NCBI GenBank assembly: GCA_029834535.1
Contig: JAQMWT010000323.1
Span: 1-64,000 of the forward strand
Source of the DNA: Chrysophaeum taylorii
Lineage: Eukaryota; Sar; Pelagophyceae; Pelagomonadales; Pelagomonadaceae
DNA: 64,000 bases
Direction of reading: 5' to 3'
Below the pieces are notes generated by a model. It was not told the DNA's origin and did not search any database. It saw nothing but the letters and a program-made list of their open reading frames with translations. How positions within the stretch are numbered: the stretch's first letter is position 1; every line of letters begins with the position of its first letter. A program made the translations under genes and the position numbers. Below are positions 1-64,000 of this stretch, piece by piece.

Positions 1-130
1 GTATATGGGTGGGTTTGTGGGTTTCTGGGGGTTTGCCTGACGGACGGAGACAATAAGTGCTACGCGGGGACGCCCTAGTCGGGCGTCATCGCCGAGCTGG
101 GCGTCGAATAGAGGTCTGTCTGTTTGTCCC
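1..130 (-). repeat. LINE-type 3' tail fragment, degraded
   Basis: This stretch matches, with many changes, the repeat tail seen at 8421-8590 and 20870-21030 (the run containing GACGGGCGGAGATAAGT and GTCATCGCCGAG). In the best copy this tail follows a LINE-like coding fragment on the minus strand, so I read it as a 3' end of the same family. It is cut by the window edge. Confidence 0.4.
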
Positions 131-1087
131 GATTTAGGGTAAGGATCAGGTAGGCGCGAGATCCAGACATTGATCCTCCAAGCCGTCTACGGCGACTCGC
201 AGACTATTTCCACGACCCGCGGCGGCTCTTTCAGCGCGCCATTCTCACGCCCCGTCGAAACGATGTTGTCGATGCTGACAACGCGCGCATGACCGCGGCT
301 TTTTTTCCCGGAGACGAGGCGTTCGGAGTTATTTCGGCTGACTAGGTTGGGTCGGAAGACGACGCCTCGCTCTTTACAGTCGAGTTTTCGACTCCCTGAC
401 AACCAACGGCATGCTGACTTTGCGCGAGCTTAAGGTCTTCGCAACCTCGACCCGTCGCACGGCCACTGCAACTGTACCAGATACATGATCGATCGTGTCG
501 TTGTCACCGAGGCTCCTCCAACCTGTATCCCTTAAGGCCCGCCGACGCCAAACGATCAACAAGAGCCAGGGCCAGACGCCCCGCGAGGTCGGCGTCCTCT
601 TGCCCAAGCCCGTCTTCTGCCACGTCCAGCTCTACGTGGCTCTCTGTCGATCGGCAACCCCGAGAATATGCTCTTCTGAGTCGACGACTCCACCCTACCC
701 CACGCGTGCTGCGCAATATCGATAAGCCCCCCCGGCGTCTACACGCGCACTGGTAAACTTACTGGACCAGGTGAACTTACTGGGGTTCGAGATGACTGGG
801 ACTAGGTGAACTGAGTGACCAGGTGAGCTTACTGGGGCCAGGTGAACTTACTGGGGTTTTTAGAGTAAACTCAAGGGTTGGCGGCACGTGCGGATCAAAG
901 CAGCTTGGATTGGCGGGGGTGAGAGCGACGAGCTCAAAGGAGTGGGTATGGGCACGAGTGCGTTTAGAACTTACTGGGGTTAGAGATTTGGACTAGGTAA
1001 ACTTACTGACCAGGTGAACTTACTGGGACCAGGTGAACTTACTGGGGTTAGAGATTGGGACTAGGTGAACTTACTGGCCTGCACTTG
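131..1087 (+). mobile_element. Helitron-related repeat, copy A
   Basis: One of seven full copies of a roughly 0.95-kb repeat. It begins near GATTTAGGGTAAGGATCAGG and ends at GGCCTGCACTTG. The first 600 bp translate, in broken frames, to the C-terminal part of a PIF1-type helicase as carried by Helitrons: ILTPRRNDVVDADNAR, then SADxVGSEDDASLF, then TINKSQGQT and LPKPVFCHVQLYVALCR. The frame is interrupted, so no helicase is made here. The last 330 bp are a minisatellite built on GGTGAACTTACTGGGACCA units flanking a non-repeated core. No Rep domain is present, so this is a truncated or non-autonomous unit. It sits directly upstream of receptor gene copy 1. Confidence 0.75.
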
Positions 1088-1356
1088 TCGACATTTAAAG
1101 ACAAACTCATGCGTCCAATCATCGTGACGGCCGCAGCACGGGATAGTGGAAAAAAATCACACATTAAACGGTCGGCCGTCTCGACCTAATTCTTCGTTTC
1201 CCAATAGTGAAGACTATTCGCGAAGCACACTCCATGAGAGTACAGAGTATTGCTCGTGTGTATTGTGAAGCGTATTCGGCGAGAGACACGACGTGGAGAA
1301 AAATTTGGTTCTGAGGTTGTGGGAAAACGCGTCTTTCAAGGGAGAAGCCGTCGTCG
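1088..1356. other. 5' flank of receptor copy 1
   Basis: No gene is seen. Just after the Helitron-like end there is GTCGACATTTAAAGACAAAC, the LINE-tail motif in plus orientation. Homology with the other two copies begins only near 1298 (TTTGGTTCTGAGGTTGTGGG), so about 200 bp of immediate upstream DNA are unique to copy 1. Any promoter differences between copies would lie here. Confidence 0.5.
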
Positions 1357-4300
1357 ATGATCGTGGCGGGTCGGGTATTGCTTTTGGCGGTGGCGGCGGC
1401 GGAGTTGACAAACAGGTCGCAGCTGACGCTCGTGGTGAGCCAGCGCGTGGTGGGAGCGGTCTATCCCGTCAACGCTTCGGGGACCGAGTGCTCATGGGCA
1501 CGGTACAACGAAACGCCGTGCGAATGCCTGGGGGGCGGGGCGCGGCTCGCGGGGGTACTGTCGCGGGCCGAGGTCGCCCTGGACTCGGGGGGGTACTGGT
1601 ACGGGAGCGGTCTGTTTTACGACCAGTACGAGGGCGCGGCATCGGCGGCGGTGGCGCGGGCATCGGGGTATGGCGCGCGCGCGCTCCACTGGCTCGACTT
1701 CGTGATCGCGTGGCGGCCCCTGGAGGCCGAGCCCACGGGCGGGCGGGCCCTCGCGAGATTTTTGTCCGCGGTCGGCGACGGACTGCGGGCCGTTGCGACG
1801 AACCTCGATGTGGCGGACGACCCGTACCTAACCACCGAGCTGACGACGAAAATTGGTTTCGTCGAGCGCGGCGGCAAGACGATCGCGATTCTAGCGTTGC
1901 TCGACGCGAGGCGCATCGCGGAAGTGTCGCCCCACTACTCGGCCCGGTGCATGCCGTACGAGGAGGCGCTGACAGCGGCGATTGCGACGGCCCGCGACGC
2001 TGACTTCGTGGTTTTGTTTGTTTCTGGTATGCCCGAGAGGGACGTCTTCGAGCTAGTCGCCGCCGCCGAAGCGAGGAACGCGACCGAGGCGGAAGGGCTC
2101 CGGACGCTCGCACGCAAGTTTTTCGACATCGACGTGATTATTGTTGATGGCCGCGACACGCTCGGCGCGGCCCTGGGCGGCGCGGGTGTTGAGATGGTTG
2201 AGAACTTGGCAGGGGGGCGCACGGCTATCGTAGTGACCGACGACTCGAAACGCGGCGTGGCGACGTCCACGGTTAGGTACGACGGGTCGACATGGACGAC
2301 GGCAAACGAGATGCTCGACTGTCGCGTGGCCGAAAACGCGACGGTCCGGGCAAAGATCGACGCGTGGAAGTGGGAAATCGAGGCCAAGATGCGCGACGAG
2401 GTCGCTGGCGCGCTCGGCTTCGTTGCGACGTCTCTCGACGACGCACAACTTACGGACTTGGTATGCGACGCCGGAGCGTACTGGGCGCAGGCCGACATCG
2501 CCGTTGTGGCCGAGAGCGGCGCGCACGCCCCGTTGATTTCACCCCGCGTGCACGCCCAGGAGCTCCTCGAGGCTTTGCCGAACCTCGGTAAAGAACTCGT
2601 GTGGCTCCGCGTGCGGGGCTCGACGCTCCACGCGCTGTTGCCCCAAGCGATCGCATATCGTCCCGAGGGCGCGGTCCACGTGTCGAGATCCACGCGCGTG
2701 ACGTGGTATGTTGTCGACAACGGCGCGATTCTTTACGGGTCGGTAACTGTGAACGGAACCGAGATAGATGACGATGCGACTTACTCGGTCGTCGCGACCG
2801 TGAACGGTGTCGAGGAAACCTTCAGAGCGGTGGATCCGACGGTAACGTATGCGATACCGCTCGGCGTCTCGAGCTACGGCGCGGCCGCGGCCTACCTGCG
2901 CCTCTTCCACGGTACGACTGAAGATGCTCTGGATCCCGAAGCGGAGTACGCTCTGCGGCGGATCGAGCAGCTCGGCAACGTCCGGCTTGTCCGGGTCGCC
3001 TTGCTATGCGGAGACACCGTGAGCCGGCTTCAGCTGTGTGACCACGCCCTGCACGCCATCAGGCTGCTGAACGGCGATATTGAAGGCATCCCCGAATCTG
3101 ACGTGTCGCCGGTGCGCGTCGAACCGCACGTCGTCAACATCGGCTGCTCGGAAGGCCGAGCGCTCGAGGGACTAGCCAACCTCAGCCTCGCGACACAAAC
3201 ATCGTTTGACGCTGTCGTGACCGACTGCTCCGACGACGTGCGGGCGGTGTCGAGCATCGAAGGGCGGGCCAAGCTGAACGAGATCACGCGCGGGCTGCAG
3301 GGCTGGAATCATGTTGTCGTGTCGCCATCGGCGACGGCGCCGTCACTCGCCGACAACGACGCGTACCCGTACCTCGTGCGCCTCGCCACGGCATCGACCT
3401 TCAACGGACTCGCCGTCGCGGCGATGATGGCGGGCTACGGCTGGCACCTCGTCGCCGTCATCCACGACGACTCGTCCTTCGCAACTGAGGCAGCCCAGGC
3501 CTTTGTCGACAAGTTTCTCGCCGACGATCCTGCGAACAACCGCGTCCTCGGCAACGGTGCCTGCAAAGGACCGGTCTCATGTGCCCGTTCAGTCACGGGC
3601 ACCGACGGCGCGCCCGTCGGCATCGCATTTTCGCTGTCGGCCATGGATGACGGCCTCGTCAGCGCGAGCGAGATCCTCGACGCCGTCGATGCCCTCGGCG
3701 CAAAGATCGTTTATCTCTCCACCTATCAGAGAGTTCAAAGGATCATTTATGGTCAAGTTGCGCGCTCCGCGAAGCTGTACGGCCTGGGCTACGCCTGGAT
3801 CAACAGCCTTCCGTCGGAGTCGGCGGTCGTCGACGAGGATACGGGCATCGTAGACAACGACGCGGCCGACGGTCTCAGAGGTGCCCTAGGCTTCATCGAA
3901 CATACCCCGACCCTCGAAGATGGAACCATCACCTTTGGTTATTATTTCCTATGGGAAGCGGCCTCGCCGAGCTCAGGTAATTGCGTCTATCCCACCGTCT
4001 CCGACAAGGTTGACTTTTGTGACCTCGACGACGACCCATATACGACGCCGGATTACGCGCTCTTTTGGGTCGATGCCATGGCCGTCTACGCCTCGTCCCT
4101 CGAGGAGCTCATAGAGAGTACGAGAAATGTGTCGGCGATCCACGACCCTGCGATGGTGGTCAACGCCATCCTCAGCCGCGAAAATCTCGAGGGTGTTACC
4201 GGCACCATAACGCTCGATGCTTCGGGTGGCCGCCGCGGCAACTTTGATGGTCTCAACTTCCGCGTCGAGCAGAGCGTCACCACGAGCCGCCGTCGGCTCA

Positions 4301-6360
4301 TCGAGCTGTCGAAGGAAATCGCATCTTACCAAGAAATAGGGACGTATTTTTCGGCCGTCGACGTGTTCAACGTTACAGACGACGTCTACTTTCCTGGAGA
4401 CACGACAACGCCTCCCGCGGACAGTGACCCTGCCGCGACCAGCAACAATAAGAAGTCGGACTCGTTTCCGCAATATATTCTCTGGGCCGTTTATGCGCTC
4501 GTCGCTGTCCTCGTCGTCGCCGTCGCCTTCATCGCCTACTTGGTGACAAAGAATCGGAAGAAGCAAAAAACGCCTGACATTTACATAGCCGTGCGCGGTT
4601 ACAAGATTACCGAGCGCGGCTACGTGCTCGCCAAGGGCTTCGCACCGGAGATGTCACCTCGCGATGATCCGCCCGTGCATTTAGAGGAAAACACGCCATT
4701 AGTAGTGGAACCCAGACCCCGGACCTATTTCATTGACCGATGGGAATTCAGTGAAGATGATTCACGCGAGATGAATCAGTCGAACGACTGCGAGGAAAAC
4801 GACGACGACGACGAAGACGACGAATTGTGTGCGGCTAGCGATCCGAGCCTCGCTTCTTCGTGCCTCGCTTCTCTGTGGCGAGACTATGCCGACAAAGACC
4901 AGACCGAGATTTCGCACAGCTACCGCGACTGGCTCCATTCGAAGCATGCTCGCGCTGCCGCGGCCTCTTCTTCAGCGGGTCTGAGGCGCGTGTCAAGCGC
5001 TGCTTCTTCTGCGGCCAACAAGCATATGGTCTCGCTCGGCACCTATGAAGTGAACATGCGCGATATGCTCCACGTAGACAGAAGAACTGGCAAGGAACGA
5101 CGAGTGCGAAAAATCGGAAAGAGGGAAGTGCAGATGCGCTGGTTCTTCGGTGAAACGTGGTACAAGGTCGATGGGTGTTCCCCGGAGTTTCTACCAGACT
5201 TCGCGTTCAGCGTGAATCTCAAAGGCGACGAGGTCTGGAAACGCTTTCCCCCCGACGCCGAAGCCGAAGTCTCCGAGGCTTTCTGCTACTGGCTTAACAA
5301 CGATCGCAATGCCTCTGGCCAAATCTACTTTACCGATCACTTTGAGCTCACTCGGGCATCGGATGCGAACGCGCGAACTGGCTATGTCATCGACTTTGTC
5401 GAGATGATGCAGACCAAGTTATCGTCGTTTTTCAAACGAAAACTCGCAGTCGTCGTCGTGCCCGCGAATGTCGCACTTCCGGTATTGGTTGAAGAGGCCA
5501 AGGAGGAAGATTTAGGGGAATCAGAAACAATGACTGTCGACGTTACCGAATACACGGAGGTGCCAGATGAACTTCTTGGAAAAGACTTAATCGAGGAGCT
5601 CGTGCGCGGCGACCTCGTTGCGGTTAGTCCCAATCACAAGCCGTTGGATTTGGGGACCACCCATGGCGTCTGGGGTCGCGGAGCCGTCGTCGGCAGTACT
5701 GCCAAAGGCTGGTTCCCGATGGCGTGCGTCGACTTCAAGCCGCTCGAGAAACGCGTCGACACCCCGACGCTCTGGACGCTCAACAAGAAGGAGCACGTTC
5801 TCGACAAAGACTTAGACCGCGTCGAATGGGAGGACATCGTCGAAAGGCTCCCCAAGCTCGACATCGTCAGCATCACCCGAATTCAGGACCGTATTCGCTG
5901 GCGTGCCTACAACGCGGCGCTCAACAGTATACGCGAAGAAATCGACCGCGGCCCCTTGGTAGAAAATGTCCTCGGATACGCGGTCGACTGCGTCCTCGAG
6001 CATTGCCCTGTGTTCCACGGTACCGATCACGATAAGGCCGAGGCCATCACGAACACGGGCTTTGAACCGCAACTTGCTGACCTAGGAAGCAAGTTAGGCC
6101 GCGGCTCATACTTTGCAATAGAGCCCGCCCTCGCAGAGTTGTACGCGCATCCCGACGACGACGGTGTCTGCAACATCTTTGTCTGCCGCATTATCACTGG
6201 TTTCACGACCGAAGGTAAACAAGGAATCTCGGAGCCTGAGAAAGGTTATCATTCTACCACTGACGATAAACAAGCTATCTTCTGTATCTTCCACAAGACC
6301 CATGCCTACCCGCTCTACCGCGTGAGATTCAAGTACGCGGCTAAAACTCAAATTAACTAA
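1357..6360 (+). CDS. Transmembrane receptor-like mono-ADP-ribosyltransferase, copy 1
   Basis: 1,667 aa, one uninterrupted reading frame. Residues 1-19 are a signal peptide. Residues 20-540 resemble a 5'-nucleotidase (GGGARLAGVLSR, VATNLDV, IDVIIVDGRD), but the metal ligands are replaced, so it is probably a binding pseudoenzyme. Residues 545-970 resemble a type-1 periplasmic-binding/ANF-receptor domain (VVSPSATAPSLADNDAYPYL, LEGVTGTITLDASGG). Residues 1038-1063 form the single membrane helix, followed by KNRKKQK. Inside the cell: an acidic/Ser-rich linker, WWE-like domain 1256-1365 (YVIDFVEMMQTKLSSFFKR), SH3-like domain 1400-1462 (WGRGAVVGSTAKGWFP), and PARP catalytic domain 1480-1660 with His1554 (FHGT), Tyr1585 (GSYFA) and Ile1641 (IFCIF). 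An H-Y-I triad is typical of mono-ART PARPs such as PARP10/14. Inferred role: ligand-gated ADP-ribosylation at a membrane. Middle ectodomain 355-545 differs most from copies 2 and 3. Confidence 0.85.
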   Translation: MIVAGRVLLLAVAAAELTNRSQLTLVVSQRVVGAVYPVNASGTECSWARYNETPCECLGGGARLAGVLSRAEVALDSGGYWYGSGLFYDQYEGAASAAVARASGYGARALHWLDFVIAWRPLEAEPTGGRALARFLSAVGDGLRAVATNLDVADDPYLTTELTTKIGFVERGGKTIAILALLDARRIAEVSPHYSARCMPYEEALTAAIATARDADFVVLFVSGMPERDVFELVAAAEARNATEAEGLRTLARKFFDIDVIIVDGRDTLGAALGGAGVEMVENLAGGRTAIVVTDDSKRGVATSTVRYDGSTWTTANEMLDCRVAENATVRAKIDAWKWEIEAKMRDEVAGALGFVATSLDDAQLTDLVCDAGAYWAQADIAVVAESGAHAPLISPRVHAQELLEALPNLGKELVWLRVRGSTLHALLPQAIAYRPEGAVHVSRSTRVTWYVVDNGAILYGSVTVNGTEIDDDATYSVVATVNGVEETFRAVDPTVTYAIPLGVSSYGAAAAYLRLFHGTTEDALDPEAEYALRRIEQLGNVRLVRVALLCGDTVSRLQLCDHALHAIRLLNGDIEGIPESDVSPVRVEPHVVNIGCSEGRALEGLANLSLATQTSFDAVVTDCSDDVRAVSSIEGRAKLNEITRGLQGWNHVVVSPSATAPSLADNDAYPYLVRLATASTFNGLAVAAMMAGYGWHLVAVIHDDSSFATEAAQAFVDKFLADDPANNRVLGNGACKGPVSCARSVTGTDGAPVGIAFSLSAMDDGLVSASEILDAVDALGAKIVYLSTYQRVQRIIYGQVARSAKLYGLGYAWINSLPSESAVVDEDTGIVDNDAADGLRGALGFIEHTPTLEDGTITFGYYFLWEAASPSSGNCVYPTVSDKVDFCDLDDDPYTTPDYALFWVDAMAVYASSLEELIESTRNVSAIHDPAMVVNAILSRENLEGVTGTITLDASGGRRGNFDGLNFRVEQSVTTSRRRLIELSKEIASYQEIGTYFSAVDVFNVTDDVYFPGDTTTPPADSDPAATSNNKKSDSFPQYILWAVYALVAVLVVAVAFIAYLVTKNRKKQKTPDIYIAVRGYKITERGYVLAKGFAPEMSPRDDPPVHLEENTPLVVEPRPRTYFIDRWEFSEDDSREMNQSNDCEENDDDDEDDELCAASDPSLASSCLASLWRDYADKDQTEISHSYRDWLHSKHARAAAASSSAGLRRVSSAASSAANKHMVSLGTYEVNMRDMLHVDRRTGKERRVRKIGKREVQMRWFFGETWYKVDGCSPEFLPDFAFSVNLKGDEVWKRFPPDAEAEVSEAFCYWLNNDRNASGQIYFTDHFELTRASDANARTGYVIDFVEMMQTKLSSFFKRKLAVVVVPANVALPVLVEEAKEEDLGESETMTVDVTEYTEVPDELLGKDLIEELVRGDLVAVSPNHKPLDLGTTHGVWGRGAVVGSTAKGWFPMACVDFKPLEKRVDTPTLWTLNKKEHVLDKDLDRVEWEDIVERLPKLDIVSITRIQDRIRWRAYNAALNSIREEIDRGPLVENVLGYAVDCVLEHCPVFHGTDHDKAEAITNTGFEPQLADLGSKLGRGSYFAIEPALAELYAHPDDDGVCNIFVCRIITGFTTEGKQGISEPEKGYHSTTDDKQAIFCIFHKTHAYPLYRVRFKYAAKTQIN

Positions 6361-7036
6361 CTACTAGCGCCTGTTGCTTCAAGAGGAAACCGAGGAATAA
6401 TACTTGAAATGCTGGTTTACCTCTTTCCGCCTCCGATTCATTGATTGATCAATTGCCACTGGACATCGTTCCCCAGCGTTGGTTTGGAGGCGTATTCGTT
6501 GTATTTAAAGCCATGTTCGCCTGGGGGATCGTGCTCCTGTGATCCTCGATCTTGTCGATCATCATTTTTTGTCATCTCCATCGCACACGCTTGATTTTCA
6601 TGTCTGTCTACCGATTCGTTCGTTCATTGAAGGCTTTTATCTTTCTCCTCAAAAACGCCCGTGCTCCTTTTAGCACCCCCGCCCCTCTCGGCAGTCGACT
6701 TATAATTAAAACCCTTTTTCGACGACAAGCCGGTGATTCCTCAGCATGACCGATCGCGACATGCAGCGTTGCTATCCTGCTTTCTGATGGACCGTCTTCG
6801 TGCCTGAAACGCCCGTGCTCCATTCTATGAGTGTAATGAAAGGAGACGAGGAGTGCCTACTGTCCCGTCTACTTTTCGAGATTCTGGACAGGGTAATACT
6901 AGAAACTAGAAGGGCCGAGGAGGAGGGCGTGGACCAGCATGACAACTGAAAGTGTATGGTACCTCTGGTGTAAATATTTTTGATGCAAGCTCACTATAGA
7001 CTGTTGCACTACACACCAATGTGATGAGAAAAAATA
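6361..7036. other. 3' flank of receptor copy 1
   Basis: No gene is seen. The stretch is shared with the flanks of copies 2 and 3 and contains a CCCCTCTCGGCAGTCGAC motif related to the LINE tails. A 15-bp sequence (AAACGCCCGTGCTCC) occurs at 6653-6667 and again at 6807-6821. Copy 2 keeps only one of these and lacks the 154 bp between them. Confidence 0.6.
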
Positions 7037-7860
7037 ATGAGATTAGTTTTGATGGTTAATCGTCGTCACCGTTGTTTTCATTTTTTTATGGGGGATGATC
7101 TCGGACTTGAACCTGAGCTTCTTGAAGGTGCGTCCGTACTTGTCTCGAGCCCACTTTGCGTATTCCTCGTTCATGCGCAGGGTCACAAGCATGTCCAGCT
7201 CCGCGTCGCTCAGGATGGTGTTACCCTCGGTCATGACGATGCTGGCAGCTCAGATGATGCGCTCGCAGAAGCTCTCAGCAGGCAGCGCGCCGATATTGCC
7301 CTTTGAACCTCGTGCCGTGTTCGGATGGTACCCGTACTCCTGGTTGTCTTCGATTCGCGTGTACTTGGCGACGTTGAGCATCATCAGATCCAAGAGCTTG
7401 AGGATCCTAGAGGTTTTTGAGAAATCCGAGAGGTGTCAGGAAATTCCTTGAGCCCCTCGATGCTGCGAGCGTACTGGACCCACTTCGCAAAGACACGTTC
7501 GAACTCCACCTTGAAGTACGACATCGCCTCCACCGATTGCCCAGCTTGCTGCTGCTGATGCTGCTTCTCGGGCTGAGGAAAGGCTTCGGCCCAGCAGTCG
7601 GGCTCGACGTCGCCATTGTCATCTTAGTCGGACGCCGGTGCCGTCGCACGAAGGCGTTGCCATCATCCTCCTCACCGTCGTCATCAGTACCACCCTCGAT
7701 CTCACTCTCCAGCACGCCACCGGAGGCGACTGCTCCGCGTCGCCGTCGCATGCGGGGTCTGTAACGCGGATATCGTTCGGAGGCTAGGAACAGCAGCGTC
7801 GAACAATTTGATTGGTCGACTCGCACGGATGTGGCTAATGGAAAAACTGTACTCTACATG
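7037..7860 (-). pseudogene. hAT transposase C-terminal remnant (copy 1 flank)
   Basis: Minus-strand translation gives pieces of the hAT C-terminal dimerisation region: FKVEFERVFAKWVQYARS, then ARGSKGNIGALPAESFCER, then MTEGNTILSDAELDMLVTLRMN. The same order of motifs occurs in the transposase at 10050-10580 (FNVEFEQVFTQWIRLSRS, ARASKGSIGTHGAQSYCER, LTEGNTLLSADE), so both are the same family. The frame is broken, including a stop just after the SFCER motif, and the N-terminal two thirds are absent. The fragment was carried along when the receptor gene duplicated, because an almost identical copy follows receptor copy 2. Confidence 0.7.
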
Positions 7861-7954
7861 TAACATCTTCATTGATGTAATGGTAAAGTAAAGTAAAAAT
7901 AGGTGAAGTAAAGGATTTTGGTAATATCTTTACTACTAATTGGCAGATATGTAT

Positions 7955-8420
7955 GTTTGTTTGTTTTTTTGTTTGTTTTGTTTGTTTTGTTTGTTTTGTT
8001 TGTTTGTTTGTTTGTTTGTTTGTTTGTTTGTTTGTTTGTTTGTTTGTTTGTTTGTTTGTTTGTTTGTTTGTTTGTTTGTTTGTTTGTTTGTTTGTTTGTT
8101 TGTTTGTTTGTTTGTTTGTTTGTTTGTTTGTTTGTTTGTTTGTTTGTTTGTTTGTTTGTTTGTTTGTTTGTTTTTGTTTGTTTGTTTGTTTGTTTGTTTG
8201 TTTGTTTGTTTGTTTGTTTGTTTGTTTGTTTGTTTGTTTGTTTGTTTGTTTGTTTGTTTGTTTGTTTGTTTGTTTGTTTGTTTGTTTGTTTGTTTGTTTG
8301 TTTGTTTGTTTGTTTGTTTGTTTGTTTGTTTGTTTGTTTGTTTGTTTGTTTGTTTGTTTGTTTGTTTGTTTGTTTGTTTGTTTGTTTGTTTGTTGTGTTT
8401 GTTTGTTTGTTTGTTTGTTT
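7955..8420. repeat. (GTTT)n tetranucleotide array
   Basis: About 465 bp of almost pure TTTG/GTTT repeat with rare interruptions. It abuts TTTTTAAAGGTCGACTGCTAAG, the boundary of the LINE-type tail that follows. Shorter GTTT/GTCT runs sit at the same boundary at 20830-20870, 21470 and 21630. It is best read as an expanded 3'-tail repeat of a minus-strand LINE insertion. The three-frame CLFVCLFV translation is an artefact. Confidence 0.9.
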
Positions 8421-8590
8421 TTAAAGGTCGACTGCTAAGTGGGGGGTGTGTGTGTGGTGCATGAAGGATGTGGGTGGTTTTGTGGGGTAGGAGGGATGTG
8501 CCGGACGGGCGGAGATAAGTATGCGGGACCTAGTCGGGGTCATCGCCGAGTCGTGGGGCAGGCGAAGAGAGGACGGGCCCCACAATAATT
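8421..8590 (-). repeat. LINE-type 3' tail fragment
   Basis: Runs from AAAGGTCGACTGCTAAG through GACGGGCGGAGATAAGT to GACGGGCCCCACAA. It matches the tail of the better preserved LINE fragment at 20870-21455, minus strand, but has no coding part left. Confidence 0.55.
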
Positions 8591-8872
8591 TATTGGAAAA
8601 GTGTGTCACAAAACTCTACCGGAACTCTACTTTCTGTTCTTTCGAGCATGTACGTCCAAAGCAGCCCGAGAAAAAGTGCGTTTTGTGAACACGCTTTACT
8701 TCACAACCCTTCACCCGGGCTCTACATTCTGTTCTTTTGCTAATGTACAAGCCAAAAACATTGCTATTTATAAACGGTTTTGCGCAGACAACATTCGTGG
8801 ATTCGAGAACGAGAGCATATGCGACACACGACGATGATGGATAGATATGTTTGTTATAGTTAGTTTGTTTGT
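8591..8872. other. Non-coding spacer
   Basis: No gene or recognised element is seen. The spacer contains two similar segments, ACTCTACTTTCTGTTCTTT and GCTCTACATTCTGTTCTTT, about 85 bp apart, which suggests a small internal duplication. Confidence 0.4.
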
Positions 8873-9754
8873 CCCCAGGGTAAGGCTCAGGTAGGCGTGC
8901 GAGCCAAACGTTGATCCTCCAAGTCGTCTACGGCGACCTCGCAGACTATTTCCACGACCCGCGGCGGCTCTTTCAGCGCGCCATTCTCACGCCCCGTCGA
9001 AACGATGTTGTCGATGCTGACAACGCGCGCATGACCGCGGCCTTTCCCGGAGACGAGGCGTCGGAGTTCTTTTCGGCCGACTAGGTTGGGTCGGAAGACG
9101 ACGCCTCGCTCTTTACAGTCGAGTTTTCAACTCCCTGACCACCAACGGCATGCTGACTTTGATCGCGAGCTTAAAGTCTTCGCAACCTCCACCCGTCGCA
9201 CGGCCTCTTCAACGGCACCCGATACATCATCGATCGTGTCGTGTCACCAAGGCTCCTCCAACCAGTATCCCTTAAGCCCCGCCGACGCCAAACGATCACC
9301 AAGAGCCAGGAGCAGACGCCCCGTAAGGTCGGCGTCCTCTTGCCCAAGCCGTCTTCTGCCACGTCCATCTCTACGTGGCTCTCTGTCGAGTCAGCAACCC
9401 CGAGGATATCCTCTTCTGGGTCGACGACTCCACCCTACCCCAAACGTGCAGCGCGATACCGATAAGCCCCCTCCCGGCGTCTACACGCGGACTTAGGTGA
9501 GCTTATTGACCAGGTGAACTTACTGGGGTTTTTAGAGTAAACGCAAAGGTTAGCGGCGTGTGCGGATCAAAGCAGCTTAGATTGGCGGGGATGAGAGCGA
9601 CGAGCTCAGAGGGGAGTGGGGCGAGTGGGTGTGAGTAAGCACCGGGCTAGAGATTGGGACAAAGTGAACTAACTGACCAGGTGAACTTACTGGGACCAGG
9701 TGAACTTACTACGGTTAGAGATTGGGACTTGGTGAACTTACTGGCCTGCACTTG
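8873..9754 (+). mobile_element. Helitron-related repeat, copy B
   Basis: Same family and orientation as copy A. It holds the decayed PIF1-helicase C-terminal part, then the GGTGAACTTACTGG minisatellite, and ends in GGCCTGCACTTG. The helicase part is more diverged than in other copies (SQEQTPRKVGVLLPKP) and is interrupted. A hAT element is inserted 16 bp beyond its end. Confidence 0.75.
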
Positions 9755-9770
9755 TTTTTACTAAAAGGAT

Positions 9771-12618
9771 CAGCGTTGGGAATTCACTTCAGCAAGTGAA
9801 CGTGAACCACTTCACCAGCCACGCAATATTGGTGAAGTGATTTGAAGTGAACACGTCACCCTACGTGGCCATCGTGAACCTTTGTGAAGTGAACGCCACT
9901 TTTTTTTTTAAACGCCAGCGCCGGTCCCTGTCGCGCCCCGTCAGTTCCGTGCCCCCCGCGCGCTATTGCCTAAATCTGGTGCTCTTAGTTTCTTTCGCGT
10001 TTCGGGGCGAAGGAGGAGTTACCGCGGATGGGGTTCAGTGTTTCTTACTTTAGGCGATGTGAACGACCTCGGTATCTTCGTCTGGTTCTTCCTCATCAAC
10101 CTCCATCTCCGAAGAGTCTTCGGGGATGGTGCTCTCGGCGTTTTTGAAAAACTCGGTCTCGTGTCCGAGGTCCCTGTACTTAACCCGGGCCGCCACAATG
10201 AAATTCGTGTTCATGCGCAGTAGGGCAACTTTGTCCGTCTCGTCCGCGCTGAGCAACGTGTTTCCCTCAGTCAGGACAAGATTTCCAATGCTCAGGCAGC
10301 GCTCACAGTAGCTCTGCGCGCCATGTGTACCAATTGAGCCCTTAGAGGCTCTCGCCATGTCCGGAAGGAACCTATACTGCTCCTTGGTGAGCGGTCGATA
10401 CAGCTTTCCAACGTCGAGCACAGCCAGATCTGTGAAGCCGACTTCATCCTTCTTCTCAAGTTCAGGACAATGCTCTTTCCAGTCGAGCGATCTCGACAGC
10501 CTGATCCATTGAGTGAAGACCTGTTCAAACTCCACATTGAAATCGGGCGTCTGGTTCTCTGGCATAGCAAAAGACGGCACGTCGCCACTAATGTCGTCCC
10601 AAGCGTCGGTGCGTCGAGTGCCGCCAAGAGACTGCGGGCAGGCGCAGGCTCGGAGGGCGGCGCAGACTCGGAGGAAGTCTTTGCCTTTTCGTGGTGGAAT
10701 GCAGTCCGTGCGTAAATCACATATTCTTCTTTGAGCAACTTCCTGGCCTGAGCTCTCTGATTGGACGACAGGTGCCGGCAGTTGATAGTCCGAAAGTCAA
10801 GAAGGAAGGCAATCAGCTCGCGATCGTCGTTATTCGTAGTCGAAGTGACGCACGTAGTTTTCATTATTCCCGCAAAACCGACGCTCACATTCGAGAATAG
10901 CCCGCTCAAGACAGATTTGGCCGGTCTCGCTGAGGTCGTCAACATCGACAGTCTTACGTGGCATGGATTTCGCAGTTATGTTCGGGAGATAATGACTTCT
11001 AGCGTCCCAGCTCGCTGAGACTCGATCATGGTGTGCTTGATCAATGCGGCGCACGCCCCCAGGTATAAGTGTTCATGTTGCACGAAAACAACGGCCGCAT
11101 CCGTTATAGCAAAAATCGCCTCGAATTCAGCCAACGCCACCCATTGCTCATCACTGATTGTCCAGGGGAGTCCAATGTTGGAAGCCGCGTACAGTTTGAG
11201 CACGTGGCGCATACGCAGCAAGGAACGAATAAGTTGGTATCGCGCCCGGAACCACGTCTCATTGAGGTCGAGCTTGAGCTTCGGCGATTTCCCCGGCTGT
11301 AATGGCAAAAGCGCATGCAGATCCTTCAAACGTGTGCCGTAAGAACAGAACTTGGCTCCATCGTGGGCACTGTTCAGCAGCTCCTGGCCAGCTGGGAATG
11401 GATTGATCACCTGCTTGCCTCTGGATCGTGTCAAGTCGCCACATGCCGCAGCCGAGATTTTTGAGATATCATGCATGCCACACACTTCGACCTCAACAAA
11501 AATTCTTCGGCGACGCCAAGTGCAGCCCGGTCTTGAACTGTGGTTGCGGCCGCCAAATCGATATCGATTCCCGCACGCTCCGCGACCACAGAACGGAGCA
11601 GAGAAGACGTGCCGGAATCGGTCCCGTCGTCAGCTGGAACGAGGCCCACGCACACCGTCTCAACGCCACTCCAATCGGGCCAGATGAAGGATAGCTAATG
11701 GCCTGTCACTTGAACTTATCCTTGTGTGTCCCGCCGTCATGCAGCACCTGGGCGAATGGATTGCCGAAAGCCGCCTCATAACACTCCGTAACGACGTGCT
11801 TCAAGATTCGAACAAAGCAACGATATTCAGCGTCCACGTCAAACAGCGCCTTTCGAGTCATGAACGAGCACTTGCTTTTCCCGCCACCGCCGCGGTAATA
11901 CGCCTCAATTAGGTTGCGATGATCTTCGTCGTCAAAGGTGCGCTTGGAGATCCGCTGCGACGTGTACACGTAGTGCCGAGCCGAGAACGCCATCAGGGAA
12001 GAGTGCTTTGCCTGGCTGGGCATGGCCATGAAGTATCTCCTAATATACGATTTACCCTTCGAGGCTGCCACAACGCCCACGGCCGTCATAAAGCCCTCCT
12101 TTTCTTGGTCTGTCTTCTGTTTCTTGGTGAGCTGTTGACGTCCCAGGTCGTCCTCCGGATGCGCAGCCTTGAAGTGAGCAAGAGGCTTCCATGTGCTTTC
12201 TTGAAGTCTCTCGTCACCTTCAGGCGCCCCCAGCACCGGACACACACATGCGTCGCCTTCCCACTGACGCGGTCAGGATGATTTTCCTTCAGTCGACGCA
12301 CGCAGTCCCACACCTTGGACCTGGTTGATCGTCCGCTTTTGCCGGGTGTGTTCCACGTCAGCATCGACGTCGCAATCGGCTCGTTCTTGTGCTCCTCCTT
12401 CTGTTCCGCGTATTCCTCCTCATCATCAACATTATCCTCCACCTCCAGGTAGGCGGCTCGACTTCGTTCATCAGACGAGGTCAGGGTCGGGCCGTCAGCC
12501 GAAGTGAACGAACGTGAAGTGAACATTGGACTTCGGACGAAAAAGTTCGGTGAAGTGAAGTGAAGTGAACCAAATTCAGTGAACCTAGTGAAGTGAGCTC
12601 AGTGAATTCCCAACGCTG
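9771..12618 (-). mobile_element. hAT DNA transposon with intact ends
   Basis: 2,848 bp bounded by perfect 18-bp terminal inverted repeats, CAGCGTTGGGAATTCACT (9771-9788) and its complement (12601-12618). The CAGNG start and GTTGGGAA core are typical of hAT elements. The flanking 8 bp are AAAAGGAT and AAAATGAT, a target-site duplication with one mismatch. Both ends carry many copies of GTGAAGTGAAC-like motifs, probably transposase-binding sites. The DNA upstream of receptor copy 3 (23690-23715) reads TTTTTACTAAAGGATTGAG and shows the uninterrupted site. The element lies 5' of receptor copy 2. Confidence 0.88.
10050..12526 (-). pseudogene. hAT transposase, interrupted
   Basis: Minus-strand fragments in order fit one hAT transposase. 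First an acidic N-terminus and BED-type zinc finger (THVCVRCWGRLK, then a WKPLAHFKAAHP segment in a shifted frame), near 12170-12360. Next a middle section at 11706-12245 (SLMAFSARHYVYTSQRISKR). Then the segment at 10976-11485 (ETWFRARYQLIRSLLRMRHV, ISDEQWVALAEFEAIF) that resembles the part just before the C-terminal domain. Last the dimerisation domain at 10050-10580 (ARASKGSIGTHGAQSYCER). The pieces lie in different frames, so the gene is either broken several times or spliced by very short introns like those of the host. I favour a broken gene, with moderate confidence. Confidence 0.7.
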
Positions 12619-12691
12619 AAAATGATTGATTCGAAATTGAGTAAGTGCACAACACACAAGAGCAAACCCCCCCCCTCTTATTAGCAGTCGA

Positions 12692-13482
12692 CAGGGCTGC
12701 ACCTTGACTCGAAATTTTTGTCACATCAAAAATCTTGACTTTGACGTCACGTAGACAGTGGTCAGATTTGGGTCACGTCAAAATCAACTAACTATGACTG
12801 TCTTCATGATGGTCATGTCAAAGTCAACATCAAAAAAACGAGAAAAGCGGCCGCAAGAGGCCAGCAGAGGCCGGCGGCTGAAAACGCCCATACGCGCAGT
12901 TAGTGTCTTCCTCGCCTTCCCTCGTCTCTCGTACCTCCCTCCGCCTGCAGAAGCAGAAGAAAACGCAACAGCGCGACAGCTTTCTTGTTGGAGGAAAACC
13001 CGTTGTCACCGAAATGTAGCCGTCCAAAGTACCGCCGGTCTTGCTCCTCGACATCGCAGCAGATCGTAACACGTCGTGCCGCTCGTCGGATCGCGAAAGA
13101 TGCAGCAATGCGTCTTTTTACTGTAGTCCGTGTCTTTCTTCGCACGCTCTGAGTGATCCCCTGTCAGGCGCTTAACGTGCCTCCAAATCCCAGAAGGCGC
13201 CGCTCTCATCCCGGCTTTCTTTCCCGGGCGGGCGTGTTATCCCGATACTGCTCCGGTGGAATGTACGGCCTCGCGTCGTATTCCTCCTCCTCCGCCCCGC
13301 TGACATCCTCGTCCAACACGAGCTTGTGTACATGCACTGGAGCATCCGCCGACGACGTCACGTAAAATCCCATGACCGTGACCACAAAGTCGTCACGTCA
13401 AGTCACGAAAACATCAACGTCAGTATTTAACGGTCGTTTAACGTCAACATTGTGACGACCTTGACGTCAAGGTGCAGCCGTG
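12692..13482 (-). mobile_element. Short non-autonomous hAT-like element
   Basis: 791 bp with 17-bp terminal inverted repeats, CAGGGCTGCACCTTGAC and GTCAAGGTGCAGCCGTG (one mismatch). The flanking 8 bp are GCAGTCGA and GAAGTCGA, a target duplication with one mismatch. The end regions are packed with CGTCA/TGACG motifs in both orientations. The centre retains a minus-strand piece resembling a BED finger (GIWRHVKRLTGDHSER, KTHCCIF), so it looks like a deletion derivative of a larger hAT distinct from the 9771-12618 element. It ends 87 bp before the start codon of receptor copy 2. The equivalent site upstream of copy 3 (near 23735) is empty. Confidence 0.82.
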
Positions 13483-13569
13483 GAAGTCGACCTTTCAAAA
13501 CCCTGCAAAATTTTGGTTCTGAGGTTGTGGGAAAACGCGTCTTTGAAGTGAGAAGCCGTTGTCGAGTCG

Positions 13570-16500
13570 ATGATCGTGGCGGGTCGGGTATTGCTTTTGG
13601 CGGTGGCGGCGGCGGAGTTGACAAACAGGTCGCAGCTGACGCTCGTGGTGAGCCGGCGCGTGGTGGGAGCGGTCTATCCCGTCAACGCTTCGGGGACCGA
13701 GTGCTCATGGGCACGGTACAACGAAACGCCGTGCGAATGCCTGGGGGGCGGGGCGCGGCTCGCGGGGGTACTGTCGCGGGCCGAGGTCGCCCTGGACGCG
13801 GGGGGGTACTGGTACGGGAGCGGTCTGTTTTACGACCAGTACGAGGGCGCGGCATCGGCGGCGGTGGCGCGGGCATCTGGGTATGGCGCGCGCGCGCTCC
13901 ACTGGCTCGACTTCGTGATCGCGTGGCGGCCCCTGGAGGCCGAGCCCACGGGCGGGCGGGCCCTCGCGAGATTTTTATCCGCGGTCGGCGACGGACTGTG
14001 GGCCGTTGCGACGAACCTCGATGTGGCGGACGACCCGTACCTAACCACCGAGCTGACGACGAAAATTGGTTTCGTCGAGCGCGGCGGCAAGACGATCGCG
14101 ATTCTAGCGTTGCTCGACGCGAGGCGCATCGCGGAAGTGTCGCCCCACTACTCGGCCCGGTGCATGCCGTACGAGGAGGCGCTGACGGCGGCGATTGCGA
14201 CGGCCCGCGACGCTGACTTCGTGGTTTTGTTTGTTTCGGGCATGCCCGAGAGGGACGTCTTCGAGCTAGTCGCCGCCGCTGATGCGAGCGACGCGACCGA
14301 GGTTGATGGGCTCCGGGCGCTCGCGCGAAAATTTTTCGACATCGACGTGATCATCGTGGATGGCCGCGACGCGCTCGGCGCGGCGCTGGGCGGCGCGGGT
14401 GTTGAGATGGTTGAGAACTTGGCGGGGAGGCGCACAGCTATCGTAGTTACCGACGACTCGAAACGCGGCGTGGCGACGTCCACGGTCAGGTACGACGGGT
14501 CGACATGGACGACGGCAAACGAGATGCTCGACTGTCGCGTGGCCGAAAACGCGACGGTAAGGGCAAAGATCGACGCGTGGAAGTGGGAAATCGAGGCCAA
14601 GATGCGCGACGAGGTCGCGGGCGCGCTGGGCTTCGTTGCATCATCTCTCGACGAGGTACATCTTTCGGACTTGGTGTGCGACGCCGGAGCATACTGGGCC
14701 CAGGCCGACATGGCCTTTGTTGTTGAGAGCATCGTGCACGCCCCGTTGATTTCACCTCGCGTGCACGCTCAGGAGCTCCTCGAGGCCCTGCCTAACCTCA
14801 GCATAGATCTCGTGCGGCTCCGCGTACACGGCGCGGCGCTCAACGCGCTGTTACCGTTTGCGATCAGTCGTCCCGAGGGGGCGGTCCACGTGTCGAGATC
14901 CGCGCGCGTGACATGGTATGTCGTCGACACCGGCGCGGTTCTTTTCGGGGGGGTAACCTTGAATGGAACCAGTTTAGTAGGCGACGCGATGTACACGGTT
15001 GTCGTGGCCGTGGACGGGGGCGAAGAAGCCATCAGAGCGGTGGATCCAACGGCGACGCATGCGATACCCCTCGGCGTCTCGAGCTATGGCGCGGCTGCGG
15101 CCTACCTGCGCCTCTTCCACGATACGACGGAGGATGCTTTGGATCCAGAGGTGAACTACGCGGTGCAGCGGATCGAGAAGCTCGGTGACATCCGGCTTGT
15201 TCGGGTCGCCCTGCTATGCGGAGACACCGTGAGCCGGCTTCAGCTGTGTGACCACGCGCTGCACGCCATCAGGCTGCTGAACGGCGATATTGGTGGCTTC
15301 CCGGACACTGACGTGTCGCCGGTGCGCGTTGAACCGTACGTCGTCAACATCGGCTGCTCGGAAGGCCGAGCGCTCGAGGGACTCGCCAACCTCAGCCTCG
15401 CGACACAAACGTCATTCGACGCTGTCGTGACCGACTGCTCCGACGACGTGGGGGCGGTGTCGAGCATCGAAGGGCGGGCCAAGCTGAACGAGATCACGCT
15501 CGGGCTGCAGGGCTGGAACCATGTTGTCGTGTCGCCGTCGGCAACGGCGCCGTCGCTCGCCGACAACGACGCGTACCCGTACCTCGTGCGCCTCGCCACG
15601 GCATCGACCTTCAACGGACTCGCCGTTGCGGCGATGATGGCGGGCTACGGCTGGCACCTCGTTGCCGTCATCCACGACGACTCGTCCTTCGCAACTGAGG
15701 CAGCCCAAGCCTTCGTAGACAAGTTTCTCGCCGACGATCCTGCGAACAACCGCGTCCTCGGCAACGGTGCCTGCAAAGGACCGGTCTCGTGTGCCCGTTC
15801 AGTCACGGGCACCGACGGCGCGCCCGTAGGCATCGCATTTTCGCTGTCGGCCATGGACGACGGCCTCGTCAGCGCGAGCGAGATCCTCGACGCCGTCGAT
15901 GCCCTCGGCACAAAGATCGTTTATCTTTCCACCTACCAAAGAGTTCAAAGGATTATTTATGGTCAAGCTGCGCGCTCCGAAACGCTGTATGGCCTCGGCT
16001 ACGCTTGGATCAACAGCCTTCCGTCGGAGTCGGCGGTCGTCGACGAGGATACGGGCATCGTAGACAACGACGCGGCCGACGGTCTCAGAGGTGCCCTCGG
16101 CTTCATCGAACAAACCCCGACCCCCGAAGACGGAACTCTCACCCTTGGTTATTACAACCAATGGGAAGCGGCCTCGCCGAGCTCGGCGAACTGCGTCTAT
16201 CCCACCATCTCCGACAAGGTTGACTTTTGTGACCTCGACGACGACCCATATACGACGCCGGATTACGCGCTCTTTTGGGTCGATGCCATCGCCGTCTACG
16301 CCTCGTCCCTCGTGGCGCTCATAGAGAGTACGAAAAACGTGTCAGCGATCCACGACCCTGCGGTGGCTGTCAACGCCATCCTTAGCCGCGAAAATCTCGA
16401 GGGCGCTACTGGCTCTATAACGCTCGACGCTTCGGGCGGCCGCCGCGGCAACTTTCGAGGCCTCAACTTCCGCGTCAAGCAGAGCGTTACCACGAGCCGC

Positions 16501-18573
16501 CGTCGGCTCATCGAGCTGTCTTCGGAAAGCGCCTCTTACCAAGAAATAGGGACGTATTTTTCGGCCGTCGACGTGTTCAACGTTACGGACGACGTCTATT
16601 TTCCTGGAGACACGACAACGCCTCCCGCGGACAGTGACCCTACCGCGACCAGCAACAATAAGAAGTCGTCGGACTCCTTGCGGCAATATATTCTCTGGGC
16701 CGTTTATGCGCTCGTCGCTGTCCTCGTCGTCGCCGTCGCCTTCATCGCCTACTTGGTGACAAAGAATTGGAAGAAGCGAAAAACGCCTGACATTTACATA
16801 GCCGTGCGCGGCTACAAGATTACCGAGCGCGGCTACGTGCTCGCCAAGGGCTTCGCGCCGGAGATGTCACCTCGCGATGATACGCCCGTGCATTTAGAGG
16901 AAAACACGCCATTAGTAGTAGAACCCAGACCCCGGACGTATTTCATCGACCGATGGGAATTCAGTGAAGACGATTCACGCGAGATGAATCAGTCGAACGA
17001 CTGCGAGGAAAACGACGACGACGACGACGACGACGAATTGTGTGCGGCTAGCGATCCGAGCCTCGCTTCTTCGTGCCTCGCTTCTCTGTGGCGAGACTAT
17101 GCCGACAAAGACCAGACCGAGATTTCTCACAGCTACCGCGACTGGCTCCATTCGAAGCATGCTCGCGCTGCCGCGGCCTCTTCTTCAGCGGGTCTGAGGC
17201 GCGTGTCAAGCGCTGCTTCTTCTGCGGCCAACAAGCATATGGTCTCGCTCGGCACCTACGAAGTGAACATGCGCGATATGCTCCACGTTGACAGAAGAAC
17301 TGGCAAGGAACGACGAGTGCGAAAAATCGGAAAGAGGGAAGTGCAGATGCGCTGGTTCTTCGGTGAAACGTGGTACAAGGTCGATGGGTGTTCCCCGGAG
17401 TTTCTACCAGACTTCGCGTTCAGCGTGAATCTCAAAGGCGACGAGGTCTGGAAACGCTTTCCCCCCGACGCCGAAGCCGAAGTCTCCGAGGCTTTCTGCT
17501 ACTGGCTTAACAACGATCGCAATGCCTCTGGCCAAATCTACTTTACCGATCACTTTGAGCTCACTCGGGCATCGGATGCGAACGCGCGAACTGGCTATGT
17601 CATCGACTTTGTCGAGATGATGCAGACCAAGTTATCGTCGTTTTTCAAACGAAAACTCGCGGTCGTCGTCGTGCCCGCGAACGTCGCACTTCCGGCATTG
17701 GTTGAAGAGGCCAAGGAGGAAGATTTAGGGGAATCAGAAACAACGACTGTCGACGTTACCGAATACACGGAGGTGCCAGATGAACTTCTTGGAAAAGACT
17801 TAATCGAGGAGCTCGTGCGCGGCGACCTCGTTGCGGTTAGTCCCAATCACAAGCCGTTGGATTTGGGGACCACCCATGGCGTCTGGGGTCGCGGAGCCGT
17901 CGTCGGCAGTACTGCCAAAGGCTGGTTCCCGATGGCGTGCGTCGACTTCAAGCCGCTCGAGAAACGCGTCGACACCCCGACGCTCTGGACGCTCAACAAG
18001 AAGGAGCACGTTCTCGACAAAGACTTAGACCGCGTCGAATGGGAGGACATCATCGAAAGGCTCCCCAAGCTCGACATCGTCAGCATCACCCGAATTCAGG
18101 ACCGTATTCGCTGGCGTGCCTACAACGCGGCGCTCAACAGTATACGCGAAGAAATCGACCGCGGCCCCTTGGTAGAAAATGTCCTCGGATACGCGGTCGA
18201 CTGCGTCCTCGAGCATTGCCCTGTGTTCCACGGTACCGACCACGATAAGGCCGAGGCCATCACGAACACGGGCTTTGAACCGCAACTTGCTGACCTAGGA
18301 AGCAAGTTAGGCCGCGGCTCGTACTTTGCAATAGAGCCCGCCCTCGCAGAGTTGTACGCGCATCCCGACGACGACGGTGTCTGCAACATATTTGTCTGCC
18401 GCATTATCACTGGTTTCACGACCGAAGGTAAACAAGGAATCTCGGAGCCTGAGAAAGGTTATCATTCTACCACTGACGATAAACAAGCTATCTTCTGTAT
18501 CTTCCACAAGACCCATGCCTACCCGCTCTACCGCGTGAGATTCAAGTACGCGGCTAAAACTCAAATTAACTAA
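13570..18573 (+). CDS. Transmembrane receptor-like mono-ADP-ribosyltransferase, copy 2
   Basis: 1,667 aa, uninterrupted, same architecture as copy 1: signal peptide, degenerate 5'-nucleotidase-like domain, ANF-receptor-like domain, one membrane helix, WWE-like, SH3-like and PARP catalytic domains with the His (FHGT), Tyr (GSYFA) and Ile (IFCIF) triad intact. It is a mosaic. Ectodomain markers (SRRVV, LDAGG, DASDATEVDG, NGTSLVGDAMYTVVV, SSDSLRQ) agree with copy 3. The cytoplasmic part (LAKGFAPEMSP, FSEDDSREMNQ, LASSCLASLW, terminal AAKTQIN) and the 3' flank agree with copy 1. The switch lies in roughly 100 bp around the membrane helix (16690-16790). Its upstream DNA is crowded by two hAT insertions, so its expression may differ. 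Intact frame suggests a functional or very young gene. Confidence 0.85.
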   Translation: MIVAGRVLLLAVAAAELTNRSQLTLVVSRRVVGAVYPVNASGTECSWARYNETPCECLGGGARLAGVLSRAEVALDAGGYWYGSGLFYDQYEGAASAAVARASGYGARALHWLDFVIAWRPLEAEPTGGRALARFLSAVGDGLWAVATNLDVADDPYLTTELTTKIGFVERGGKTIAILALLDARRIAEVSPHYSARCMPYEEALTAAIATARDADFVVLFVSGMPERDVFELVAAADASDATEVDGLRALARKFFDIDVIIVDGRDALGAALGGAGVEMVENLAGRRTAIVVTDDSKRGVATSTVRYDGSTWTTANEMLDCRVAENATVRAKIDAWKWEIEAKMRDEVAGALGFVASSLDEVHLSDLVCDAGAYWAQADMAFVVESIVHAPLISPRVHAQELLEALPNLSIDLVRLRVHGAALNALLPFAISRPEGAVHVSRSARVTWYVVDTGAVLFGGVTLNGTSLVGDAMYTVVVAVDGGEEAIRAVDPTATHAIPLGVSSYGAAAAYLRLFHDTTEDALDPEVNYAVQRIEKLGDIRLVRVALLCGDTVSRLQLCDHALHAIRLLNGDIGGFPDTDVSPVRVEPYVVNIGCSEGRALEGLANLSLATQTSFDAVVTDCSDDVGAVSSIEGRAKLNEITLGLQGWNHVVVSPSATAPSLADNDAYPYLVRLATASTFNGLAVAAMMAGYGWHLVAVIHDDSSFATEAAQAFVDKFLADDPANNRVLGNGACKGPVSCARSVTGTDGAPVGIAFSLSAMDDGLVSASEILDAVDALGTKIVYLSTYQRVQRIIYGQAARSETLYGLGYAWINSLPSESAVVDEDTGIVDNDAADGLRGALGFIEQTPTPEDGTLTLGYYNQWEAASPSSANCVYPTISDKVDFCDLDDDPYTTPDYALFWVDAIAVYASSLVALIESTKNVSAIHDPAVAVNAILSRENLEGATGSITLDASGGRRGNFRGLNFRVKQSVTTSRRRLIELSSESASYQEIGTYFSAVDVFNVTDDVYFPGDTTTPPADSDPTATSNNKKSSDSLRQYILWAVYALVAVLVVAVAFIAYLVTKNWKKRKTPDIYIAVRGYKITERGYVLAKGFAPEMSPRDDTPVHLEENTPLVVEPRPRTYFIDRWEFSEDDSREMNQSNDCEENDDDDDDDELCAASDPSLASSCLASLWRDYADKDQTEISHSYRDWLHSKHARAAAASSSAGLRRVSSAASSAANKHMVSLGTYEVNMRDMLHVDRRTGKERRVRKIGKREVQMRWFFGETWYKVDGCSPEFLPDFAFSVNLKGDEVWKRFPPDAEAEVSEAFCYWLNNDRNASGQIYFTDHFELTRASDANARTGYVIDFVEMMQTKLSSFFKRKLAVVVVPANVALPALVEEAKEEDLGESETTTVDVTEYTEVPDELLGKDLIEELVRGDLVAVSPNHKPLDLGTTHGVWGRGAVVGSTAKGWFPMACVDFKPLEKRVDTPTLWTLNKKEHVLDKDLDRVEWEDIIERLPKLDIVSITRIQDRIRWRAYNAALNSIREEIDRGPLVENVLGYAVDCVLEHCPVFHGTDHDKAEAITNTGFEPQLADLGSKLGRGSYFAIEPALAELYAHPDDDGVCNIFVCRIITGFTTEGKQGISEPEKGYHSTTDDKQAIFCIFHKTHAYPLYRVRFKYAAKTQIN

Positions 18574-19094
18574 CTACTAGCGCCTGTTGCTTCAAGAGGA
18601 AACCGAGGAATAATACTTGAAATGCTGGTTTACCTCTTTCCGCCTCCGATTCATTGATTGATCAATTGCCACTGGACATCGTTCCCCAGCGTTGGTTTGG
18701 AGGCGTATTCGTTGTATTTAAAGCCATGTTCGCCTGGGGGATCGTGCTCCTGTGATCCTCGATCTTGTCGATCATCATTTTTTGTCATCTCCATCGCACA
18801 CGCTTGATTTTCATGTCTGTCTACCGATTCGTTCGTTCATTGAAGGCTTTTATCTTTCTCCTCAAAAACGCCCGTGCTCCATTCTATGAGTGTAATGAAA
18901 GGAGACGAGGAGTGCCTACTGTCCCGTCTGCTTTCGAGATTCTGGACAGGGTAATACTAGAAACTAGAAGGGCCGAGGAGGAGGGCGTGGACCAGCAAGA
19001 CAACTGAAAGTATATGGTACCTCTGGTGTAAATATTTTTGATGCAAGCTCACTATAGACTGTTGCACTACACAACAATGTGATGAGAAAAAATA
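18574..19094. other. 3' flank of receptor copy 2
   Basis: No gene is seen. Nearly identical to the flank of copy 1 except that one 15-bp repeat (AAACGCCCGTGCTCC) and the adjoining 154 bp are missing at about 18880. The copy 3 flank retains a related intervening sequence, so the loss is derived in copy 2. Confidence 0.6.
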
Positions 19095-19895
19095 ATGAGA
19101 TTAGTTTTGATGGTTAATCGTCGTCACCGTTGTTTTCATTTTTTTATGGGGGATGATCTCGGACTTGAACCTGAGCTTCTTGAAGGTGCGTCCGTACTTG
19201 TCTCGAGCCCACTTTGCGTATTCCTCGTTCATGCGCAGGGTCACAAGCATGTCCAGCTCCGCGTCGCTCAGGATGGTGTTACCCTCGGTCATGACGATGC
19301 TGGCAGCTCAGATGATGCGCTCGCAGAAGCTCTCAGCAGGCAGCGCGCCGATATTGCCCTTTGAACCTCGTGCCGTGTTCGGATGGTACCCGTACTCCTG
19401 GTTGTCTTCGATTCGCGTGTACTTGGCGACGTTGAGCATCATCAGATCCAAGAGCTTGAGGATCCTAGAGGTTTTTGAGAAATCCGAGAGGTGTCAGGAT
19501 ATTCCTTGAGCCCCTCGATGCTGCGAGCGTACTGGACCCACTTCGCAAAGACACGTTCGAACTCCACCTTGAAGTACGACATCGCCTCCACCGATTGCCC
19601 AGCTTGCTGCTGCTGATGCTGCTCCTCGGGCTGAGGAATGGCTTCGGCCCAGCAGTCGGGCTCGACGTCGCCATTGTCATCTTAGTCGGACGCCGGTGCC
19701 GTCGCACGAAGGCGTTGCCATCATCCTCCTCACCGTCGTCATCAGTAACACCCTCGATCTCACTAACCAGCACGCTACCGGAGGCGACTGCTCCGCGTCG
19801 CCGTCGCGTACGGGGTCTGTAGCTACGAACAGGAGCGTCGAACAATTTGATTGGTCGACTCGCACAGATGTGGCTAATGGAAAAACCGTACTCTA
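19095..19895 (-). pseudogene. hAT transposase C-terminal remnant (copy 2 flank)
   Basis: Near-identical counterpart of the remnant at 7037-7860, with the same MTEGNTILSDAELDMLVTLRMN piece and the same broken frame. Its far side is cut at CTCTACA by the inverted Helitron-related copy that starts at 19896, whereas in the copy 1 flank the sequence continues into TGTAACATCTTC. Confidence 0.7.
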
Positions 19896-20807
19896 CAAGC
19901 GCAGGCCAGTAAGGTTCACCTATAGTCCCAATCTCTAACCCCAGTAAGTTCGCCTGGTCCCAGTAAGTTCACCTGGTCAGTAAGTTCACCTAGTCCAAAT
20001 CTCTAACCCCAGTAAGTTCGGTGTAAACCCACTCGTGCTCACACCACTCCTTCGAGCTCGTCGCTCTCGCCTCCTCCAATCTATGCTGCTTTGATCCGCA
20101 CACGCCGCTAACCTTTGAGTTTACTCTAAAAACCTCAGTAAGTTCACCTGGTCCCAGTAAGTTCACCTGGTCACTATATTCACCTAGTCCCAATCTCAAA
20201 CCCCAGTAAGTTCACCTACAGTGCGCGTGTAGACGCCGGGAGGGGGCTTATCGGTATTGCAGAGCACGTGTCGGGTAGGGTGGAGTCGTCGACTCAGAAG
20301 AGCATATTCTCGGGGTTGCCGATCGACAGAGAGCCACGTAGAGCTGGACGTGGCAGAAGACGGGCTTGTGGGCAAGAGGACACGGACCTCGCGGGGCGTC
20401 TGGCCCTGGCTCTTGTTGATCGTTTGGCGTAGGCGGGCCTTAACGGATACAGGTTGGAGGAGCCTCGGTGACACGACACGATCGATCATGTATCTGGTAC
20501 CGTTGCAGTGGCCGTGCGACGGGTCGAGGTTGCGAAGACCTTAAGCTCGCGATCAAAGTCAGCATGCCGTTGGTTGTCAGGGAGTCGAAAACTCGACTGT
20601 AAAGAGCGCGGCGTCGTCTTCCGACCCAACCTAGTCGGCCGAAAAGAACTCCGACGCCTCGTCTCCGTGAAAAAAAGGCCGCGGTCATGCGCGCGTTGTC
20701 AGCATCGACAACATCGTTTCGACGGGGCGTGAGAATGGCGCGCTGAAAGAGCCGCCGCGGGTCGTGGAAATAGTCTGCGAGGTCCCCGTAGACGGCTTGG
20801 AGGATCA
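19896..20807 (-). mobile_element. Helitron-related repeat, copy C (inverted)
   Basis: Same family in minus orientation: GCAGGCCAGTAAG end first, then the minisatellite, then the PIF1-helicase fragment (INKSQGQTPREVRVLLP, ILTPRRNDVVDADNAR). The frame is interrupted. The continuous DNA of the copy 1 flank at 7855-7940 shows the site without this insertion; about 60 bp present there are missing here. Confidence 0.75.
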
Positions 20808-20869
20808 ATATGTCTTAACTACTAATCGACAGATGTTTGTTTATTTGTTTGTTTGTTTGTCTGTTTGTC

Positions 20870-21455
20870 TTTAAATGTCGACTGCTAAGAGGGGGGGGTA
20901 TGTGTGGGGAGCATGAAGGATGTGGGTGGGTTTGTGGGGTATGAGGGATGTGCCTGACGGGCGGAGATAAGTACGCGGGACCTAGTCGGGGTCATCGCCG
21001 AGGCGTGGGGCAGGCGAAGAGAGGACGGGCCCCGCCCGTAGGTCGTACGCATGCTGCCGCCGGACGTATGTGCGACGAAGGGTGACGTCCTGCTGGGATC
21101 GGGCGGCCTGGGCGGGGTTCCCCGAGGCGGCGACATGGGTGAGGGCGGTGAGGGCACAGCGAGCCCGGCCTAATGCGTTGGCGATCCCCCACTCACGGTA
21201 GATGCGGCGAGTTTGGGCCGCCTTTGCCTCTGTGAAGTTGGCGCAGCCGCTTGTCACCCAGGTTCGCGCAGCGATGCGCTCTGCGCATGTTTGGGCGAGA
21301 GCGTGGCACGCCGCGCTGGCCTCACCGAAGGCACCAAAGACGAGGCCGGCGACGGTGCCGTAGCTACGTAGCCGCTGTTCGACAGGGCCCAAGAAGCCAG
21401 GCGGTGGTGCTGTACCCGGCTGGGGGATGATGGCGTTGATGCCGCGGGCGTGAGC
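20870..21455 (-). mobile_element. LINE 3' fragment with coding end
   Basis: Minus-strand frame (about 20982-21450) reads ARGINAIIPQPGTAPPPGFL, then YGTVAGLVFGAFGEASAACH, then RRIYREWGIANALGRARCAL. It resembles the region after the reverse transcriptase in LINE-type (non-LTR) elements of algae and oomycetes (the G-x-V-x-GAFGE-x-S pattern and a final R-x-WG-x-A-x-A helix). The fragment lacks the reverse transcriptase itself, so it is a 5'-truncated insertion, as is usual for LINEs. It ends in the shared tail and a GTTT-type repeat at 20830-20870. The family assignment rests on pattern memory only. Confidence 0.5.
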
Positions 21456-21479
21456 GAGGTATTCGGAGTGTTTGTCTGT

Positions 21480-21653
21480 CTTTAAATGTCGACTGCTAAG
21501 AGGGGGGTGTGTGTGTGTCTGTCTGCCTGTTTGTCTTTAAATGTCGACTGCTTAGAGGGGGGTGTGTGTGGGGAGCATGAAGGATGTGGGTGGGTTTGTG
21601 GGGTATGAGGGATGTGCCTGATGGGCGGAGAGTCTGTCTGTTTGTCTTTAAAG
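21480..21653 (-). repeat. Nested LINE tail fragments
   Basis: Two further partial tails, each starting with GTTTGTCTTTAAA-type boundary sequence (21478-21500 and 21530-21650), with TGTCGACTGCT(T/A)AGAGGGGGG and GTGGGTGGGTTTGTGGGGTA. They lie end to end, as if successive insertions or slippage used the same boundary. Confidence 0.5.
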
Positions 21654-22624
21654 AAGTGCAGGCCAGTAAGTTCACCTAGTCCCAATCTCTAACCCCAGTA
21701 AGTTCACCTGGTCCCAGTAAGTTTCGTTTGAGTTCACCTGGTCAGTAAGTTCACCTGGCTCACACCAACTCCTTTGAGCTCGTCGCTCTCGCCTCCGCCA
21801 ATCTAAGCTGCTTTGATCCGCACGCGCCGCCAACCTTTGAGTTTACTCTAAAAACCCTTTACTCTAAAAACCCCAGTATGTTCACCTGGTCCCAGTTTCA
21901 CCTGGTCACTCAGTTCACCTAGTCCCAATCTCAAACCCCAATAAGTTCACGTAGTCCCAGCAAGTTCACCTATAGTGCGCGTGTAGACGCCGGGAGAGGG
22001 CTTATCGGTATTGCGCAGCACGTGTGGGGTAGGGTGGAGTCGTCGACCCAGATGAGTATATCCTCGGGGATGCCGATCGACAGAGAGCCACGTAGAGCTG
22101 GACGTGGCAGAAGACGGGCTTGGGAAAGAGGACGCCGACCTCGCGGGGCGTCTGGCCCTGGCTCTTGTTGATCGTTTGGCGTAGGCGGGCCTTAAGGGAT
22201 ACAGGTTGGAGGAGCCTCGGTGACAACGACACGATCAATCATGTATCTGTTAACGTTGCAGTGGCCGTGCGACGGGTCGAGGTTGCGAAGACTTTAAGCT
22301 CGCGATCAAAGTCAGCATGCCGTTGGTTGTCAGGGAGTAGAAACTCGACAGTAAAGAGCGAGGCGTCGTCTTCCGACCCAACCTAGTCGGCCGAAAAGAA
22401 GTCCGACGCCTCGTCTCCGGGAAAAAAAGGCCGAGGTCATGCGCACGTTGTCAGCATCGACAACATCGTTTCGACGGGGCGTGAGAATGGCGCGCTGAAA
22501 GAGCCGCCGCGGGTCGTGGAAATAGTCTGCGAGGTCGCCGTAGACGGCTTGGAGGATCACTGTCTGGCTCTCGCGCCTACTTGATCCTTACTCTCGCGCC
22601 TACCTGATCCTTACCCTAAATCGG
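21654..22624 (-). mobile_element. Helitron-related repeat, copy D (inverted)
   Basis: Minus orientation; AGTGCAGGCCAGTAAGTTCACC end, minisatellite with a doubled TTTACTCTAAAAACCC segment, then the interrupted PIF1-helicase fragment (TINKSQGQTPREVGVLFPKP), ending in CTTACCCTAAATCG. It faces copy E head to head across about 86 bp. Confidence 0.75.
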
Positions 22625-22710
22625 GGGACAAACAAACAGACAAACAAACAAACATCTGTCGATTAGTAGTTAGGATGTCGACTGCTAAGAGGGGGGGTGT
22701 GTGTGGAGCC

Positions 22711-23681
22711 CTCGATTTAGGGTAAGGATCATGTAGGCCCACGAGACAGGCATTGATCCTCCAAGCCGTCCACGGCGACCTCGCAGACTATTTCCACGAC
22801 CCGCGGCGGCTCTTTCAGCGCGCCATTCTCACGCCCCGTCGAAACGATGTTGTCGATGCTGACAACGTGCGCATGACCGCGGCCTTTTTTTCACGGAGAC
22901 GAGGCGACGGAGTTCTTTTCGGCCGACTAGGTTGGGTCGGAAGACGACGCCGCGCTCTTTACAGTCGAGTTTTCGACTCCCTGACAACCAACGGCATGCT
23001 GACTTTGATCGCGAGCTTAAGGTCTTCGCAACCTCGACCCGTCGCACGGCCACTGCAACGGTACCAGATACATGATCGATCGTGTCGTGTCACCGAGGCT
23101 CCTCCAACCTGTATCCGTTAAGGCCCGCCTACGCCAAACGATCAACAAGAGCCAGGGCCAGACGCCCCGCGAGGTCCGTGTCCTCTTGCCCACAAGCCCG
23201 TCTACTGCCACGTCCAGCTCTACGTGGCTCTTTGTCGATCGGCAACCCCGAGAATATGCTCTTCTGAGTCGACGACTCCACCCTACCTCACACGTGCTCC
23301 GCAATACCGATAAGCCCCCTCCCGGCGTCTACGCGCGCACTGTAGGTGAACTTACTGGGACCAGGTGAACTTGCTGGGGTTTGAGATTGGGACTAGGTGA
23401 ATATAGTGACCAGGTGAACTTACTGGGACCAGGTGAACTTACTGGGGTTTTTAGAGTAAACTCAAAGGTTAGCGGGGTGTGCGGATCAAAGCAGCTTAGA
23501 TTGGCGGAGGCGAGAGCGACGAGCTCGAAGGAGTGGTGTGAGCACGACTGGGTTTACGCCGAACTTACTGGGGTTAGAGATTTGGACTAGGTGAACTTAC
23601 TGACCAGGTGAACTTACTGAGACCAGGTGAACTTACTGGGGTTAGAGATTGGGACTAGGTGAACTTACTGGCCTGCACTTG
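22711..23681 (+). mobile_element. Helitron-related repeat, copy E
   Basis: Plus orientation, from CTCGATTTAGGGTAAGGATC to GGCCTGCACTTG, with interrupted PIF1-helicase fragment and minisatellite. With copy D it forms an inverted pair with arms near 0.95 kb. The 86-bp gap (22625-22710) holds a (GTTT)-type run and GTCGACTGCTAAGAGGGGGG. It lies directly upstream of receptor copy 3. Confidence 0.75.
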
Positions 23682-23823
23682 CGTATTTTTACTAAAGGAT
23701 TGAGTAAGTTACACACAAGCACCCCCCGCCTCTTAATAACAGTCGACCTTCCAAAACCCTGGAAAATTTTGGTTCTGAGGTTGTTGTGGGAAAACGCGTC
23801 TTTGAAGGGAGAAGCCGTCGTCG
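23682..23823. other. 5' flank of receptor copy 3 (uninterrupted sites)
   Basis: Short flank that preserves, without insertions, the two sites occupied upstream of copy 2: TTTTTACTAAAGGATTGAG (hAT site) and TAACAGTCGACCTTCCAAAA (short hAT-like site). From about 23750 it is shared with copy 2. Confidence 0.7.
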
Positions 23824-26800
23824 ATGATCATGGCGGGTCGGGTATTGCTTTTGGCGGTGGCGGCGGCGGAGTTAACAAACAGGTCGCAGCTGACGCTCGT
23901 GGTGAGCCGGCGCGTGGTGGGAGCGGTCTATCCCGTCAACGCTTCGGGGACCGAGTGCTCATGGGTACGGTACAACGAAACGCCGTGCGAATGTCTGGGG
24001 GGCGGGGCGCGGCTCGCGGGGGTACTGTCGCGGGCCGAGGTCGCCCTGGACGCGGGGGGGTACTGGTACGGGAGCGGTCTGTTTTACGACCAGTACGAGG
24101 GCGCGGCATCGGCGGCGGTGGCGCGGGCATCTGGGTATGGCGCGCGCGCGCTCCACTGGCTCGACTTCGTGATCGCGTGGCGGCCCCTGGAGGCCGAGCC
24201 CACGGGCGGGCGGGCCCTCGCGAGATTTTTGTCCGCGGTCGGCGACGGACTGCGGGCCGTTGCGACGAACCTCGATGTGGCGGACGACCCGTACCTAACC
24301 ACCGAGCTGACGACGAAAATTGGTTTCGTCGAGCGCGGCGGCAAGACGATCGCGATTCTAGCGTTGCTCGACGCGAGGCGCATCGCGGAAGTGTCGCCCC
24401 ACTACTCGGCCCGGTGCATGCCGTACGAGGAGGCGCTGACGGCGGCGATTGCGACGGCCCGCGACGCTGACTTCGTGGTTTTGTTTGTTTCGGGCATGCC
24501 CGAGAGGGACGTCTTCGAGCTAGTCGCCGCCGCTGATGCGAGCGACGCGACCGAGGTTGATGGGCTCCGGGCGCTCGCGCGAAAATTTTTCGACATCGAC
24601 GTGATCATCGTGGATGGCCGCGACGCGCTCGGCGCGGCGCTGGGCGGCGCGGGTGTTGAGATGGTTGAGAACTTGGCGGGGAGGCGCACGGCTATCGTAG
24701 TTACCGACGACTCGAAACGCGGTGTGGCGACGTCCACGGTCAGGTACGACGGGTCGACATGGACGACGGCAAACGAGATGCTCGACTGTCGCGTGGCCGA
24801 AAACGCGACGGTAAGGGCAAAGATCGACGCGTGGAAGTGGGAAATCGAGGCCAAGATGCGTGACGAGGTCGCGGGGGCGCTGGGCTTCGTTGCATCGTCT
24901 CTCGACGAGGTGCATCTTTCGGACTTGGTGTGCGACGCCGGAGCATACTGGGCCCAGGCCGACATGGCCTTTGTTGTTGAGAGCATCGTGCACGCCCCGT
25001 TGATTTCACCTCGCGTGCACGCTCAGGAGCTCCTCGAGGCCCTACCTAACCTCGGCATAGATCTCGTGCGGCTCCGCGTACACGGCGCGTCGCTCAACGC
25101 GCTGTTGCCCTTTGCGATCAGTCGTCCCGAGGGGGCGGTCCACGTGTCGAGATCCGCGCGCGTGACATGGTATGTCGTCGACACCGGCGCGGTTCTTTTC
25201 GGGGGGGTAACCTTGAATGGAACCAGTTTAGTAGGCGACGCGATGTACACAGTTGTCGTGGCCATGGACGGGGGCGAGGAAGCCATCAGAGCGGTGGATC
25301 CAACGGCGACGCATGCGATACCCCTCGGCGTCTCGAGCTATGGCGCGGCTGCGGCCTACCTGCGCCTCTTCCACGATACGACGGAGGATGCTTTGGATCC
25401 CGAGGTGAACTACGCGGTGCAGCGTATCGAGAAGCTCGGTGACATCCGGCTTGTTCGGGTCGCCCTGCTATGCGGAGACACCGTGAGCCGGCTTCAGCTG
25501 TGTGACCACGCGCTGCACGCCATCAGGCTGCTGAACGGCGATATCAGTGGCTTCCCGGACACTGACGTGTCGCCGGTGCGCGTTGAACCGTACGTTGTCA
25601 ACATCGGCTGCTCGGAAGGCCGAGCGCTCGAGGGACTCGCCAATCTCAGCCTCGCGACACAAACATCGTTCGACGCTGTCGTGACCGACTGCTCCGACGA
25701 CGTGGGGGCGGTGTCGAGCATCGAAGGACGGGCCAAGCTGAACGAGGTCACGCACGGGCTGCAGGGCTGGAACCATGTTGTCGTGTCGCCGTCGGCAACG
25801 GCGCCGTCGCTCGCCGACAACGACGCGTACCCGTACCTCGTGCGCCTCGCCACGGCATCGACCTTCAACGGACTCGCCGTTGCGGCGATGATGGCGGGCT
25901 ACGGCTGGCACCTCGTTGCCGTCATCCACGACGACTCGTCCTTCGCAACTGAGGCAGCCCAAGCCTTCGTAGACAAGTTTCTCGCCGACGATCCTGCGAA
26001 CAACCGCGTCCTCGGCAACGGTGCCTGCAAAGGACCGGTCTCATGTGCCCGTTCAGTCACGGGCACCGACGGCGCGCCCGTCGGCATCGCATTTTCGCTG
26101 TCGGCCATGGACGACGGCCTCGTCAGCGCGAGCGAGATCCTCGACGCCGTCGATGCCCTCGGCACAAAGATCGTTTATCTCTCCACCTACCAAAGAGTTC
26201 AAAGGATTATTTATGGTCAAGCTGCGCGCTCCGAAACGCTGTATGGCCTCGGCTACGCTTGGATCAACAGCCTTCCGTCGGAGTCGGCGGTCGTCGACGA
26301 GGATACGGGCATCGTAGACAACGACGCGGCCGACGGTCTCAAAGGTGCCCTCGGCTTCATCGAACAAACCCCGACCCCCGAAGACGGAACTCTCACCCTT
26401 GGTTATTACAACCAATGGGAAGCGGCCTCGCCGAGCTCGGCGAACTGCGTCTATCCCACCGTCTCCGACAAGGTTGACTTTTGTGACCTCGACGACGACC
26501 CATTTACGACGCCGGATTACGCGCTCTTTTGGGTCGATGCCATCGCCGTCTACGCCTCGTCCCTCGTTGCGCTCATAGAGAGTACGAAAAACGTGTCGTC
26601 GATCCACGACCCTGCGGTGGCTGTCAACGCCATCCTTAGCCGCGAAAATCTCGAGGGCGCTACTGGCTCTATAACGCTCGACGCTTCGGGCGGCCGCCGC
26701 GGCAACTTTCGAGGCCTCAACTTCCGCGTCAAGCAGAGCGTCACCACGAGCCGCCGTCGGCTCATCGAGCTGTCTTCGGAAAGCGCCTCTTACCAAGAAA

Positions 26801-28845
26801 TAGGGACGTATTTTTCGGCCGTCGACGTGTTCAACGTTACGGCCGACGTCTATTTTCCAGGAGACACGACAACACCTCCAGCGGACAGCGACCCTGCCGC
26901 GACCAGCAACAATAAGAAGTCGTCGGACTCCTTGCGGCAATACATTCTCTGGGCCGTTTATGCGCTCGTCGCTTTCCTCGTCGTCGCCGTCGTCTTCATC
27001 GCCTACTTGGTGAAAAAGAATCGGAAGAAGCGAAAAACGCCCGACATTTACATTGCCGTACGCGGCTACAAAATCAGCGAGCGCGGCTACGTGCTCGCCG
27101 ATGGTATCGCGCCGGAGATGTCACCTCGCGATGATCCGCCCGTGTATTTAGAGGAAAGCACAACATTAGTTATGGAACCCAAACCCCGGGCCTATTTCAT
27201 AGACCGATGGGAATTTTGTGAAGATGATTCGTGCGCGATGAATCAATCGAGCGACTGCTGGGAAAACGACGACGACTTGTGTGCGCCTCGCGACTCGAAT
27301 CTCGGTTCTCCGGGCCTCGGTTCTCCGGGCCTCGGTTCTCCGGACCTCGGTTCTCCGTGGCGGTACTACGCCGACAAAGACCAGACCGAGCTTTCGCACA
27401 GCTACCGCTACTGGCTCCATTCGAAGCACGCTCGCGCTGCCGCGGCCTCTCCTTCGGCGGGTCTGACTCGGGTGTCAAGCAATGCTTCTTCTGCGACCAA
27501 CAAGCATATGGTCTCGCTCGGCACCTACGAAGTGAACATGCGCGATATGCTCCACGTTGACAGAAGAACTGGGAAGGAACAACGAGTGCGAAAAATTGGA
27601 AAAAGGGAAGTGCAGATGCGCTGGTTCTTCGGTGAAACGTGGTACAAGGTCGATGGGTGTTCCCCGGATTTTCTACCAGACTTCGCGTTCAGCGTGAATC
27701 TCAAAGGCGACGAGGTCTGGAAACGCTTTCCCCCCGACGCCGAAGCCGAAGTCTCAGAGGCTTTCTGCTACTGGCTTAACAACGATCGCAATGCCTCTGG
27801 CCAAATCTACTTTACCGATCACTTTGAGCTCACTCGGGCATCGGATGCGAACGCGCGAACTGGCTATGTCATCGACTTTGTCGAGATGATGCAGACCAAG
27901 TTATCGTCGTTTTTCAAACGAAAACTCGCGGTCGTCGTCGTGCCCGCGAACGTCGCACTTCCGGCATTGGTTGAAGAGGCCAAGGGGGAAGATTTAGTGG
28001 AATCAGAAACAATGACTGTCGACGTTACCGAATACACCGAGGTGCCATATGAACTTCGTGGAAAAGACTTAATCGAGGAGCTCGTGCGCGGCGACCTCAT
28101 CGCGGTTAAACCCAATCACAAGCCGTTAGATTTGGGGACCACCCATGGCGTCTGGGGTCGCGGAGCCGTCGTCGGCAGTACTGCCAAAGGCTGGTTCCCG
28201 ATGGCGTGCGTCGACTTCAAGCCGCTCGAGAAACGCGTCGACACCCCGACGCTCTGGACGCTTAACGAGAAGGAGCACGTCCTCGACAAAGACTTAGACC
28301 GCGTCGAATGGGAGGACATCGTCGAAAGGCTCCCCAAGCTCGACATCGTCAGCATCACCCGAATTCAGGACCGTATTCGCTGGCGTGCCTACAACGCGGC
28401 GCTCAACAGTATACGCGAAGAAATCGACCGCGGCCCCTTGGTAGAAAATGTCCTCGGATACGCGGTCGACTGCGTCCTCGAGCATTGCCCTGTGTTCCAC
28501 GGTACCGACCACGATAAGGCCGAGGCCATCACGAACACGGGCTTTGAACCACAACTTGCTGACCTAGGAAGCAAGTTAGGCCGCGGCTCGTACTTTGCAA
28601 TAGAGCCCGCCCTCGCAGAGTTGTACGCGCATCCCGACGACGACGGCGTCTGCAACATCTTTGTCTGCCGCATTATCACTGGTTTCACAACCGAAGGTAA
28701 ACAAGGAATCTCGGAGCCTGAGCAAGGTTATCATTCTACCACTGACGATAAACAAGCTATCTTCTGTATCTTCCACAAGACCCATGCCTACCCGCTCTAC
28801 CGCGTGAGATTCAAATACGTCTTTGAACGTCAAGATACCTACTAG
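23824..28845 (+). CDS. Transmembrane receptor-like mono-ADP-ribosyltransferase, copy 3
   Basis: 1,673 aa, uninterrupted, same order of parts as copies 1 and 2, with His (FHGT), Tyr (GSYFA) and Ile (IFCIF) of the PARP-type active site preserved. The ectodomain is nearly that of copy 2. The juxtamembrane linker is the most different of the three: a shortened acidic run (ENDDDLC) and a 15-bp tandem repeat (27300-27357) that encodes GLGSPGLGSPDLGSP. It ends in VFERQDTY rather than AAKTQIN. A second ATG two codons downstream (MIMAGRV) is an equally good start for the signal peptide. The WWE-like, SH3-like and catalytic parts are otherwise conserved, with changes confined mostly to the linker, which fits purifying selection on the enzyme or recent conversion between copies. 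Confidence 0.85.
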   Translation: MIMAGRVLLLAVAAAELTNRSQLTLVVSRRVVGAVYPVNASGTECSWVRYNETPCECLGGGARLAGVLSRAEVALDAGGYWYGSGLFYDQYEGAASAAVARASGYGARALHWLDFVIAWRPLEAEPTGGRALARFLSAVGDGLRAVATNLDVADDPYLTTELTTKIGFVERGGKTIAILALLDARRIAEVSPHYSARCMPYEEALTAAIATARDADFVVLFVSGMPERDVFELVAAADASDATEVDGLRALARKFFDIDVIIVDGRDALGAALGGAGVEMVENLAGRRTAIVVTDDSKRGVATSTVRYDGSTWTTANEMLDCRVAENATVRAKIDAWKWEIEAKMRDEVAGALGFVASSLDEVHLSDLVCDAGAYWAQADMAFVVESIVHAPLISPRVHAQELLEALPNLGIDLVRLRVHGASLNALLPFAISRPEGAVHVSRSARVTWYVVDTGAVLFGGVTLNGTSLVGDAMYTVVVAMDGGEEAIRAVDPTATHAIPLGVSSYGAAAAYLRLFHDTTEDALDPEVNYAVQRIEKLGDIRLVRVALLCGDTVSRLQLCDHALHAIRLLNGDISGFPDTDVSPVRVEPYVVNIGCSEGRALEGLANLSLATQTSFDAVVTDCSDDVGAVSSIEGRAKLNEVTHGLQGWNHVVVSPSATAPSLADNDAYPYLVRLATASTFNGLAVAAMMAGYGWHLVAVIHDDSSFATEAAQAFVDKFLADDPANNRVLGNGACKGPVSCARSVTGTDGAPVGIAFSLSAMDDGLVSASEILDAVDALGTKIVYLSTYQRVQRIIYGQAARSETLYGLGYAWINSLPSESAVVDEDTGIVDNDAADGLKGALGFIEQTPTPEDGTLTLGYYNQWEAASPSSANCVYPTVSDKVDFCDLDDDPFTTPDYALFWVDAIAVYASSLVALIESTKNVSSIHDPAVAVNAILSRENLEGATGSITLDASGGRRGNFRGLNFRVKQSVTTSRRRLIELSSESASYQEIGTYFSAVDVFNVTADVYFPGDTTTPPADSDPAATSNNKKSSDSLRQYILWAVYALVAFLVVAVVFIAYLVKKNRKKRKTPDIYIAVRGYKISERGYVLADGIAPEMSPRDDPPVYLEESTTLVMEPKPRAYFIDRWEFCEDDSCAMNQSSDCWENDDDLCAPRDSNLGSPGLGSPGLGSPDLGSPWRYYADKDQTELSHSYRYWLHSKHARAAAASPSAGLTRVSSNASSATNKHMVSLGTYEVNMRDMLHVDRRTGKEQRVRKIGKREVQMRWFFGETWYKVDGCSPDFLPDFAFSVNLKGDEVWKRFPPDAEAEVSEAFCYWLNNDRNASGQIYFTDHFELTRASDANARTGYVIDFVEMMQTKLSSFFKRKLAVVVVPANVALPALVEEAKGEDLVESETMTVDVTEYTEVPYELRGKDLIEELVRGDLIAVKPNHKPLDLGTTHGVWGRGAVVGSTAKGWFPMACVDFKPLEKRVDTPTLWTLNEKEHVLDKDLDRVEWEDIVERLPKLDIVSITRIQDRIRWRAYNAALNSIREEIDRGPLVENVLGYAVDCVLEHCPVFHGTDHDKAEAITNTGFEPQLADLGSKLGRGSYFAIEPALAELYAHPDDDGVCNIFVCRIITGFTTEGKQGISEPEQGYHSTTDDKQAIFCIFHKTHAYPLYRVRFKYVFERQDTY

Positions 28846-30381
28846 CGCCTGTTGCTGAGAGACGAAATTCCTTGAAGCTCTGGTCTGCATCTTCCCGCCT
28901 CCGAATCATTGATTGATTGATTGCCACTGCACATCGTTCCCCGGCGTTGATCGCGTAGGCTTATTCGTTGTATGTAAAGCCACGCCCTCCTGGGGGATCT
29001 TGCTCCTGATGTCCTCGATCTTGACGATCATTTTTTTTTGTCATCTCCATCGCATACGCTTGGTTCTCATCTCTGTCTACCTTTTTTTTCATTCGTTCAT
29101 TGAAGGCTTTTATCTTTCTCCTCAATAACGCGCGTGCTCCTGTTCGCACCCCCACCCCTCTTAGCAGTCGACTTAAAAAAACCCAATTCGACCACAAGCC
29201 GGTATTTCCTCGCGCTCTTCGAAAACGGCTAGGACAAAAACGCAGCAGGACCGATCGCGACATGCAGCGTTGCTACCCTGCTTTCTTATACCTCGTCTTC
29301 ATACCTGAAACGGCGGTGCGCCTTTCCATGAATGTGACAAAGGGAGAAGAGGAGGGGCCTAGTTTCCCGTACATTGTTCGAGATTCTGGACAGAGTGGTA
29401 TTACTTGAAATTATAAAGAACGAGGAGGAGGGGAAGGAGGACTAGTATGACAAGTGAAATTGTGTTTGGGCACCTTAATTTTTAATGGAAACGCACTACA
29501 TACTGCCACCGTCGTAATGTCGGCACCATCTTCCTTAGCCTTCGAGTGTGTATCTCGGTCTCCGCAAGCCTGAATCTGACAATGGTCACGACTCGCTAAA
29601 AAGCACTCGTACCCGTCGTCATTCGTGCTTTGGAGCTATTAGACGGTGATGGTGTTGTCTTTCCATGCCACGCGATTGGTCGGTGATGCCACGGCGACAA
29701 AATCGTGCTCCCACGCGAGTTGAATGACGAATTCATTCATTTTAAGAGTGATTGAGTGGTCAAGTGATTGAAGGCCCTGTCGCAAGATGTCCGAAGTGAG
29801 TGCGAGGAAACTCTGGTTGGTTAAGATTGGCAGAGCACGCGGTGCACGCGGCGATTTTTCTTTGCAGAGACGGAATCTCGCGGCCTGATCGGCTTTCAGA
29901 ACAGAGAGCCAACCGGATTCCGTAGTCGCAAAAGCAGGGTGTCATCTCCCAGGTACGCGCGCACTCGACCCCTCGACGCCATTTTTGGGTCGTCGCCAAC
30001 GGGGGCCAGTGTCGGGTCGTGTCCTCGTAATAAATGAGATTGTTGTGTACCGTTTAAGGTGATGAAGATACACTCGCTGTTGCGCCATTGCAGTCGAACG
30101 TCGCTTCACCGCGTTGTGGCACACAAGCATTAACTATAGCGCAATGGCTATAGTATAGACATGTGAGTTTGTCTTTAAATGTCGACTGTGCTAAGACATG
30201 CGTGCATACGAGGCGTAGGCTATTAATCCCAGCTCCGACAAAAAAAAACGTTTTGGCAGGCGGTGTCGCGCATTCGAAATATGTCTGCAAGCAGAGGGAC
30301 AACGAAAGCGTGAAAGACAAAATTATTCTCTAGTAGCAGTTGGTAGATATTATTATGGGAGCAAGTGCAACCCAAGATTGA
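28846..30381. other. Intergenic region after receptor copy 3
   Basis: The first 600 bp are a diverged version of the receptor 3' flanks, including ACCCCTCTTAGCAGTCGAC at 29150. No hAT remnant follows here, unlike copies 1 and 2. From 29450 to 30381 I see no convincing gene; GTTTGTCTTTAAATGTCGAC at 30168 is a stray LINE-tail boundary. This is where the receptor array ends and single-copy DNA begins. Confidence 0.5.
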
Positions 30382-32140
30382 GTGGCTTGGCGAAAGATGG
30401 GACATCCCTTGTGGCTCGTGTTGATTGTCGGATCGGCCTGGGAGGCGCCGACACCTTTGGCGAGAAAGAAAGTGGTCTCGGGTCGAATCGAGGTGTACGA
30501 CACGACGCTGCGCGACGGGACCCAGGGTGAGGGGGTGTCGGTGTCGTGCGAGGACAAGCTCGCGTACGCGCGGCAGGCGAGCAAGTTCGGCGTGGATTAT
30601 ATCGAGGCCGGATGGCCGGGGTCTAACCCAAAGGACGCCGAGTTCTTCAGGCGGAGCGGGGAACTGGACCCGGAGACGCGGCGTAAGCTGGTCGCGTTCG
30701 GGAGCACGCGGCGTAAAGGCGTCGCGGAGGCCGGATCTGACCCGCAGCTCGCGGCGCTCGTGAGGTCGGGATGCCAGACGGTGTGCATAGTGTGCAAGTC
30801 GAGTGCCTGGCAGACCGAGGCTATTCTGGGTACGTCGCTCGAGGAGAATTTGGAGATGATATCCAGCAGCGTCGGCTGGCTCGCCGAGCGCGGCGTTCGC
30901 GTTCACGTCGACCTCGAGCACTTCTTCGACGGGTACAAGGCGAGCGAGGCGTACGCGGTGGCGTGCTGCCGCGCGGCCGTCGAGGCTGGCGCCGAGGCTC
31001 TCGTACTCTGCGACACGAACGGCGGAGCGTTGCCGTGGGAAATCGAGGCGGCGACGTCGGCGACGACGGCTACGTTTCCGTCGGTTAAGGTGGGAATCCA
31101 CGCGCATAACGACGCCGGGCTCGCCGTTGCCAACAGCCTCGCGGCATGCCGCGCTGGCGCCAAAATCGTCCAGTGCACGACGAATGGCGTCGGGGAGCGG
31201 TGCGGGAACGCGGATCTCTGCGCGATCGTCGCGACGCTCCAGCTCAAGGACGTCGGCGGGGCCGCGCCGCCAGAGTGCGAGCTGCGCGACCTGACGCGCT
31301 TCTCGCGGTTCGTCGACGAGACCTTGAATCGCGCGCACGCCGACGCCGCGCCCTACGTGGGGGCCTCGGCGTTCGCGCACAAAGGTGGCCTCCACGTTTC
31401 TGCCGTCTCTCGAGATCCGCGAGCGTACGAGCACGTCGATCCGAGCCTCGTCGGCAACGCCCAGCGCGTCCTCGTCAGCGAGCTGAGCGGTCGCGCCAAT
31501 ATCTGGACAGCCATCGAGAACGCGGGGCTCGTGGGGTCCTCGGGACGCAACGACGTTCGCTCTTGGCGCGACAGATCGCGCGCTATCCTCGACCGCGTCA
31601 AGAAACTCGAGGCGTTGGGCTACTCGTTCGAGGGCGCGCCCGCGTCTGTCCACCTGATGCTGCTCCACGCCTCGCCGGGTTACTGTCTCCCCTTCGCCGT
31701 CGCCGACTACTCGGTCACGACCTCGGACTACGACCTCGACTCCTCGGGTCGCGCGCTCAGGAAAAGCGAGAAACTCGCGGCTTCCGAGAACACCGCCCGC
31801 GCGACCGTCAAGGTCGTGCTCGCCGGCAAGGACCCGACGCTCGACGTCGCCGAGGGCAACGGCCCGGTCGATGCCTTGTTTTTCGCGCTCCAGCGAGCCC
31901 TCGAGCCGACCTACCCGACCGTCGCCAACGTCCGCATCGCCGACTACAAGGTCCGCATCTTGGATCCCGTCAGCGCCTCGCGCGCCGCGACCAGGGTCAT
32001 GATTACCTTCAAGGATCTCAACACCGCCGCGGTCTGGACCACCGTCGCCGTCGACCGTAACGTCATATCCGCCTCCGCCAACGCCCTCGTCGACGGCTTC
32101 GAATTCGCGGTCATCGAGCACGCCGATTTCTGCGTCCTCT

Positions 32141-32171
<31 letters not shown>

Positions 32172-32241
32172 TGTGGCGGAGAACCATCATGATGATGATA
32201 TTGCCACGCCGGCTGTAGACCTTCTCCAGACGGCCAGGTAG
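30382..32241 (+). CDS. cimA: (R)-citramalate synthase, plastid-targeted
   Basis: 619 aa, intronless. The catalytic TIM barrel opens with VYDTTLRDGTQGEG (39-51), the DRDG-type metal/substrate motif of the isopropylmalate/homocitrate synthase family. YIEAGWPGSNPKD, EHFFDGYK, LCDTNGG, GIHAHNDAGLAVANS and NGVGERCGNADL are the signatures of the citramalate branch. The C-terminal LeuA-type regulatory domain is present (VAEGNGPVDALF, RIADYKVRILDP). The enzyme condenses pyruvate and acetyl-CoA to citramalate, the threonine-independent entry to isoleucine. The N-terminus (MGHPLWLVLIVGSAW then EAP) looks like a heterokont bipartite plastid leader with a GSAW-EAP cleavage site comparable to ASAFAP; Met6 may be the real start. 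A (GAC)n run near 32140-32172 adds about 12 Asp before the end. Confidence 0.9.
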
Positions 32242-32827
32242 GGCCTCGAGTTCTTTTGCTTTCATTTTATTGTCCGTGGGCTTGGGTGGCCACTTCTATA
32301 GGGGAAAGAAAAAAAAAACCGGCGCGCACGGGTCCGTAGAAGGAGGAGGAGGTTCTTGCTGCGAGACGAAGAAGTAGCACCGGAGATGGGTGCGTGGTAG
32401 CCGAACACCCACCGCGTACGTAATCAAGCCCCAAGGACCACGCACCCCTTCTTCACACTCCGACGCGCGGGTGCGGCAAGAACGAGGCAGCGCGCAGGGC
32501 ATTCGGGACCTGATGACCAGGCGTTGGATACCTACCTTTCAGCGAGCGATGCAAGATGCGGATGAGGCTCGGGCGAAGGGCCAAAGGATGCTGGTAAAGG
32601 AGGAGGAGAAGCGACGCAAGGAAGCGAAGAACGCACCGAGCTGGAAGTGCGGCCCGTGAATGAAACCCTCCACAATCCAAACTCGAGGGCCTGCGGTGCG
32701 AACCGCAACACCGTTCACGGATATGATGCCGTGCGCGACACCTCAGCATTTTGTCCAAGCTGGGCGAGAGTTTCTTGGGTACCGTGAGACGCGGAATTTT
32801 CAGGATGATTAGCCGACTTTCTTACTC
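32242..32827. other. Intergenic, no supported gene
   Basis: A possible 89-residue frame at 32390-32659 has a basic, Lys/Glu-rich end but no recognisable feature, and I do not call it. Short A/T runs follow the citramalate synthase stop. Confidence 0.4.
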
Positions 32828-32897
32828 GACGGCTGGGTGGGTTTGTGGCGTATGAGGGATGTGCCTGACGGGCGGAGATAAGTACGCGGCTGGGTGC
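32828..32897 (-). repeat. LINE-type tail fragment
   Basis: GGCTGGGTGGGTTTGTGG and GTGCCTGACGGGCGGAGATA match the tails at 8421-8590 and 20870-21030. About 70 bp only; it shows the family also reached the single-copy side. Confidence 0.55.
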
Positions 32898-32911
32898 CAT
32901 CTTGTTATACT

Positions 32912-35600
32912 TCAAACGAGACTTGCAGGCGAAGCTGCAGATTCATAAAAAGGCAGACGCGCTGCGGGAACTGAACTCGAAGAGGCACACCGGCGCATCG
33001 GCGGCCGGGAGAACACGCGCGACATGACAGAGTACATAGACATGATTGGCCTTACTCTCAACAGCAGGCTTTTTGTGCACCGTATGCTCTGAACATAATG
33101 GCGCCGTGGCCGGCCTCGAAGCCCAGAGCTGAAAATCACGTTGGGTCCGAAATTCGCCATAATTTGTGACTGCGTCCATCGATGCAGATGAGAGTACGAC
33201 AGAGCGCAACTTCGGAGGAAAGCCGTGAATTCCCACTTCAATGAATCCGAGATACACGTCGCCGCTGCGTGGCTTCGCAGACTGAAGCAGCGTCGCAGCA
33301 GGCCATTGACGTCGGGGTCGCTGCCGCAAACGTCGGGGTCGCTGCCGTAATACGCGGTCTTTTTCGAGGCCATGCGGAATATCCTTCGTGCGGTTATTCA
33401 CGTGGCGAAGCACGAGCAGTCCTTTTCATCGATGAAAAAGACACTCTTGTTGCTTCATGAGAGCAATGCTGAAATCGGTCAAGGGGAGCACTCACCTAAG
33501 TCAGCAGCCCAAATTGTCGAGGTCATCGCGTAGGTCGGCCAGAGGCAAATCACGAACTTCCTCAAAGCTTGCGATCCCATCATACGCCATCGCCCGCGTG
33601 TGACCCTCAAGGCAGACTAGGCGACCATCCTATGTCGCCAGTTTGAATTGATAAACGGTCGCGTCAATGCCTTTTGCACGCCGGTTGTGTTGCACCAATG
33701 TCCTTGGCACGCCAATTGTGTTTGCATCTTGAGAGACCAAGGCCATTGGCACCGGCGACTACACGGACTTTGAAGGTGGCTCGTCGCCTTAAGCCGGCAC
33801 TTTGGTGTGCTTAAATTTTCTGTGAGAACGCCTGAGACTACGGCATCAGCCTTTTCGAAGAGCAGCGCCTTCGCGAGTCGAAAAGGAACGTCTCTCGCTT
33901 CGAGGTGAGCAACTTCCCGGGGCATGGTCAGGGTATTTCGGAGCAGACCCGCGTCTTTTGCTTCGACGGCGAGTTTGTTGACAACGGCGCCGGGCCTAGC
34001 TGCGTCGAGTTTCTCATCAAGGATCATGTGAATGGCTACGACGTTGTGGCGGCTGAAATTTCTCAGGATCCCGCGCAGATCTCGCCAAGACAGCGGGAAA
34101 TGACACCGTTGAGGGCAACTACTTGGCCAAGATCCACGCTCATATCAAGGCCGTCTCCCCGCACTTCTCTCAATCGCCCAGGCGCTTAGGCGGAATGCAT
34201 TGCAAGCAGCTTGGTGTCGAGTGGAAAGAGTTTGGGTACCTCTTCGAGGTCCGTTTTGTGGCATCCGAGACTCGAGTGCTTCGCCACTTTCTGACTGATC
34301 CACCAGCCATTGTGCTCTTCCTCAAGCGGGAGCTCGCTGGCGCTGCCGACGGCAATGTCAAAAGTGAGATTCGAGGCTGGCTCCGGGGTATCGCGCAGTT
34401 TAAATTTGTCTGCACTTTAGTCAGTCAACTTGACATTGACGAAGCGCTCGCGAAGTTTGAAGTCCGGGTCCAAGGCGACTCAAGCCTCGCGATTCTTATA
34501 CCAGACTATCGAGACGATCTTTTTGCTGAACTTCGGGCCCTACATGGTCCAGCACGCTAGCAGAATTCTTCCGCAGTTGCTGGCCGGCGAGCTCCATTCA
34601 GCTCCCGACACGCACCAGCCGCCAATTGCCGTCACAAGAGACTGAGAACTTTGGTGAGGGGAGCGGCAGTGTCGACACTGACAATGAAGATAAGTCCGCG
34701 GTCAACAAGAAGCTCGCAAGGTCGCCAGGCACCGATGTCGAGGTGTGCGCCAGAGGCTGCTTGAACACCAAAAAGCAATTATCAGTACCATCATCGATGA
34801 CTTATCTCGCCGACTCCCGGAAAATCCTACAATCTTTAAGCTGCGGGACATCTTTGGTTTCAACCGAATGGAGCTGGTGAATGCAAATGTATTTGACGAG
34901 GATCATGTTGACGAAGCAATCGACTTGATAGTTCAGCGGTACTCCTCAAACTGGACGCTACCGTCGTCAAAATTGATGCCTTGAAGGTGCGACTTTGGGC
35001 TAAAAACATTGCAGCCGATGGTACCATGAGGATACGGCGTATGAGATATGCTCGAAGGAACGTCGGGAGCGTCATCATAAGCCGAACACCTACACGCGCA
35101 TCGCCGGGCCTGGGAGCATCTTGAAGGCAATTTTTACAACACATCTCGTTATCTGCCGGGATTTTTGCGCAATATCTACAGATCGCTGATTTTTTGCTCA
35201 GTTTTTTCGTCCCGTCTTGTGACTTTGAGCAAGTCAGAAGTTACATGACGTTCGTACGGACTCCCTCCGCGATGGCCTCGACTCGTCGACTTTCGCCACC
35301 TTGTCTTTCTCGCATTCCACTTGCCGCATCTTCACGAGATCGATCTCGATTTTTTTTTGGTCAGAGCAATGGAACTGTCAAGACACAAGCCCCCGATCAA
35401 CAAGAACGAAGCCATGTCACGGGTATTGAATGGCCTGCAGTCGCAGGCGTCCTCGACCTCCCTGTTCAAAAAAAAAAGGCACCTGCCCGCTGCCCGTGAT
35501 GATTTTTGCTGGGTGCGCCAGAAGGCCTTCGAAGACATTGTCATTGATTTATTGAAACCAGCGACGACGACGAGTAGAAATTCGGCAACACACCCTTTTG
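32912..35600. pseudogene. Decayed region with transposase-like pieces
   Basis: No intact gene. On the plus strand, 34200-34560 reads FGYLFEVRFVASETRVLRHF, then IRGWLRGIAQFKFVCTL, and 34745-34930 reads LLEHQKAIISTIIDDLSRRL then FKLRDIFGFNRMEL. The order (a W/R-V-x-S-x-T-x-V-L segment, a helix ending in FVCTL, then an FxxxI-I-x-x-L-x-R segment) recalls hAT-derived proteins of the ZNF862 kind. Pieces lie in different frames with no continuous coding. A minus-strand frame at 32912-33413 is of unclear meaning and contains a short direct repeat (GTCGGGGTCGCTGCCG). Function and family are uncertain. Confidence 0.35.
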
Positions 35601-35921
35601 AGTGATTCTAGCCATCTCTCTTGTCCTCAAACGAACGGCCCTCTGGCGGCTCGGCTTCCTGTCTTGTCCTCACTCACCCCGCTCTGCTCTCGCCTCGCTC
35701 AACGCCCTGATCTGCCGCTCGATGTGCCCCCCTCCTGCCCTTTCCCTTTGAGTTTACTACGCGACCTAGAGCCATGCTACGCTGGAGGAGTGAGCAGGGA
35801 AACCGAGGGACATCCCACAAGCGTTGACGTGGAGAGCGCTTATGTTCGGCTTGCGCTGAGCCTCCGAGGACGCGCCCAATTTATTTATTTATTTGTTTAT
35901 TTTACACGGCGAGCTCAGGGA
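35601..35921. other. Intergenic, no supported gene
   Basis: Contains a TTTATTTATTTATTTGTTTATT run at 35880-35900, just beyond the stop of the minus-strand gene that follows, where a poly(A) signal would be expected. Nothing else is recognised. Confidence 0.4.
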
Positions 35922-38285
35922 TCATTTGCTATCTGGGGGTAGGCCGTCGAGGCGAAAGATGATGTTCGGCGGCTGTTGGAAGCGGCGGAGCTTGGGGGGC
36001 TTGGCTCGTGAGAGGAGAGACGCTCGATTTTCCCGGGATGCGGCGAACGCTGCGGCGGCGCGGCGCCTCGCATCCCGCACCTCGTGCGGCTCCGTGAAGG
36101 AGGGCACCCGCGCGTCCCGAGCAGCAGGTAGGTCGCGGCGCAGCTGTTCCGGAGCGCAGTCGAAGGCGTAGCCAAAGGCGCGGATGTCGTCGTCGTAGAC
36201 CGCTGCGACGGCAAGAGACGCGTTGCGCGTGAACACGGGGCAATGATGATGCCTCGACAGAGGAGGGTTCACGAAGGCGAGCGCGTTCGTGCGGTTGACA
36301 AAGGTATCGAGGCGCGTGACACGCAGCAAGGTGCGCATCGGGTCTTTGGAACGAAAAAAAATATCTTCGAACCTCACGACGGTGTCGACGAGTTTGTCGC
36401 CCGTGCGGACGTCGACGATATAGTCAAGCATCGGGAAGAAGTGCGGGACAAGGGTGGCAGCCAAGGCGAGGCCGCCCGACTCGGCCAAGTGCGCAAAGTC
36501 GGCGAAGCCGCCGAGCCACGTTCCGAAGAACTTGTCCGAGGCGAAGGGCGACGTCGTCGAGATGGAGGTGAGATGGCGGAAGGCGCTCGCGGCGCGCCCA
36601 AACGGTGATCGCACGATGGCGATGGTTTTCGGCAACGACGGCTCGCACCAGGCGAGCTGCGATGCTGTGAAGTGGCGCGACTGCGCGAGGGGCGGGTCGT
36701 CGAGCAGGAGCGCGTAGAGCTGCCTCGTCGACGTTCCGGCGGTGCGCGGTACGTGAACGAGCGCGGTAGGCTTGCGCCGCCATCGCGCGAGCTCGGCCTC
36801 GACGAGCGGGCACAGGTTTGGGTCGCGGTGGTAGTACGAGTGGCGGTACCACCCGAGGACCGCGGGCAGCCGGTCCACGGCGAGCTCCTCCTGCGCGAGC
36901 GTCGCCAGCGTGCCGCACACCTTCCACGCCGAAGATCCGCACATATCGCGGGCCGTCGCCAGGACGTCCATCGCCGCTCTGGGATCATCCTTCCGAATAG
37001 CGTAAGCCACGCAGAGCTCGATTGATTCGTGCTCGTCGACGCATGGCGCGAGATTGGCTGCGCGGACGAGCTCGCGGTTCCTGGCGGTCAGCCGGAGCGT
37101 CCGGCAGCGGCCCGCGGCGCAAACGCGCGTCGTATCGGGCGGCCCGAAAAGGAGCGTAAGATTGATGCGGCGGTTGCGGTAGCCCGGCTTTTGGCGGAAG
37201 GGCTGCGTCTCGTGGAGGAGCGCCGAGTCGAAGATCACACATCTGTTGCGCTCGTAGGGCACGACGAGCGCTCCGGTGCGTTTATTATATTCACCGCGGC
37301 TCTCGTTGCGCAGGTGCGCGCGCATGCGGTCGACCGATTCGATGCCGTTCCAGTCGCCACCCGTGCCCTTTCTCGTGCGATGTACGATGAGTCCGCCGCC
37401 CTCTTCGATTGCGTCGTCGGGCGTGAGCCAGACGTTTACGTTGACCGTCGCGGCGTCGGCGTGAACGTCGATGCGACCCCGGTCGTCGTACTTGTAGACC
37501 CACGCGTTGGAAAGCTCGAGGTCGCCCACGACGCGCGGCATGGATGCCCGGAGCTCCCTGACGAGCTCGAGGAGCCACTCGGGCCAGAAACCGTCGTCGA
37601 CGTACGCTCCGAGATATCCCGGTTTGACGTCCCAGAAGACCGTCGCACTGAGGCACCACTCGTAGAGGCCTTCGAGAGCGTCGCTCGACAGGCACTCGTC
37701 GACGACCACGGCGTCGTGCTTCAAAAATTCGTCCTCGACGGCCGCGGCGCGCTTTAAAAAAGTAGACGAAAGACAAGAGCGCGCTGTTGCGGCCTTTGGA
37801 GGTAAGTACAAGAGGGCGTTGTGGGCGCTCCAGAGCGAGGCGTAGGTCCAAGCCGACAGAGCGTGCATCTGGTTATAGTCGGAGGCGAGCGGCGCGGCGG
37901 CGCGGTCGAGGGCATTGGCGAGCGCGAGGAAGTCGTCCGGCACTTTCCCCGACTCGACCAGGTACCGGAGTTGCTCGGCGTCGTGGCGTAGCTTGAACCT
38001 CGCCGTCAGGAAGAAGTTCCCGCGCACCTCGAGGCTCGCTGGCCAGGCCCTCGTTTTGGCGGGCAAGCTCAAGGTGCGGTTCACGCGTAGCGTTTTCTGC
38101 GTCTCCCGCGCGGTGCTGAACGACTCGTTGACCGCGGCGAGGTACGCCGACCCCGACCCGCCGCCCTGCCACTCGAGCCACGGCGTACCGCGGTGCGCCC
38201 GCACGCGCTGCCCGTGCGCGAGAATGGCCTCGCCAAGCACGTCGCCGACCACCAGGGGTGGCTGCACCAGCAGCAGCAGCAGCAT
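35922..38285 (-). CDS. 2-oxoglutarate/Fe(II) oxygenase fused to a sulfotransferase
   Basis: 787 aa from the chosen start at 38285, which begins a clean signal peptide (MLLLLLVQPPLVVGDVLG); a start 24 codons upstream is also open. Residues 190-385 form a 2-oxoglutarate-dependent oxygenase core: His275-x-Asp277 (IDVHADAATVNVNVWL), distal His358 (ALLHET) and Arg373 (RRINLTLLFG) supply the iron and co-substrate ligands. Residues 505-700 are a sulfotransferase: PAPS 5'-phosphate loop HVPRTAGTST (511-520) and 3'-phosphate motif RSPFGRAASAF (559-569). The leader implies a secretory-pathway (Golgi-type) location, though I see no clear second membrane helix. Likely role: hydroxylation and sulfation of a secreted glycan or protein by one polypeptide. 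The substrate is unknown. Confidence 0.75.
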   Translation of the reverse strand: MLLLLLVQPPLVVGDVLGEAILAHGQRVRAHRGTPWLEWQGGGSGSAYLAAVNESFSTARETQKTLRVNRTLSLPAKTRAWPASLEVRGNFFLTARFKLRHDAEQLRYLVESGKVPDDFLALANALDRAAAPLASDYNQMHALSAWTYASLWSAHNALLYLPPKAATARSCLSSTFLKRAAAVEDEFLKHDAVVVDECLSSDALEGLYEWCLSATVFWDVKPGYLGAYVDDGFWPEWLLELVRELRASMPRVVGDLELSNAWVYKYDDRGRIDVHADAATVNVNVWLTPDDAIEEGGGLIVHRTRKGTGGDWNGIESVDRMRAHLRNESRGEYNKRTGALVVPYERNRCVIFDSALLHETQPFRQKPGYRNRRINLTLLFGPPDTTRVCAAGRCRTLRLTARNRELVRAANLAPCVDEHESIELCVAYAIRKDDPRAAMDVLATARDMCGSSAWKVCGTLATLAQEELAVDRLPAVLGWYRHSYYHRDPNLCPLVEAELARWRRKPTALVHVPRTAGTSTRQLYALLLDDPPLAQSRHFTASQLAWCEPSLPKTIAIVRSPFGRAASAFRHLTSISTTSPFASDKFFGTWLGGFADFAHLAESGGLALAATLVPHFFPMLDYIVDVRTGDKLVDTVVRFEDIFFRSKDPMRTLLRVTRLDTFVNRTNALAFVNPPLSRHHHCPVFTRNASLAVAAVYDDDIRAFGYAFDCAPEQLRRDLPAARDARVPSFTEPHEVRDARRRAAAAFAASRENRASLLSRAKPPKLRRFQQPPNIIFRLDGLPPDSK

Positions 38286-38503
38286 CGTAACGCCTTGTGT
38301 TTTCCAATTCTTAAAATCAAAAACGAAAAACCGTACTGTACTTGAATTGGGAATCAATCAAATTCAAATCAAAGCCGCATTAAAACTTTCATTATACTAC
38401 ACTGCACTTCATTGTTTTTTTTTCACAAACAGGATTGTTGTATATGGTGTCATTCCTCCGAGCCGTCGTGTTGGTGGTGATGCTATGACGTCGTCGGATC
38501 GAT

Positions 38504-39565
38504 TCATCGGGCGTTTCGGCGCGACATGAGGCCAGAGTGGAGCGACTTGACGTCGGCGGTGGCTTGGAGGAGCGTCGCGCGGAGGGCGTCGGAGTCTTGG
38601 CCCGAGGGGGATTCGAATGTGAAGGAGAGCTTGTCGAGGTATTGGAGCTTGAGTTTGTGGTCGTCGTCGTTGCGCGAGTAGGAGCCGCCCGTGCGGTTGT
38701 GGTAGACGAGGAAGATGAGGTTGTCCTTGGTGAGGGAGATCGCGTCCTTGACGTCGAGGTCAACCAAGGCGATACGGTGGTGGAGGGAAAATTTGGGGCC
38801 GGCTTTTTTGGCGAGGAGGAGGAGGTCGTTAAACAAAAAGTAGGTGAGATCAGGGTTCTCGTCCTTCGGAAAGGAAAGGGGTCCGCGGGCAAGGAAGCGG
38901 CGCGCGGGAGTGACGAGAGTGCCGAGGTCGGGGCTCGCGTCGAAGCATTCGGTGTATATCTGGACGACCTTTGCCATTTCCGAATCCGAGGCGACGCCCT
39001 CGTTGACCGCCTCGCAGGCCGTCCTCACGCCCTCGAGGGCCTTTTCGAGGCGCGTCTTGGTGTCGCCCGTCACGTGCTCGCGCAACGCCTCGAAGAGGAG
39101 CGGGTATTTGCAGAGTCGTTGCACCGGCTTGATCAGGAGCGACGGCAGCTCGGGCTTGGCCTTGCGGTACTTTGCGAGCTTGGGCGACGACGACACGAAC
39201 TCGAGGCCCTTGTGATAGCCCTTGCAGTAGACCGTGTAGGCGCGAAGGAAGGGGGCCATCTCGACGAAGACCCTCGCGTGTGCCGCGACGGCCTCGGCGA
39301 TGTCGTCGCGCTGCGCGGCCTCGAGGTTGCTCGCGAGCATCTTGTGGATCTCGTACAGTTCCTTCAAGTTCCCGAACACGAGGGCCATTTCCTCGCGGCT
39401 GAGGACGGTCGCGCACGCTTTCATGTGCGTCTCCACGAGCATGCGGAGGTCGTTGACGTAGGTGCGCTCGGTCTCGTCGATTTCGGCAAGGCGCATGTGC
39501 CGCTCGGACGACGCCCGCGGCGGCATTCTTGACGGGCTGCTCTTGCGCACGCTCCCGACTCGCAT
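38504..39565 (-). CDS. DH-PH Rho-family guanine nucleotide exchange factor
   Basis: 353 aa. The DH domain spans about 24-195: EIDETERTYVNDLRMLVE (CR1), LYEIHKMLASNLE, and the diagnostic CR3 helix LIKPVQRLCKYPLLFEAL (144-161). A PH domain follows (about 220-345) with FLFNDLLLLAKK, ALVDLDVKDA and LSFTFESPS. DH-PH proteins load GTP onto Rho/Rac GTPases at membranes and steer actin. I start at Met (39565) because the upstream frame is Arg-rich and is antisense-like to a better frame. The stop of the coiled-coil gene lies only 62 bp upstream on the same strand, so the two could be one spliced gene, but the splice junctions I tried make a stop. Confidence 0.75.
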   Translation of the reverse strand: MRVGSVRKSSPSRMPPRASSERHMRLAEIDETERTYVNDLRMLVETHMKACATVLSREEMALVFGNLKELYEIHKMLASNLEAAQRDDIAEAVAAHARVFVEMAPFLRAYTVYCKGYHKGLEFVSSSPKLAKYRKAKPELPSLLIKPVQRLCKYPLLFEALREHVTGDTKTRLEKALEGVRTACEAVNEGVASDSEMAKVVQIYTECFDASPDLGTLVTPARRFLARGPLSFPKDENPDLTYFLFNDLLLLAKKAGPKFSLHHRIALVDLDVKDAISLTKDNLIFLVYHNRTGGSYSRNDDDHKLKLQYLDKLSFTFESPSGQDSDALRATLLQATADVKSLHSGLMSRRNAR

Positions 39566-39627
39566 CGCCGTCCTTCCTTTTGAAGAATTATACAATTTGG
39601 CAGCGGTCACAGAAAACAAGGACCCTA

Positions 39628-40899
39628 CTATCTTTTCGGCGGCGTCCGTTGAGTCGTAGCCGTCGTTGCGGCGCGCACGGCAGCGGCGACTTCCGCCTCG
39701 CGGCTCGTCGCGGCCAGGAGCTCGCGGCGAAGCACGTGGGCCTCGCGCGTCTTGGCCTCGAGACTCTCGCGACACGCCGCCAGCTCGCGCCGGAGGTCCT
39801 CGTCCACGCCGGATGTCGTCGCCGTCTTCTCCTCGACGCGGCGTCGGGCGGCATCGTTGGCAGCGAGGGCCGCGCGGAGCTGGTCCTCCAAGAGGGGTTG
39901 GAGCTCGGCGAGGGCGTTCTCGCGCGCGGCGGCAACGCGGGTCCTCGCGTCCCTGAGGGCCACGTCGTAGCTCACCGCGAGGTCGGCCGCGCGTCTGTCG
40001 GCCGCGTCGGCGGAACGCGAGAGCGCGTCGAGCTCGCGCTTGAGGCGCGAGACGTCGGCCCGGGCCTCGTCGCGGCGGCGCTCGGCCACCTCGGCCCGCC
40101 GTCGCCGGTCGGCCTCCCTTGCCTCGAGGGCCGCGTGGCGCGCCATCGCGCCGCGCGCGGTGGCCTCGAGGATGGCACACCGAGCCTCGAGGCAGCACGC
40201 GACGGCCGCGCGCCGCGCGCGCTCGGCGTGAAAGGCCGCGGCGGCAGCGGCCTCCCGCGCGACGGCCGTCGCCCGGTCCAGCCGTTTCTCGCGCCGCAGC
40301 CTGGCCACCTCGCGTCTGGACCGCTTCTCGCGCCGCGCGAGCTCGCGGAGCTGCCCGTTCGCGCGGCGCGCCTCGCGACCGGCCTCGGCGACCAGTGCTG
40401 CGTCCCGGCGCTCGAGCTCGGATCGGGTGATATCGAGCCACCGCCGGTCGCGGGCCAGCACGGCGCGCGCGACGGCGGCCGCCACCTCGGGCACGGCCTC
40501 GATTGTTGTTGTTGTTGTTGTTGTCGTCAATAAGTTTTTCGTCTCCACGTCGGGCGGGACGCGACGCGCGACCGGAAATGAAACCGGAGAAAGCGCGACC
40601 TCGCACTCGAGCGCGCGATTCGCGCACGCCGCCGCCGCCTCGACGGCCCCCCGCAGGCCCGACCGGTGGCTCGCCCGTTCGGCTCGCGCCGCCGCGAGCG
40701 CCGTAGCGAACCTCGCGCGGTCGATCTCCCGCCGCGACCGCAGCCGCCGGACCTTCTTGGCGAGGCCCTCGCTCCGCTCGCGCCAGTCCCGCGCCTCGCG
40801 CGCCGCCGCCGCGCGCGCCGCCACCTCCGCCGCGAGCGAGCTCTCGGCCCACCGCAGGGACCTGCTGATCTCCGACGCGAGCAACGGCGGCACCTCCAT
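39628..40899 (-). CDS. Ala/Arg/Glu-rich coiled-coil protein
   Basis: 423 aa. Long heptad-like helices of Ala, Arg, Glu and Leu run almost the whole length (LASEISRSLRWAESSLAAEV, VSRLKRELDALSRSADAADR), broken once by an octa-Thr tract from a (GTT)n-type repeat near 40500. No catalytic domain is seen. It ends 62 bp before the DH-PH start on the same strand, and begins 26 bp after the stop of the methyltransferase gene, a very tight arrangement. It may be a separate scaffold or the N-terminal half of the exchange factor. The opposite strand is also partly open, as is common in GC-rich DNA; the heptad pattern decides the strand. Confidence 0.6.
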   Translation of the reverse strand: MEVPPLLASEISRSLRWAESSLAAEVAARAAAAREARDWRERSEGLAKKVRRLRSRREIDRARFATALAAARAERASHRSGLRGAVEAAAACANRALECEVALSPVSFPVARRVPPDVETKNLLTTTTTTTTIEAVPEVAAAVARAVLARDRRWLDITRSELERRDAALVAEAGREARRANGQLRELARREKRSRREVARLRREKRLDRATAVAREAAAAAAFHAERARRAAVACCLEARCAILEATARGAMARHAALEAREADRRRRAEVAERRRDEARADVSRLKRELDALSRSADAADRRAADLAVSYDVALRDARTRVAAARENALAELQPLLEDQLRAALAANDAARRRVEEKTATTSGVDEDLRRELAACRESLEAKTREAHVLRRELLAATSREAEVAAAVRAATTATTQRTPPKR

Positions 40900-40925
40900 A
40901 TTTGGAAAAATTGATATTACTTGTA

Positions 40926-41600
40926 CTAACCCGCGTGCTCGTGGAAGGCCATTTTAAGGGAGGGGGCGCCACGCGGGGATGCCCGGTGCTTGGTGAAGAT
41001 GTAGATCGTGGGGCCCCCACCCTCGAGGGCATGGACGTCGAGCCCCCACGCCACCACGGGCTGATCCCCTTTCGTCGTCGTCGTCGTCGTCGTGAGGCCG
41101 TCGATGACCGGCCGGAGCCAATCATCCATCCCGTCGACGAGGTGGTGGGAGCACACGACGAAGCGCCCACCGACGCGCAGGACGCGGCTGACCTCGGCGC
41201 AGGCAGCTTGGACCGCCGCGGCCCCGCCGCAGATCATGGCGTCTATAGTACCCTTGTCGACGACGACGTCAAACGTCGACGCTCCAAAGCGCAGCGCCCG
41301 GACATCGTCGCAATAAACCTCGATCTCCAAGCCCCGCGTCTCGCGCCGCAGCGCCCTCACCGCCTTCTCGACGATATCGACGCCCACGAGACGACCCCGG
41401 TGCCCGTCTCTCCTCAAATCGGCGAGGAACAGCGAGGTCCCGCACCCCATATCAAGGACAGCCGAGCCTCTCCTCACGAAGCCGAGCAACGGCCGAATCG
41501 ACGCGAACGATACGAACCACTCGAACCGCGAGTCGTCCGCGGCGTACCTCTCACCCCAGTATCCAGGGCACTCGTACTTATTAATCGCGGAGGAGGCCAT
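40926..41600 (-). CDS. EEF1AKMT4/METTL13-type class I methyltransferase
   Basis: 224 aa from Met at 41600. The N-terminal YWGERYAADDSRFEWF is the family's YW-x-x-RY-x-FEW signature. Motif I is VLDMGCGTS, motif II GVDIVEKAV, followed by DDVRAL and the very diagnostic VVDKGTIDA, then EVSRVLRVGGRFVV. Related proteins methylate lysines of elongation factor 1A or other proteins. A (ACG)n tract makes an octa-Thr loop (41080-41095 region), so loop length is likely variable between strains. It is transcribed away from the MATE transporter gene, with 126 bp between start codons. Confidence 0.8.
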   Translation of the reverse strand: MASSAINKYECPGYWGERYAADDSRFEWFVSFASIRPLLGFVRRGSAVLDMGCGTSLFLADLRRDGHRGRLVGVDIVEKAVRALRRETRGLEIEVYCDDVRALRFGASTFDVVVDKGTIDAMICGGAAAVQAACAEVSRVLRVGGRFVVCSHHLVDGMDDWLRPVIDGLTTTTTTTKGDQPVVAWGLDVHALEGGGPTIYIFTKHRASPRGAPSLKMAFHEHAG

Positions 41601-41726
41601 AGTGTCTGTCTGTAAATGCCATCTAGGGTAAGGTATTTTCATTTTCTCGACGCTAAACCCTCTTTCCTTGTCTCCTTCCTCGTTCCCAAGACTTATTATT
41701 CCTGGAACGACGACGATCCGTTGCAC
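41601..41726. promoter_or_regulatory. Divergent promoter, methyltransferase/MATE
   Basis: 126 bp separate the two start codons and must hold both 5' leaders. I see no TATA-like box. The assignment rests only on the divergent gene layout. Confidence 0.4.
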
Positions 41727-43371
41727 ATGGCGCGGGACGAAGCGAACGCCGAGTACGCGTTGCTCGAGGAGGAGGAGGAGGAGGAGGGGTTGCGACACGA
41801 GATTTCCGCGTTTTTGAAATTAGTGTGGCCCGTCGCGTTAACGTCGATCATCGAGTTCGTGCCGTCGCTCGTGTCGGTGGCCGTTGTGGGTCGTTTCTGC
41901 GACAGGAACGCCCTCGACGGCGCGGCGCTGGGGACCATGTACTTCAACATCGCGGCGCTTTCTATCGGGCTCGGGCTGACGACGGCGATGGACACGCTCG
42001 CACCGCAGGCTGTGGGCGCGGGCAAGAACAAGCTGCTGGGCGTGTACGTTCAGCGAGGCGGACTGGTGCTCGGCGTGCTCTTGGTGCCGATCGCTTGCGC
42101 GGGAACCTTCGCCGGAAGCATTTTGAGGGGCCTCGGCCAGCCCCCCGAGGTCGCGCACCGCGCGGGCGAGTACGTCCGTTGGTCGCTGCCGTCACTCCCG
42201 TGCTTCTGGGCCTTCGAACTCGTCCGCAAAGTGTTTCACGCGTTTGGAATAGTGAGTGTCGCGTCGTCGCAACGTGAAAAGTATCCAGGTCCGGCCGCTC
42301 GTGTGGATCGGCGTCGCGAGCACCCTGAGCCACTGCGTCCTCGCGTACGCCCTCGTCGCCACCGATTGGTTTGTCGCGGACCTCGGCTTCGCGGGCGCCG
42401 CCGTCGCGCGCAGTTGTTCGATGTTTGTGGCCCTCGCCTCGCTCTGCGCCTACTCGGCCTTCTCGGGCCTCTCGGAGAAATGGTGGCCCGGGGTCGTTCC
42501 CTTGAGCATCCTCACGCGCGACGTCGCCACCTTCCTCCGTCTCGGCGGCGCCGGCTGCGCCGCGATCTGCTTCGAATGGTGGGCCTTCGAGATGCTCGCC
42601 TTGTTCGCGGGCTTGCTCCCGAAACGCCCCGACGTCTACATCGGGGCCCACGCGGTCCTTTTCAACCTCGCCGCCCTCTTCTACATGGGTCTTTCGGGCT
42701 GCGCCGCCGCCGCGAGCGTCCGTACGGGCCTCGCCCTCGGCGCCGGCGACGCCCCCCGCGCAAAGCGCGCCGTCGCCGTCTCCCTCGCTTTCGCTCTTTT
42801 CGTCGGTGCCGCCAACGCCGTCGCACTTTTCGCGTGCCGAGACGTCCTCCCGGGCTTGTTTGCCCGCGACAACGCCATCCGCCACGCCGCCATGATCGCC
42901 ATGCCTGCGCTCAGCGTCTACCAGGTCTTCGACGCCTGGAACGCCGTCAGCGGCGGCGTCATGCGCGGCGCGGGCAGACAGGAAACACCCGCCTTCATCA
43001 TGCTCGCGGCCTACTACATCTTCGGCATCCCCGCGGCCCTCGTTCTCGCCTTTGCCCGCGACTATAGACTCGTCGGTCTCTGGCTCGGCCTCACCTTTGG
43101 CCTCGTCATCGCCTCCGTGATGCTCGGCTATGGCCTCCTCACCCTCGACTGGCCCACCCTCGTCATCGAAGCGAGGGAACGCGCGGACGCCCACGCCCGC
43201 CGCATCTCCTCGGACGACGACCACGCGGACCGCCTCGGCCGCGACACCGTCGTCAGTACTGGCGTCAGTCTCCCCGACTTCGACGACGATGGTGATGATC
43301 ACGATAATGATCTTCATCATCATAATCGGAAACTCGACGACTTTGATGAAGAAGATATTGCCGTCTGCTAA
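41727..43371 (+). CDS. MATE-family multidrug/toxin exporter
   Basis: 535 aa in two exons, 41727-42251 and 42289-43371. After an acidic N-tail (poly-Glu from a GAG run) it has about 12 membrane helices with MATE landmarks: FLKLVWPVALTSIIEFVPSL, VVGRFCDRNALDGAALGTMY, and TAMDTLAPQAVGAGKNKLLG, where most family members have LETLCGQA-x-GA. RKVFHAFGIVRPLVW spans the splice junction. The second half shows the usual pseudo-symmetry (SLCAYSAFSGLSEKW, GAGDAPRAKRAVAVS). MATE proteins export organic cations or metabolites in exchange for H+ or Na+. Upstream Met codons in frame are less likely starts because they lie within the divergent promoter. Confidence 0.88.
42252..42288 (+). other. 37-bp intron in the MATE gene
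   Basis: GTGAGT donor and ATCCAG acceptor, phase 0. Reading through gives a frame change; removing it restores the family sequence FHAFGIVRPLVWIGVA. Confidence 0.8.
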
Positions 43372-43769
43372 TTACTTTTTTAGGATCCCCTTTCGTCGTC
43401 ATATACGCGCGCAGTGCATGCGTGCACACGCACCGAGGATTCGTGTCCTGTAAAGCTCTTGCAGAAAAAAGGCCCCCGTCGGCACTGCGTTGAATCAAGG
43501 TTGAAATCTTATGGCTCCCTGGACGGACGGACGGACGGACGGACTTCCGCGAATCTACTATCTATAACTCGAGGTAAAAAAAAATCCTCACGCCCGAGGT
43601 CTTCGTCCTTATCTTCGGGACTCTGGGTCCCGAAGAACTAACTATCTGCGACGCGCCTTTGTATTCTTTGCGCTTAGCAAGATGAGCACGACGACACTCG
43701 GGATATTAAGTGTAATTATGTAGTTCATCCTAGACGAGCCCCGAACCGTGCGCACATATCTGTTTCCTA
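43372..43769. other. Convergent intergenic region
   Basis: Separates the 3' ends of the MATE gene and the giant minus-strand gene. It includes a (GGAC)n run at 43522-43545. No gene is seen. Confidence 0.5.
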
Positions 43770-46700
43770 TTATGCTAGAGGGTACCTGCGGGCTCTCCTC
43801 CTCGTCAGATCTGCGATCGCTCGCCTCGCATGTGCGAGTTCACGCTGGGTGCTCGCGAGTGACGATTCGAGAGCGTCAACACGCGTGTGCAAGCTACGGA
43901 AAGCCTCCACGAGCAACGGACCGACCGCGTCGACTTGTAGTGAGCGCCAGCCCTTCGAGTCCTCGTAAACAATCTCCGGAAACACCCCCGCGACTTCTTG
44001 GGCAATAAACCCGAAATGGGTAGCGTTGTCGGGCGACGTTTCGTTCGACCACTGGTAACTCACGCCGCGTATATCGAGTAGTCGTTGTGATCGCGACTCC
44101 AGGGACGTGATATTGCGTTTTAATCGGACGTCCGACGACGTCACAAAACTCGTCGCGGTTACTTGCGACGTGCTCGTCACTCCAGCAACAGTGAGCGTGC
44201 CGGCGCTTGCCGTAATTGATCCTGTGCTCGTGATGTGAGCCGCCTCCGCAGCATTCGCTACTGTTAATGCAGCGGTACTCTGAATCCCAGCCGCATATAA
44301 AGTGCTCGTGCCAGTCACGGCAGCGGTGCTCGTAATTCCAGCAACTGCGAGAGTGCTCGTGCCAGTAACAGCGGCGGTACTTGAGATGCCAGCAACTGTC
44401 AGGGTCCCAGCGCTCGCAGTAATCGAGCCTCCGCTCGTGACGTGCGCCGCTTCCGCGGCATTGGCGACAGTCAATGCCGCTGTACTTTGAATGCCGGCTG
44501 CGTAGAGAGTGCTTGTGCCAGTCACCGCCGCGGTGCTCGTAATGCCGGCGACTGCGAGCGTACTTGTACCAGTTACGGCAGCAGTACTCGTGATGCCTGC
44601 TACGGTTAGAGTCCCGGCGCTCGCGGTAATTGAGCCTCCGCTCGTGAGATGAGCGGCTTCCGCAGCGTTGGCAACAGTCAATGCCGCGGTACTTTGAATG
44701 CCGGCTGTGTAGAGAGTACTTGTGCCAGTCACCGCCGCGGTGCTCGTAATACCGGCGACGGCGAGCGTGCTTGTGCCAGTGACGGCGGCAGTACTCGTGA
44801 TGCCTGCTACAGTAAGAGTCCCGGCGCTCGCGGTGATCGAGCCTCCGCTCGTGAGATGAGCGGCTTCGGCAGCGTTGGCAACAGTCAATGCCGCTGTACT
44901 TTGAATGCCGGCTGCGTAGAGAGTGCTTGTGCCAGTCACCGCCGCGGTGCTCGTTATACCGGCGACGGCGAGTGTGCTTGTACCAGTCATGGCGGCAGTA
45001 CTCGTGATGCCTGCTATGGTAAGAGTCCCGGCGCTCGCTGTGATTGAGCCTCCGCTCGTGAGATGAGCGGCTTCCGCAGCGTTGGCGACCGTCAATGCCG
45101 CGGTACTCTGAATTCCGGCCGCAAACAACGTACTTGTGCCAGTCACCGCCGCGGTGCTCGTAATACCGGCGACGGCGAGTGTGCTTGTACCAGTGACGGC
45201 AGCAGTACTCGTGATGCCTGCTACGGTTAGAGTCCCGGCGCTCGCGGTGATCGAGCCTCCGCTCGTAAGATGAGCGGCTTCAGCAGCGTTGGCGACCGTC
45301 AATGCCGCTGTACTTTGAATGCCGGCTGCGTAGAGAGTGCTTGTGCCAGTCACCGCCGCAGTGCTCGTAATGCCGGCGACTGCGAGCGTGCTTGTACCAG
45401 TGACGGCGGCAGTACTCGTGATGCCTGCGACGGTTAGAGTCCCGGCGCTCGCGGTGATCGAGCCTCCGCTCGTGAGATGAGCGGCTTCAGCAGCGTTGGC
45501 GACAGTCAATGCCGCCGTACTCTGAATTCCGGCAGCAAACAACGTGCTTGTGCCAGTCACCGCCGCGGTGCTCGTAATGCCGGCGACTGCGAGCGTGCTT
45601 GTGCCAGTGACGGCGGCAGTACTCGTGATGCCTGCGATGGTAAGAGTCCCGGCGCTCGCGGTGATCGAGCCTCCGCTCACGAGATGAGCGGCTTCCGCAG
45701 CGTTGGCGACAGTCAATGCCGCGGTACTTTGAATTCCGGCCGCAAACAACGTGCTTGTGCCAGTCACCGCCGCGGTGCTCGTAATGCCGGCGACGGCGAG
45801 TGTGCTTGTACCAGTGACGGCGGCAGTACTCGTGATGCCTGCGATGGTAAGAGTCCCGGCGCTCGCGGTGATCGAGCCTCCGCTCGTGAGATGAGCGGCT
45901 TCCGCAGCGTTGGCAACAGTCAATGCCGCGGTACTTTGAATTCCGGCCGCAAACAACGTGCTTGTGCCAGTCACCGCCGCGGTGCTCGTAATGCCGGCGA
46001 CTGCGAGCGTGCTTGTGCCAGTGACGGCGGCAGTACTCGTGATGCCTGCTATGGTAAGAGTCCCGGCGCTCGCTGTGATTGAGCCTCCGCTCGTGAGATG
46101 AGCGGCTTCCGCCGCGTTGGCAACAGTCAATGCCGCTGTACTTTGAATGCCGGCTGCGTAGAGAGTGCTTGTGCCAGACACCGCCGCGGTGCTCGTAATT
46201 CCAGCTATTGCAAGAGTGCTTGTACCAGTCACGGCAGCAGTAGTCGAGATGCCAGCAACTGTAAGAGTCCCAGCACTTGCTGTGATCGAGCCTCCACTGG
46301 TCAGATGCGCCGCTTCCGCAGCGTTGGCCACAGTTAATGCAGCCGTGCTCTGAATGCCGGCGGCATACAATGTGCTTGTGCCAGTTACGGCAGCAGTGCT
46401 CGTAATGCCGGCGACTGCGAGCGTGCTTGTACCCGTGACGGCAGCAGTACTCGTGATGCCTGCGATGGTAAGAGTCCCGGCGCTCGCGGTGATCGAGCCA
46501 CCGCTCGTGAGATGAGCGGCTTCCGCTGCGTTGGCGACAGTTAATGCCGCTGTACTCTGAATTCCTGCAGCAAGCAATGTGCTTGTACCAGTGACGGCGG
46601 CAGTACTCGTGATACCAGCAACTGCGAGCGTGCTTGTACCAGTGACGGCGGCAGTACTGGAGATGCCTGCCACTGTTAGAGTCCCGGCGCTCGCAGTGAT

Positions 46701-49700
46701 AGAACCTCCGCTCGTGAGATGCGCCGCTTCAGCAGCGTTGGCGACAGTCAATGCCGCTGTACTCTGAATTCCGGCCGCAAACAACGTGCTTGTGCCAGTA
46801 ATGGCTGCAGTGCTCGTGATACCGGCGACTGCGAGCGTGCTCGTGCCTGTGACGGCAGCAGTACTCGAGATACCTGCTACTGTTAGAGTCCCGGCGCTCG
46901 CTGTGATCGAGCCTCCGCTTGTGAGATGAGCGGCTTCAATAGCGTTGGCGACAGTCAATGCCGCTGTACTTTGAATCCCTGCTGCGTACAGAGTGCTCGT
47001 GCCTGTCACGGCAGCAGTACTTGTGATTCCAGCAATCGCAAGCGTGCTCGTGCCTGTCACGGCGGCCGAACTTGCGATGCCTGCGACTGTGAGAGTACCC
47101 GCGCTAGCCGTAATCGAGCCTCCACTCGTGATATGAGCAGCTTCCGCAGCGTTAGTAACAGTCAATGCTGCTGTGCTTTGAATACCGGCGGCATACAGCG
47201 TGCTTGTGCCAGTAACAGCAGCAGTGCTCGTAATGCCGGCAACTGCGAGCGTGCTTGTACCAGTGACGGCAGCGGTACTCGCGATGCCAGCGATTGTGAG
47301 AGTTCCAGCACTTGCTGTGATTGAGCCTCCGCTCGTGAGATGCGCCGCTTCTGCGGCGTTGGCGACAGTCAATGCCGCGGTACTTTGAATCCCGGCTGCA
47401 TACAGAGTGCTCGTGCCTGTAACGGCGGCTGTACTCGTGATACCGGCAACAGTGAGAGTCCCTGCACTTGCTGTGATCGACCCCCCGCTGGTGAGATGCG
47501 CCGCTTCCAGAGCGCTGGCGACAGTTAATGCCGCTGTACTTTGAATGCCGGCGGCATGGAGCGTGCTCGTGCCAGTCACTGCAGCAGTGCTTGTGATACC
47601 TGCAATAGCAAGAGTGCTTGTGCCTGTCACGGCGGCGGTACTCGTTATGCCCGCGACAGTGAGAGTACCAGCGCTCGCCGTGATCGATCCACCGCTTGTG
47701 AGATGAGCAGCTTCCGCAGCATTGGTGACAGTTAATGCCGCTGTGCTTTGAATGCCGGCGGCATAGAGTGTGCTCGTGCCGGTTATTGCAGCCGTACTTG
47801 TGATACCGGCGACTGCGAGGGTGCTTGTTCCAGTCACTGCGGCTGTACTTGTGATGCCAGCTACGGTTAAAGTTCCGGCGCTTGCCGTGATCGAGCCTCC
47901 ACTTGTGAGATGCGCCGCTTCCGCAGCATTCGCGACAGTCAATGCAGCTGTGCTTTGAATGCCAGCCGCGTAGACTGTACTGGTGCCAGTCACGGCAGCT
48001 GTGCTCGTAATGCCAGCGACAGCGAGAGTGCTCGTTCCTGTCACAGCAGCAGTGCTCGCAATGCCAGCGACTGTCAATGTCCCGGCGCTTGCTGTGATAG
48101 AGCCACCACTAGTGATATGCGCTGCTTCTGCAGCATTGGCGACTGTTAACGCAGCAGTACTCTGAATCCCAGCCGCATTTAAAGTGCTCGTGCCAGTAAT
48201 GGCCGCTGTGCTCGTTATTCCAGCAATTGCAAGGGTACTAGTACCAGTGACTGCCGCAGTGCTCGTGATGCCTGCTACTGTTAGGGTTCCCGCGCTTGCC
48301 GTGATCGATCCGCCGCTTGTAAGATGCGCTGCTTCTGCAGCATTGGCTACAGTCAACGCGGCAGTACTTTGAATACCTGCGGCAAACAACGTGCTCGTGC
48401 CAGTAACAGCAGCTGTGCTCGTGATGCCAGCAATTGCGAGTGTGCTTGTTCCTGTAACGGCAGCACTGCTCGTTATACCAGCAACAGTGAGAGTTCCAGC
48501 GCTCGCCGTGATCGAACCTCCACTGGTGAGGTGCGCGGCTTCTGCAGCGTTAGCGACAGTCAACGCAGCTGTGCTTTGAATACCCGCGGCGTAGAGCGTA
48601 CTCGTCCCAGTTATTGCAGCGGTGCTCGTGATACCTGCGACAGCGAGTGTACTCGTTCCAGTCACTGCGGCAGTGCTTGCAATACCCGCGACTGTAAGAG
48701 TTCCGGCGCTTGCTGTGATGGATCCTCCGCTTGTGAGATGTGCCGCTTCCGCAGCGTTGGCGACAGTCAATGCCGCTGTGCTTTGAATCCCGCCGGCATA
48801 GAGGGTGCTCGTACCAGTGATTGCAGCGGTGCTCGTTATTCCAGCTACTGAGAGAGTGCTCGTTCCAGTCACAGCGGCGGTACTTGTGATACCGGCAACG
48901 GTGAGGGTCCCTGCGCTCGCTGTGATAGATCCTCCACTTGTAATGTGCGCAGCCTCCGCGGCATTGGCGACAGTCAACGCCGCGGTGCTTTGAATACCAG
49001 CGGCGTAGAGTGTGCTGGTCCCCGTCACTGCAGCAGTACTCGTGATACCAGCAACTGTAAGTGTCCCAGCGCTCGCCGTGATCGAGCCCGAGCTTGTGAT
49101 GTGCGCAGCTTCCGCTGCATTCGCGACAGTCAACGCCGCGGTGCTTTGAATACCGGCGGCGTAAAGTGTACTGGTCCCTGTTATTGCGGCAGTACTCGTA
49201 ATTCCAGCGACGGTGAGAGTCCCGGCGCTTGCCGTGATCGACCCCGTGCTGGTGACATGCGCAGCCTCCGCGGCATTGGCAACAGTCAACGCCGCGGTGC
49301 TTTGAATACCAGCGGCGTAGAGTGTGCTGGTCCCCGTCACTGCAGCAGTACTCGTGATACCAGCAACTGTAAGTGTCCCAGCGCTCGCCGTGATCGAGCC
49401 CGTGCTTGTGATGTGCGCAGCTTCCGCTGCATTCGCGACAGTCAACGCGGCGGTGCTTTGAATACCAGCGGCATAGAGTGTGCTGGTCCCTGTCATTGCG
49501 GCAGTACTCGTGATTCCAGCGACGGTGAGGGTCCCGGCGCTTGCCGTGATCGACCCCGTGCTGGTGACATGCGCAGCCTCCGCGGCATTGGCGACAGTCA
49601 ACGCCGCGGTGCTTTGAATACCAGCGGCGTAGAGGGTGCTGGTCCCAGTCACTGCAGCAGTACTCGTGATACCAGCAACCGTAAGTGTCCCAGCGCTCGC

Positions 49701-52700
49701 CGTGATCGAGCCCGTGCTTGTGATGTGCGCAGCTTCAGCGGCATTGGCGACAGTCAACGCCGCGGTGCTTTGAATACCGGCGGCGTAAAGTGTACTGGTC
49801 CCTGTCATTGCGGCAGTACTCGTAATTCCAGCGACGGTGAGAGTCCCGGCGCTTGCTGTGATCGACCCCGTGCTGGTGACGTGCGCAGCCTCCGCTGCAT
49901 TTGCGACTGTCAACGCTGCGGTGCTTTGAATACCGGCTGTATACAATGTGCTCGTTCCAGTCACTGCGGCGGTGCTCGTAATTCCAGCGACAGTCAAGGT
50001 GCCCGCAGCAGCAGTGATAGATCCAGTGCTCGTAATGTGTGCAGCCTCTGCGGCATTGGCTACCGTCAACGCTGCGGTGCTTTGAATGCCAGCGGCGTAG
50101 AGAGTGCCTGTCCCCGTCACGGCGGCGGTGCTCGTAATTCCTGCGACAGTGAGGGTTCCAGCGCTCGCCGTGATCGACCCCGTGCTCGTGATATGCGCAG
50201 CCTCCGCTGCGTTGGCTACTGTCAACGCTGCGGTGCTTTGAATACCGGCTGCATACAATGTGCTCGTTCCAGTCACCGCAGCAGTGCTCGTTATTCCAGC
50301 GACAGTCAACGTGCCCGCAGACGCAGTTATAGATCCAGTGCTCGTGATATGCGCAGCCTCCGCGGCATCGGCTACGGTCAACGCCGCAGTGCTTTGAATA
50401 CCGGCGGCATAGAGAGTGCTTGTCCCCGTCACGGCGGCTGTGCTCGTAATTCCAGCGACAGTAAGAGTCCCGGCGCTTGCTGTGATCGACCCCGTGCTAG
50501 TGATGTGCGCAGCCTCCGCTGCATTGGCGACTGTCAACGCTGCGGTGCTTTGAATACCGGCCGCATACAACGTGCTTGTTCCAGTTAACGCAGCGGTGCT
50601 CGTAATTCCAGCGACAGTTAACGTGCCCGCAGAAGCAGTGATAGATCCAGTGCTTGTGATGTGCGCAGCCTCCGCGGCATCAGCTACGGTCAACGCCGCA
50701 GTGCTTTGAATACCGGCGGCATAGAGAGTGCTTGTCCCCGTCACGGCGGCCGTGCTCGTAATTCCAGCGACAGTAAGAGTTCCAGCGCTCGCCGTGATCG
50801 ACCCCGTGCTCGTGATGTGCGCAGCCTCCGCTGCATTGGCGACAGTCAATGCCGCGGTGCTTTGAATACCGGCCGCATACAACGTGCTTGTTCCAGTTAC
50901 CGCAGCGGTGCTCGTAATTCCAGCGACAGTTAACGTGCCCGCAGAAGCAGTGATAGATCCAGTGCTTGTGATGTGCGCAGCCTCCGCGGCATCGGCTACG
51001 GTCAACGCCGCAGTGCTTTGAATGCCAGCGGCGTAGAGAGTGCTTGTCCCCGTCACCGCGGTGGTGCTGGTGATTCCCGCGACGGTAAGAGTTCCAGCGC
51101 TCGCCGTGATCGACCCCGTGCTCGTGATGTGCGCAGCCTCCGCTGCATTGGCGACTGTCAATGCCGCGGTGCTTTGAATACCGGCCGCATGCAACGTGCT
51201 CGTTCCAGTCACCGCAGCGGTACTCGAAATTCCAGCGACGGTCAACGTGCCCGCAGTAGCAGTGATAGATCCAGTGCTCGTAATGTGCGCAGCCTCCGCG
51301 GCATTGGCTACCGTCAGTGCTGCCGTGCTTTGAATGCCGGCCGCATAGAGTGTGCTTGTCCCCGTCACCGCGGCGGTGCTCGTGATTCCTGCAACGGTGA
51401 GAGTTCCAGAGCTCGCCGTGATCGACCCCGTGCTCGTAATGTGTGCAGCCTCTGCTGCATTGGCGACTGTCAATGCCGCGGTGCTTTGAATACCGGCCAC
51501 ATACAACGTGCTCGTTCCAGTCACCGCAGCGGTGCTCGTAATTCCAGCGACGGTCAACGTGCCCGCAGTAGCAGTGATAGATCCAGTGCTCGTAATGTGC
51601 GCAGCCTCCGCGGCATTGGCTACCGTCAGTGCTGCCGTGCTTTGGATGCCGGCCGCATAGAGTGTGCTTGTCCCCGTCACCGCGGCGGTGCTCGTGATTC
51701 CTGCAACGGTGAGAGTTCCAGAGCTCGCCGTGATCGACCCCGTGCTCGTAATGTGTGCAGCCTCTGCTGCATTGGCGACTGTCAATGCCGCGGTGCTTTG
51801 AATACCGGCCACATACAACGTGCTCGTTCCAGTCACCGCAGCGGTGCTCGTAATTCCAGCGACAGTCAAGGTGCCCGCAGAAGCAGTGATAGATCCAGTG
51901 CTCGTAATGTGCGCAGCCTCCGCGGCATTGGCTACCGTCAACGCTGCCGTGCTTTGGATGCCAGCCGCGTAAAGTGTGCTTGTCCCCGTCACGGCGGCGG
52001 TGCTCGTGATTCCCGCGACAGTGAGAGTTCCAGCGCTCGCCGTGATCGACCCCGTGCTCGTAATATGCGCAGCCTCTGCTGCATTAGCCACAGTCAATGC
52101 CGCGGTGCTTTGAATACCGGCCACATACAACGTGCTCGTTCCAGTCACCGCAGCGGTGCTCGTAACTCCAGCAACAGTGAGAGTGCCCGCGCTCGCGGTG
52201 ATAGATCCAGTGCTTGTAATGTGCGCTGCTTCAAGAGCACCCGCTACAGTCAATGCTGCGGTGCTTTGAATACCGGCCGCATAAAGTGTGCTGGTCCCCG
52301 TCACTGCGGCGGTGCTGGTGATTCCAGCGACCGTGAGAGTGCCCGCACTCGCGGTAATCGACCCAGTGCTCGTGATATGCGCAGCCTCCGCGGCATTGGC
52401 AACCGTCAACGCAGCGGTACTTTGAATTCCGGCCGCGTAGAGCGTACTCGTCCCAGTGACGGCAGCAGTGCTTGAGATGCCAGCGACAGTGAGAGTCCCA
52501 GCGCTCGCAGTTATTGATCCAGTACTGGTGATGTGCGCCGCTTCTGCAGCACCGGCGACCGTCAACGCAGCGGTGCTCTGAATGCCACTCGCGTAGAGCG
52601 TGCTGGTTCCAGTGATGGCAGCCGTGCTGGTGATTCCCGCGACAGTGAGAGTGCCCGACGAGGCTGTTATCGAGCCGGTGCTCGTGATATGTGCTACCTC

Positions 52701-55345
52701 GAGGGTCGAGGTACCTGTAATTGCTGCCGTACTCGTGACGCCGGCGACGGTGAGCGTCCCCGAGGACGCTGTGATGGAGCCCGCTGATACGGTTATGGAT
52801 GCCGAGGTGGTGACTCCGGCGACGGTGAGTGTGCCCGCAGATGCTGTGATGGAGCCCGCTGATACGGTGATGGAAGCCGAGCTTTCGACTCCCGCAACCG
52901 TGAGGGTCCCCGCAGAGGCCGTGATGGATCCAGCCGACACGGTAATCGACGCAGAACTTTCGACTCCGGCAACTGTAAGCGTGCCCGAGGAGGCCGTGAT
53001 GGATCCGTAGACGTAGGTGTCCTGTAAAATCGAGTCTCCGGCGATGACCTCCAATTTGCCTCCATGAATCGTCGCTCCGCCGGCAGTCACGTTCAAACCG
53101 CCGCTCACGATGGCGAGACCGCCGGTAACCTCGAGGCCGCCTCTGTTGACGTAAGTTTTGGGTTCACCGCTTATTTGAAAGACGACATCCGTCGTTCCTG
53201 GCGCGTTCATAATCGCTTTGAACAAGTCGATGTCCGGCGTGTAATCAGAGGATGTTTCGACGCTCAGGACCGTCCCGTTGTCGTTGTTGCGATTGAGGTG
53301 GTAAACGCGAAGCGCCGTTAGGTTGGTATTCTTAACAACCGCGCCGCCGTCGTCGACGTTCAGGCCGTCTTCGTTGATGTCAACGCCGCCTCGTTGTACT
53401 ACGATGCCGTAGGGGTTGACCACGAGCTTTGTGACGGTCGTCGTGTTCTGCACGTCCAACGCGCCGAGAATCTGCGTCATGCCGTCGCCGCGAATTGAAA
53501 ACACGGTCGAGGTGACAGTGTCGGAGGCCGACGAATAGCCGGTGCCTAATTGGAGGAAGTAGTACTCGGAACTCTCTCCTCGCACCGCAGCCGCGTCGAG
53601 TATGGTTCCCGCGAACGCGGAGCTCGAGGCTATCAGTTGCGCGACGTCTTTGCTTGAATCGCTGTTGATGACGGTGATCCCCGAATCCTCGACAGAGATA
53701 CCCCCAGAGAAAACCGTCAGTCCACCGGCTTCGATCACGCCGCCGTAGTCCGTGACGGTCAATTTTCGCATGCTAAAATCGCCGTCGCCTCGAATAGCCA
53801 TTTGTTCCTCTTCGTCGGCAATCACGCGGATAAAATTAAAGTCGGAGGCGGCAGCCTTTTCTGTCCGCAGCGAGATCAAGTCGCCGAGGTAATCGAGGCC
53901 GGCGGCGTAGATTTCCATGCCCGGAATGGAATTCGACGCCGACGTCGAGTACGCCGTTTCCGAGCACGCCGTGCCGATGTAGTCGTCGATGCAATAGCAC
54001 TGGCCGTTGGTGAAGTCGCACTGGCCTCGTCGACTGCAGTAATCGTACTCACGAATGTCGGTGTTCACGAGATCGGTCATGTTGCAGTGCACGGCGGCGC
54101 CGGTGCCCGACCTCGCCTTGGAGACGTCGCACGTGAAGTTTGAAATTTCGGGATTGCCCGTATGACTGAAGAAGTTGTTTTCCTTGGGTTGGAGCGGCCA
54201 CTTGAGGAACGTCACGTTGTAGATCGCCGTGGTCCTGCAAAGTTTGCGAGGCTCTGGTGGTGAGCATGATACCAACGATACCCGTCGAAGGTCGCGTTAC
54301 ATTCGACGTCGTCCACGTTGTCGAGGGCCTCCCACGCAGCTTCGCAGGCCGCCGCGCTTTGCGGTTGCGCCTTGAAGGTTGTCGTGTACCCGAGGAACGC
54401 CAAGTTGACCGTGCCGCTCACGTTGCTCGCGTCAGCCGCGCCAATCTCTACCTGCGGCGCTCTTGGTTGTTCTCAGTTCGAGGCGTCGCCTCCCAAAAAA
54501 ATACGCGCCTTGATTGAGCGGTAATTTTGGTTGATGGTGAGGGGATCGTCCGCCTTGGCGCACATGACTGCGCGACATGTGGGTCAGACAGACGGTGTAA
54601 TTTATTTCCAGGACACTAAACGCACGTCGAGAGCAGTCGGGTCCGAAGAATCCGGCGTCGCAATAGCACGCGGTGACCGAGTCTTTGTCCCAGTTGGAGT
54701 ACGTCGGGCCGACGCCGTCGCCTCCCGAGCCCGGTTGGCGGTAGTCGAGGCCGTACCTGCCGGCCACGAGTCGTCAGAGACGACGCCGCCGCACGGGAGT
54801 GTTTTTGTTTCCTCACATCGTGCCTAGTCGAGCGAGAGTCATGCACATTCCGTTGCTGTTGCAGTCGTTTGGACAGGAAGCTGCGAAATGAATTGCGGGC
54901 GTCGTCGTGGACGACGACGACGACTAGTGAGGTGGGGCTGACTCACATCTCTGACAGGCGTTGCCCGTGTAGCCGTCAAAGCAGTCGCACTGGCCGAGGT
55001 CGCGGTCGCATAGCCCGGCGTTCGAGCACTCGACGTCGAGGTGCGCCTTGTCGACGGCGTAGGCCTTGTCGGCCCATGCAACGCCCGTTGGACACGTGCC
55101 TGGTGGGACGCGCCCGTGAGCACGCGCGAGTGATTTGACAACGACGACGAGGAGGGGGAGGAGTATTGCTCACGGAGGGAGCAGTCTGGTGCATAATCGA
55201 AGCCCTCGAAGCATTGGCACACGTTCTCGGGGCCGCACTTGCCGTGGCCGCTACACATGTTTGGACATTGAGCCTCGGAGAGGGTGGCGAGGCCCAACGC
55301 GACGGCGGCGGCGGCGAGCCACGAGCGCGTAGCGCCGCCGCACAT
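43770..55345 (-). CDS. Giant secreted EGF-head/repeat-shaft/S74-tail protein
   Basis: 3,740 aa in seven exons (minus strand, in order): 55345-55174, 55099-54947, 54880-54817, 54756-54626, 54567-54505, 54447-54273, 54234-43770. Introns are 38-74 bp; phases agree throughout; only the fifth acceptor is a choice between options. A signal peptide (LAAAAVALGLATLSEA) is followed by EGF-like modules (CPNMCSGHGKCGPENVCQC, CPTGVAWADKAY, ECSNAGLCDR, CYCDAGFFGPDC, RGQCDFTNGQCYC). Next comes a glycine-rich, tail-fibre-like stretch (GGLTVFSGGISVEDSGITV), then about 3,000 residues of Thr/Ser/Ala repeats. The end is a peptidase S74 intramolecular chaperone (SSDVRLKRNI, HFGFIAQEV) with a coiled coil. S74 domains trimerise beta-helical fibres and cut themselves off at the Ser-Asp site. 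Inferred: a trimeric extracellular or cell-surface fibre. Confidence 0.85.
44170..48990 (-). repeat. 207-bp (69-residue) coding repeat array
   Basis: About 22 head-to-tail units with exact 207-bp spacing of landmarks (for example 46165, 46579, 48184, 48391, 48805). Each encodes four strands-like segments: LTSGGSITASAGTLTVAG, ITSTAAVTGTSTLAVAG, a second copy of that segment, and IQSTAALTVANAAEAAH. One unit near 47400-47560 lacks the duplicated segment (156 bp). Confidence 0.9.
48991..52650 (-). repeat. 156-bp (52-residue) coding repeat array
   Basis: About 23 units lacking the extra 17-residue segment of the 207-bp type: ITSTGSITASAGTLTVAG, ITSTAAVTGTSTLYAAG, IQSTAALTVANAAEAAH. Frame is kept throughout. 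Beyond it (52650-53010) are simpler, more diverged units (SASITVSAGSITASAGTLTV) that may be the founder. Confidence 0.9.
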
Positions 55346-55491
55346 GGTAGTTAATTTTGGAGTTCAAAAAAAAAGGCTGCAAATACGCGTGACGTCACCA
55401 CTGCAAGAAAGACACTAAGAACAGCTTACCCTCCTCGCGAGGGCGAGTTGAGTGGTCGTCGAGCGTTCCTAGGTGGTGGTCGTGTACCATC
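55346..55491. promoter_or_regulatory. Divergent promoter, giant fibre/small Cys-Pro protein
   Basis: 146 bp between divergent start codons. No clear core promoter motif is seen. Layout is the only evidence. Confidence 0.4.
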
Positions 55492-55795
55492 ATGGGTCGA
55501 GGCGCGCACGGCTTTCACGGGGGCCACGGGCATGGCGGTTGGGGCCATGGGCCAGGTCCCTTTGGTCCCTTTGGCTTACTATGCGAGATGATCTGTTGCT
55601 GCGGCTTGTGCTTTTTCTGTACGTCTTGTTGTTTGTTTGTTTTGGTGGTCAAAATGAACGAACGAATGAATGTGAAATAATGTACGCCCCTCAGGCTGCG
55701 CGGAACCTCCGCCGCCCCCGCCGCCGCCGCCGCCGCAGACGGTCTATGTCCAGCAACCACCGCCCGTCGTTGTCGCCACACCGGCGTACGCATGA
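55492..55795 (+). CDS. Small Gly/His-, Cys- and Pro-rich protein
   Basis: 75 aa in two exons, 55492-55618 and 55695-55795, joined across a 76-bp intron (GTACGT donor, CCTCAG acceptor, phase 1). Order of parts: a Gly/His-rich head (GFHGGHGHGGWGHGPG), a hydrophobic cysteine cluster (LLCEMICCCGLCFFCCAEP), and a proline-rich tail (QTVYVQQPPPVVV). Without splicing the first frame runs into an unlike sequence. The layout recalls short Cys-rich membrane-anchored peptides whose cysteines are lipidated, but I cannot name a family. It is divergent from the fibre gene and convergent with the importin gene (74 bp between stops). Confidence 0.6.
55619..55694 (+). other. 76-bp intron in the small Cys/Pro protein
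   Basis: GTACGT to CCTCAG. Splicing joins GLCFFC to CAEPPPPP and leaves one frame to a TGA at 55793. Confidence 0.55.
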
Positions 55796-55869
55796 GCGAG
55801 GCGCTTATTATTAGAAAGAATTAAAGAAAGAAAAAATATGGTAATAGTAGAGGAAAGAGAGAAAAGAAA

Positions 55870-58800
55870 TCAGCAGGCGGCGGGCTCGCAGGCTGCTTGC
55901 ATGAGGGCGAGCTGGCTGGGCTCGTCGAGGGTGGAGAAGGCCTTCTGGAGCGTCGCGGGGGTGCGGCGGCGGATCGCGAGGAGGAGGTCGCGGGCGCGGT
56001 TGGCGGTGTTGACGTCGAGGCAGGAGGTGGGGGGTTCGGGATAGTCGTCGGGGTCGTAGTGTGCGAGGGCGTCGGCCAAACGCGAAACCACGAGGACGGC
56101 GGTACTCGAGTCTGGGTCGTCGTTCTCGAGGAGCGCGAGGAGCGCGCGGTTGGCTCGTCGAGCTTCCTCGAGGTCGGCTCGGAGAGGAAGCTTGGCGAGC
56201 CACCAGTCTCTGAGGAACTTGTCGGCCCCGACGAGTTCCCAGACGGCGTTGACGAGGTTGTCGCGGACGCGCATCATGTCGTCGTCGTCGTCCCTTTCCC
56301 CGGCGATGGCGTCGGCGGCGGAACGGAGGACGGCGGAAGCGTCTGGCCGGAACGCGAAAACGAGGCGCTTGTCGCGACGGGCGACGACCGAAATCGCAAA
56401 GGCGGCGGTGGCGCGCAAGTCGGGGTCGGTACTGTCGTCGTGGAGGGCGGCGAAGGCGGCGCGGAGGACGCGGTCCGCGTGGGCGGCGCCGCCCGCGAGC
56501 TGGTCGACGGCGTCCACGAGAACGCAGAGGGCCGCGTAGTGGACGCCGGCGTCGAGCTTCTGGACGTAAAACGGGGCGACAAAGGCGTCGAAAATACCCT
56601 GGTAGGTGGGACGACCGAGGCGCGCGAGACAGCCGAGGGCGTTAGCGATCTGAGCGTGGAGTTGGTCGTCGTCCGCGGCGGCGGCGTGTTTCGCGAGCGT
56701 CCGGGCTAGGAAGGCGACGTTGTCGTCGGCGAGGCGGTCGAGGAGGGGAGATTTGGCGAGGTCGAGGCCGCCCGGACCGGCGTTGAGGAGGTGTTCGAGG
56801 GCGTTGGCGAGACCCTGGGCGTGGCCGACTTTCGCGCCCGCGCACGTCTCGGCATCGAGGCCGCGCGCGCACGCGGCGATCGCGATTGTCGTCGTGGTCG
56901 CGGCGAGCTCGAGAGCCGACGCGTCGGCGCGGAGCTTTTGGACCGCCGCTTCGGCGCACTGGGCGAGGGAAAGAGAGGCCGAGGAGCGGACGGCCTCCGA
57001 GCCGCAGAAGGTCGGGAGGGGCTCGAGGGTCGCGACGACCGCGGTAATCAAGCGTTCCGGAACGTCGCGGTCGAAAGCGTCGACCAAGTCGCCGAGAAGG
57101 TAAGCCGCGCGTTCCTTCGCCCACATCGCGCGCAGGTCGACGCGCACCCGGAAATCTTCGGTGATGGATAGAGAGTAGGTTCCGTCGGCCTCGCGGCGCG
57201 CTCCACCCTTGGTGGAAGAAGCGACGTCGTTTTCCTCGACGCCTCGGATCTCGGGCTGTTTCGCCGCTGCCTCGAGAGCTCGAGGCACGACGAAGTCCAC
57301 CGAGAACCAGTCGCGGCTCCCGTAGAGCGAGGCCATGTCGACAACCGCGGGCAGCAGGTATTCGAAGAGGACTTCTTCTTCTTCTTCTTCTTCTTCCGAC
57401 TCGCCGGTCGTCGCCGCGCGGAGAGCGGAAAGCACGGCCGGCGCGTCGGCCTCGAAGACGTTCGCGCCCACAGAAACGCCGACGCTCGCCGCGCACCGCG
57501 CGGCTTCGGCTCGGAGGTCCTCGATGGCCCCCGCGATGGCCGGCACGACCGTCTGATACCAGGGCGCCATGTCGCCTTTTGCGGCGGCCCGCGCGACCTG
57601 GGCGATCGCGTCGAGCGCCGCGCGCCGCGCGTCCGACCAAGAGTCGTCTCGGATACTACGATTCAAAGATGAGGAGGATAAAACCGCCGCGAGCGCCGGG
57701 ACGACGCGCGGGAGCGGGAGGGGGATCGGCTCGTCGCCGTCGTCGCCGGTCGCGAGGAGGCCGAGGGCCGCGCAGGCCGCGCCCGCGAGCCGCGCGGACC
57801 CGTCGAGGCGCGCGCCGAGGGCCTCGGCGAGCCTATCGGCGAGTTTTTCTTCTACCTCGTCGCGGCACGCGACGGCGAGGGCGCCCGCGAGGCGGCAGGC
57901 CTCGAGGACGTCTCGGGGGCCTCCCGCCTCGAGGGCGGCCACCGCGAGGGAGACGGCCGTCCCGACGTGGGGGGCAAGACTCCCCGGGGCCCCGAGCGCG
58001 AGCGCGTGGAGCCCCGCGAGCGCCGCGCGCGGCCGCGACTCGAACGCCTTCTCGACGCACGCGAGCATCGTCGCCCCAACGTCCTGCGCCGCGCACAGCC
58101 GCCGCAGCGCGTCGTCCCCGTGTACCGGCGCATCCAAAATGTCGTCGTCGTCCTCGCCCAAGGGCTGCGGCGGGCACCGGTCCTCGGCGAGGGCCCGGGA
58201 GAAGGGTTCGCACGACGCGCGGAACGCGACGACCGCCAGACCGCGACCGTCGACGCGCCCAGCTTCGCACAACGCACACCCGAGCTCGAGGCCCCGGGCC
58301 CGCGTCTCGGGGTGCTCCGCGAGCCCCGCCGCCAACTCGACCGCCTCCGCCGCGGCCGCGTCGTCCGCGAAGAAGAACGCGGGTGCCTCGGTCGCGACGT
58401 CGACGAGCGACTCGAGGCTCTCGTCCGAAACTTGGGCGCGGCACGCGGCCACGCAGGCCCTCGCGACCGGGGCGAGGGCCATCGGCGCCGCCTTGGCGAG
58501 GCTCGCCACGCACCGCACGGCCGCCGCCGCGGGAAACAAAGCCGCGACGACGGTTCCGAGGTCGCGCGCGCGGCGGATCGTCGTTTCGTCGCCCGCGCGC
58601 GCGAGGGCGTCCACCAGCTGAAGGCCCAGCACCTTGCGCGCCCGCACCATCTCGGCCGCCGCCCCGCACACCTCGGGCCATCCCGCGCCAGCAGCCTCGC
58701 TCGCGACGGCGTGGCACGCGAGGCGCGCCACGTTCGACGACCGTTCCGTTTCCAGCGCGCGCCACAACGCCTCGCGCCACCCCGCAACCACCTCGCTCCC

Positions 58801-59043
58801 CCACGCCTCGCGCTTCCCCGCCGTAAAACGCCGCAGCAGCACGGCCGCCAGACTCCGGGACCCCTCGGGCTCGGAGGACGCGAGGCACCCGAGCAACTCC
58901 CGCGCGCACTCGATCGGGTTGTTCGCGCTCCACTGATCCAGCGCCCGCTCCGCCGCCTTGCGCCCGTCGTTGTTCGGGTCCTGCAGCGCCAACAGCACCT
59001 TGGACATCGACGCGAAAACCAAAGCCTGCGAATCATCCATCAT
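55870..59043 (-). CDS. Importin-5-like karyopherin beta
   Basis: 1,057 aa from MMDDSQALVFASMSKVLLAL; a start 13 codons upstream is also open but atypical. HEAT-type helical repeats run the whole length. The N-terminal region has the importin pattern (LLALQDPNNDGRKAAERALD, SLAAVLLRRF). The middle has an acidic loop (EEEEEEE, from a TTC-type run near 57380). The region VRVDLRAMWAKERAAYLLGD corresponds to the conserved segment of importin-5/Kap121. Length matches that family. It carries cargo such as ribosomal proteins and histones into the nucleus with RanGTP. It is divergently placed to the methyltransferase/GNAT gene, about 800 bp apart. Confidence 0.85.
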   Translation of the reverse strand: MMDDSQALVFASMSKVLLALQDPNNDGRKAAERALDQWSANNPIECARELLGCLASSEPEGSRSLAAVLLRRFTAGKREAWGSEVVAGWREALWRALETERSSNVARLACHAVASEAAGAGWPEVCGAAAEMVRARKVLGLQLVDALARAGDETTIRRARDLGTVVAALFPAAAAVRCVASLAKAAPMALAPVARACVAACRAQVSDESLESLVDVATEAPAFFFADDAAAAEAVELAAGLAEHPETRARGLELGCALCEAGRVDGRGLAVVAFRASCEPFSRALAEDRCPPQPLGEDDDDILDAPVHGDDALRRLCAAQDVGATMLACVEKAFESRPRAALAGLHALALGAPGSLAPHVGTAVSLAVAALEAGGPRDVLEACRLAGALAVACRDEVEEKLADRLAEALGARLDGSARLAGAACAALGLLATGDDGDEPIPLPLPRVVPALAAVLSSSSLNRSIRDDSWSDARRAALDAIAQVARAAAKGDMAPWYQTVVPAIAGAIEDLRAEAARCAASVGVSVGANVFEADAPAVLSALRAATTGESEEEEEEEEVLFEYLLPAVVDMASLYGSRDWFSVDFVVPRALEAAAKQPEIRGVEENDVASSTKGGARREADGTYSLSITEDFRVRVDLRAMWAKERAAYLLGDLVDAFDRDVPERLITAVVATLEPLPTFCGSEAVRSSASLSLAQCAEAAVQKLRADASALELAATTTTIAIAACARGLDAETCAGAKVGHAQGLANALEHLLNAGPGGLDLAKSPLLDRLADDNVAFLARTLAKHAAAADDDQLHAQIANALGCLARLGRPTYQGIFDAFVAPFYVQKLDAGVHYAALCVLVDAVDQLAGGAAHADRVLRAAFAALHDDSTDPDLRATAAFAISVVARRDKRLVFAFRPDASAVLRSAADAIAGERDDDDDMMRVRDNLVNAVWELVGADKFLRDWWLAKLPLRADLEEARRANRALLALLENDDPDSSTAVLVVSRLADALAHYDPDDYPEPPTSCLDVNTANRARDLLLAIRRRTPATLQKAFSTLDEPSQLALMQAACEPAAC

Positions 59044-59849
59044 CCAAAGCCCACCCACCACGCGTTCCTTCCTCACCTCCATCTTATTATTACTGTTGTC
59101 GTTTTTCGACGACGACTATTTTGATTTTCCCCAAAAACGGTTTGCACTATAGTGTAGGGCAGAAGAAAAAAAGATCGGACCGCGATCAGTCGCAGCGCGC
59201 GGAGACAAAAGGGTGAGCGAGCGAGGGAGGGAGGGAGGACAGACTACAAGCCGGAGACTACAAGGGAGGAAGGGCGAAAAGACGCAGGCTGTTCGCAGGG
59301 AACGGCAGAGCGCGAGCCGAGCCGCCAGTGGGCCGGCCGTCCGCCGCCAAATAAGAGGGCGGCAGAGCGCAAGCCTAGCCGTCGGAGCGCCAAAAGGAAA
59401 CCTCGAAGGGGGCGCGAGCGAGGCCCGTCGGGCCAAAAAAAACACCACCACCACCACCACCCAGGGCGTCGGTCGGCTCAAGTTGCGTGAACACGAAGTA
59501 GTGTGCCCAATGTTGATATATTTCCACGCAGCTTAAAATAATAAGAGTGGTGGGCGAGCTTGTCGACGACCGCGCGTTTTTGAAGGTCGCCGAGACTATA
59601 GAGGGTTATAACTAACTAACTTCGGACCTCTCCCGGGCATGGGAGCCAGGCTGGGCCACTGGGCAGTAGCCGGTCCAGGATCACAGAGCAAAAATCACAC
59701 AGTTGGGGTAGAGGCGAGGGATGAAAGTGCGTGGATGGCGGACCGCCACTGCGCGCGGTCTTGTGCGAAGGTCGCCGAGCCTATAGAGGGTTATTATTTA
59801 TTATCAAAGGTTGATTGATGAATAGGGTTCTTGTGTCGGATAATATAGT
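59044..59849. other. Divergent intergenic region
   Basis: Must hold the importin promoter and the first exon or promoter of the next gene. It contains a purine-rich GAGGGAGGGAGGA run (59220-59240), a duplicated GGCAGAGCGC(A/G)AGCC motif (59310 and 59362) and a (CAC)n run. No certain gene is seen. Confidence 0.45.
59582..59794. repeat. 28-bp direct repeats flanking a 157-bp segment
   Basis: The sequence from GAAGGTCGCCGAG to AGAGGGTTAT at 59582-59609 recurs at 59767-59794 with one mismatch. The enclosed segment starts with AACTAACTAACTTCGGACC and is GC-rich. It could be a short retro-insertion with a long target duplication or a tandem duplication that decayed in between. Confidence 0.5.
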
Positions 59850-61454
59850 CTGGCGTCGCTGGCGTCGACGTCCGAGGAGTCGCTGCGCGCCAAGGGCGCC
59901 GTCGCGGCCCTGACAGGCGAGGGCGGCCTGGACGTGTCACTGTGCGAGGCAGCCGGCTCGAGACGAAAGCCGGCGCCGCTCGCCGTCCGGTTCGCCGCGG
60001 CGCGCATGCGCGTCGTGCGGCGGTGCCTCGCCAACCTCCTCGAGCGCGTTTCGCCGCGCGCGCGCATCGTGAGCCTGGGGGCCGGGCTCGACGCCGAGAT
60101 GGCGCGGCTCGCGGGGCGCGCGGAGGTCGTCGAGGTCGACGTTCCGGAGGTCGCCGCTCGGAAGAAGGCGCTCCTGGAGGAGTTGGGCGTTTCTGGCGTC
60201 GAGGTGGTCGGCCTCGATCTTCGAGACGACGAGGACGAGGACGGCCTCGCGCGCCTCTTCGACGACCGCACCATCGTGTTTTCCGAGTGCTGCCTCGCGT
60301 ACGTCCCGCCAGAGGTGGCCGCGAAGGCGCGGAGGATCGCCGCGAAGAAGAGCGCGGCCGCGTGGCTCGAGTTGTCGCCGGCGCCAAAAGGAGCCTACGG
60401 CGCCGCGCTCGCCGAGGGCTTCCAGCGCCGCGGCGCCCCCCTGCTGTCGGCGCCCGCGAGCCCCGAGGCCGCCGCCGCCGATCTCCTGCGGCACGATTGG
60501 CCGGCGGCATTAGCGCGAACTCTCGACGCGGCGGCGATCGATATCGAGCCGCTCTACGAGGGCGAGCTCTTCGACGAGCACGCCGCGCTCGCGGTCGCCC
60601 GGCGTCACTACGTCGTGGCGGTTGCATCCAAAGACCCCGCGCTCCTCGACGCGTGCTTCCGGCCGCGCGTGCGGCCGTTCGAGCCCGACGACCTCGACCA
60701 AGTCAGAAAATGTTACGAGAACGCGATGCTGCCCGCCGAACACTCGATCGCCAAGCACGCGCGTGCCGCGCTTCGAGGACCCCTCTCGTCGGCCGAGGCG
60801 GTGGCGAAAACCTTTGCCCGGTTCTGGGTCGCCGTCGAGGGTGGCGTCGTCGGCTGCGTCGGTCTCGACGCGTCCAAATCGATTAAAAACCTCGCCGTCG
60901 TCCCCGAGGCCCGCCGTCGCGGCGTAGCCTCGGCGCTCCTCGACGCGGCCGAGGGCGCAGGTGGCTCTCACCTCGATACCCTCGGGGGTCTCACGGGGGC
61001 GGTCCGGCTGTTCGAGAAGCGCGGTTTCGAGCTCGCGAAGGTCCGTTCCGTTCGAGGCAAAAGCGGCGCCTTCGAGCTCCGGTCCTACCGCAAGCTCGTC
61101 GACCTCGTCGCGCTCCCCCTCGTCGAGGCGGACCACTCGGAACCCCGCCTCAAAATACCCCACGTCAAGCCTCTAGACGCTCACGTCGACTTCCAACTCC
61201 CGGCACCCCTCTACGTTTCCCTCGTCTTCCAGCTTGGCGGCCGACGCTACGTCGCGAAACGAACGAGTACTAGTCCGCACCACAATAGGACGATCCCCAA
61301 GGGTGCTTTCGTTCGCTGCAGGCTCGAGCCGACGGCGCCGCCCGAGTGGGCCTTCCCCCGCCGCATCAACACCTTCCGCCGACGCCGGGACGATCCCTGC
61401 GGCGCAGGGGAGGAGGGCCCCTGCACCTGCAACGCCGACTGTCTCGTCGCCTAG
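59850..61454 (+). CDS. Leucine-carboxyl-methyltransferase-like domain fused to GNAT acetyltransferase (5' end open)
   Basis: At least 534 aa. Residues 30-250 (from 59850) match the LCMT/PPM1 fold: IVSLGAGLDAEMARL is the SAM-binding motif, VVEVDVPEVAARKKALL the following acidic/Lys element, and IVFSECCLAYVPPEVA the SE-x-x-L-x-Y-x-P motif. A GNAT domain follows (about 265-395): GCVGLD, IKNLAVVPEARRRGVASALL with the acetyl-CoA loop R-R-x-G-x-A, and LFEKRGFEL. The rest has Cys-rich TCNADC at its end. No ATG opens the frame; the coding look starts just after TATAATATAG, a good 3' splice site at 59849, so a short first exon probably lies upstream. LCMT1 methylates PP2A; LCMT2 acts in wybutosine synthesis. 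The substrate here is not decidable. Confidence 0.7.
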   Translation: MASLASTSEESLRAKGAVAALTGEGGLDVSLCEAAGSRRKPAPLAVRFAAARMRVVRRCLANLLERVSPRARIVSLGAGLDAEMARLAGRAEVVEVDVPEVAARKKALLEELGVSGVEVVGLDLRDDEDEDGLARLFDDRTIVFSECCLAYVPPEVAAKARRIAAKKSAAAWLELSPAPKGAYGAALAEGFQRRGAPLLSAPASPEAAAADLLRHDWPAALARTLDAAAIDIEPLYEGELFDEHAALAVARRHYVVAVASKDPALLDACFRPRVRPFEPDDLDQVRKCYENAMLPAEHSIAKHARAALRGPLSSAEAVAKTFARFWVAVEGGVVGCVGLDASKSIKNLAVVPEARRRGVASALLDAAEGAGGSHLDTLGGLTGAVRLFEKRGFELAKVRSVRGKSGAFELRSYRKLVDLVALPLVEADHSEPRLKIPHVKPLDAHVDFQLPAPLYVSLVFQLGGRRYVAKRTSTSPHHNRTIPKGAFVRCRLEPTAPPEWAFPRRINTFRRRRDDPCGAGEEGPCTCNADCLVA

Positions 61455-61768
61455 CTCCTTTCATACAATACCTCTCTTTCGTGTCTTGTCCTGTCTTGTC
61501 GTGTCTTGTCTTGTCTTGTCTTGTCTTGTCGTGTCTTGCGGCGGCGAGTTTTCTCCCCAAAAACTAAGATACTGCCAGGACAAACAACGTGTGGTGTGTC
61601 CAAATTCCTCTTTCCGGGTCGTCGTCGTCGTCGTCGATCCGCAGGGTTTGTGTTATTAGGAGTATTAACGAACACAGTCATGTGCTCCGCACAACAATCA
61701 ATCAATTTGCCCCCCGGGAGCACACGCACGCACTTTCGTTCCACCGAACGCACGGGGTTAGAAGTTGA
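61455..61768. other. Intergenic with (TCTTG)n run
   Basis: A TCTTG/TCGTG pentanucleotide run spans about 61483-61538. A (GTC)n run is at 61618-61636. No gene is seen. Confidence 0.6.
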
Positions 61769-62764
61769 CAAGTGCAGGCCAGTAAGTTCACCTACTCCCA
61801 ATCTCTAACCCTAGTAAGTTCAGGTCTGGTCTCAGTAAGTTTCATATAAGGTCACCTGGTCAGTAAGTTCACCTAGCTCACACCAACTCCTTTGAGCTCG
61901 TCGCTCTCGCCTCCGCCAATCTAAGCTGCTTTGATCCGCACGCGCCGCCAACTTTTGAGTTTACTCTAAAAGCCCTTTACTCTAAAAACCCCAGTAAGTT
62001 CACCTGGTCCCAGTAAGTTCACCTGGTCACTAAGTTCACCTAGTCCCAATCTCAAACCCCAGTAAGTTCACCTGGTCCCAGTAAGTTCACTTACAGTGCG
62101 CGTGTAGACGCCGGGAGGGGGCTTATCGGTATTGCGCAGCACGTGTGGGGTAGGGTGGAGTCGTCGACTCAGAAGAGGATATCCTCGGGGTTGCCGATCG
62201 ACAGAGAGCCACGTAGAGCTGGACGTGGCAGAAGACGGGCTTGGGCAAGAGGACGCCGACCTCGCGGGGCGTCTGGCCCTGGCTCTTGTTGATCGTTTGG
62301 CGTAGGCGGGCCTTAAGGGATACAGGTTGGAGGAGCCTCGGTGACAACGACACGATCGATCATGTATCTGGTACCGTTGCAGTGGCCGTGCGACGGGTCG
62401 AGGTTGCGAAGACATTAAGCTCGCGATCAAAGTCAGCATGCCGTTGGTTGTCAGGGAGTTGAAAACTCTACTGTAAAGAGCGAGGCGTCGTCTTCCGACC
62501 CAGCCTAGTCAGCCGAAAAGAACTCCGACGCCTCGTCTCCGGGAAAAAAAGGCCGCGGTCATGCGCGCGTTGTCAGCATCGACAACATCGTTTCGACGGG
62601 GCGTGAGAATGGCGCGCTGAAAGAGCCGCCGCGGCTCGTGGAAATAGTCTGCGAGGTCGCCGTAGACGGCTTGGAGGATCACTGTCTGGCTCTCGCGCCT
62701 ACCTGATCTCTCGCGCCTACCTGATCCTTACTCTCGCGCCTACCTGATCCTTACCCTAAATCGA
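61769..62764 (-). mobile_element. Helitron-related repeat, copy F (inverted)
   Basis: CAAGTGCAGGCCAGTAAG end, minisatellite with the TTTACTCTAAAA duplication also seen in copy D, then the PIF1-helicase fragment with few interruptions (TINKSQGQTPREVGVLLPKP, VFCHVQLYVALCR). It ends at CTTACCCTAAATCG. Nearly identical to copy G from 62095 on. Confidence 0.78.
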
Positions 62765-62827
62765 GGGACAAACAGACAAACAAACAAACAAACAAACAGA
62801 CAAACATCTGTCGATTAGTAGTTAGGA

Positions 62828-63827
62828 CAAGTGCAGGCCAGTAAGTTCGCCAGTAAGTTCACCTAGTCCCAATCTCTAACCCCAGTAAGTTCACCTGGTC
62901 CCAGTAAGTTCACCTAGTCCCAATCTCTAACCCCAGTAAATTCGGCGTAAGCCCACTCGTGCTCACACGCACTCACCCCACTCTCCTTCGAGCTCGTCGC
63001 TCTCACCTCCGCCAATCTAAGCTGCTTTGATCCGTACACGCCGCTCGCCTTTGCGTTCACTCTAAAAACCCCAGTAAGTTCACTTGGTCCCAGTAAGTTC
63101 ACCTGGTCACTAAGTTCACCTAGTCCCAATCTCAAACCCCAGTAAGTTCACCTGGTCCCAGTAAGTTCACCTACAGTGCGCGTGTAGACGCCGGGAGGGG
63201 GCTTATCGGTATTGCGCAGCACGTGTGGGGTAGGGTGGAGTCGTCGACTCAGAAGAGGATATCCTCGGGGTTGCCGATCGACAGAGAGCCACGTAGAGCT
63301 GGACGTGGCAGAAGACGGGCTTGGGCAAGAGGACGCCGACCTCGCGGGGCGTCTGGCCCTGGCTCTTGTTGATCGTTTGGCGTCGGCGGGCCTTAAGGGA
63401 TACAGGTTGGAGGAGCCTCGGTGACAACGACACGATCGATCATGTATCTGGTACCGTTGCAGTGGCCGTGCGACGGGTCGAGGTTGCGAAGACATTAAGC
63501 TCGCGATCAAAGTCAGCATGCCGTTGGTTGTCAGGGAGTTGAAAACTCTACTGTAAAGAGCGAGGCGTCGTCTTCCGACCCAGCCTAGTCAGCCGAAAAG
63601 AACTCCGACGCCTCGTCTCCGGGAAAAAAAGGCCGCGGTCATGCGCGCGTTGTCAGCATCGACAACATCGTTTCGACGGGGCGTGAGAATGGCGCGCTGA
63701 AAGAGCCGCCGCGGCTCGTGGAAATAGTCTGCGAGGTCGCCGTAGACGGCTTGGAGGATCACTGTCTGGCTCTCGCGCCTACCTAATCCTTACTCTCGCT
63801 CCTACCTGATCCTTACCCTAAATCGAG
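62828..63827 (-). mobile_element. Helitron-related repeat, copy G (inverted)
   Basis: Tandem partner of copy F: landmark GTAGACGCCGGGAGGGGG recurs exactly 1,080 bp apart, and both share private changes (GTTGAAAACTCTACTG) not seen in A-E, so this is a recent tandem duplication. The minisatellite part differs more than the helicase part. The 62-bp gap before it is a (GTTT)-type run plus CTGTCGATTAGTAGTTAGGA. Confidence 0.78.
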
Positions 63828-63833
63828 GGACAA

Positions 63834-63864
<31 letters not shown>

Positions 63865-63868
63865 AACA

Positions 63869-64000
63869 CAAGTGCAGGCCAGTAAGTCCACCTAGTCCCA
63901 ATCTCTAACCCCAGTAAGTTCACCTGGTCACCTGGTCGCAGTAAGTTCACCTGGTCAGTAAGTTCACCTAGTCCAAATCTCTAACCCCAGTAAGTTCGGT
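63869..64000 (-). mobile_element. Helitron-related repeat, copy H (cut by window end)
   Basis: Only the CAAGTGCAGGCCAGTAAG end and the first minisatellite units are visible. It shows that the tandem series continues beyond the window. Confidence 0.7.

What the first reader, a model, noticed from the sequence alone, without database searches (positions are those of the whole stretch)
1357..28845. Three tandem receptor-type ADP-ribosyltransferases
Seen: three long, uninterrupted frames, each with a signal peptide, two ligand-binding-like ectodomains, one membrane helix, then WWE-like, SH3-like and PARP-type catalytic parts with the H-Y-I residues in place. Known: WWE plus PARP is an intracellular pairing that binds poly-ADP-ribose and modifies proteins; ANF-receptor ectodomains normally sit on guanylyl cyclases, GPCRs or kinases. 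Inference: here the sensor is wired straight to mono-ADP-ribosylation, a receptor class I do not recognise. This is the strongest candidate for an undescribed system in the window.
Basis: partly seen in the sequence, partly recalled or inferred. Interest (0 to 1): 0.92.

Follow-up and report, generated by a model that had tools for sequence, protein, structure and literature searches.

The report
Membrane receptors with ADP-ribosylating PARP tails
Three neighbouring genes, probably from a pelagophyte alga, each encode a cell-surface-type sensor joined through one membrane helix to an internal PARP-type enzyme domain, a receptor design that I found in no paper I could search and that would tie an outside signal directly to ADP-ribosylation inside the cell.

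Summary
Three intact ORFs (1667, 1667, 1673 codons) sit at the stated coordinates. Each encodes a hydrophobic N-terminus, a 5'-nucleotidase-like domain, an ANF/GABA-B-type ligand-binding domain, one strong membrane helix, WWE, SH3 and a PARP domain with H1554-Y1585-I1641, the PARP10-type triad of mono-ADP-ribosyltransferases. Sequence profiles support every domain; fold searches support the nucleotidase, ANF and PARP parts. Eight further proteins share the ANF-to-PARP design: five from the pelagophyte Chrysophaeum taylorii, three from unnamed sources, two of which lack the nucleotidase part. So it is not a chance fusion. The first ectodomain was misread: it is a 5'-nucleotidase that has lost metal-binding and catalytic residues. 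Copy 2 is a mosaic: outside half like copy 3, inside half like copy 1, with the switch near residue 1008, just before the membrane helix. Ten paper searches and passages of two PARP surveys gave no description of an ANF-PARP receptor. Activity, ligand, topology and location are untested, and the window's own genome could not be searched. I read it as an undescribed class of receptor enzyme: known parts, new wiring.

The parts
1357..6360 (+). copy 1, whole receptor (1667 aa)
13570..18573 (+). copy 2, whole receptor (1667 aa); ectodomain like copy 3, cytoplasmic half like copy 1
23824..28845 (+). copy 3, whole receptor (1673 aa)
1357..1419 (+). copy 1 putative signal peptide (about residues 1-21)
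   Evidence: hydrophobic N-terminus only; no dedicated program run
1420..2796 (+). copy 1 5'-nucleotidase-like domain (residues 22-480; Pfam C-terminal part 360-480), catalytic residues lost
3106..4260 (+). copy 1 ANF / GABA-B-type ligand-binding domain (residues 584-968)
4477..4533 (+). copy 1 membrane helix (residues 1041-1059)
   Evidence: mean hydropathy 2.91, five K/R in the 15 residues after it
4726..5124 (+). copy 1 first WWE domain (about residues 1124-1256, limits by eye)
   Evidence: alignment with relatives; Pfam WWE has 2 stretches in copies 1 and 2, 1 in copy 3
5125..5466 (+). copy 1 second WWE domain (about residues 1257-1370, limits by eye), Q1352 and R1361 kept in 9 of 9 rows of A3
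5560..5745 (+). copy 1 SH3 domain (residues 1402-1463)
   Evidence: profile match
5854..6336 (+). copy 1 PARP catalytic domain (Pfam 1500-1640, taken to 1660), triad H1554 (6016-6018), Y1585 (6109-6111), I1641 (6277-6279)
16591..16593 (+). approximate place in copy 2 of the strongest recombination point (near residue 1008), between ectodomain and membrane helix
   Evidence: maximum chi-square 187, reached in 0 of 2000 shuffles
130..1087 (.). dispersed repeat upstream of copy 1; a copy in the same orientation lies upstream of copy 3 (22713-23681)

Best explanation
A receptor ADP-ribosyltransferase. The protein sits once across a membrane. Outside, an ANF (GABA-B-like, clamshell) domain binds a ligand, and a dead 5'-nucleotidase domain serves as a second binding or dimerisation module. 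Ligand binding rearranges a dimer, as in natriuretic-peptide receptors, and brings or frees the cytoplasmic PARP domain, which attaches single ADP-ribose units from NAD+ to nearby proteins chosen through the SH3 domain; the paired WWE domains bind the ADP-ribose mark and hold or reinforce the signal. Shown: domain order, folds of the nucleotidase, ANF and PARP parts, conserved triad, one strong membrane helix, recurrence in relatives, purifying selection. Inferred: topology, ligand binding, dimer switch, enzymatic activity, substrates, role of WWE and SH3.
Against: No activity, ligand, topology or expression data. The cytoplasmic model is weak (mean pLDDT 54.5) and the ectodomain model moderate (63.9), each from 9 sequences; the 5'-nucleotidase superpositions have TM about 0.4 by target length and rmsd near 19-20 A, so the model does not reproduce the crystal arrangement of its two lobes. 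WWE1 of the window rows has H where six of nine rows have Q. CTAYLR_007242 shows no strong membrane helix as annotated; P0010 and P0006 lack a normal PARP end, and the I of P0004 is aligned next to a gap; I suspect gene models, without proof. Pfam cut-offs are missed by WWE in P0004, PARP in P0006 and SH3 wherever it is listed. The usual nucleotide-stacking Phe is not kept, so the ligand class is open.
Confidence: 0.62

Rival explanations
1. Receptor scaffold without catalysis: the PARP domain binds partners or ADP-ribose but no longer transfers it, as proposed for plant RCD1/SRO proteins.
For: A survey says biochemical analysis of A. thaliana RCD1 suggested that SROs lack transferase activity although they hold a PARP domain (PMC4245714, passage). 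Activity was not testable here. dN/dS of the PARP part is not low in every pair: 0.31 (copies 1-3) and 0.39 (2-3).
Against: H and Y are kept in 9 of 9 rows of A3 and I in 8; dN/dS of the PARP part stays below 1 in all three pairs (0.09, 0.31, 0.39; 4, 17 and 17 nucleotide differences, so rough); nearest solved relatives are PARP14, 15, 10 and 12, active mono-transferases (recalled).
Confidence: 0.17
2. Internal-membrane sensor: the protein sits in the ER or a vacuole, the ANF and nucleotidase part faces the lumen, and the PARP reports lumenal state, as PARP16 does for ER stress.
For: A hydrophobic N-terminus and one membrane helix do not tell the plasma membrane from the ER. PARP16 is a membrane PARP (PMC4245714, passage); its ER-stress role is recalled.
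Against: ANF domains usually sit on cell-surface receptors (established knowledge); 7-8 N-glycosylation sequons before the helix in each window copy fit a surface receptor but equally a lumenal domain.
Confidence: 0.15
3. Notch-like release: ligand binding leads to cleavage at the membrane, and the WWE-SH3-PARP part travels elsewhere in the cell.
For: Long low-complexity linkers flank the helix in several relatives.
Against: No cleavage site or localisation signal was tested; nothing specific points to it.
Confidence: 0.06

Closest known systems
Receptor guanylyl cyclases (natriuretic peptide receptors)
   Same: ANF ectodomain, one membrane helix, enzyme inside (family features recalled)
   Different: No cyclase or kinase-like domain listed at E up to 1; a PARP takes that place
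GABA-B and other class C GPCRs
   Different: One strong membrane helix in the window copies instead of seven, and an enzyme tail
WWE-PARP mono-transferases (PARP7, 11, 12, 14 and relatives)
   Same: WWE plus PARP; nearest solved catalytic domains PARP14, 15, 10, 12; H-Y-I as in PARP10 (recalled)
   Different: Those are intracellular without a ligand-binding ectodomain (recalled); here a hydrophobic N-terminus, two ectodomains, a helix and an SH3 are added
PARP16 and scattered transmembrane PARPs of sponge and Rhizaria
   Same: PARP on a membrane protein (passages of PMC4245714)
   Different: No ANF or nucleotidase ectodomain is mentioned in those passages; PARP16 has its helix at the C-terminal end
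Ecto-5'-nucleotidases (CD73, UshA)
   Same: Sequence and fold likeness of the first ectodomain
   Different: Metal-binding and catalytic residues lost in the six sequences aligned, two of them near-identical window copies, and the substrate-stacking Phe429 replaced

Membership tests
PARP / ARTD superfamily | PARP catalytic domain above the Pfam cut-off | tested here: met
   35.8-36 bits against 26.7 in 3 of 3 window copies
PARP / ARTD superfamily | H-Y-[E or variant] triad | tested here: met
   H-Y-I; H and Y in 9 of 9 rows of A3, I in 8 of 9
PARP / ARTD superfamily | NAD+-dependent ADP-ribose transfer | not testable with these tools
   needs an assay
PARP Clade 3 (PARP7, 9-15) | groups with Clade 3 in a catalytic-domain tree | tested here: inconclusive
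   best sequence and fold matches are PARP14, 15, 10 and 12, with tankyrases lower, but no tree with other PARPs was built
Receptor guanylyl cyclase | ANF ectodomain and one membrane helix | tested here: met
   (helix by hydropathy only)
Receptor guanylyl cyclase | cytoplasmic guanylyl cyclase domain | tested here: not met
   none listed at E up to 1 in 3 of 3 copies
Class C GPCR | seven membrane helices | tested here: not met
   one strong helix in 3 of 3 window copies; weaker stretches fall in the ANF part or at the end of WWE2
Ecto-5'-nucleotidase | metal and catalytic residues (UshA D41, H43, D84, N116, H117; numbers recalled, letters checked) | tested here: not met
   H43, D84, N116 and H117 kept in 0 of 6 sequences, D41 in 1 of 6 (P0010); D120, H217, H252 and Q254 could not be aligned reliably. 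The CD73 and venom alignments also lack D84, N116 and H117, though D84 falls on a different residue there
WWE domain family | Pfam WWE match, with the ADP-ribose-contacting Q and R (recalled from RNF146) | tested here: met
   WWE above the Pfam cut-off in 3 of 3 copies; Q1352 and R1361 of WWE2 in 9 of 9 rows; WWE1 has Q in 6 of 9 rows, not in the window rows
SH3 domain family | SH3 profile match | tested here: met
   profile of 7 sequences against PDB: intersectin-2 7.3e-5, Shank3 2.4e-4. Against: Pfam SH3_2 is not listed for the window copies, P0004, P0005 or P0010, and is below its cut-off in P0006-P0009
Ecto-ART (ARTC, extracellular transferases) | R-S-E catalytic motif facing outside (recalled) | tested here: not met
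   the transferase is of H-Y-I type on the predicted inner side, and no ARTC family is listed

The most novel reading that the evidence does not exclude
Pelagophyte algae have a class of receptor enzymes, receptor ADP-ribosyltransferases, that converts an outside ligand straight into NAD+-consuming protein modification, with a dead ectonucleotidase reused as a sensor module. Tandem copies trade sensor and effector halves by recombination next to the membrane helix and so make new input-output pairs.
Probability: 0.55. Interest if true: 0.9.

Novelty: new variant of a known kind. Interest (0 to 1): 0.8.

Why it matters
Known receptor enzymes are kinases, phosphatases or cyclases (established knowledge). 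One whose output is ADP-ribosylation would add a signalling currency at the membrane and link outside cues directly to NAD+ use. [quoted passage not shown] taylorii has at least five annotated receptor-PARP proteins. It is directly testable with a recombinant tail and NAD+.

Tried and rejected
Nucleotide or NAD+ sensing by the first ectodomain: attractive because PARP uses NAD+, but the metal ligands and the stacking Phe429 are not kept, so I do not claim it. An amino-acid ligand from the GABA-B likeness: not claimed, as the match is of fold, and by sequence only of one stretch of about 65 residues. Chance fusion or assembly artefact: rejected, because the copies differ, much of the DNA between them is not shared in register, and the ANF-to-PARP order recurs on other contigs.

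Viral or prokaryotic relatives: pattern scans gave 21 stretches in viral contigs and 62 in genome contigs, none a relative by tblastn; each scan used only two short peptide patterns, so this is a weak negative. The VIA second looks mainly tested 540-1025 of the ectodomain and 416-598 of the tail; WWE and SH3 rest on sequence. hhalign of the nucleotidase alignment against UshA gave nothing useful in global mode and a weak local match (E 0.022, probability 2.2), so the residue comparison with UshA rests on MAFFT and on HMMER's alignments to CD73, venom and Thermus enzymes. NCBIfam gave nothing for P0001 and two very weak nucleotidase matches for P0008.

The three homologue searches scored only 7985, 7988 and 7989 candidates, those sharing most words, and only proteins of similar length, so absence elsewhere is not shown.

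Full report
What is there. Copies 2 and 3 are 94% and 91% identical to copy 1 in protein. Pairwise they differ at 242, 330 and 146 nucleotides; dN/dS over the whole gene is 0.27 (1-2), 0.32 (1-3) and 0.33 (2-3). tblastn of copy 1 against the window finds these three places only. In the protein collection the 90% cluster of copy 1 has three members on one contig of 162,599 bases.

Anatomy. Copy 1 has, in order, a hydrophobic N-terminus, a 5'-nucleotidase C-terminal domain (360-480, 2.8e-9), an ANF receptor domain (584-968, 2.3e-20), a strong hydrophobic helix (1041-1059) followed by a K/R-rich stretch, WWE (two stretches, 5e-6) and PARP (6.5e-9). In copies 2 and 3 the 5'-nucleotidase match is below its cut-off (7.7e-4 and 7.6e-4); copy 3 has one WWE stretch, and its N-terminus misses my hydropathy threshold. 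I ran no dedicated signal-peptide or topology program. Pfam's SH3_2 is not listed for the window copies, P0004, P0005 or P0010, and stays below its cut-off in P0006-P0009.

Catalytic parts. The PARP triad is H1554-Y1585-I1641. In the nine rows of alignment A3 (copy 1, copy 3 and seven relatives) H and Y are kept in nine, I in eight; the ninth, P0010, ends before that strand, and in P0004 the I stands next to a gap. P0011 and copy 2, not in that alignment, show the same motifs. H-Y-I is the PARP10-type triad linked to mono-ADP-ribosylation (recalled; a 2014 survey lists a paper on substrate-assisted catalysis limiting PARP10 to mono-transfer, reference entry seen). In WWE2, Q1352 and R1361, which I take to correspond to poly-ADP-ribose contacts in RNF146 (recalled), are kept in nine of nine rows; WWE1 has H in the two window rows, L in P0004 and Q in the other six.

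The dead nucleotidase. Against CD73, snake-venom and Thermus enzymes and E. coli UshA, the metal-binding and catalytic motifs are gone. In six sequences (window copies 1 and 2, P0004, P0008, P0009, P0010; copy 3, P0005 and P0011 were not included) UshA H43, D84, N116 and H117 are kept in none and D41 in one (P0010). D120, H217, H252 and Q254 could not be aligned with confidence. The adenine-stacking Phe429 is Leu, Ile or Thr. Yet residues 1-200 are well conserved: 40-47% per hundred residues against P0004, where the rest of the ectodomain gives 27-35%. Against P0008 they reach 40-42%, no more than the ANF part with 42-46% (two pairs compared). So this module is likely reused for binding or dimerisation, not for hydrolysis.

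Relatives. Three searches gave eight further proteins: CTAYLR_007243 and 007242 (consecutive locus numbers), 008075, 008929 and 008111 of Chrysophaeum taylorii, and P0006 (ENA), P0007 (JGI) and P0009 (source 'lgn') without organism names. The five C. taylorii proteins and P0009 have nucleotidase, ANF and PARP matches; P0006 and P0007 have the ANF domain, helix, WWE and a PARP match but no nucleotidase part (for P0011 only the collection's own Pfam labels were seen). Shortfalls: the PARP score of P0006 (21.6 bits) is below the cut-off, its last strand being replaced by unrelated sequence; WWE in P0004 (20.4) is just below; CTAYLR_007242 shows no strong membrane helix. In a tree of all eleven, the window copies form one group and C. 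taylorii 007242/007243 another, joined with support 100/99, but the program warns that this join is between long branches. The window's three copies and the C. taylorii pair therefore seem to be separate tandem duplications.

Mosaic copies. Of 354 informative sites, 211 join copies 2 and 3, 116 join copies 1 and 2, and 27 join 1 and 3. The first kind rules from residue 201 to about 1030, the second from 1031 to the end; the first 200 residues hold only nine such sites. The best single break is near residue 1008, just before the helix at 1041 (maximum chi-square 187, reached in 0 of 2000 shuffles). Shuffling treats sites as exchangeable, so the figure is a guide. Divergence of copy 1 from the others peaks at 351-550, the nucleotidase C-domain, at 77-86% identity. 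Either gene conversion homogenised parts, or copy 2 arose from an exchange; both mean that sensor and effector halves have been recombined.

How it most likely works. By analogy with ANF receptors that carry a cyclase, ligand binding outside should move a dimer and activate the PARP inside; SH3 would select partners, and WWE would read the mark. Only anatomy and conservation are shown. Rivals are a non-catalytic PARP scaffold, a sensor of an internal compartment, and Notch-like release.

What is known. Ten paper searches (one search returned none) over the held open-access library showed no ANF-PARP receptor; apart from four papers I saw listings only. Of two PARP surveys I read passages. [quoted passage not shown] PMC4245714 corrects that for some algae (T. 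oceanica, E. siliculosus, Chondrus crispus) and mentions transmembrane PARPs in sponge and Rhizaria, with H_lectin among the unusual domains of the Rhizaria proteins, and PARP16's C-terminal helix. In the C. taylorii genome paper PMC10366177 a word search of the main text for receptor, ADP-ribos, PARP, signal and intron gave no occurrence; the Aureococcus transcriptome paper PMC4109616 has only an ADP-ribosylation factor. Subscription journals and preprints are not covered.

Verdict. The architecture is real, recurrent and, as far as searched, undescribed. All parts are known and the principle of an enzyme-tailed ANF receptor is known; the output is new. I therefore call it a new variant of a known kind, while holding that 'a new class of receptor enzyme' is the likelier reading if the tail proves active.

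Noticed in passing
130-1087, 8877-9755, 19895-20809, 21654-22675, 22713-23681, 61770-62827, 62849-63999: A dispersed repeat of about 0.9-1.1 kb in at least seven places on both strands, about 72-96% alike in the pieces listed; two copies lie 0.1-0.3 kb upstream of receptor copies 1 and 3. Arms 20202-20809 and 22752-23359 form a 98% inverted repeat. No Pfam match to four ORFs tested; a short ORF there reminded me of PIF1/Helitron helicase (recalled, not confirmed).
   Followed up: partly
43770-54275: One open frame of 3501 aa on the - strand, made largely of repeats (44170-52700), with a C-terminal Peptidase_S74 (endosialidase chaperone) domain at 2.6e-14 and an RCC1-like match far below its cut-off.
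   Followed up: partly
41616-43371: MatE (multidrug efflux family) matches in two overlapping + frames, 41616-43067 and 42256-43371: an intron, a frameshift in the sequence, or a broken gene.
   Followed up: no
30382-32241: An isopropylmalate/citramalate-synthase-like gene (HMGL-like 1.4e-45, LeuA_dimer 5.5e-18), an ordinary neighbour of the array.
   Followed up: no
38504-41170: A - strand frame with a RhoGEF domain (5.3e-31).
   Followed up: no
7918-8464: A simple tandem repeat that reads as a long VCLF array in three frames, between receptor copies 1 and 2.
   Followed up: no
59934-61454: One + frame joins a leucine carboxyl methyltransferase-like part (8.4e-16) to a GNAT acetyltransferase part (7.8e-12).
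   Followed up: no
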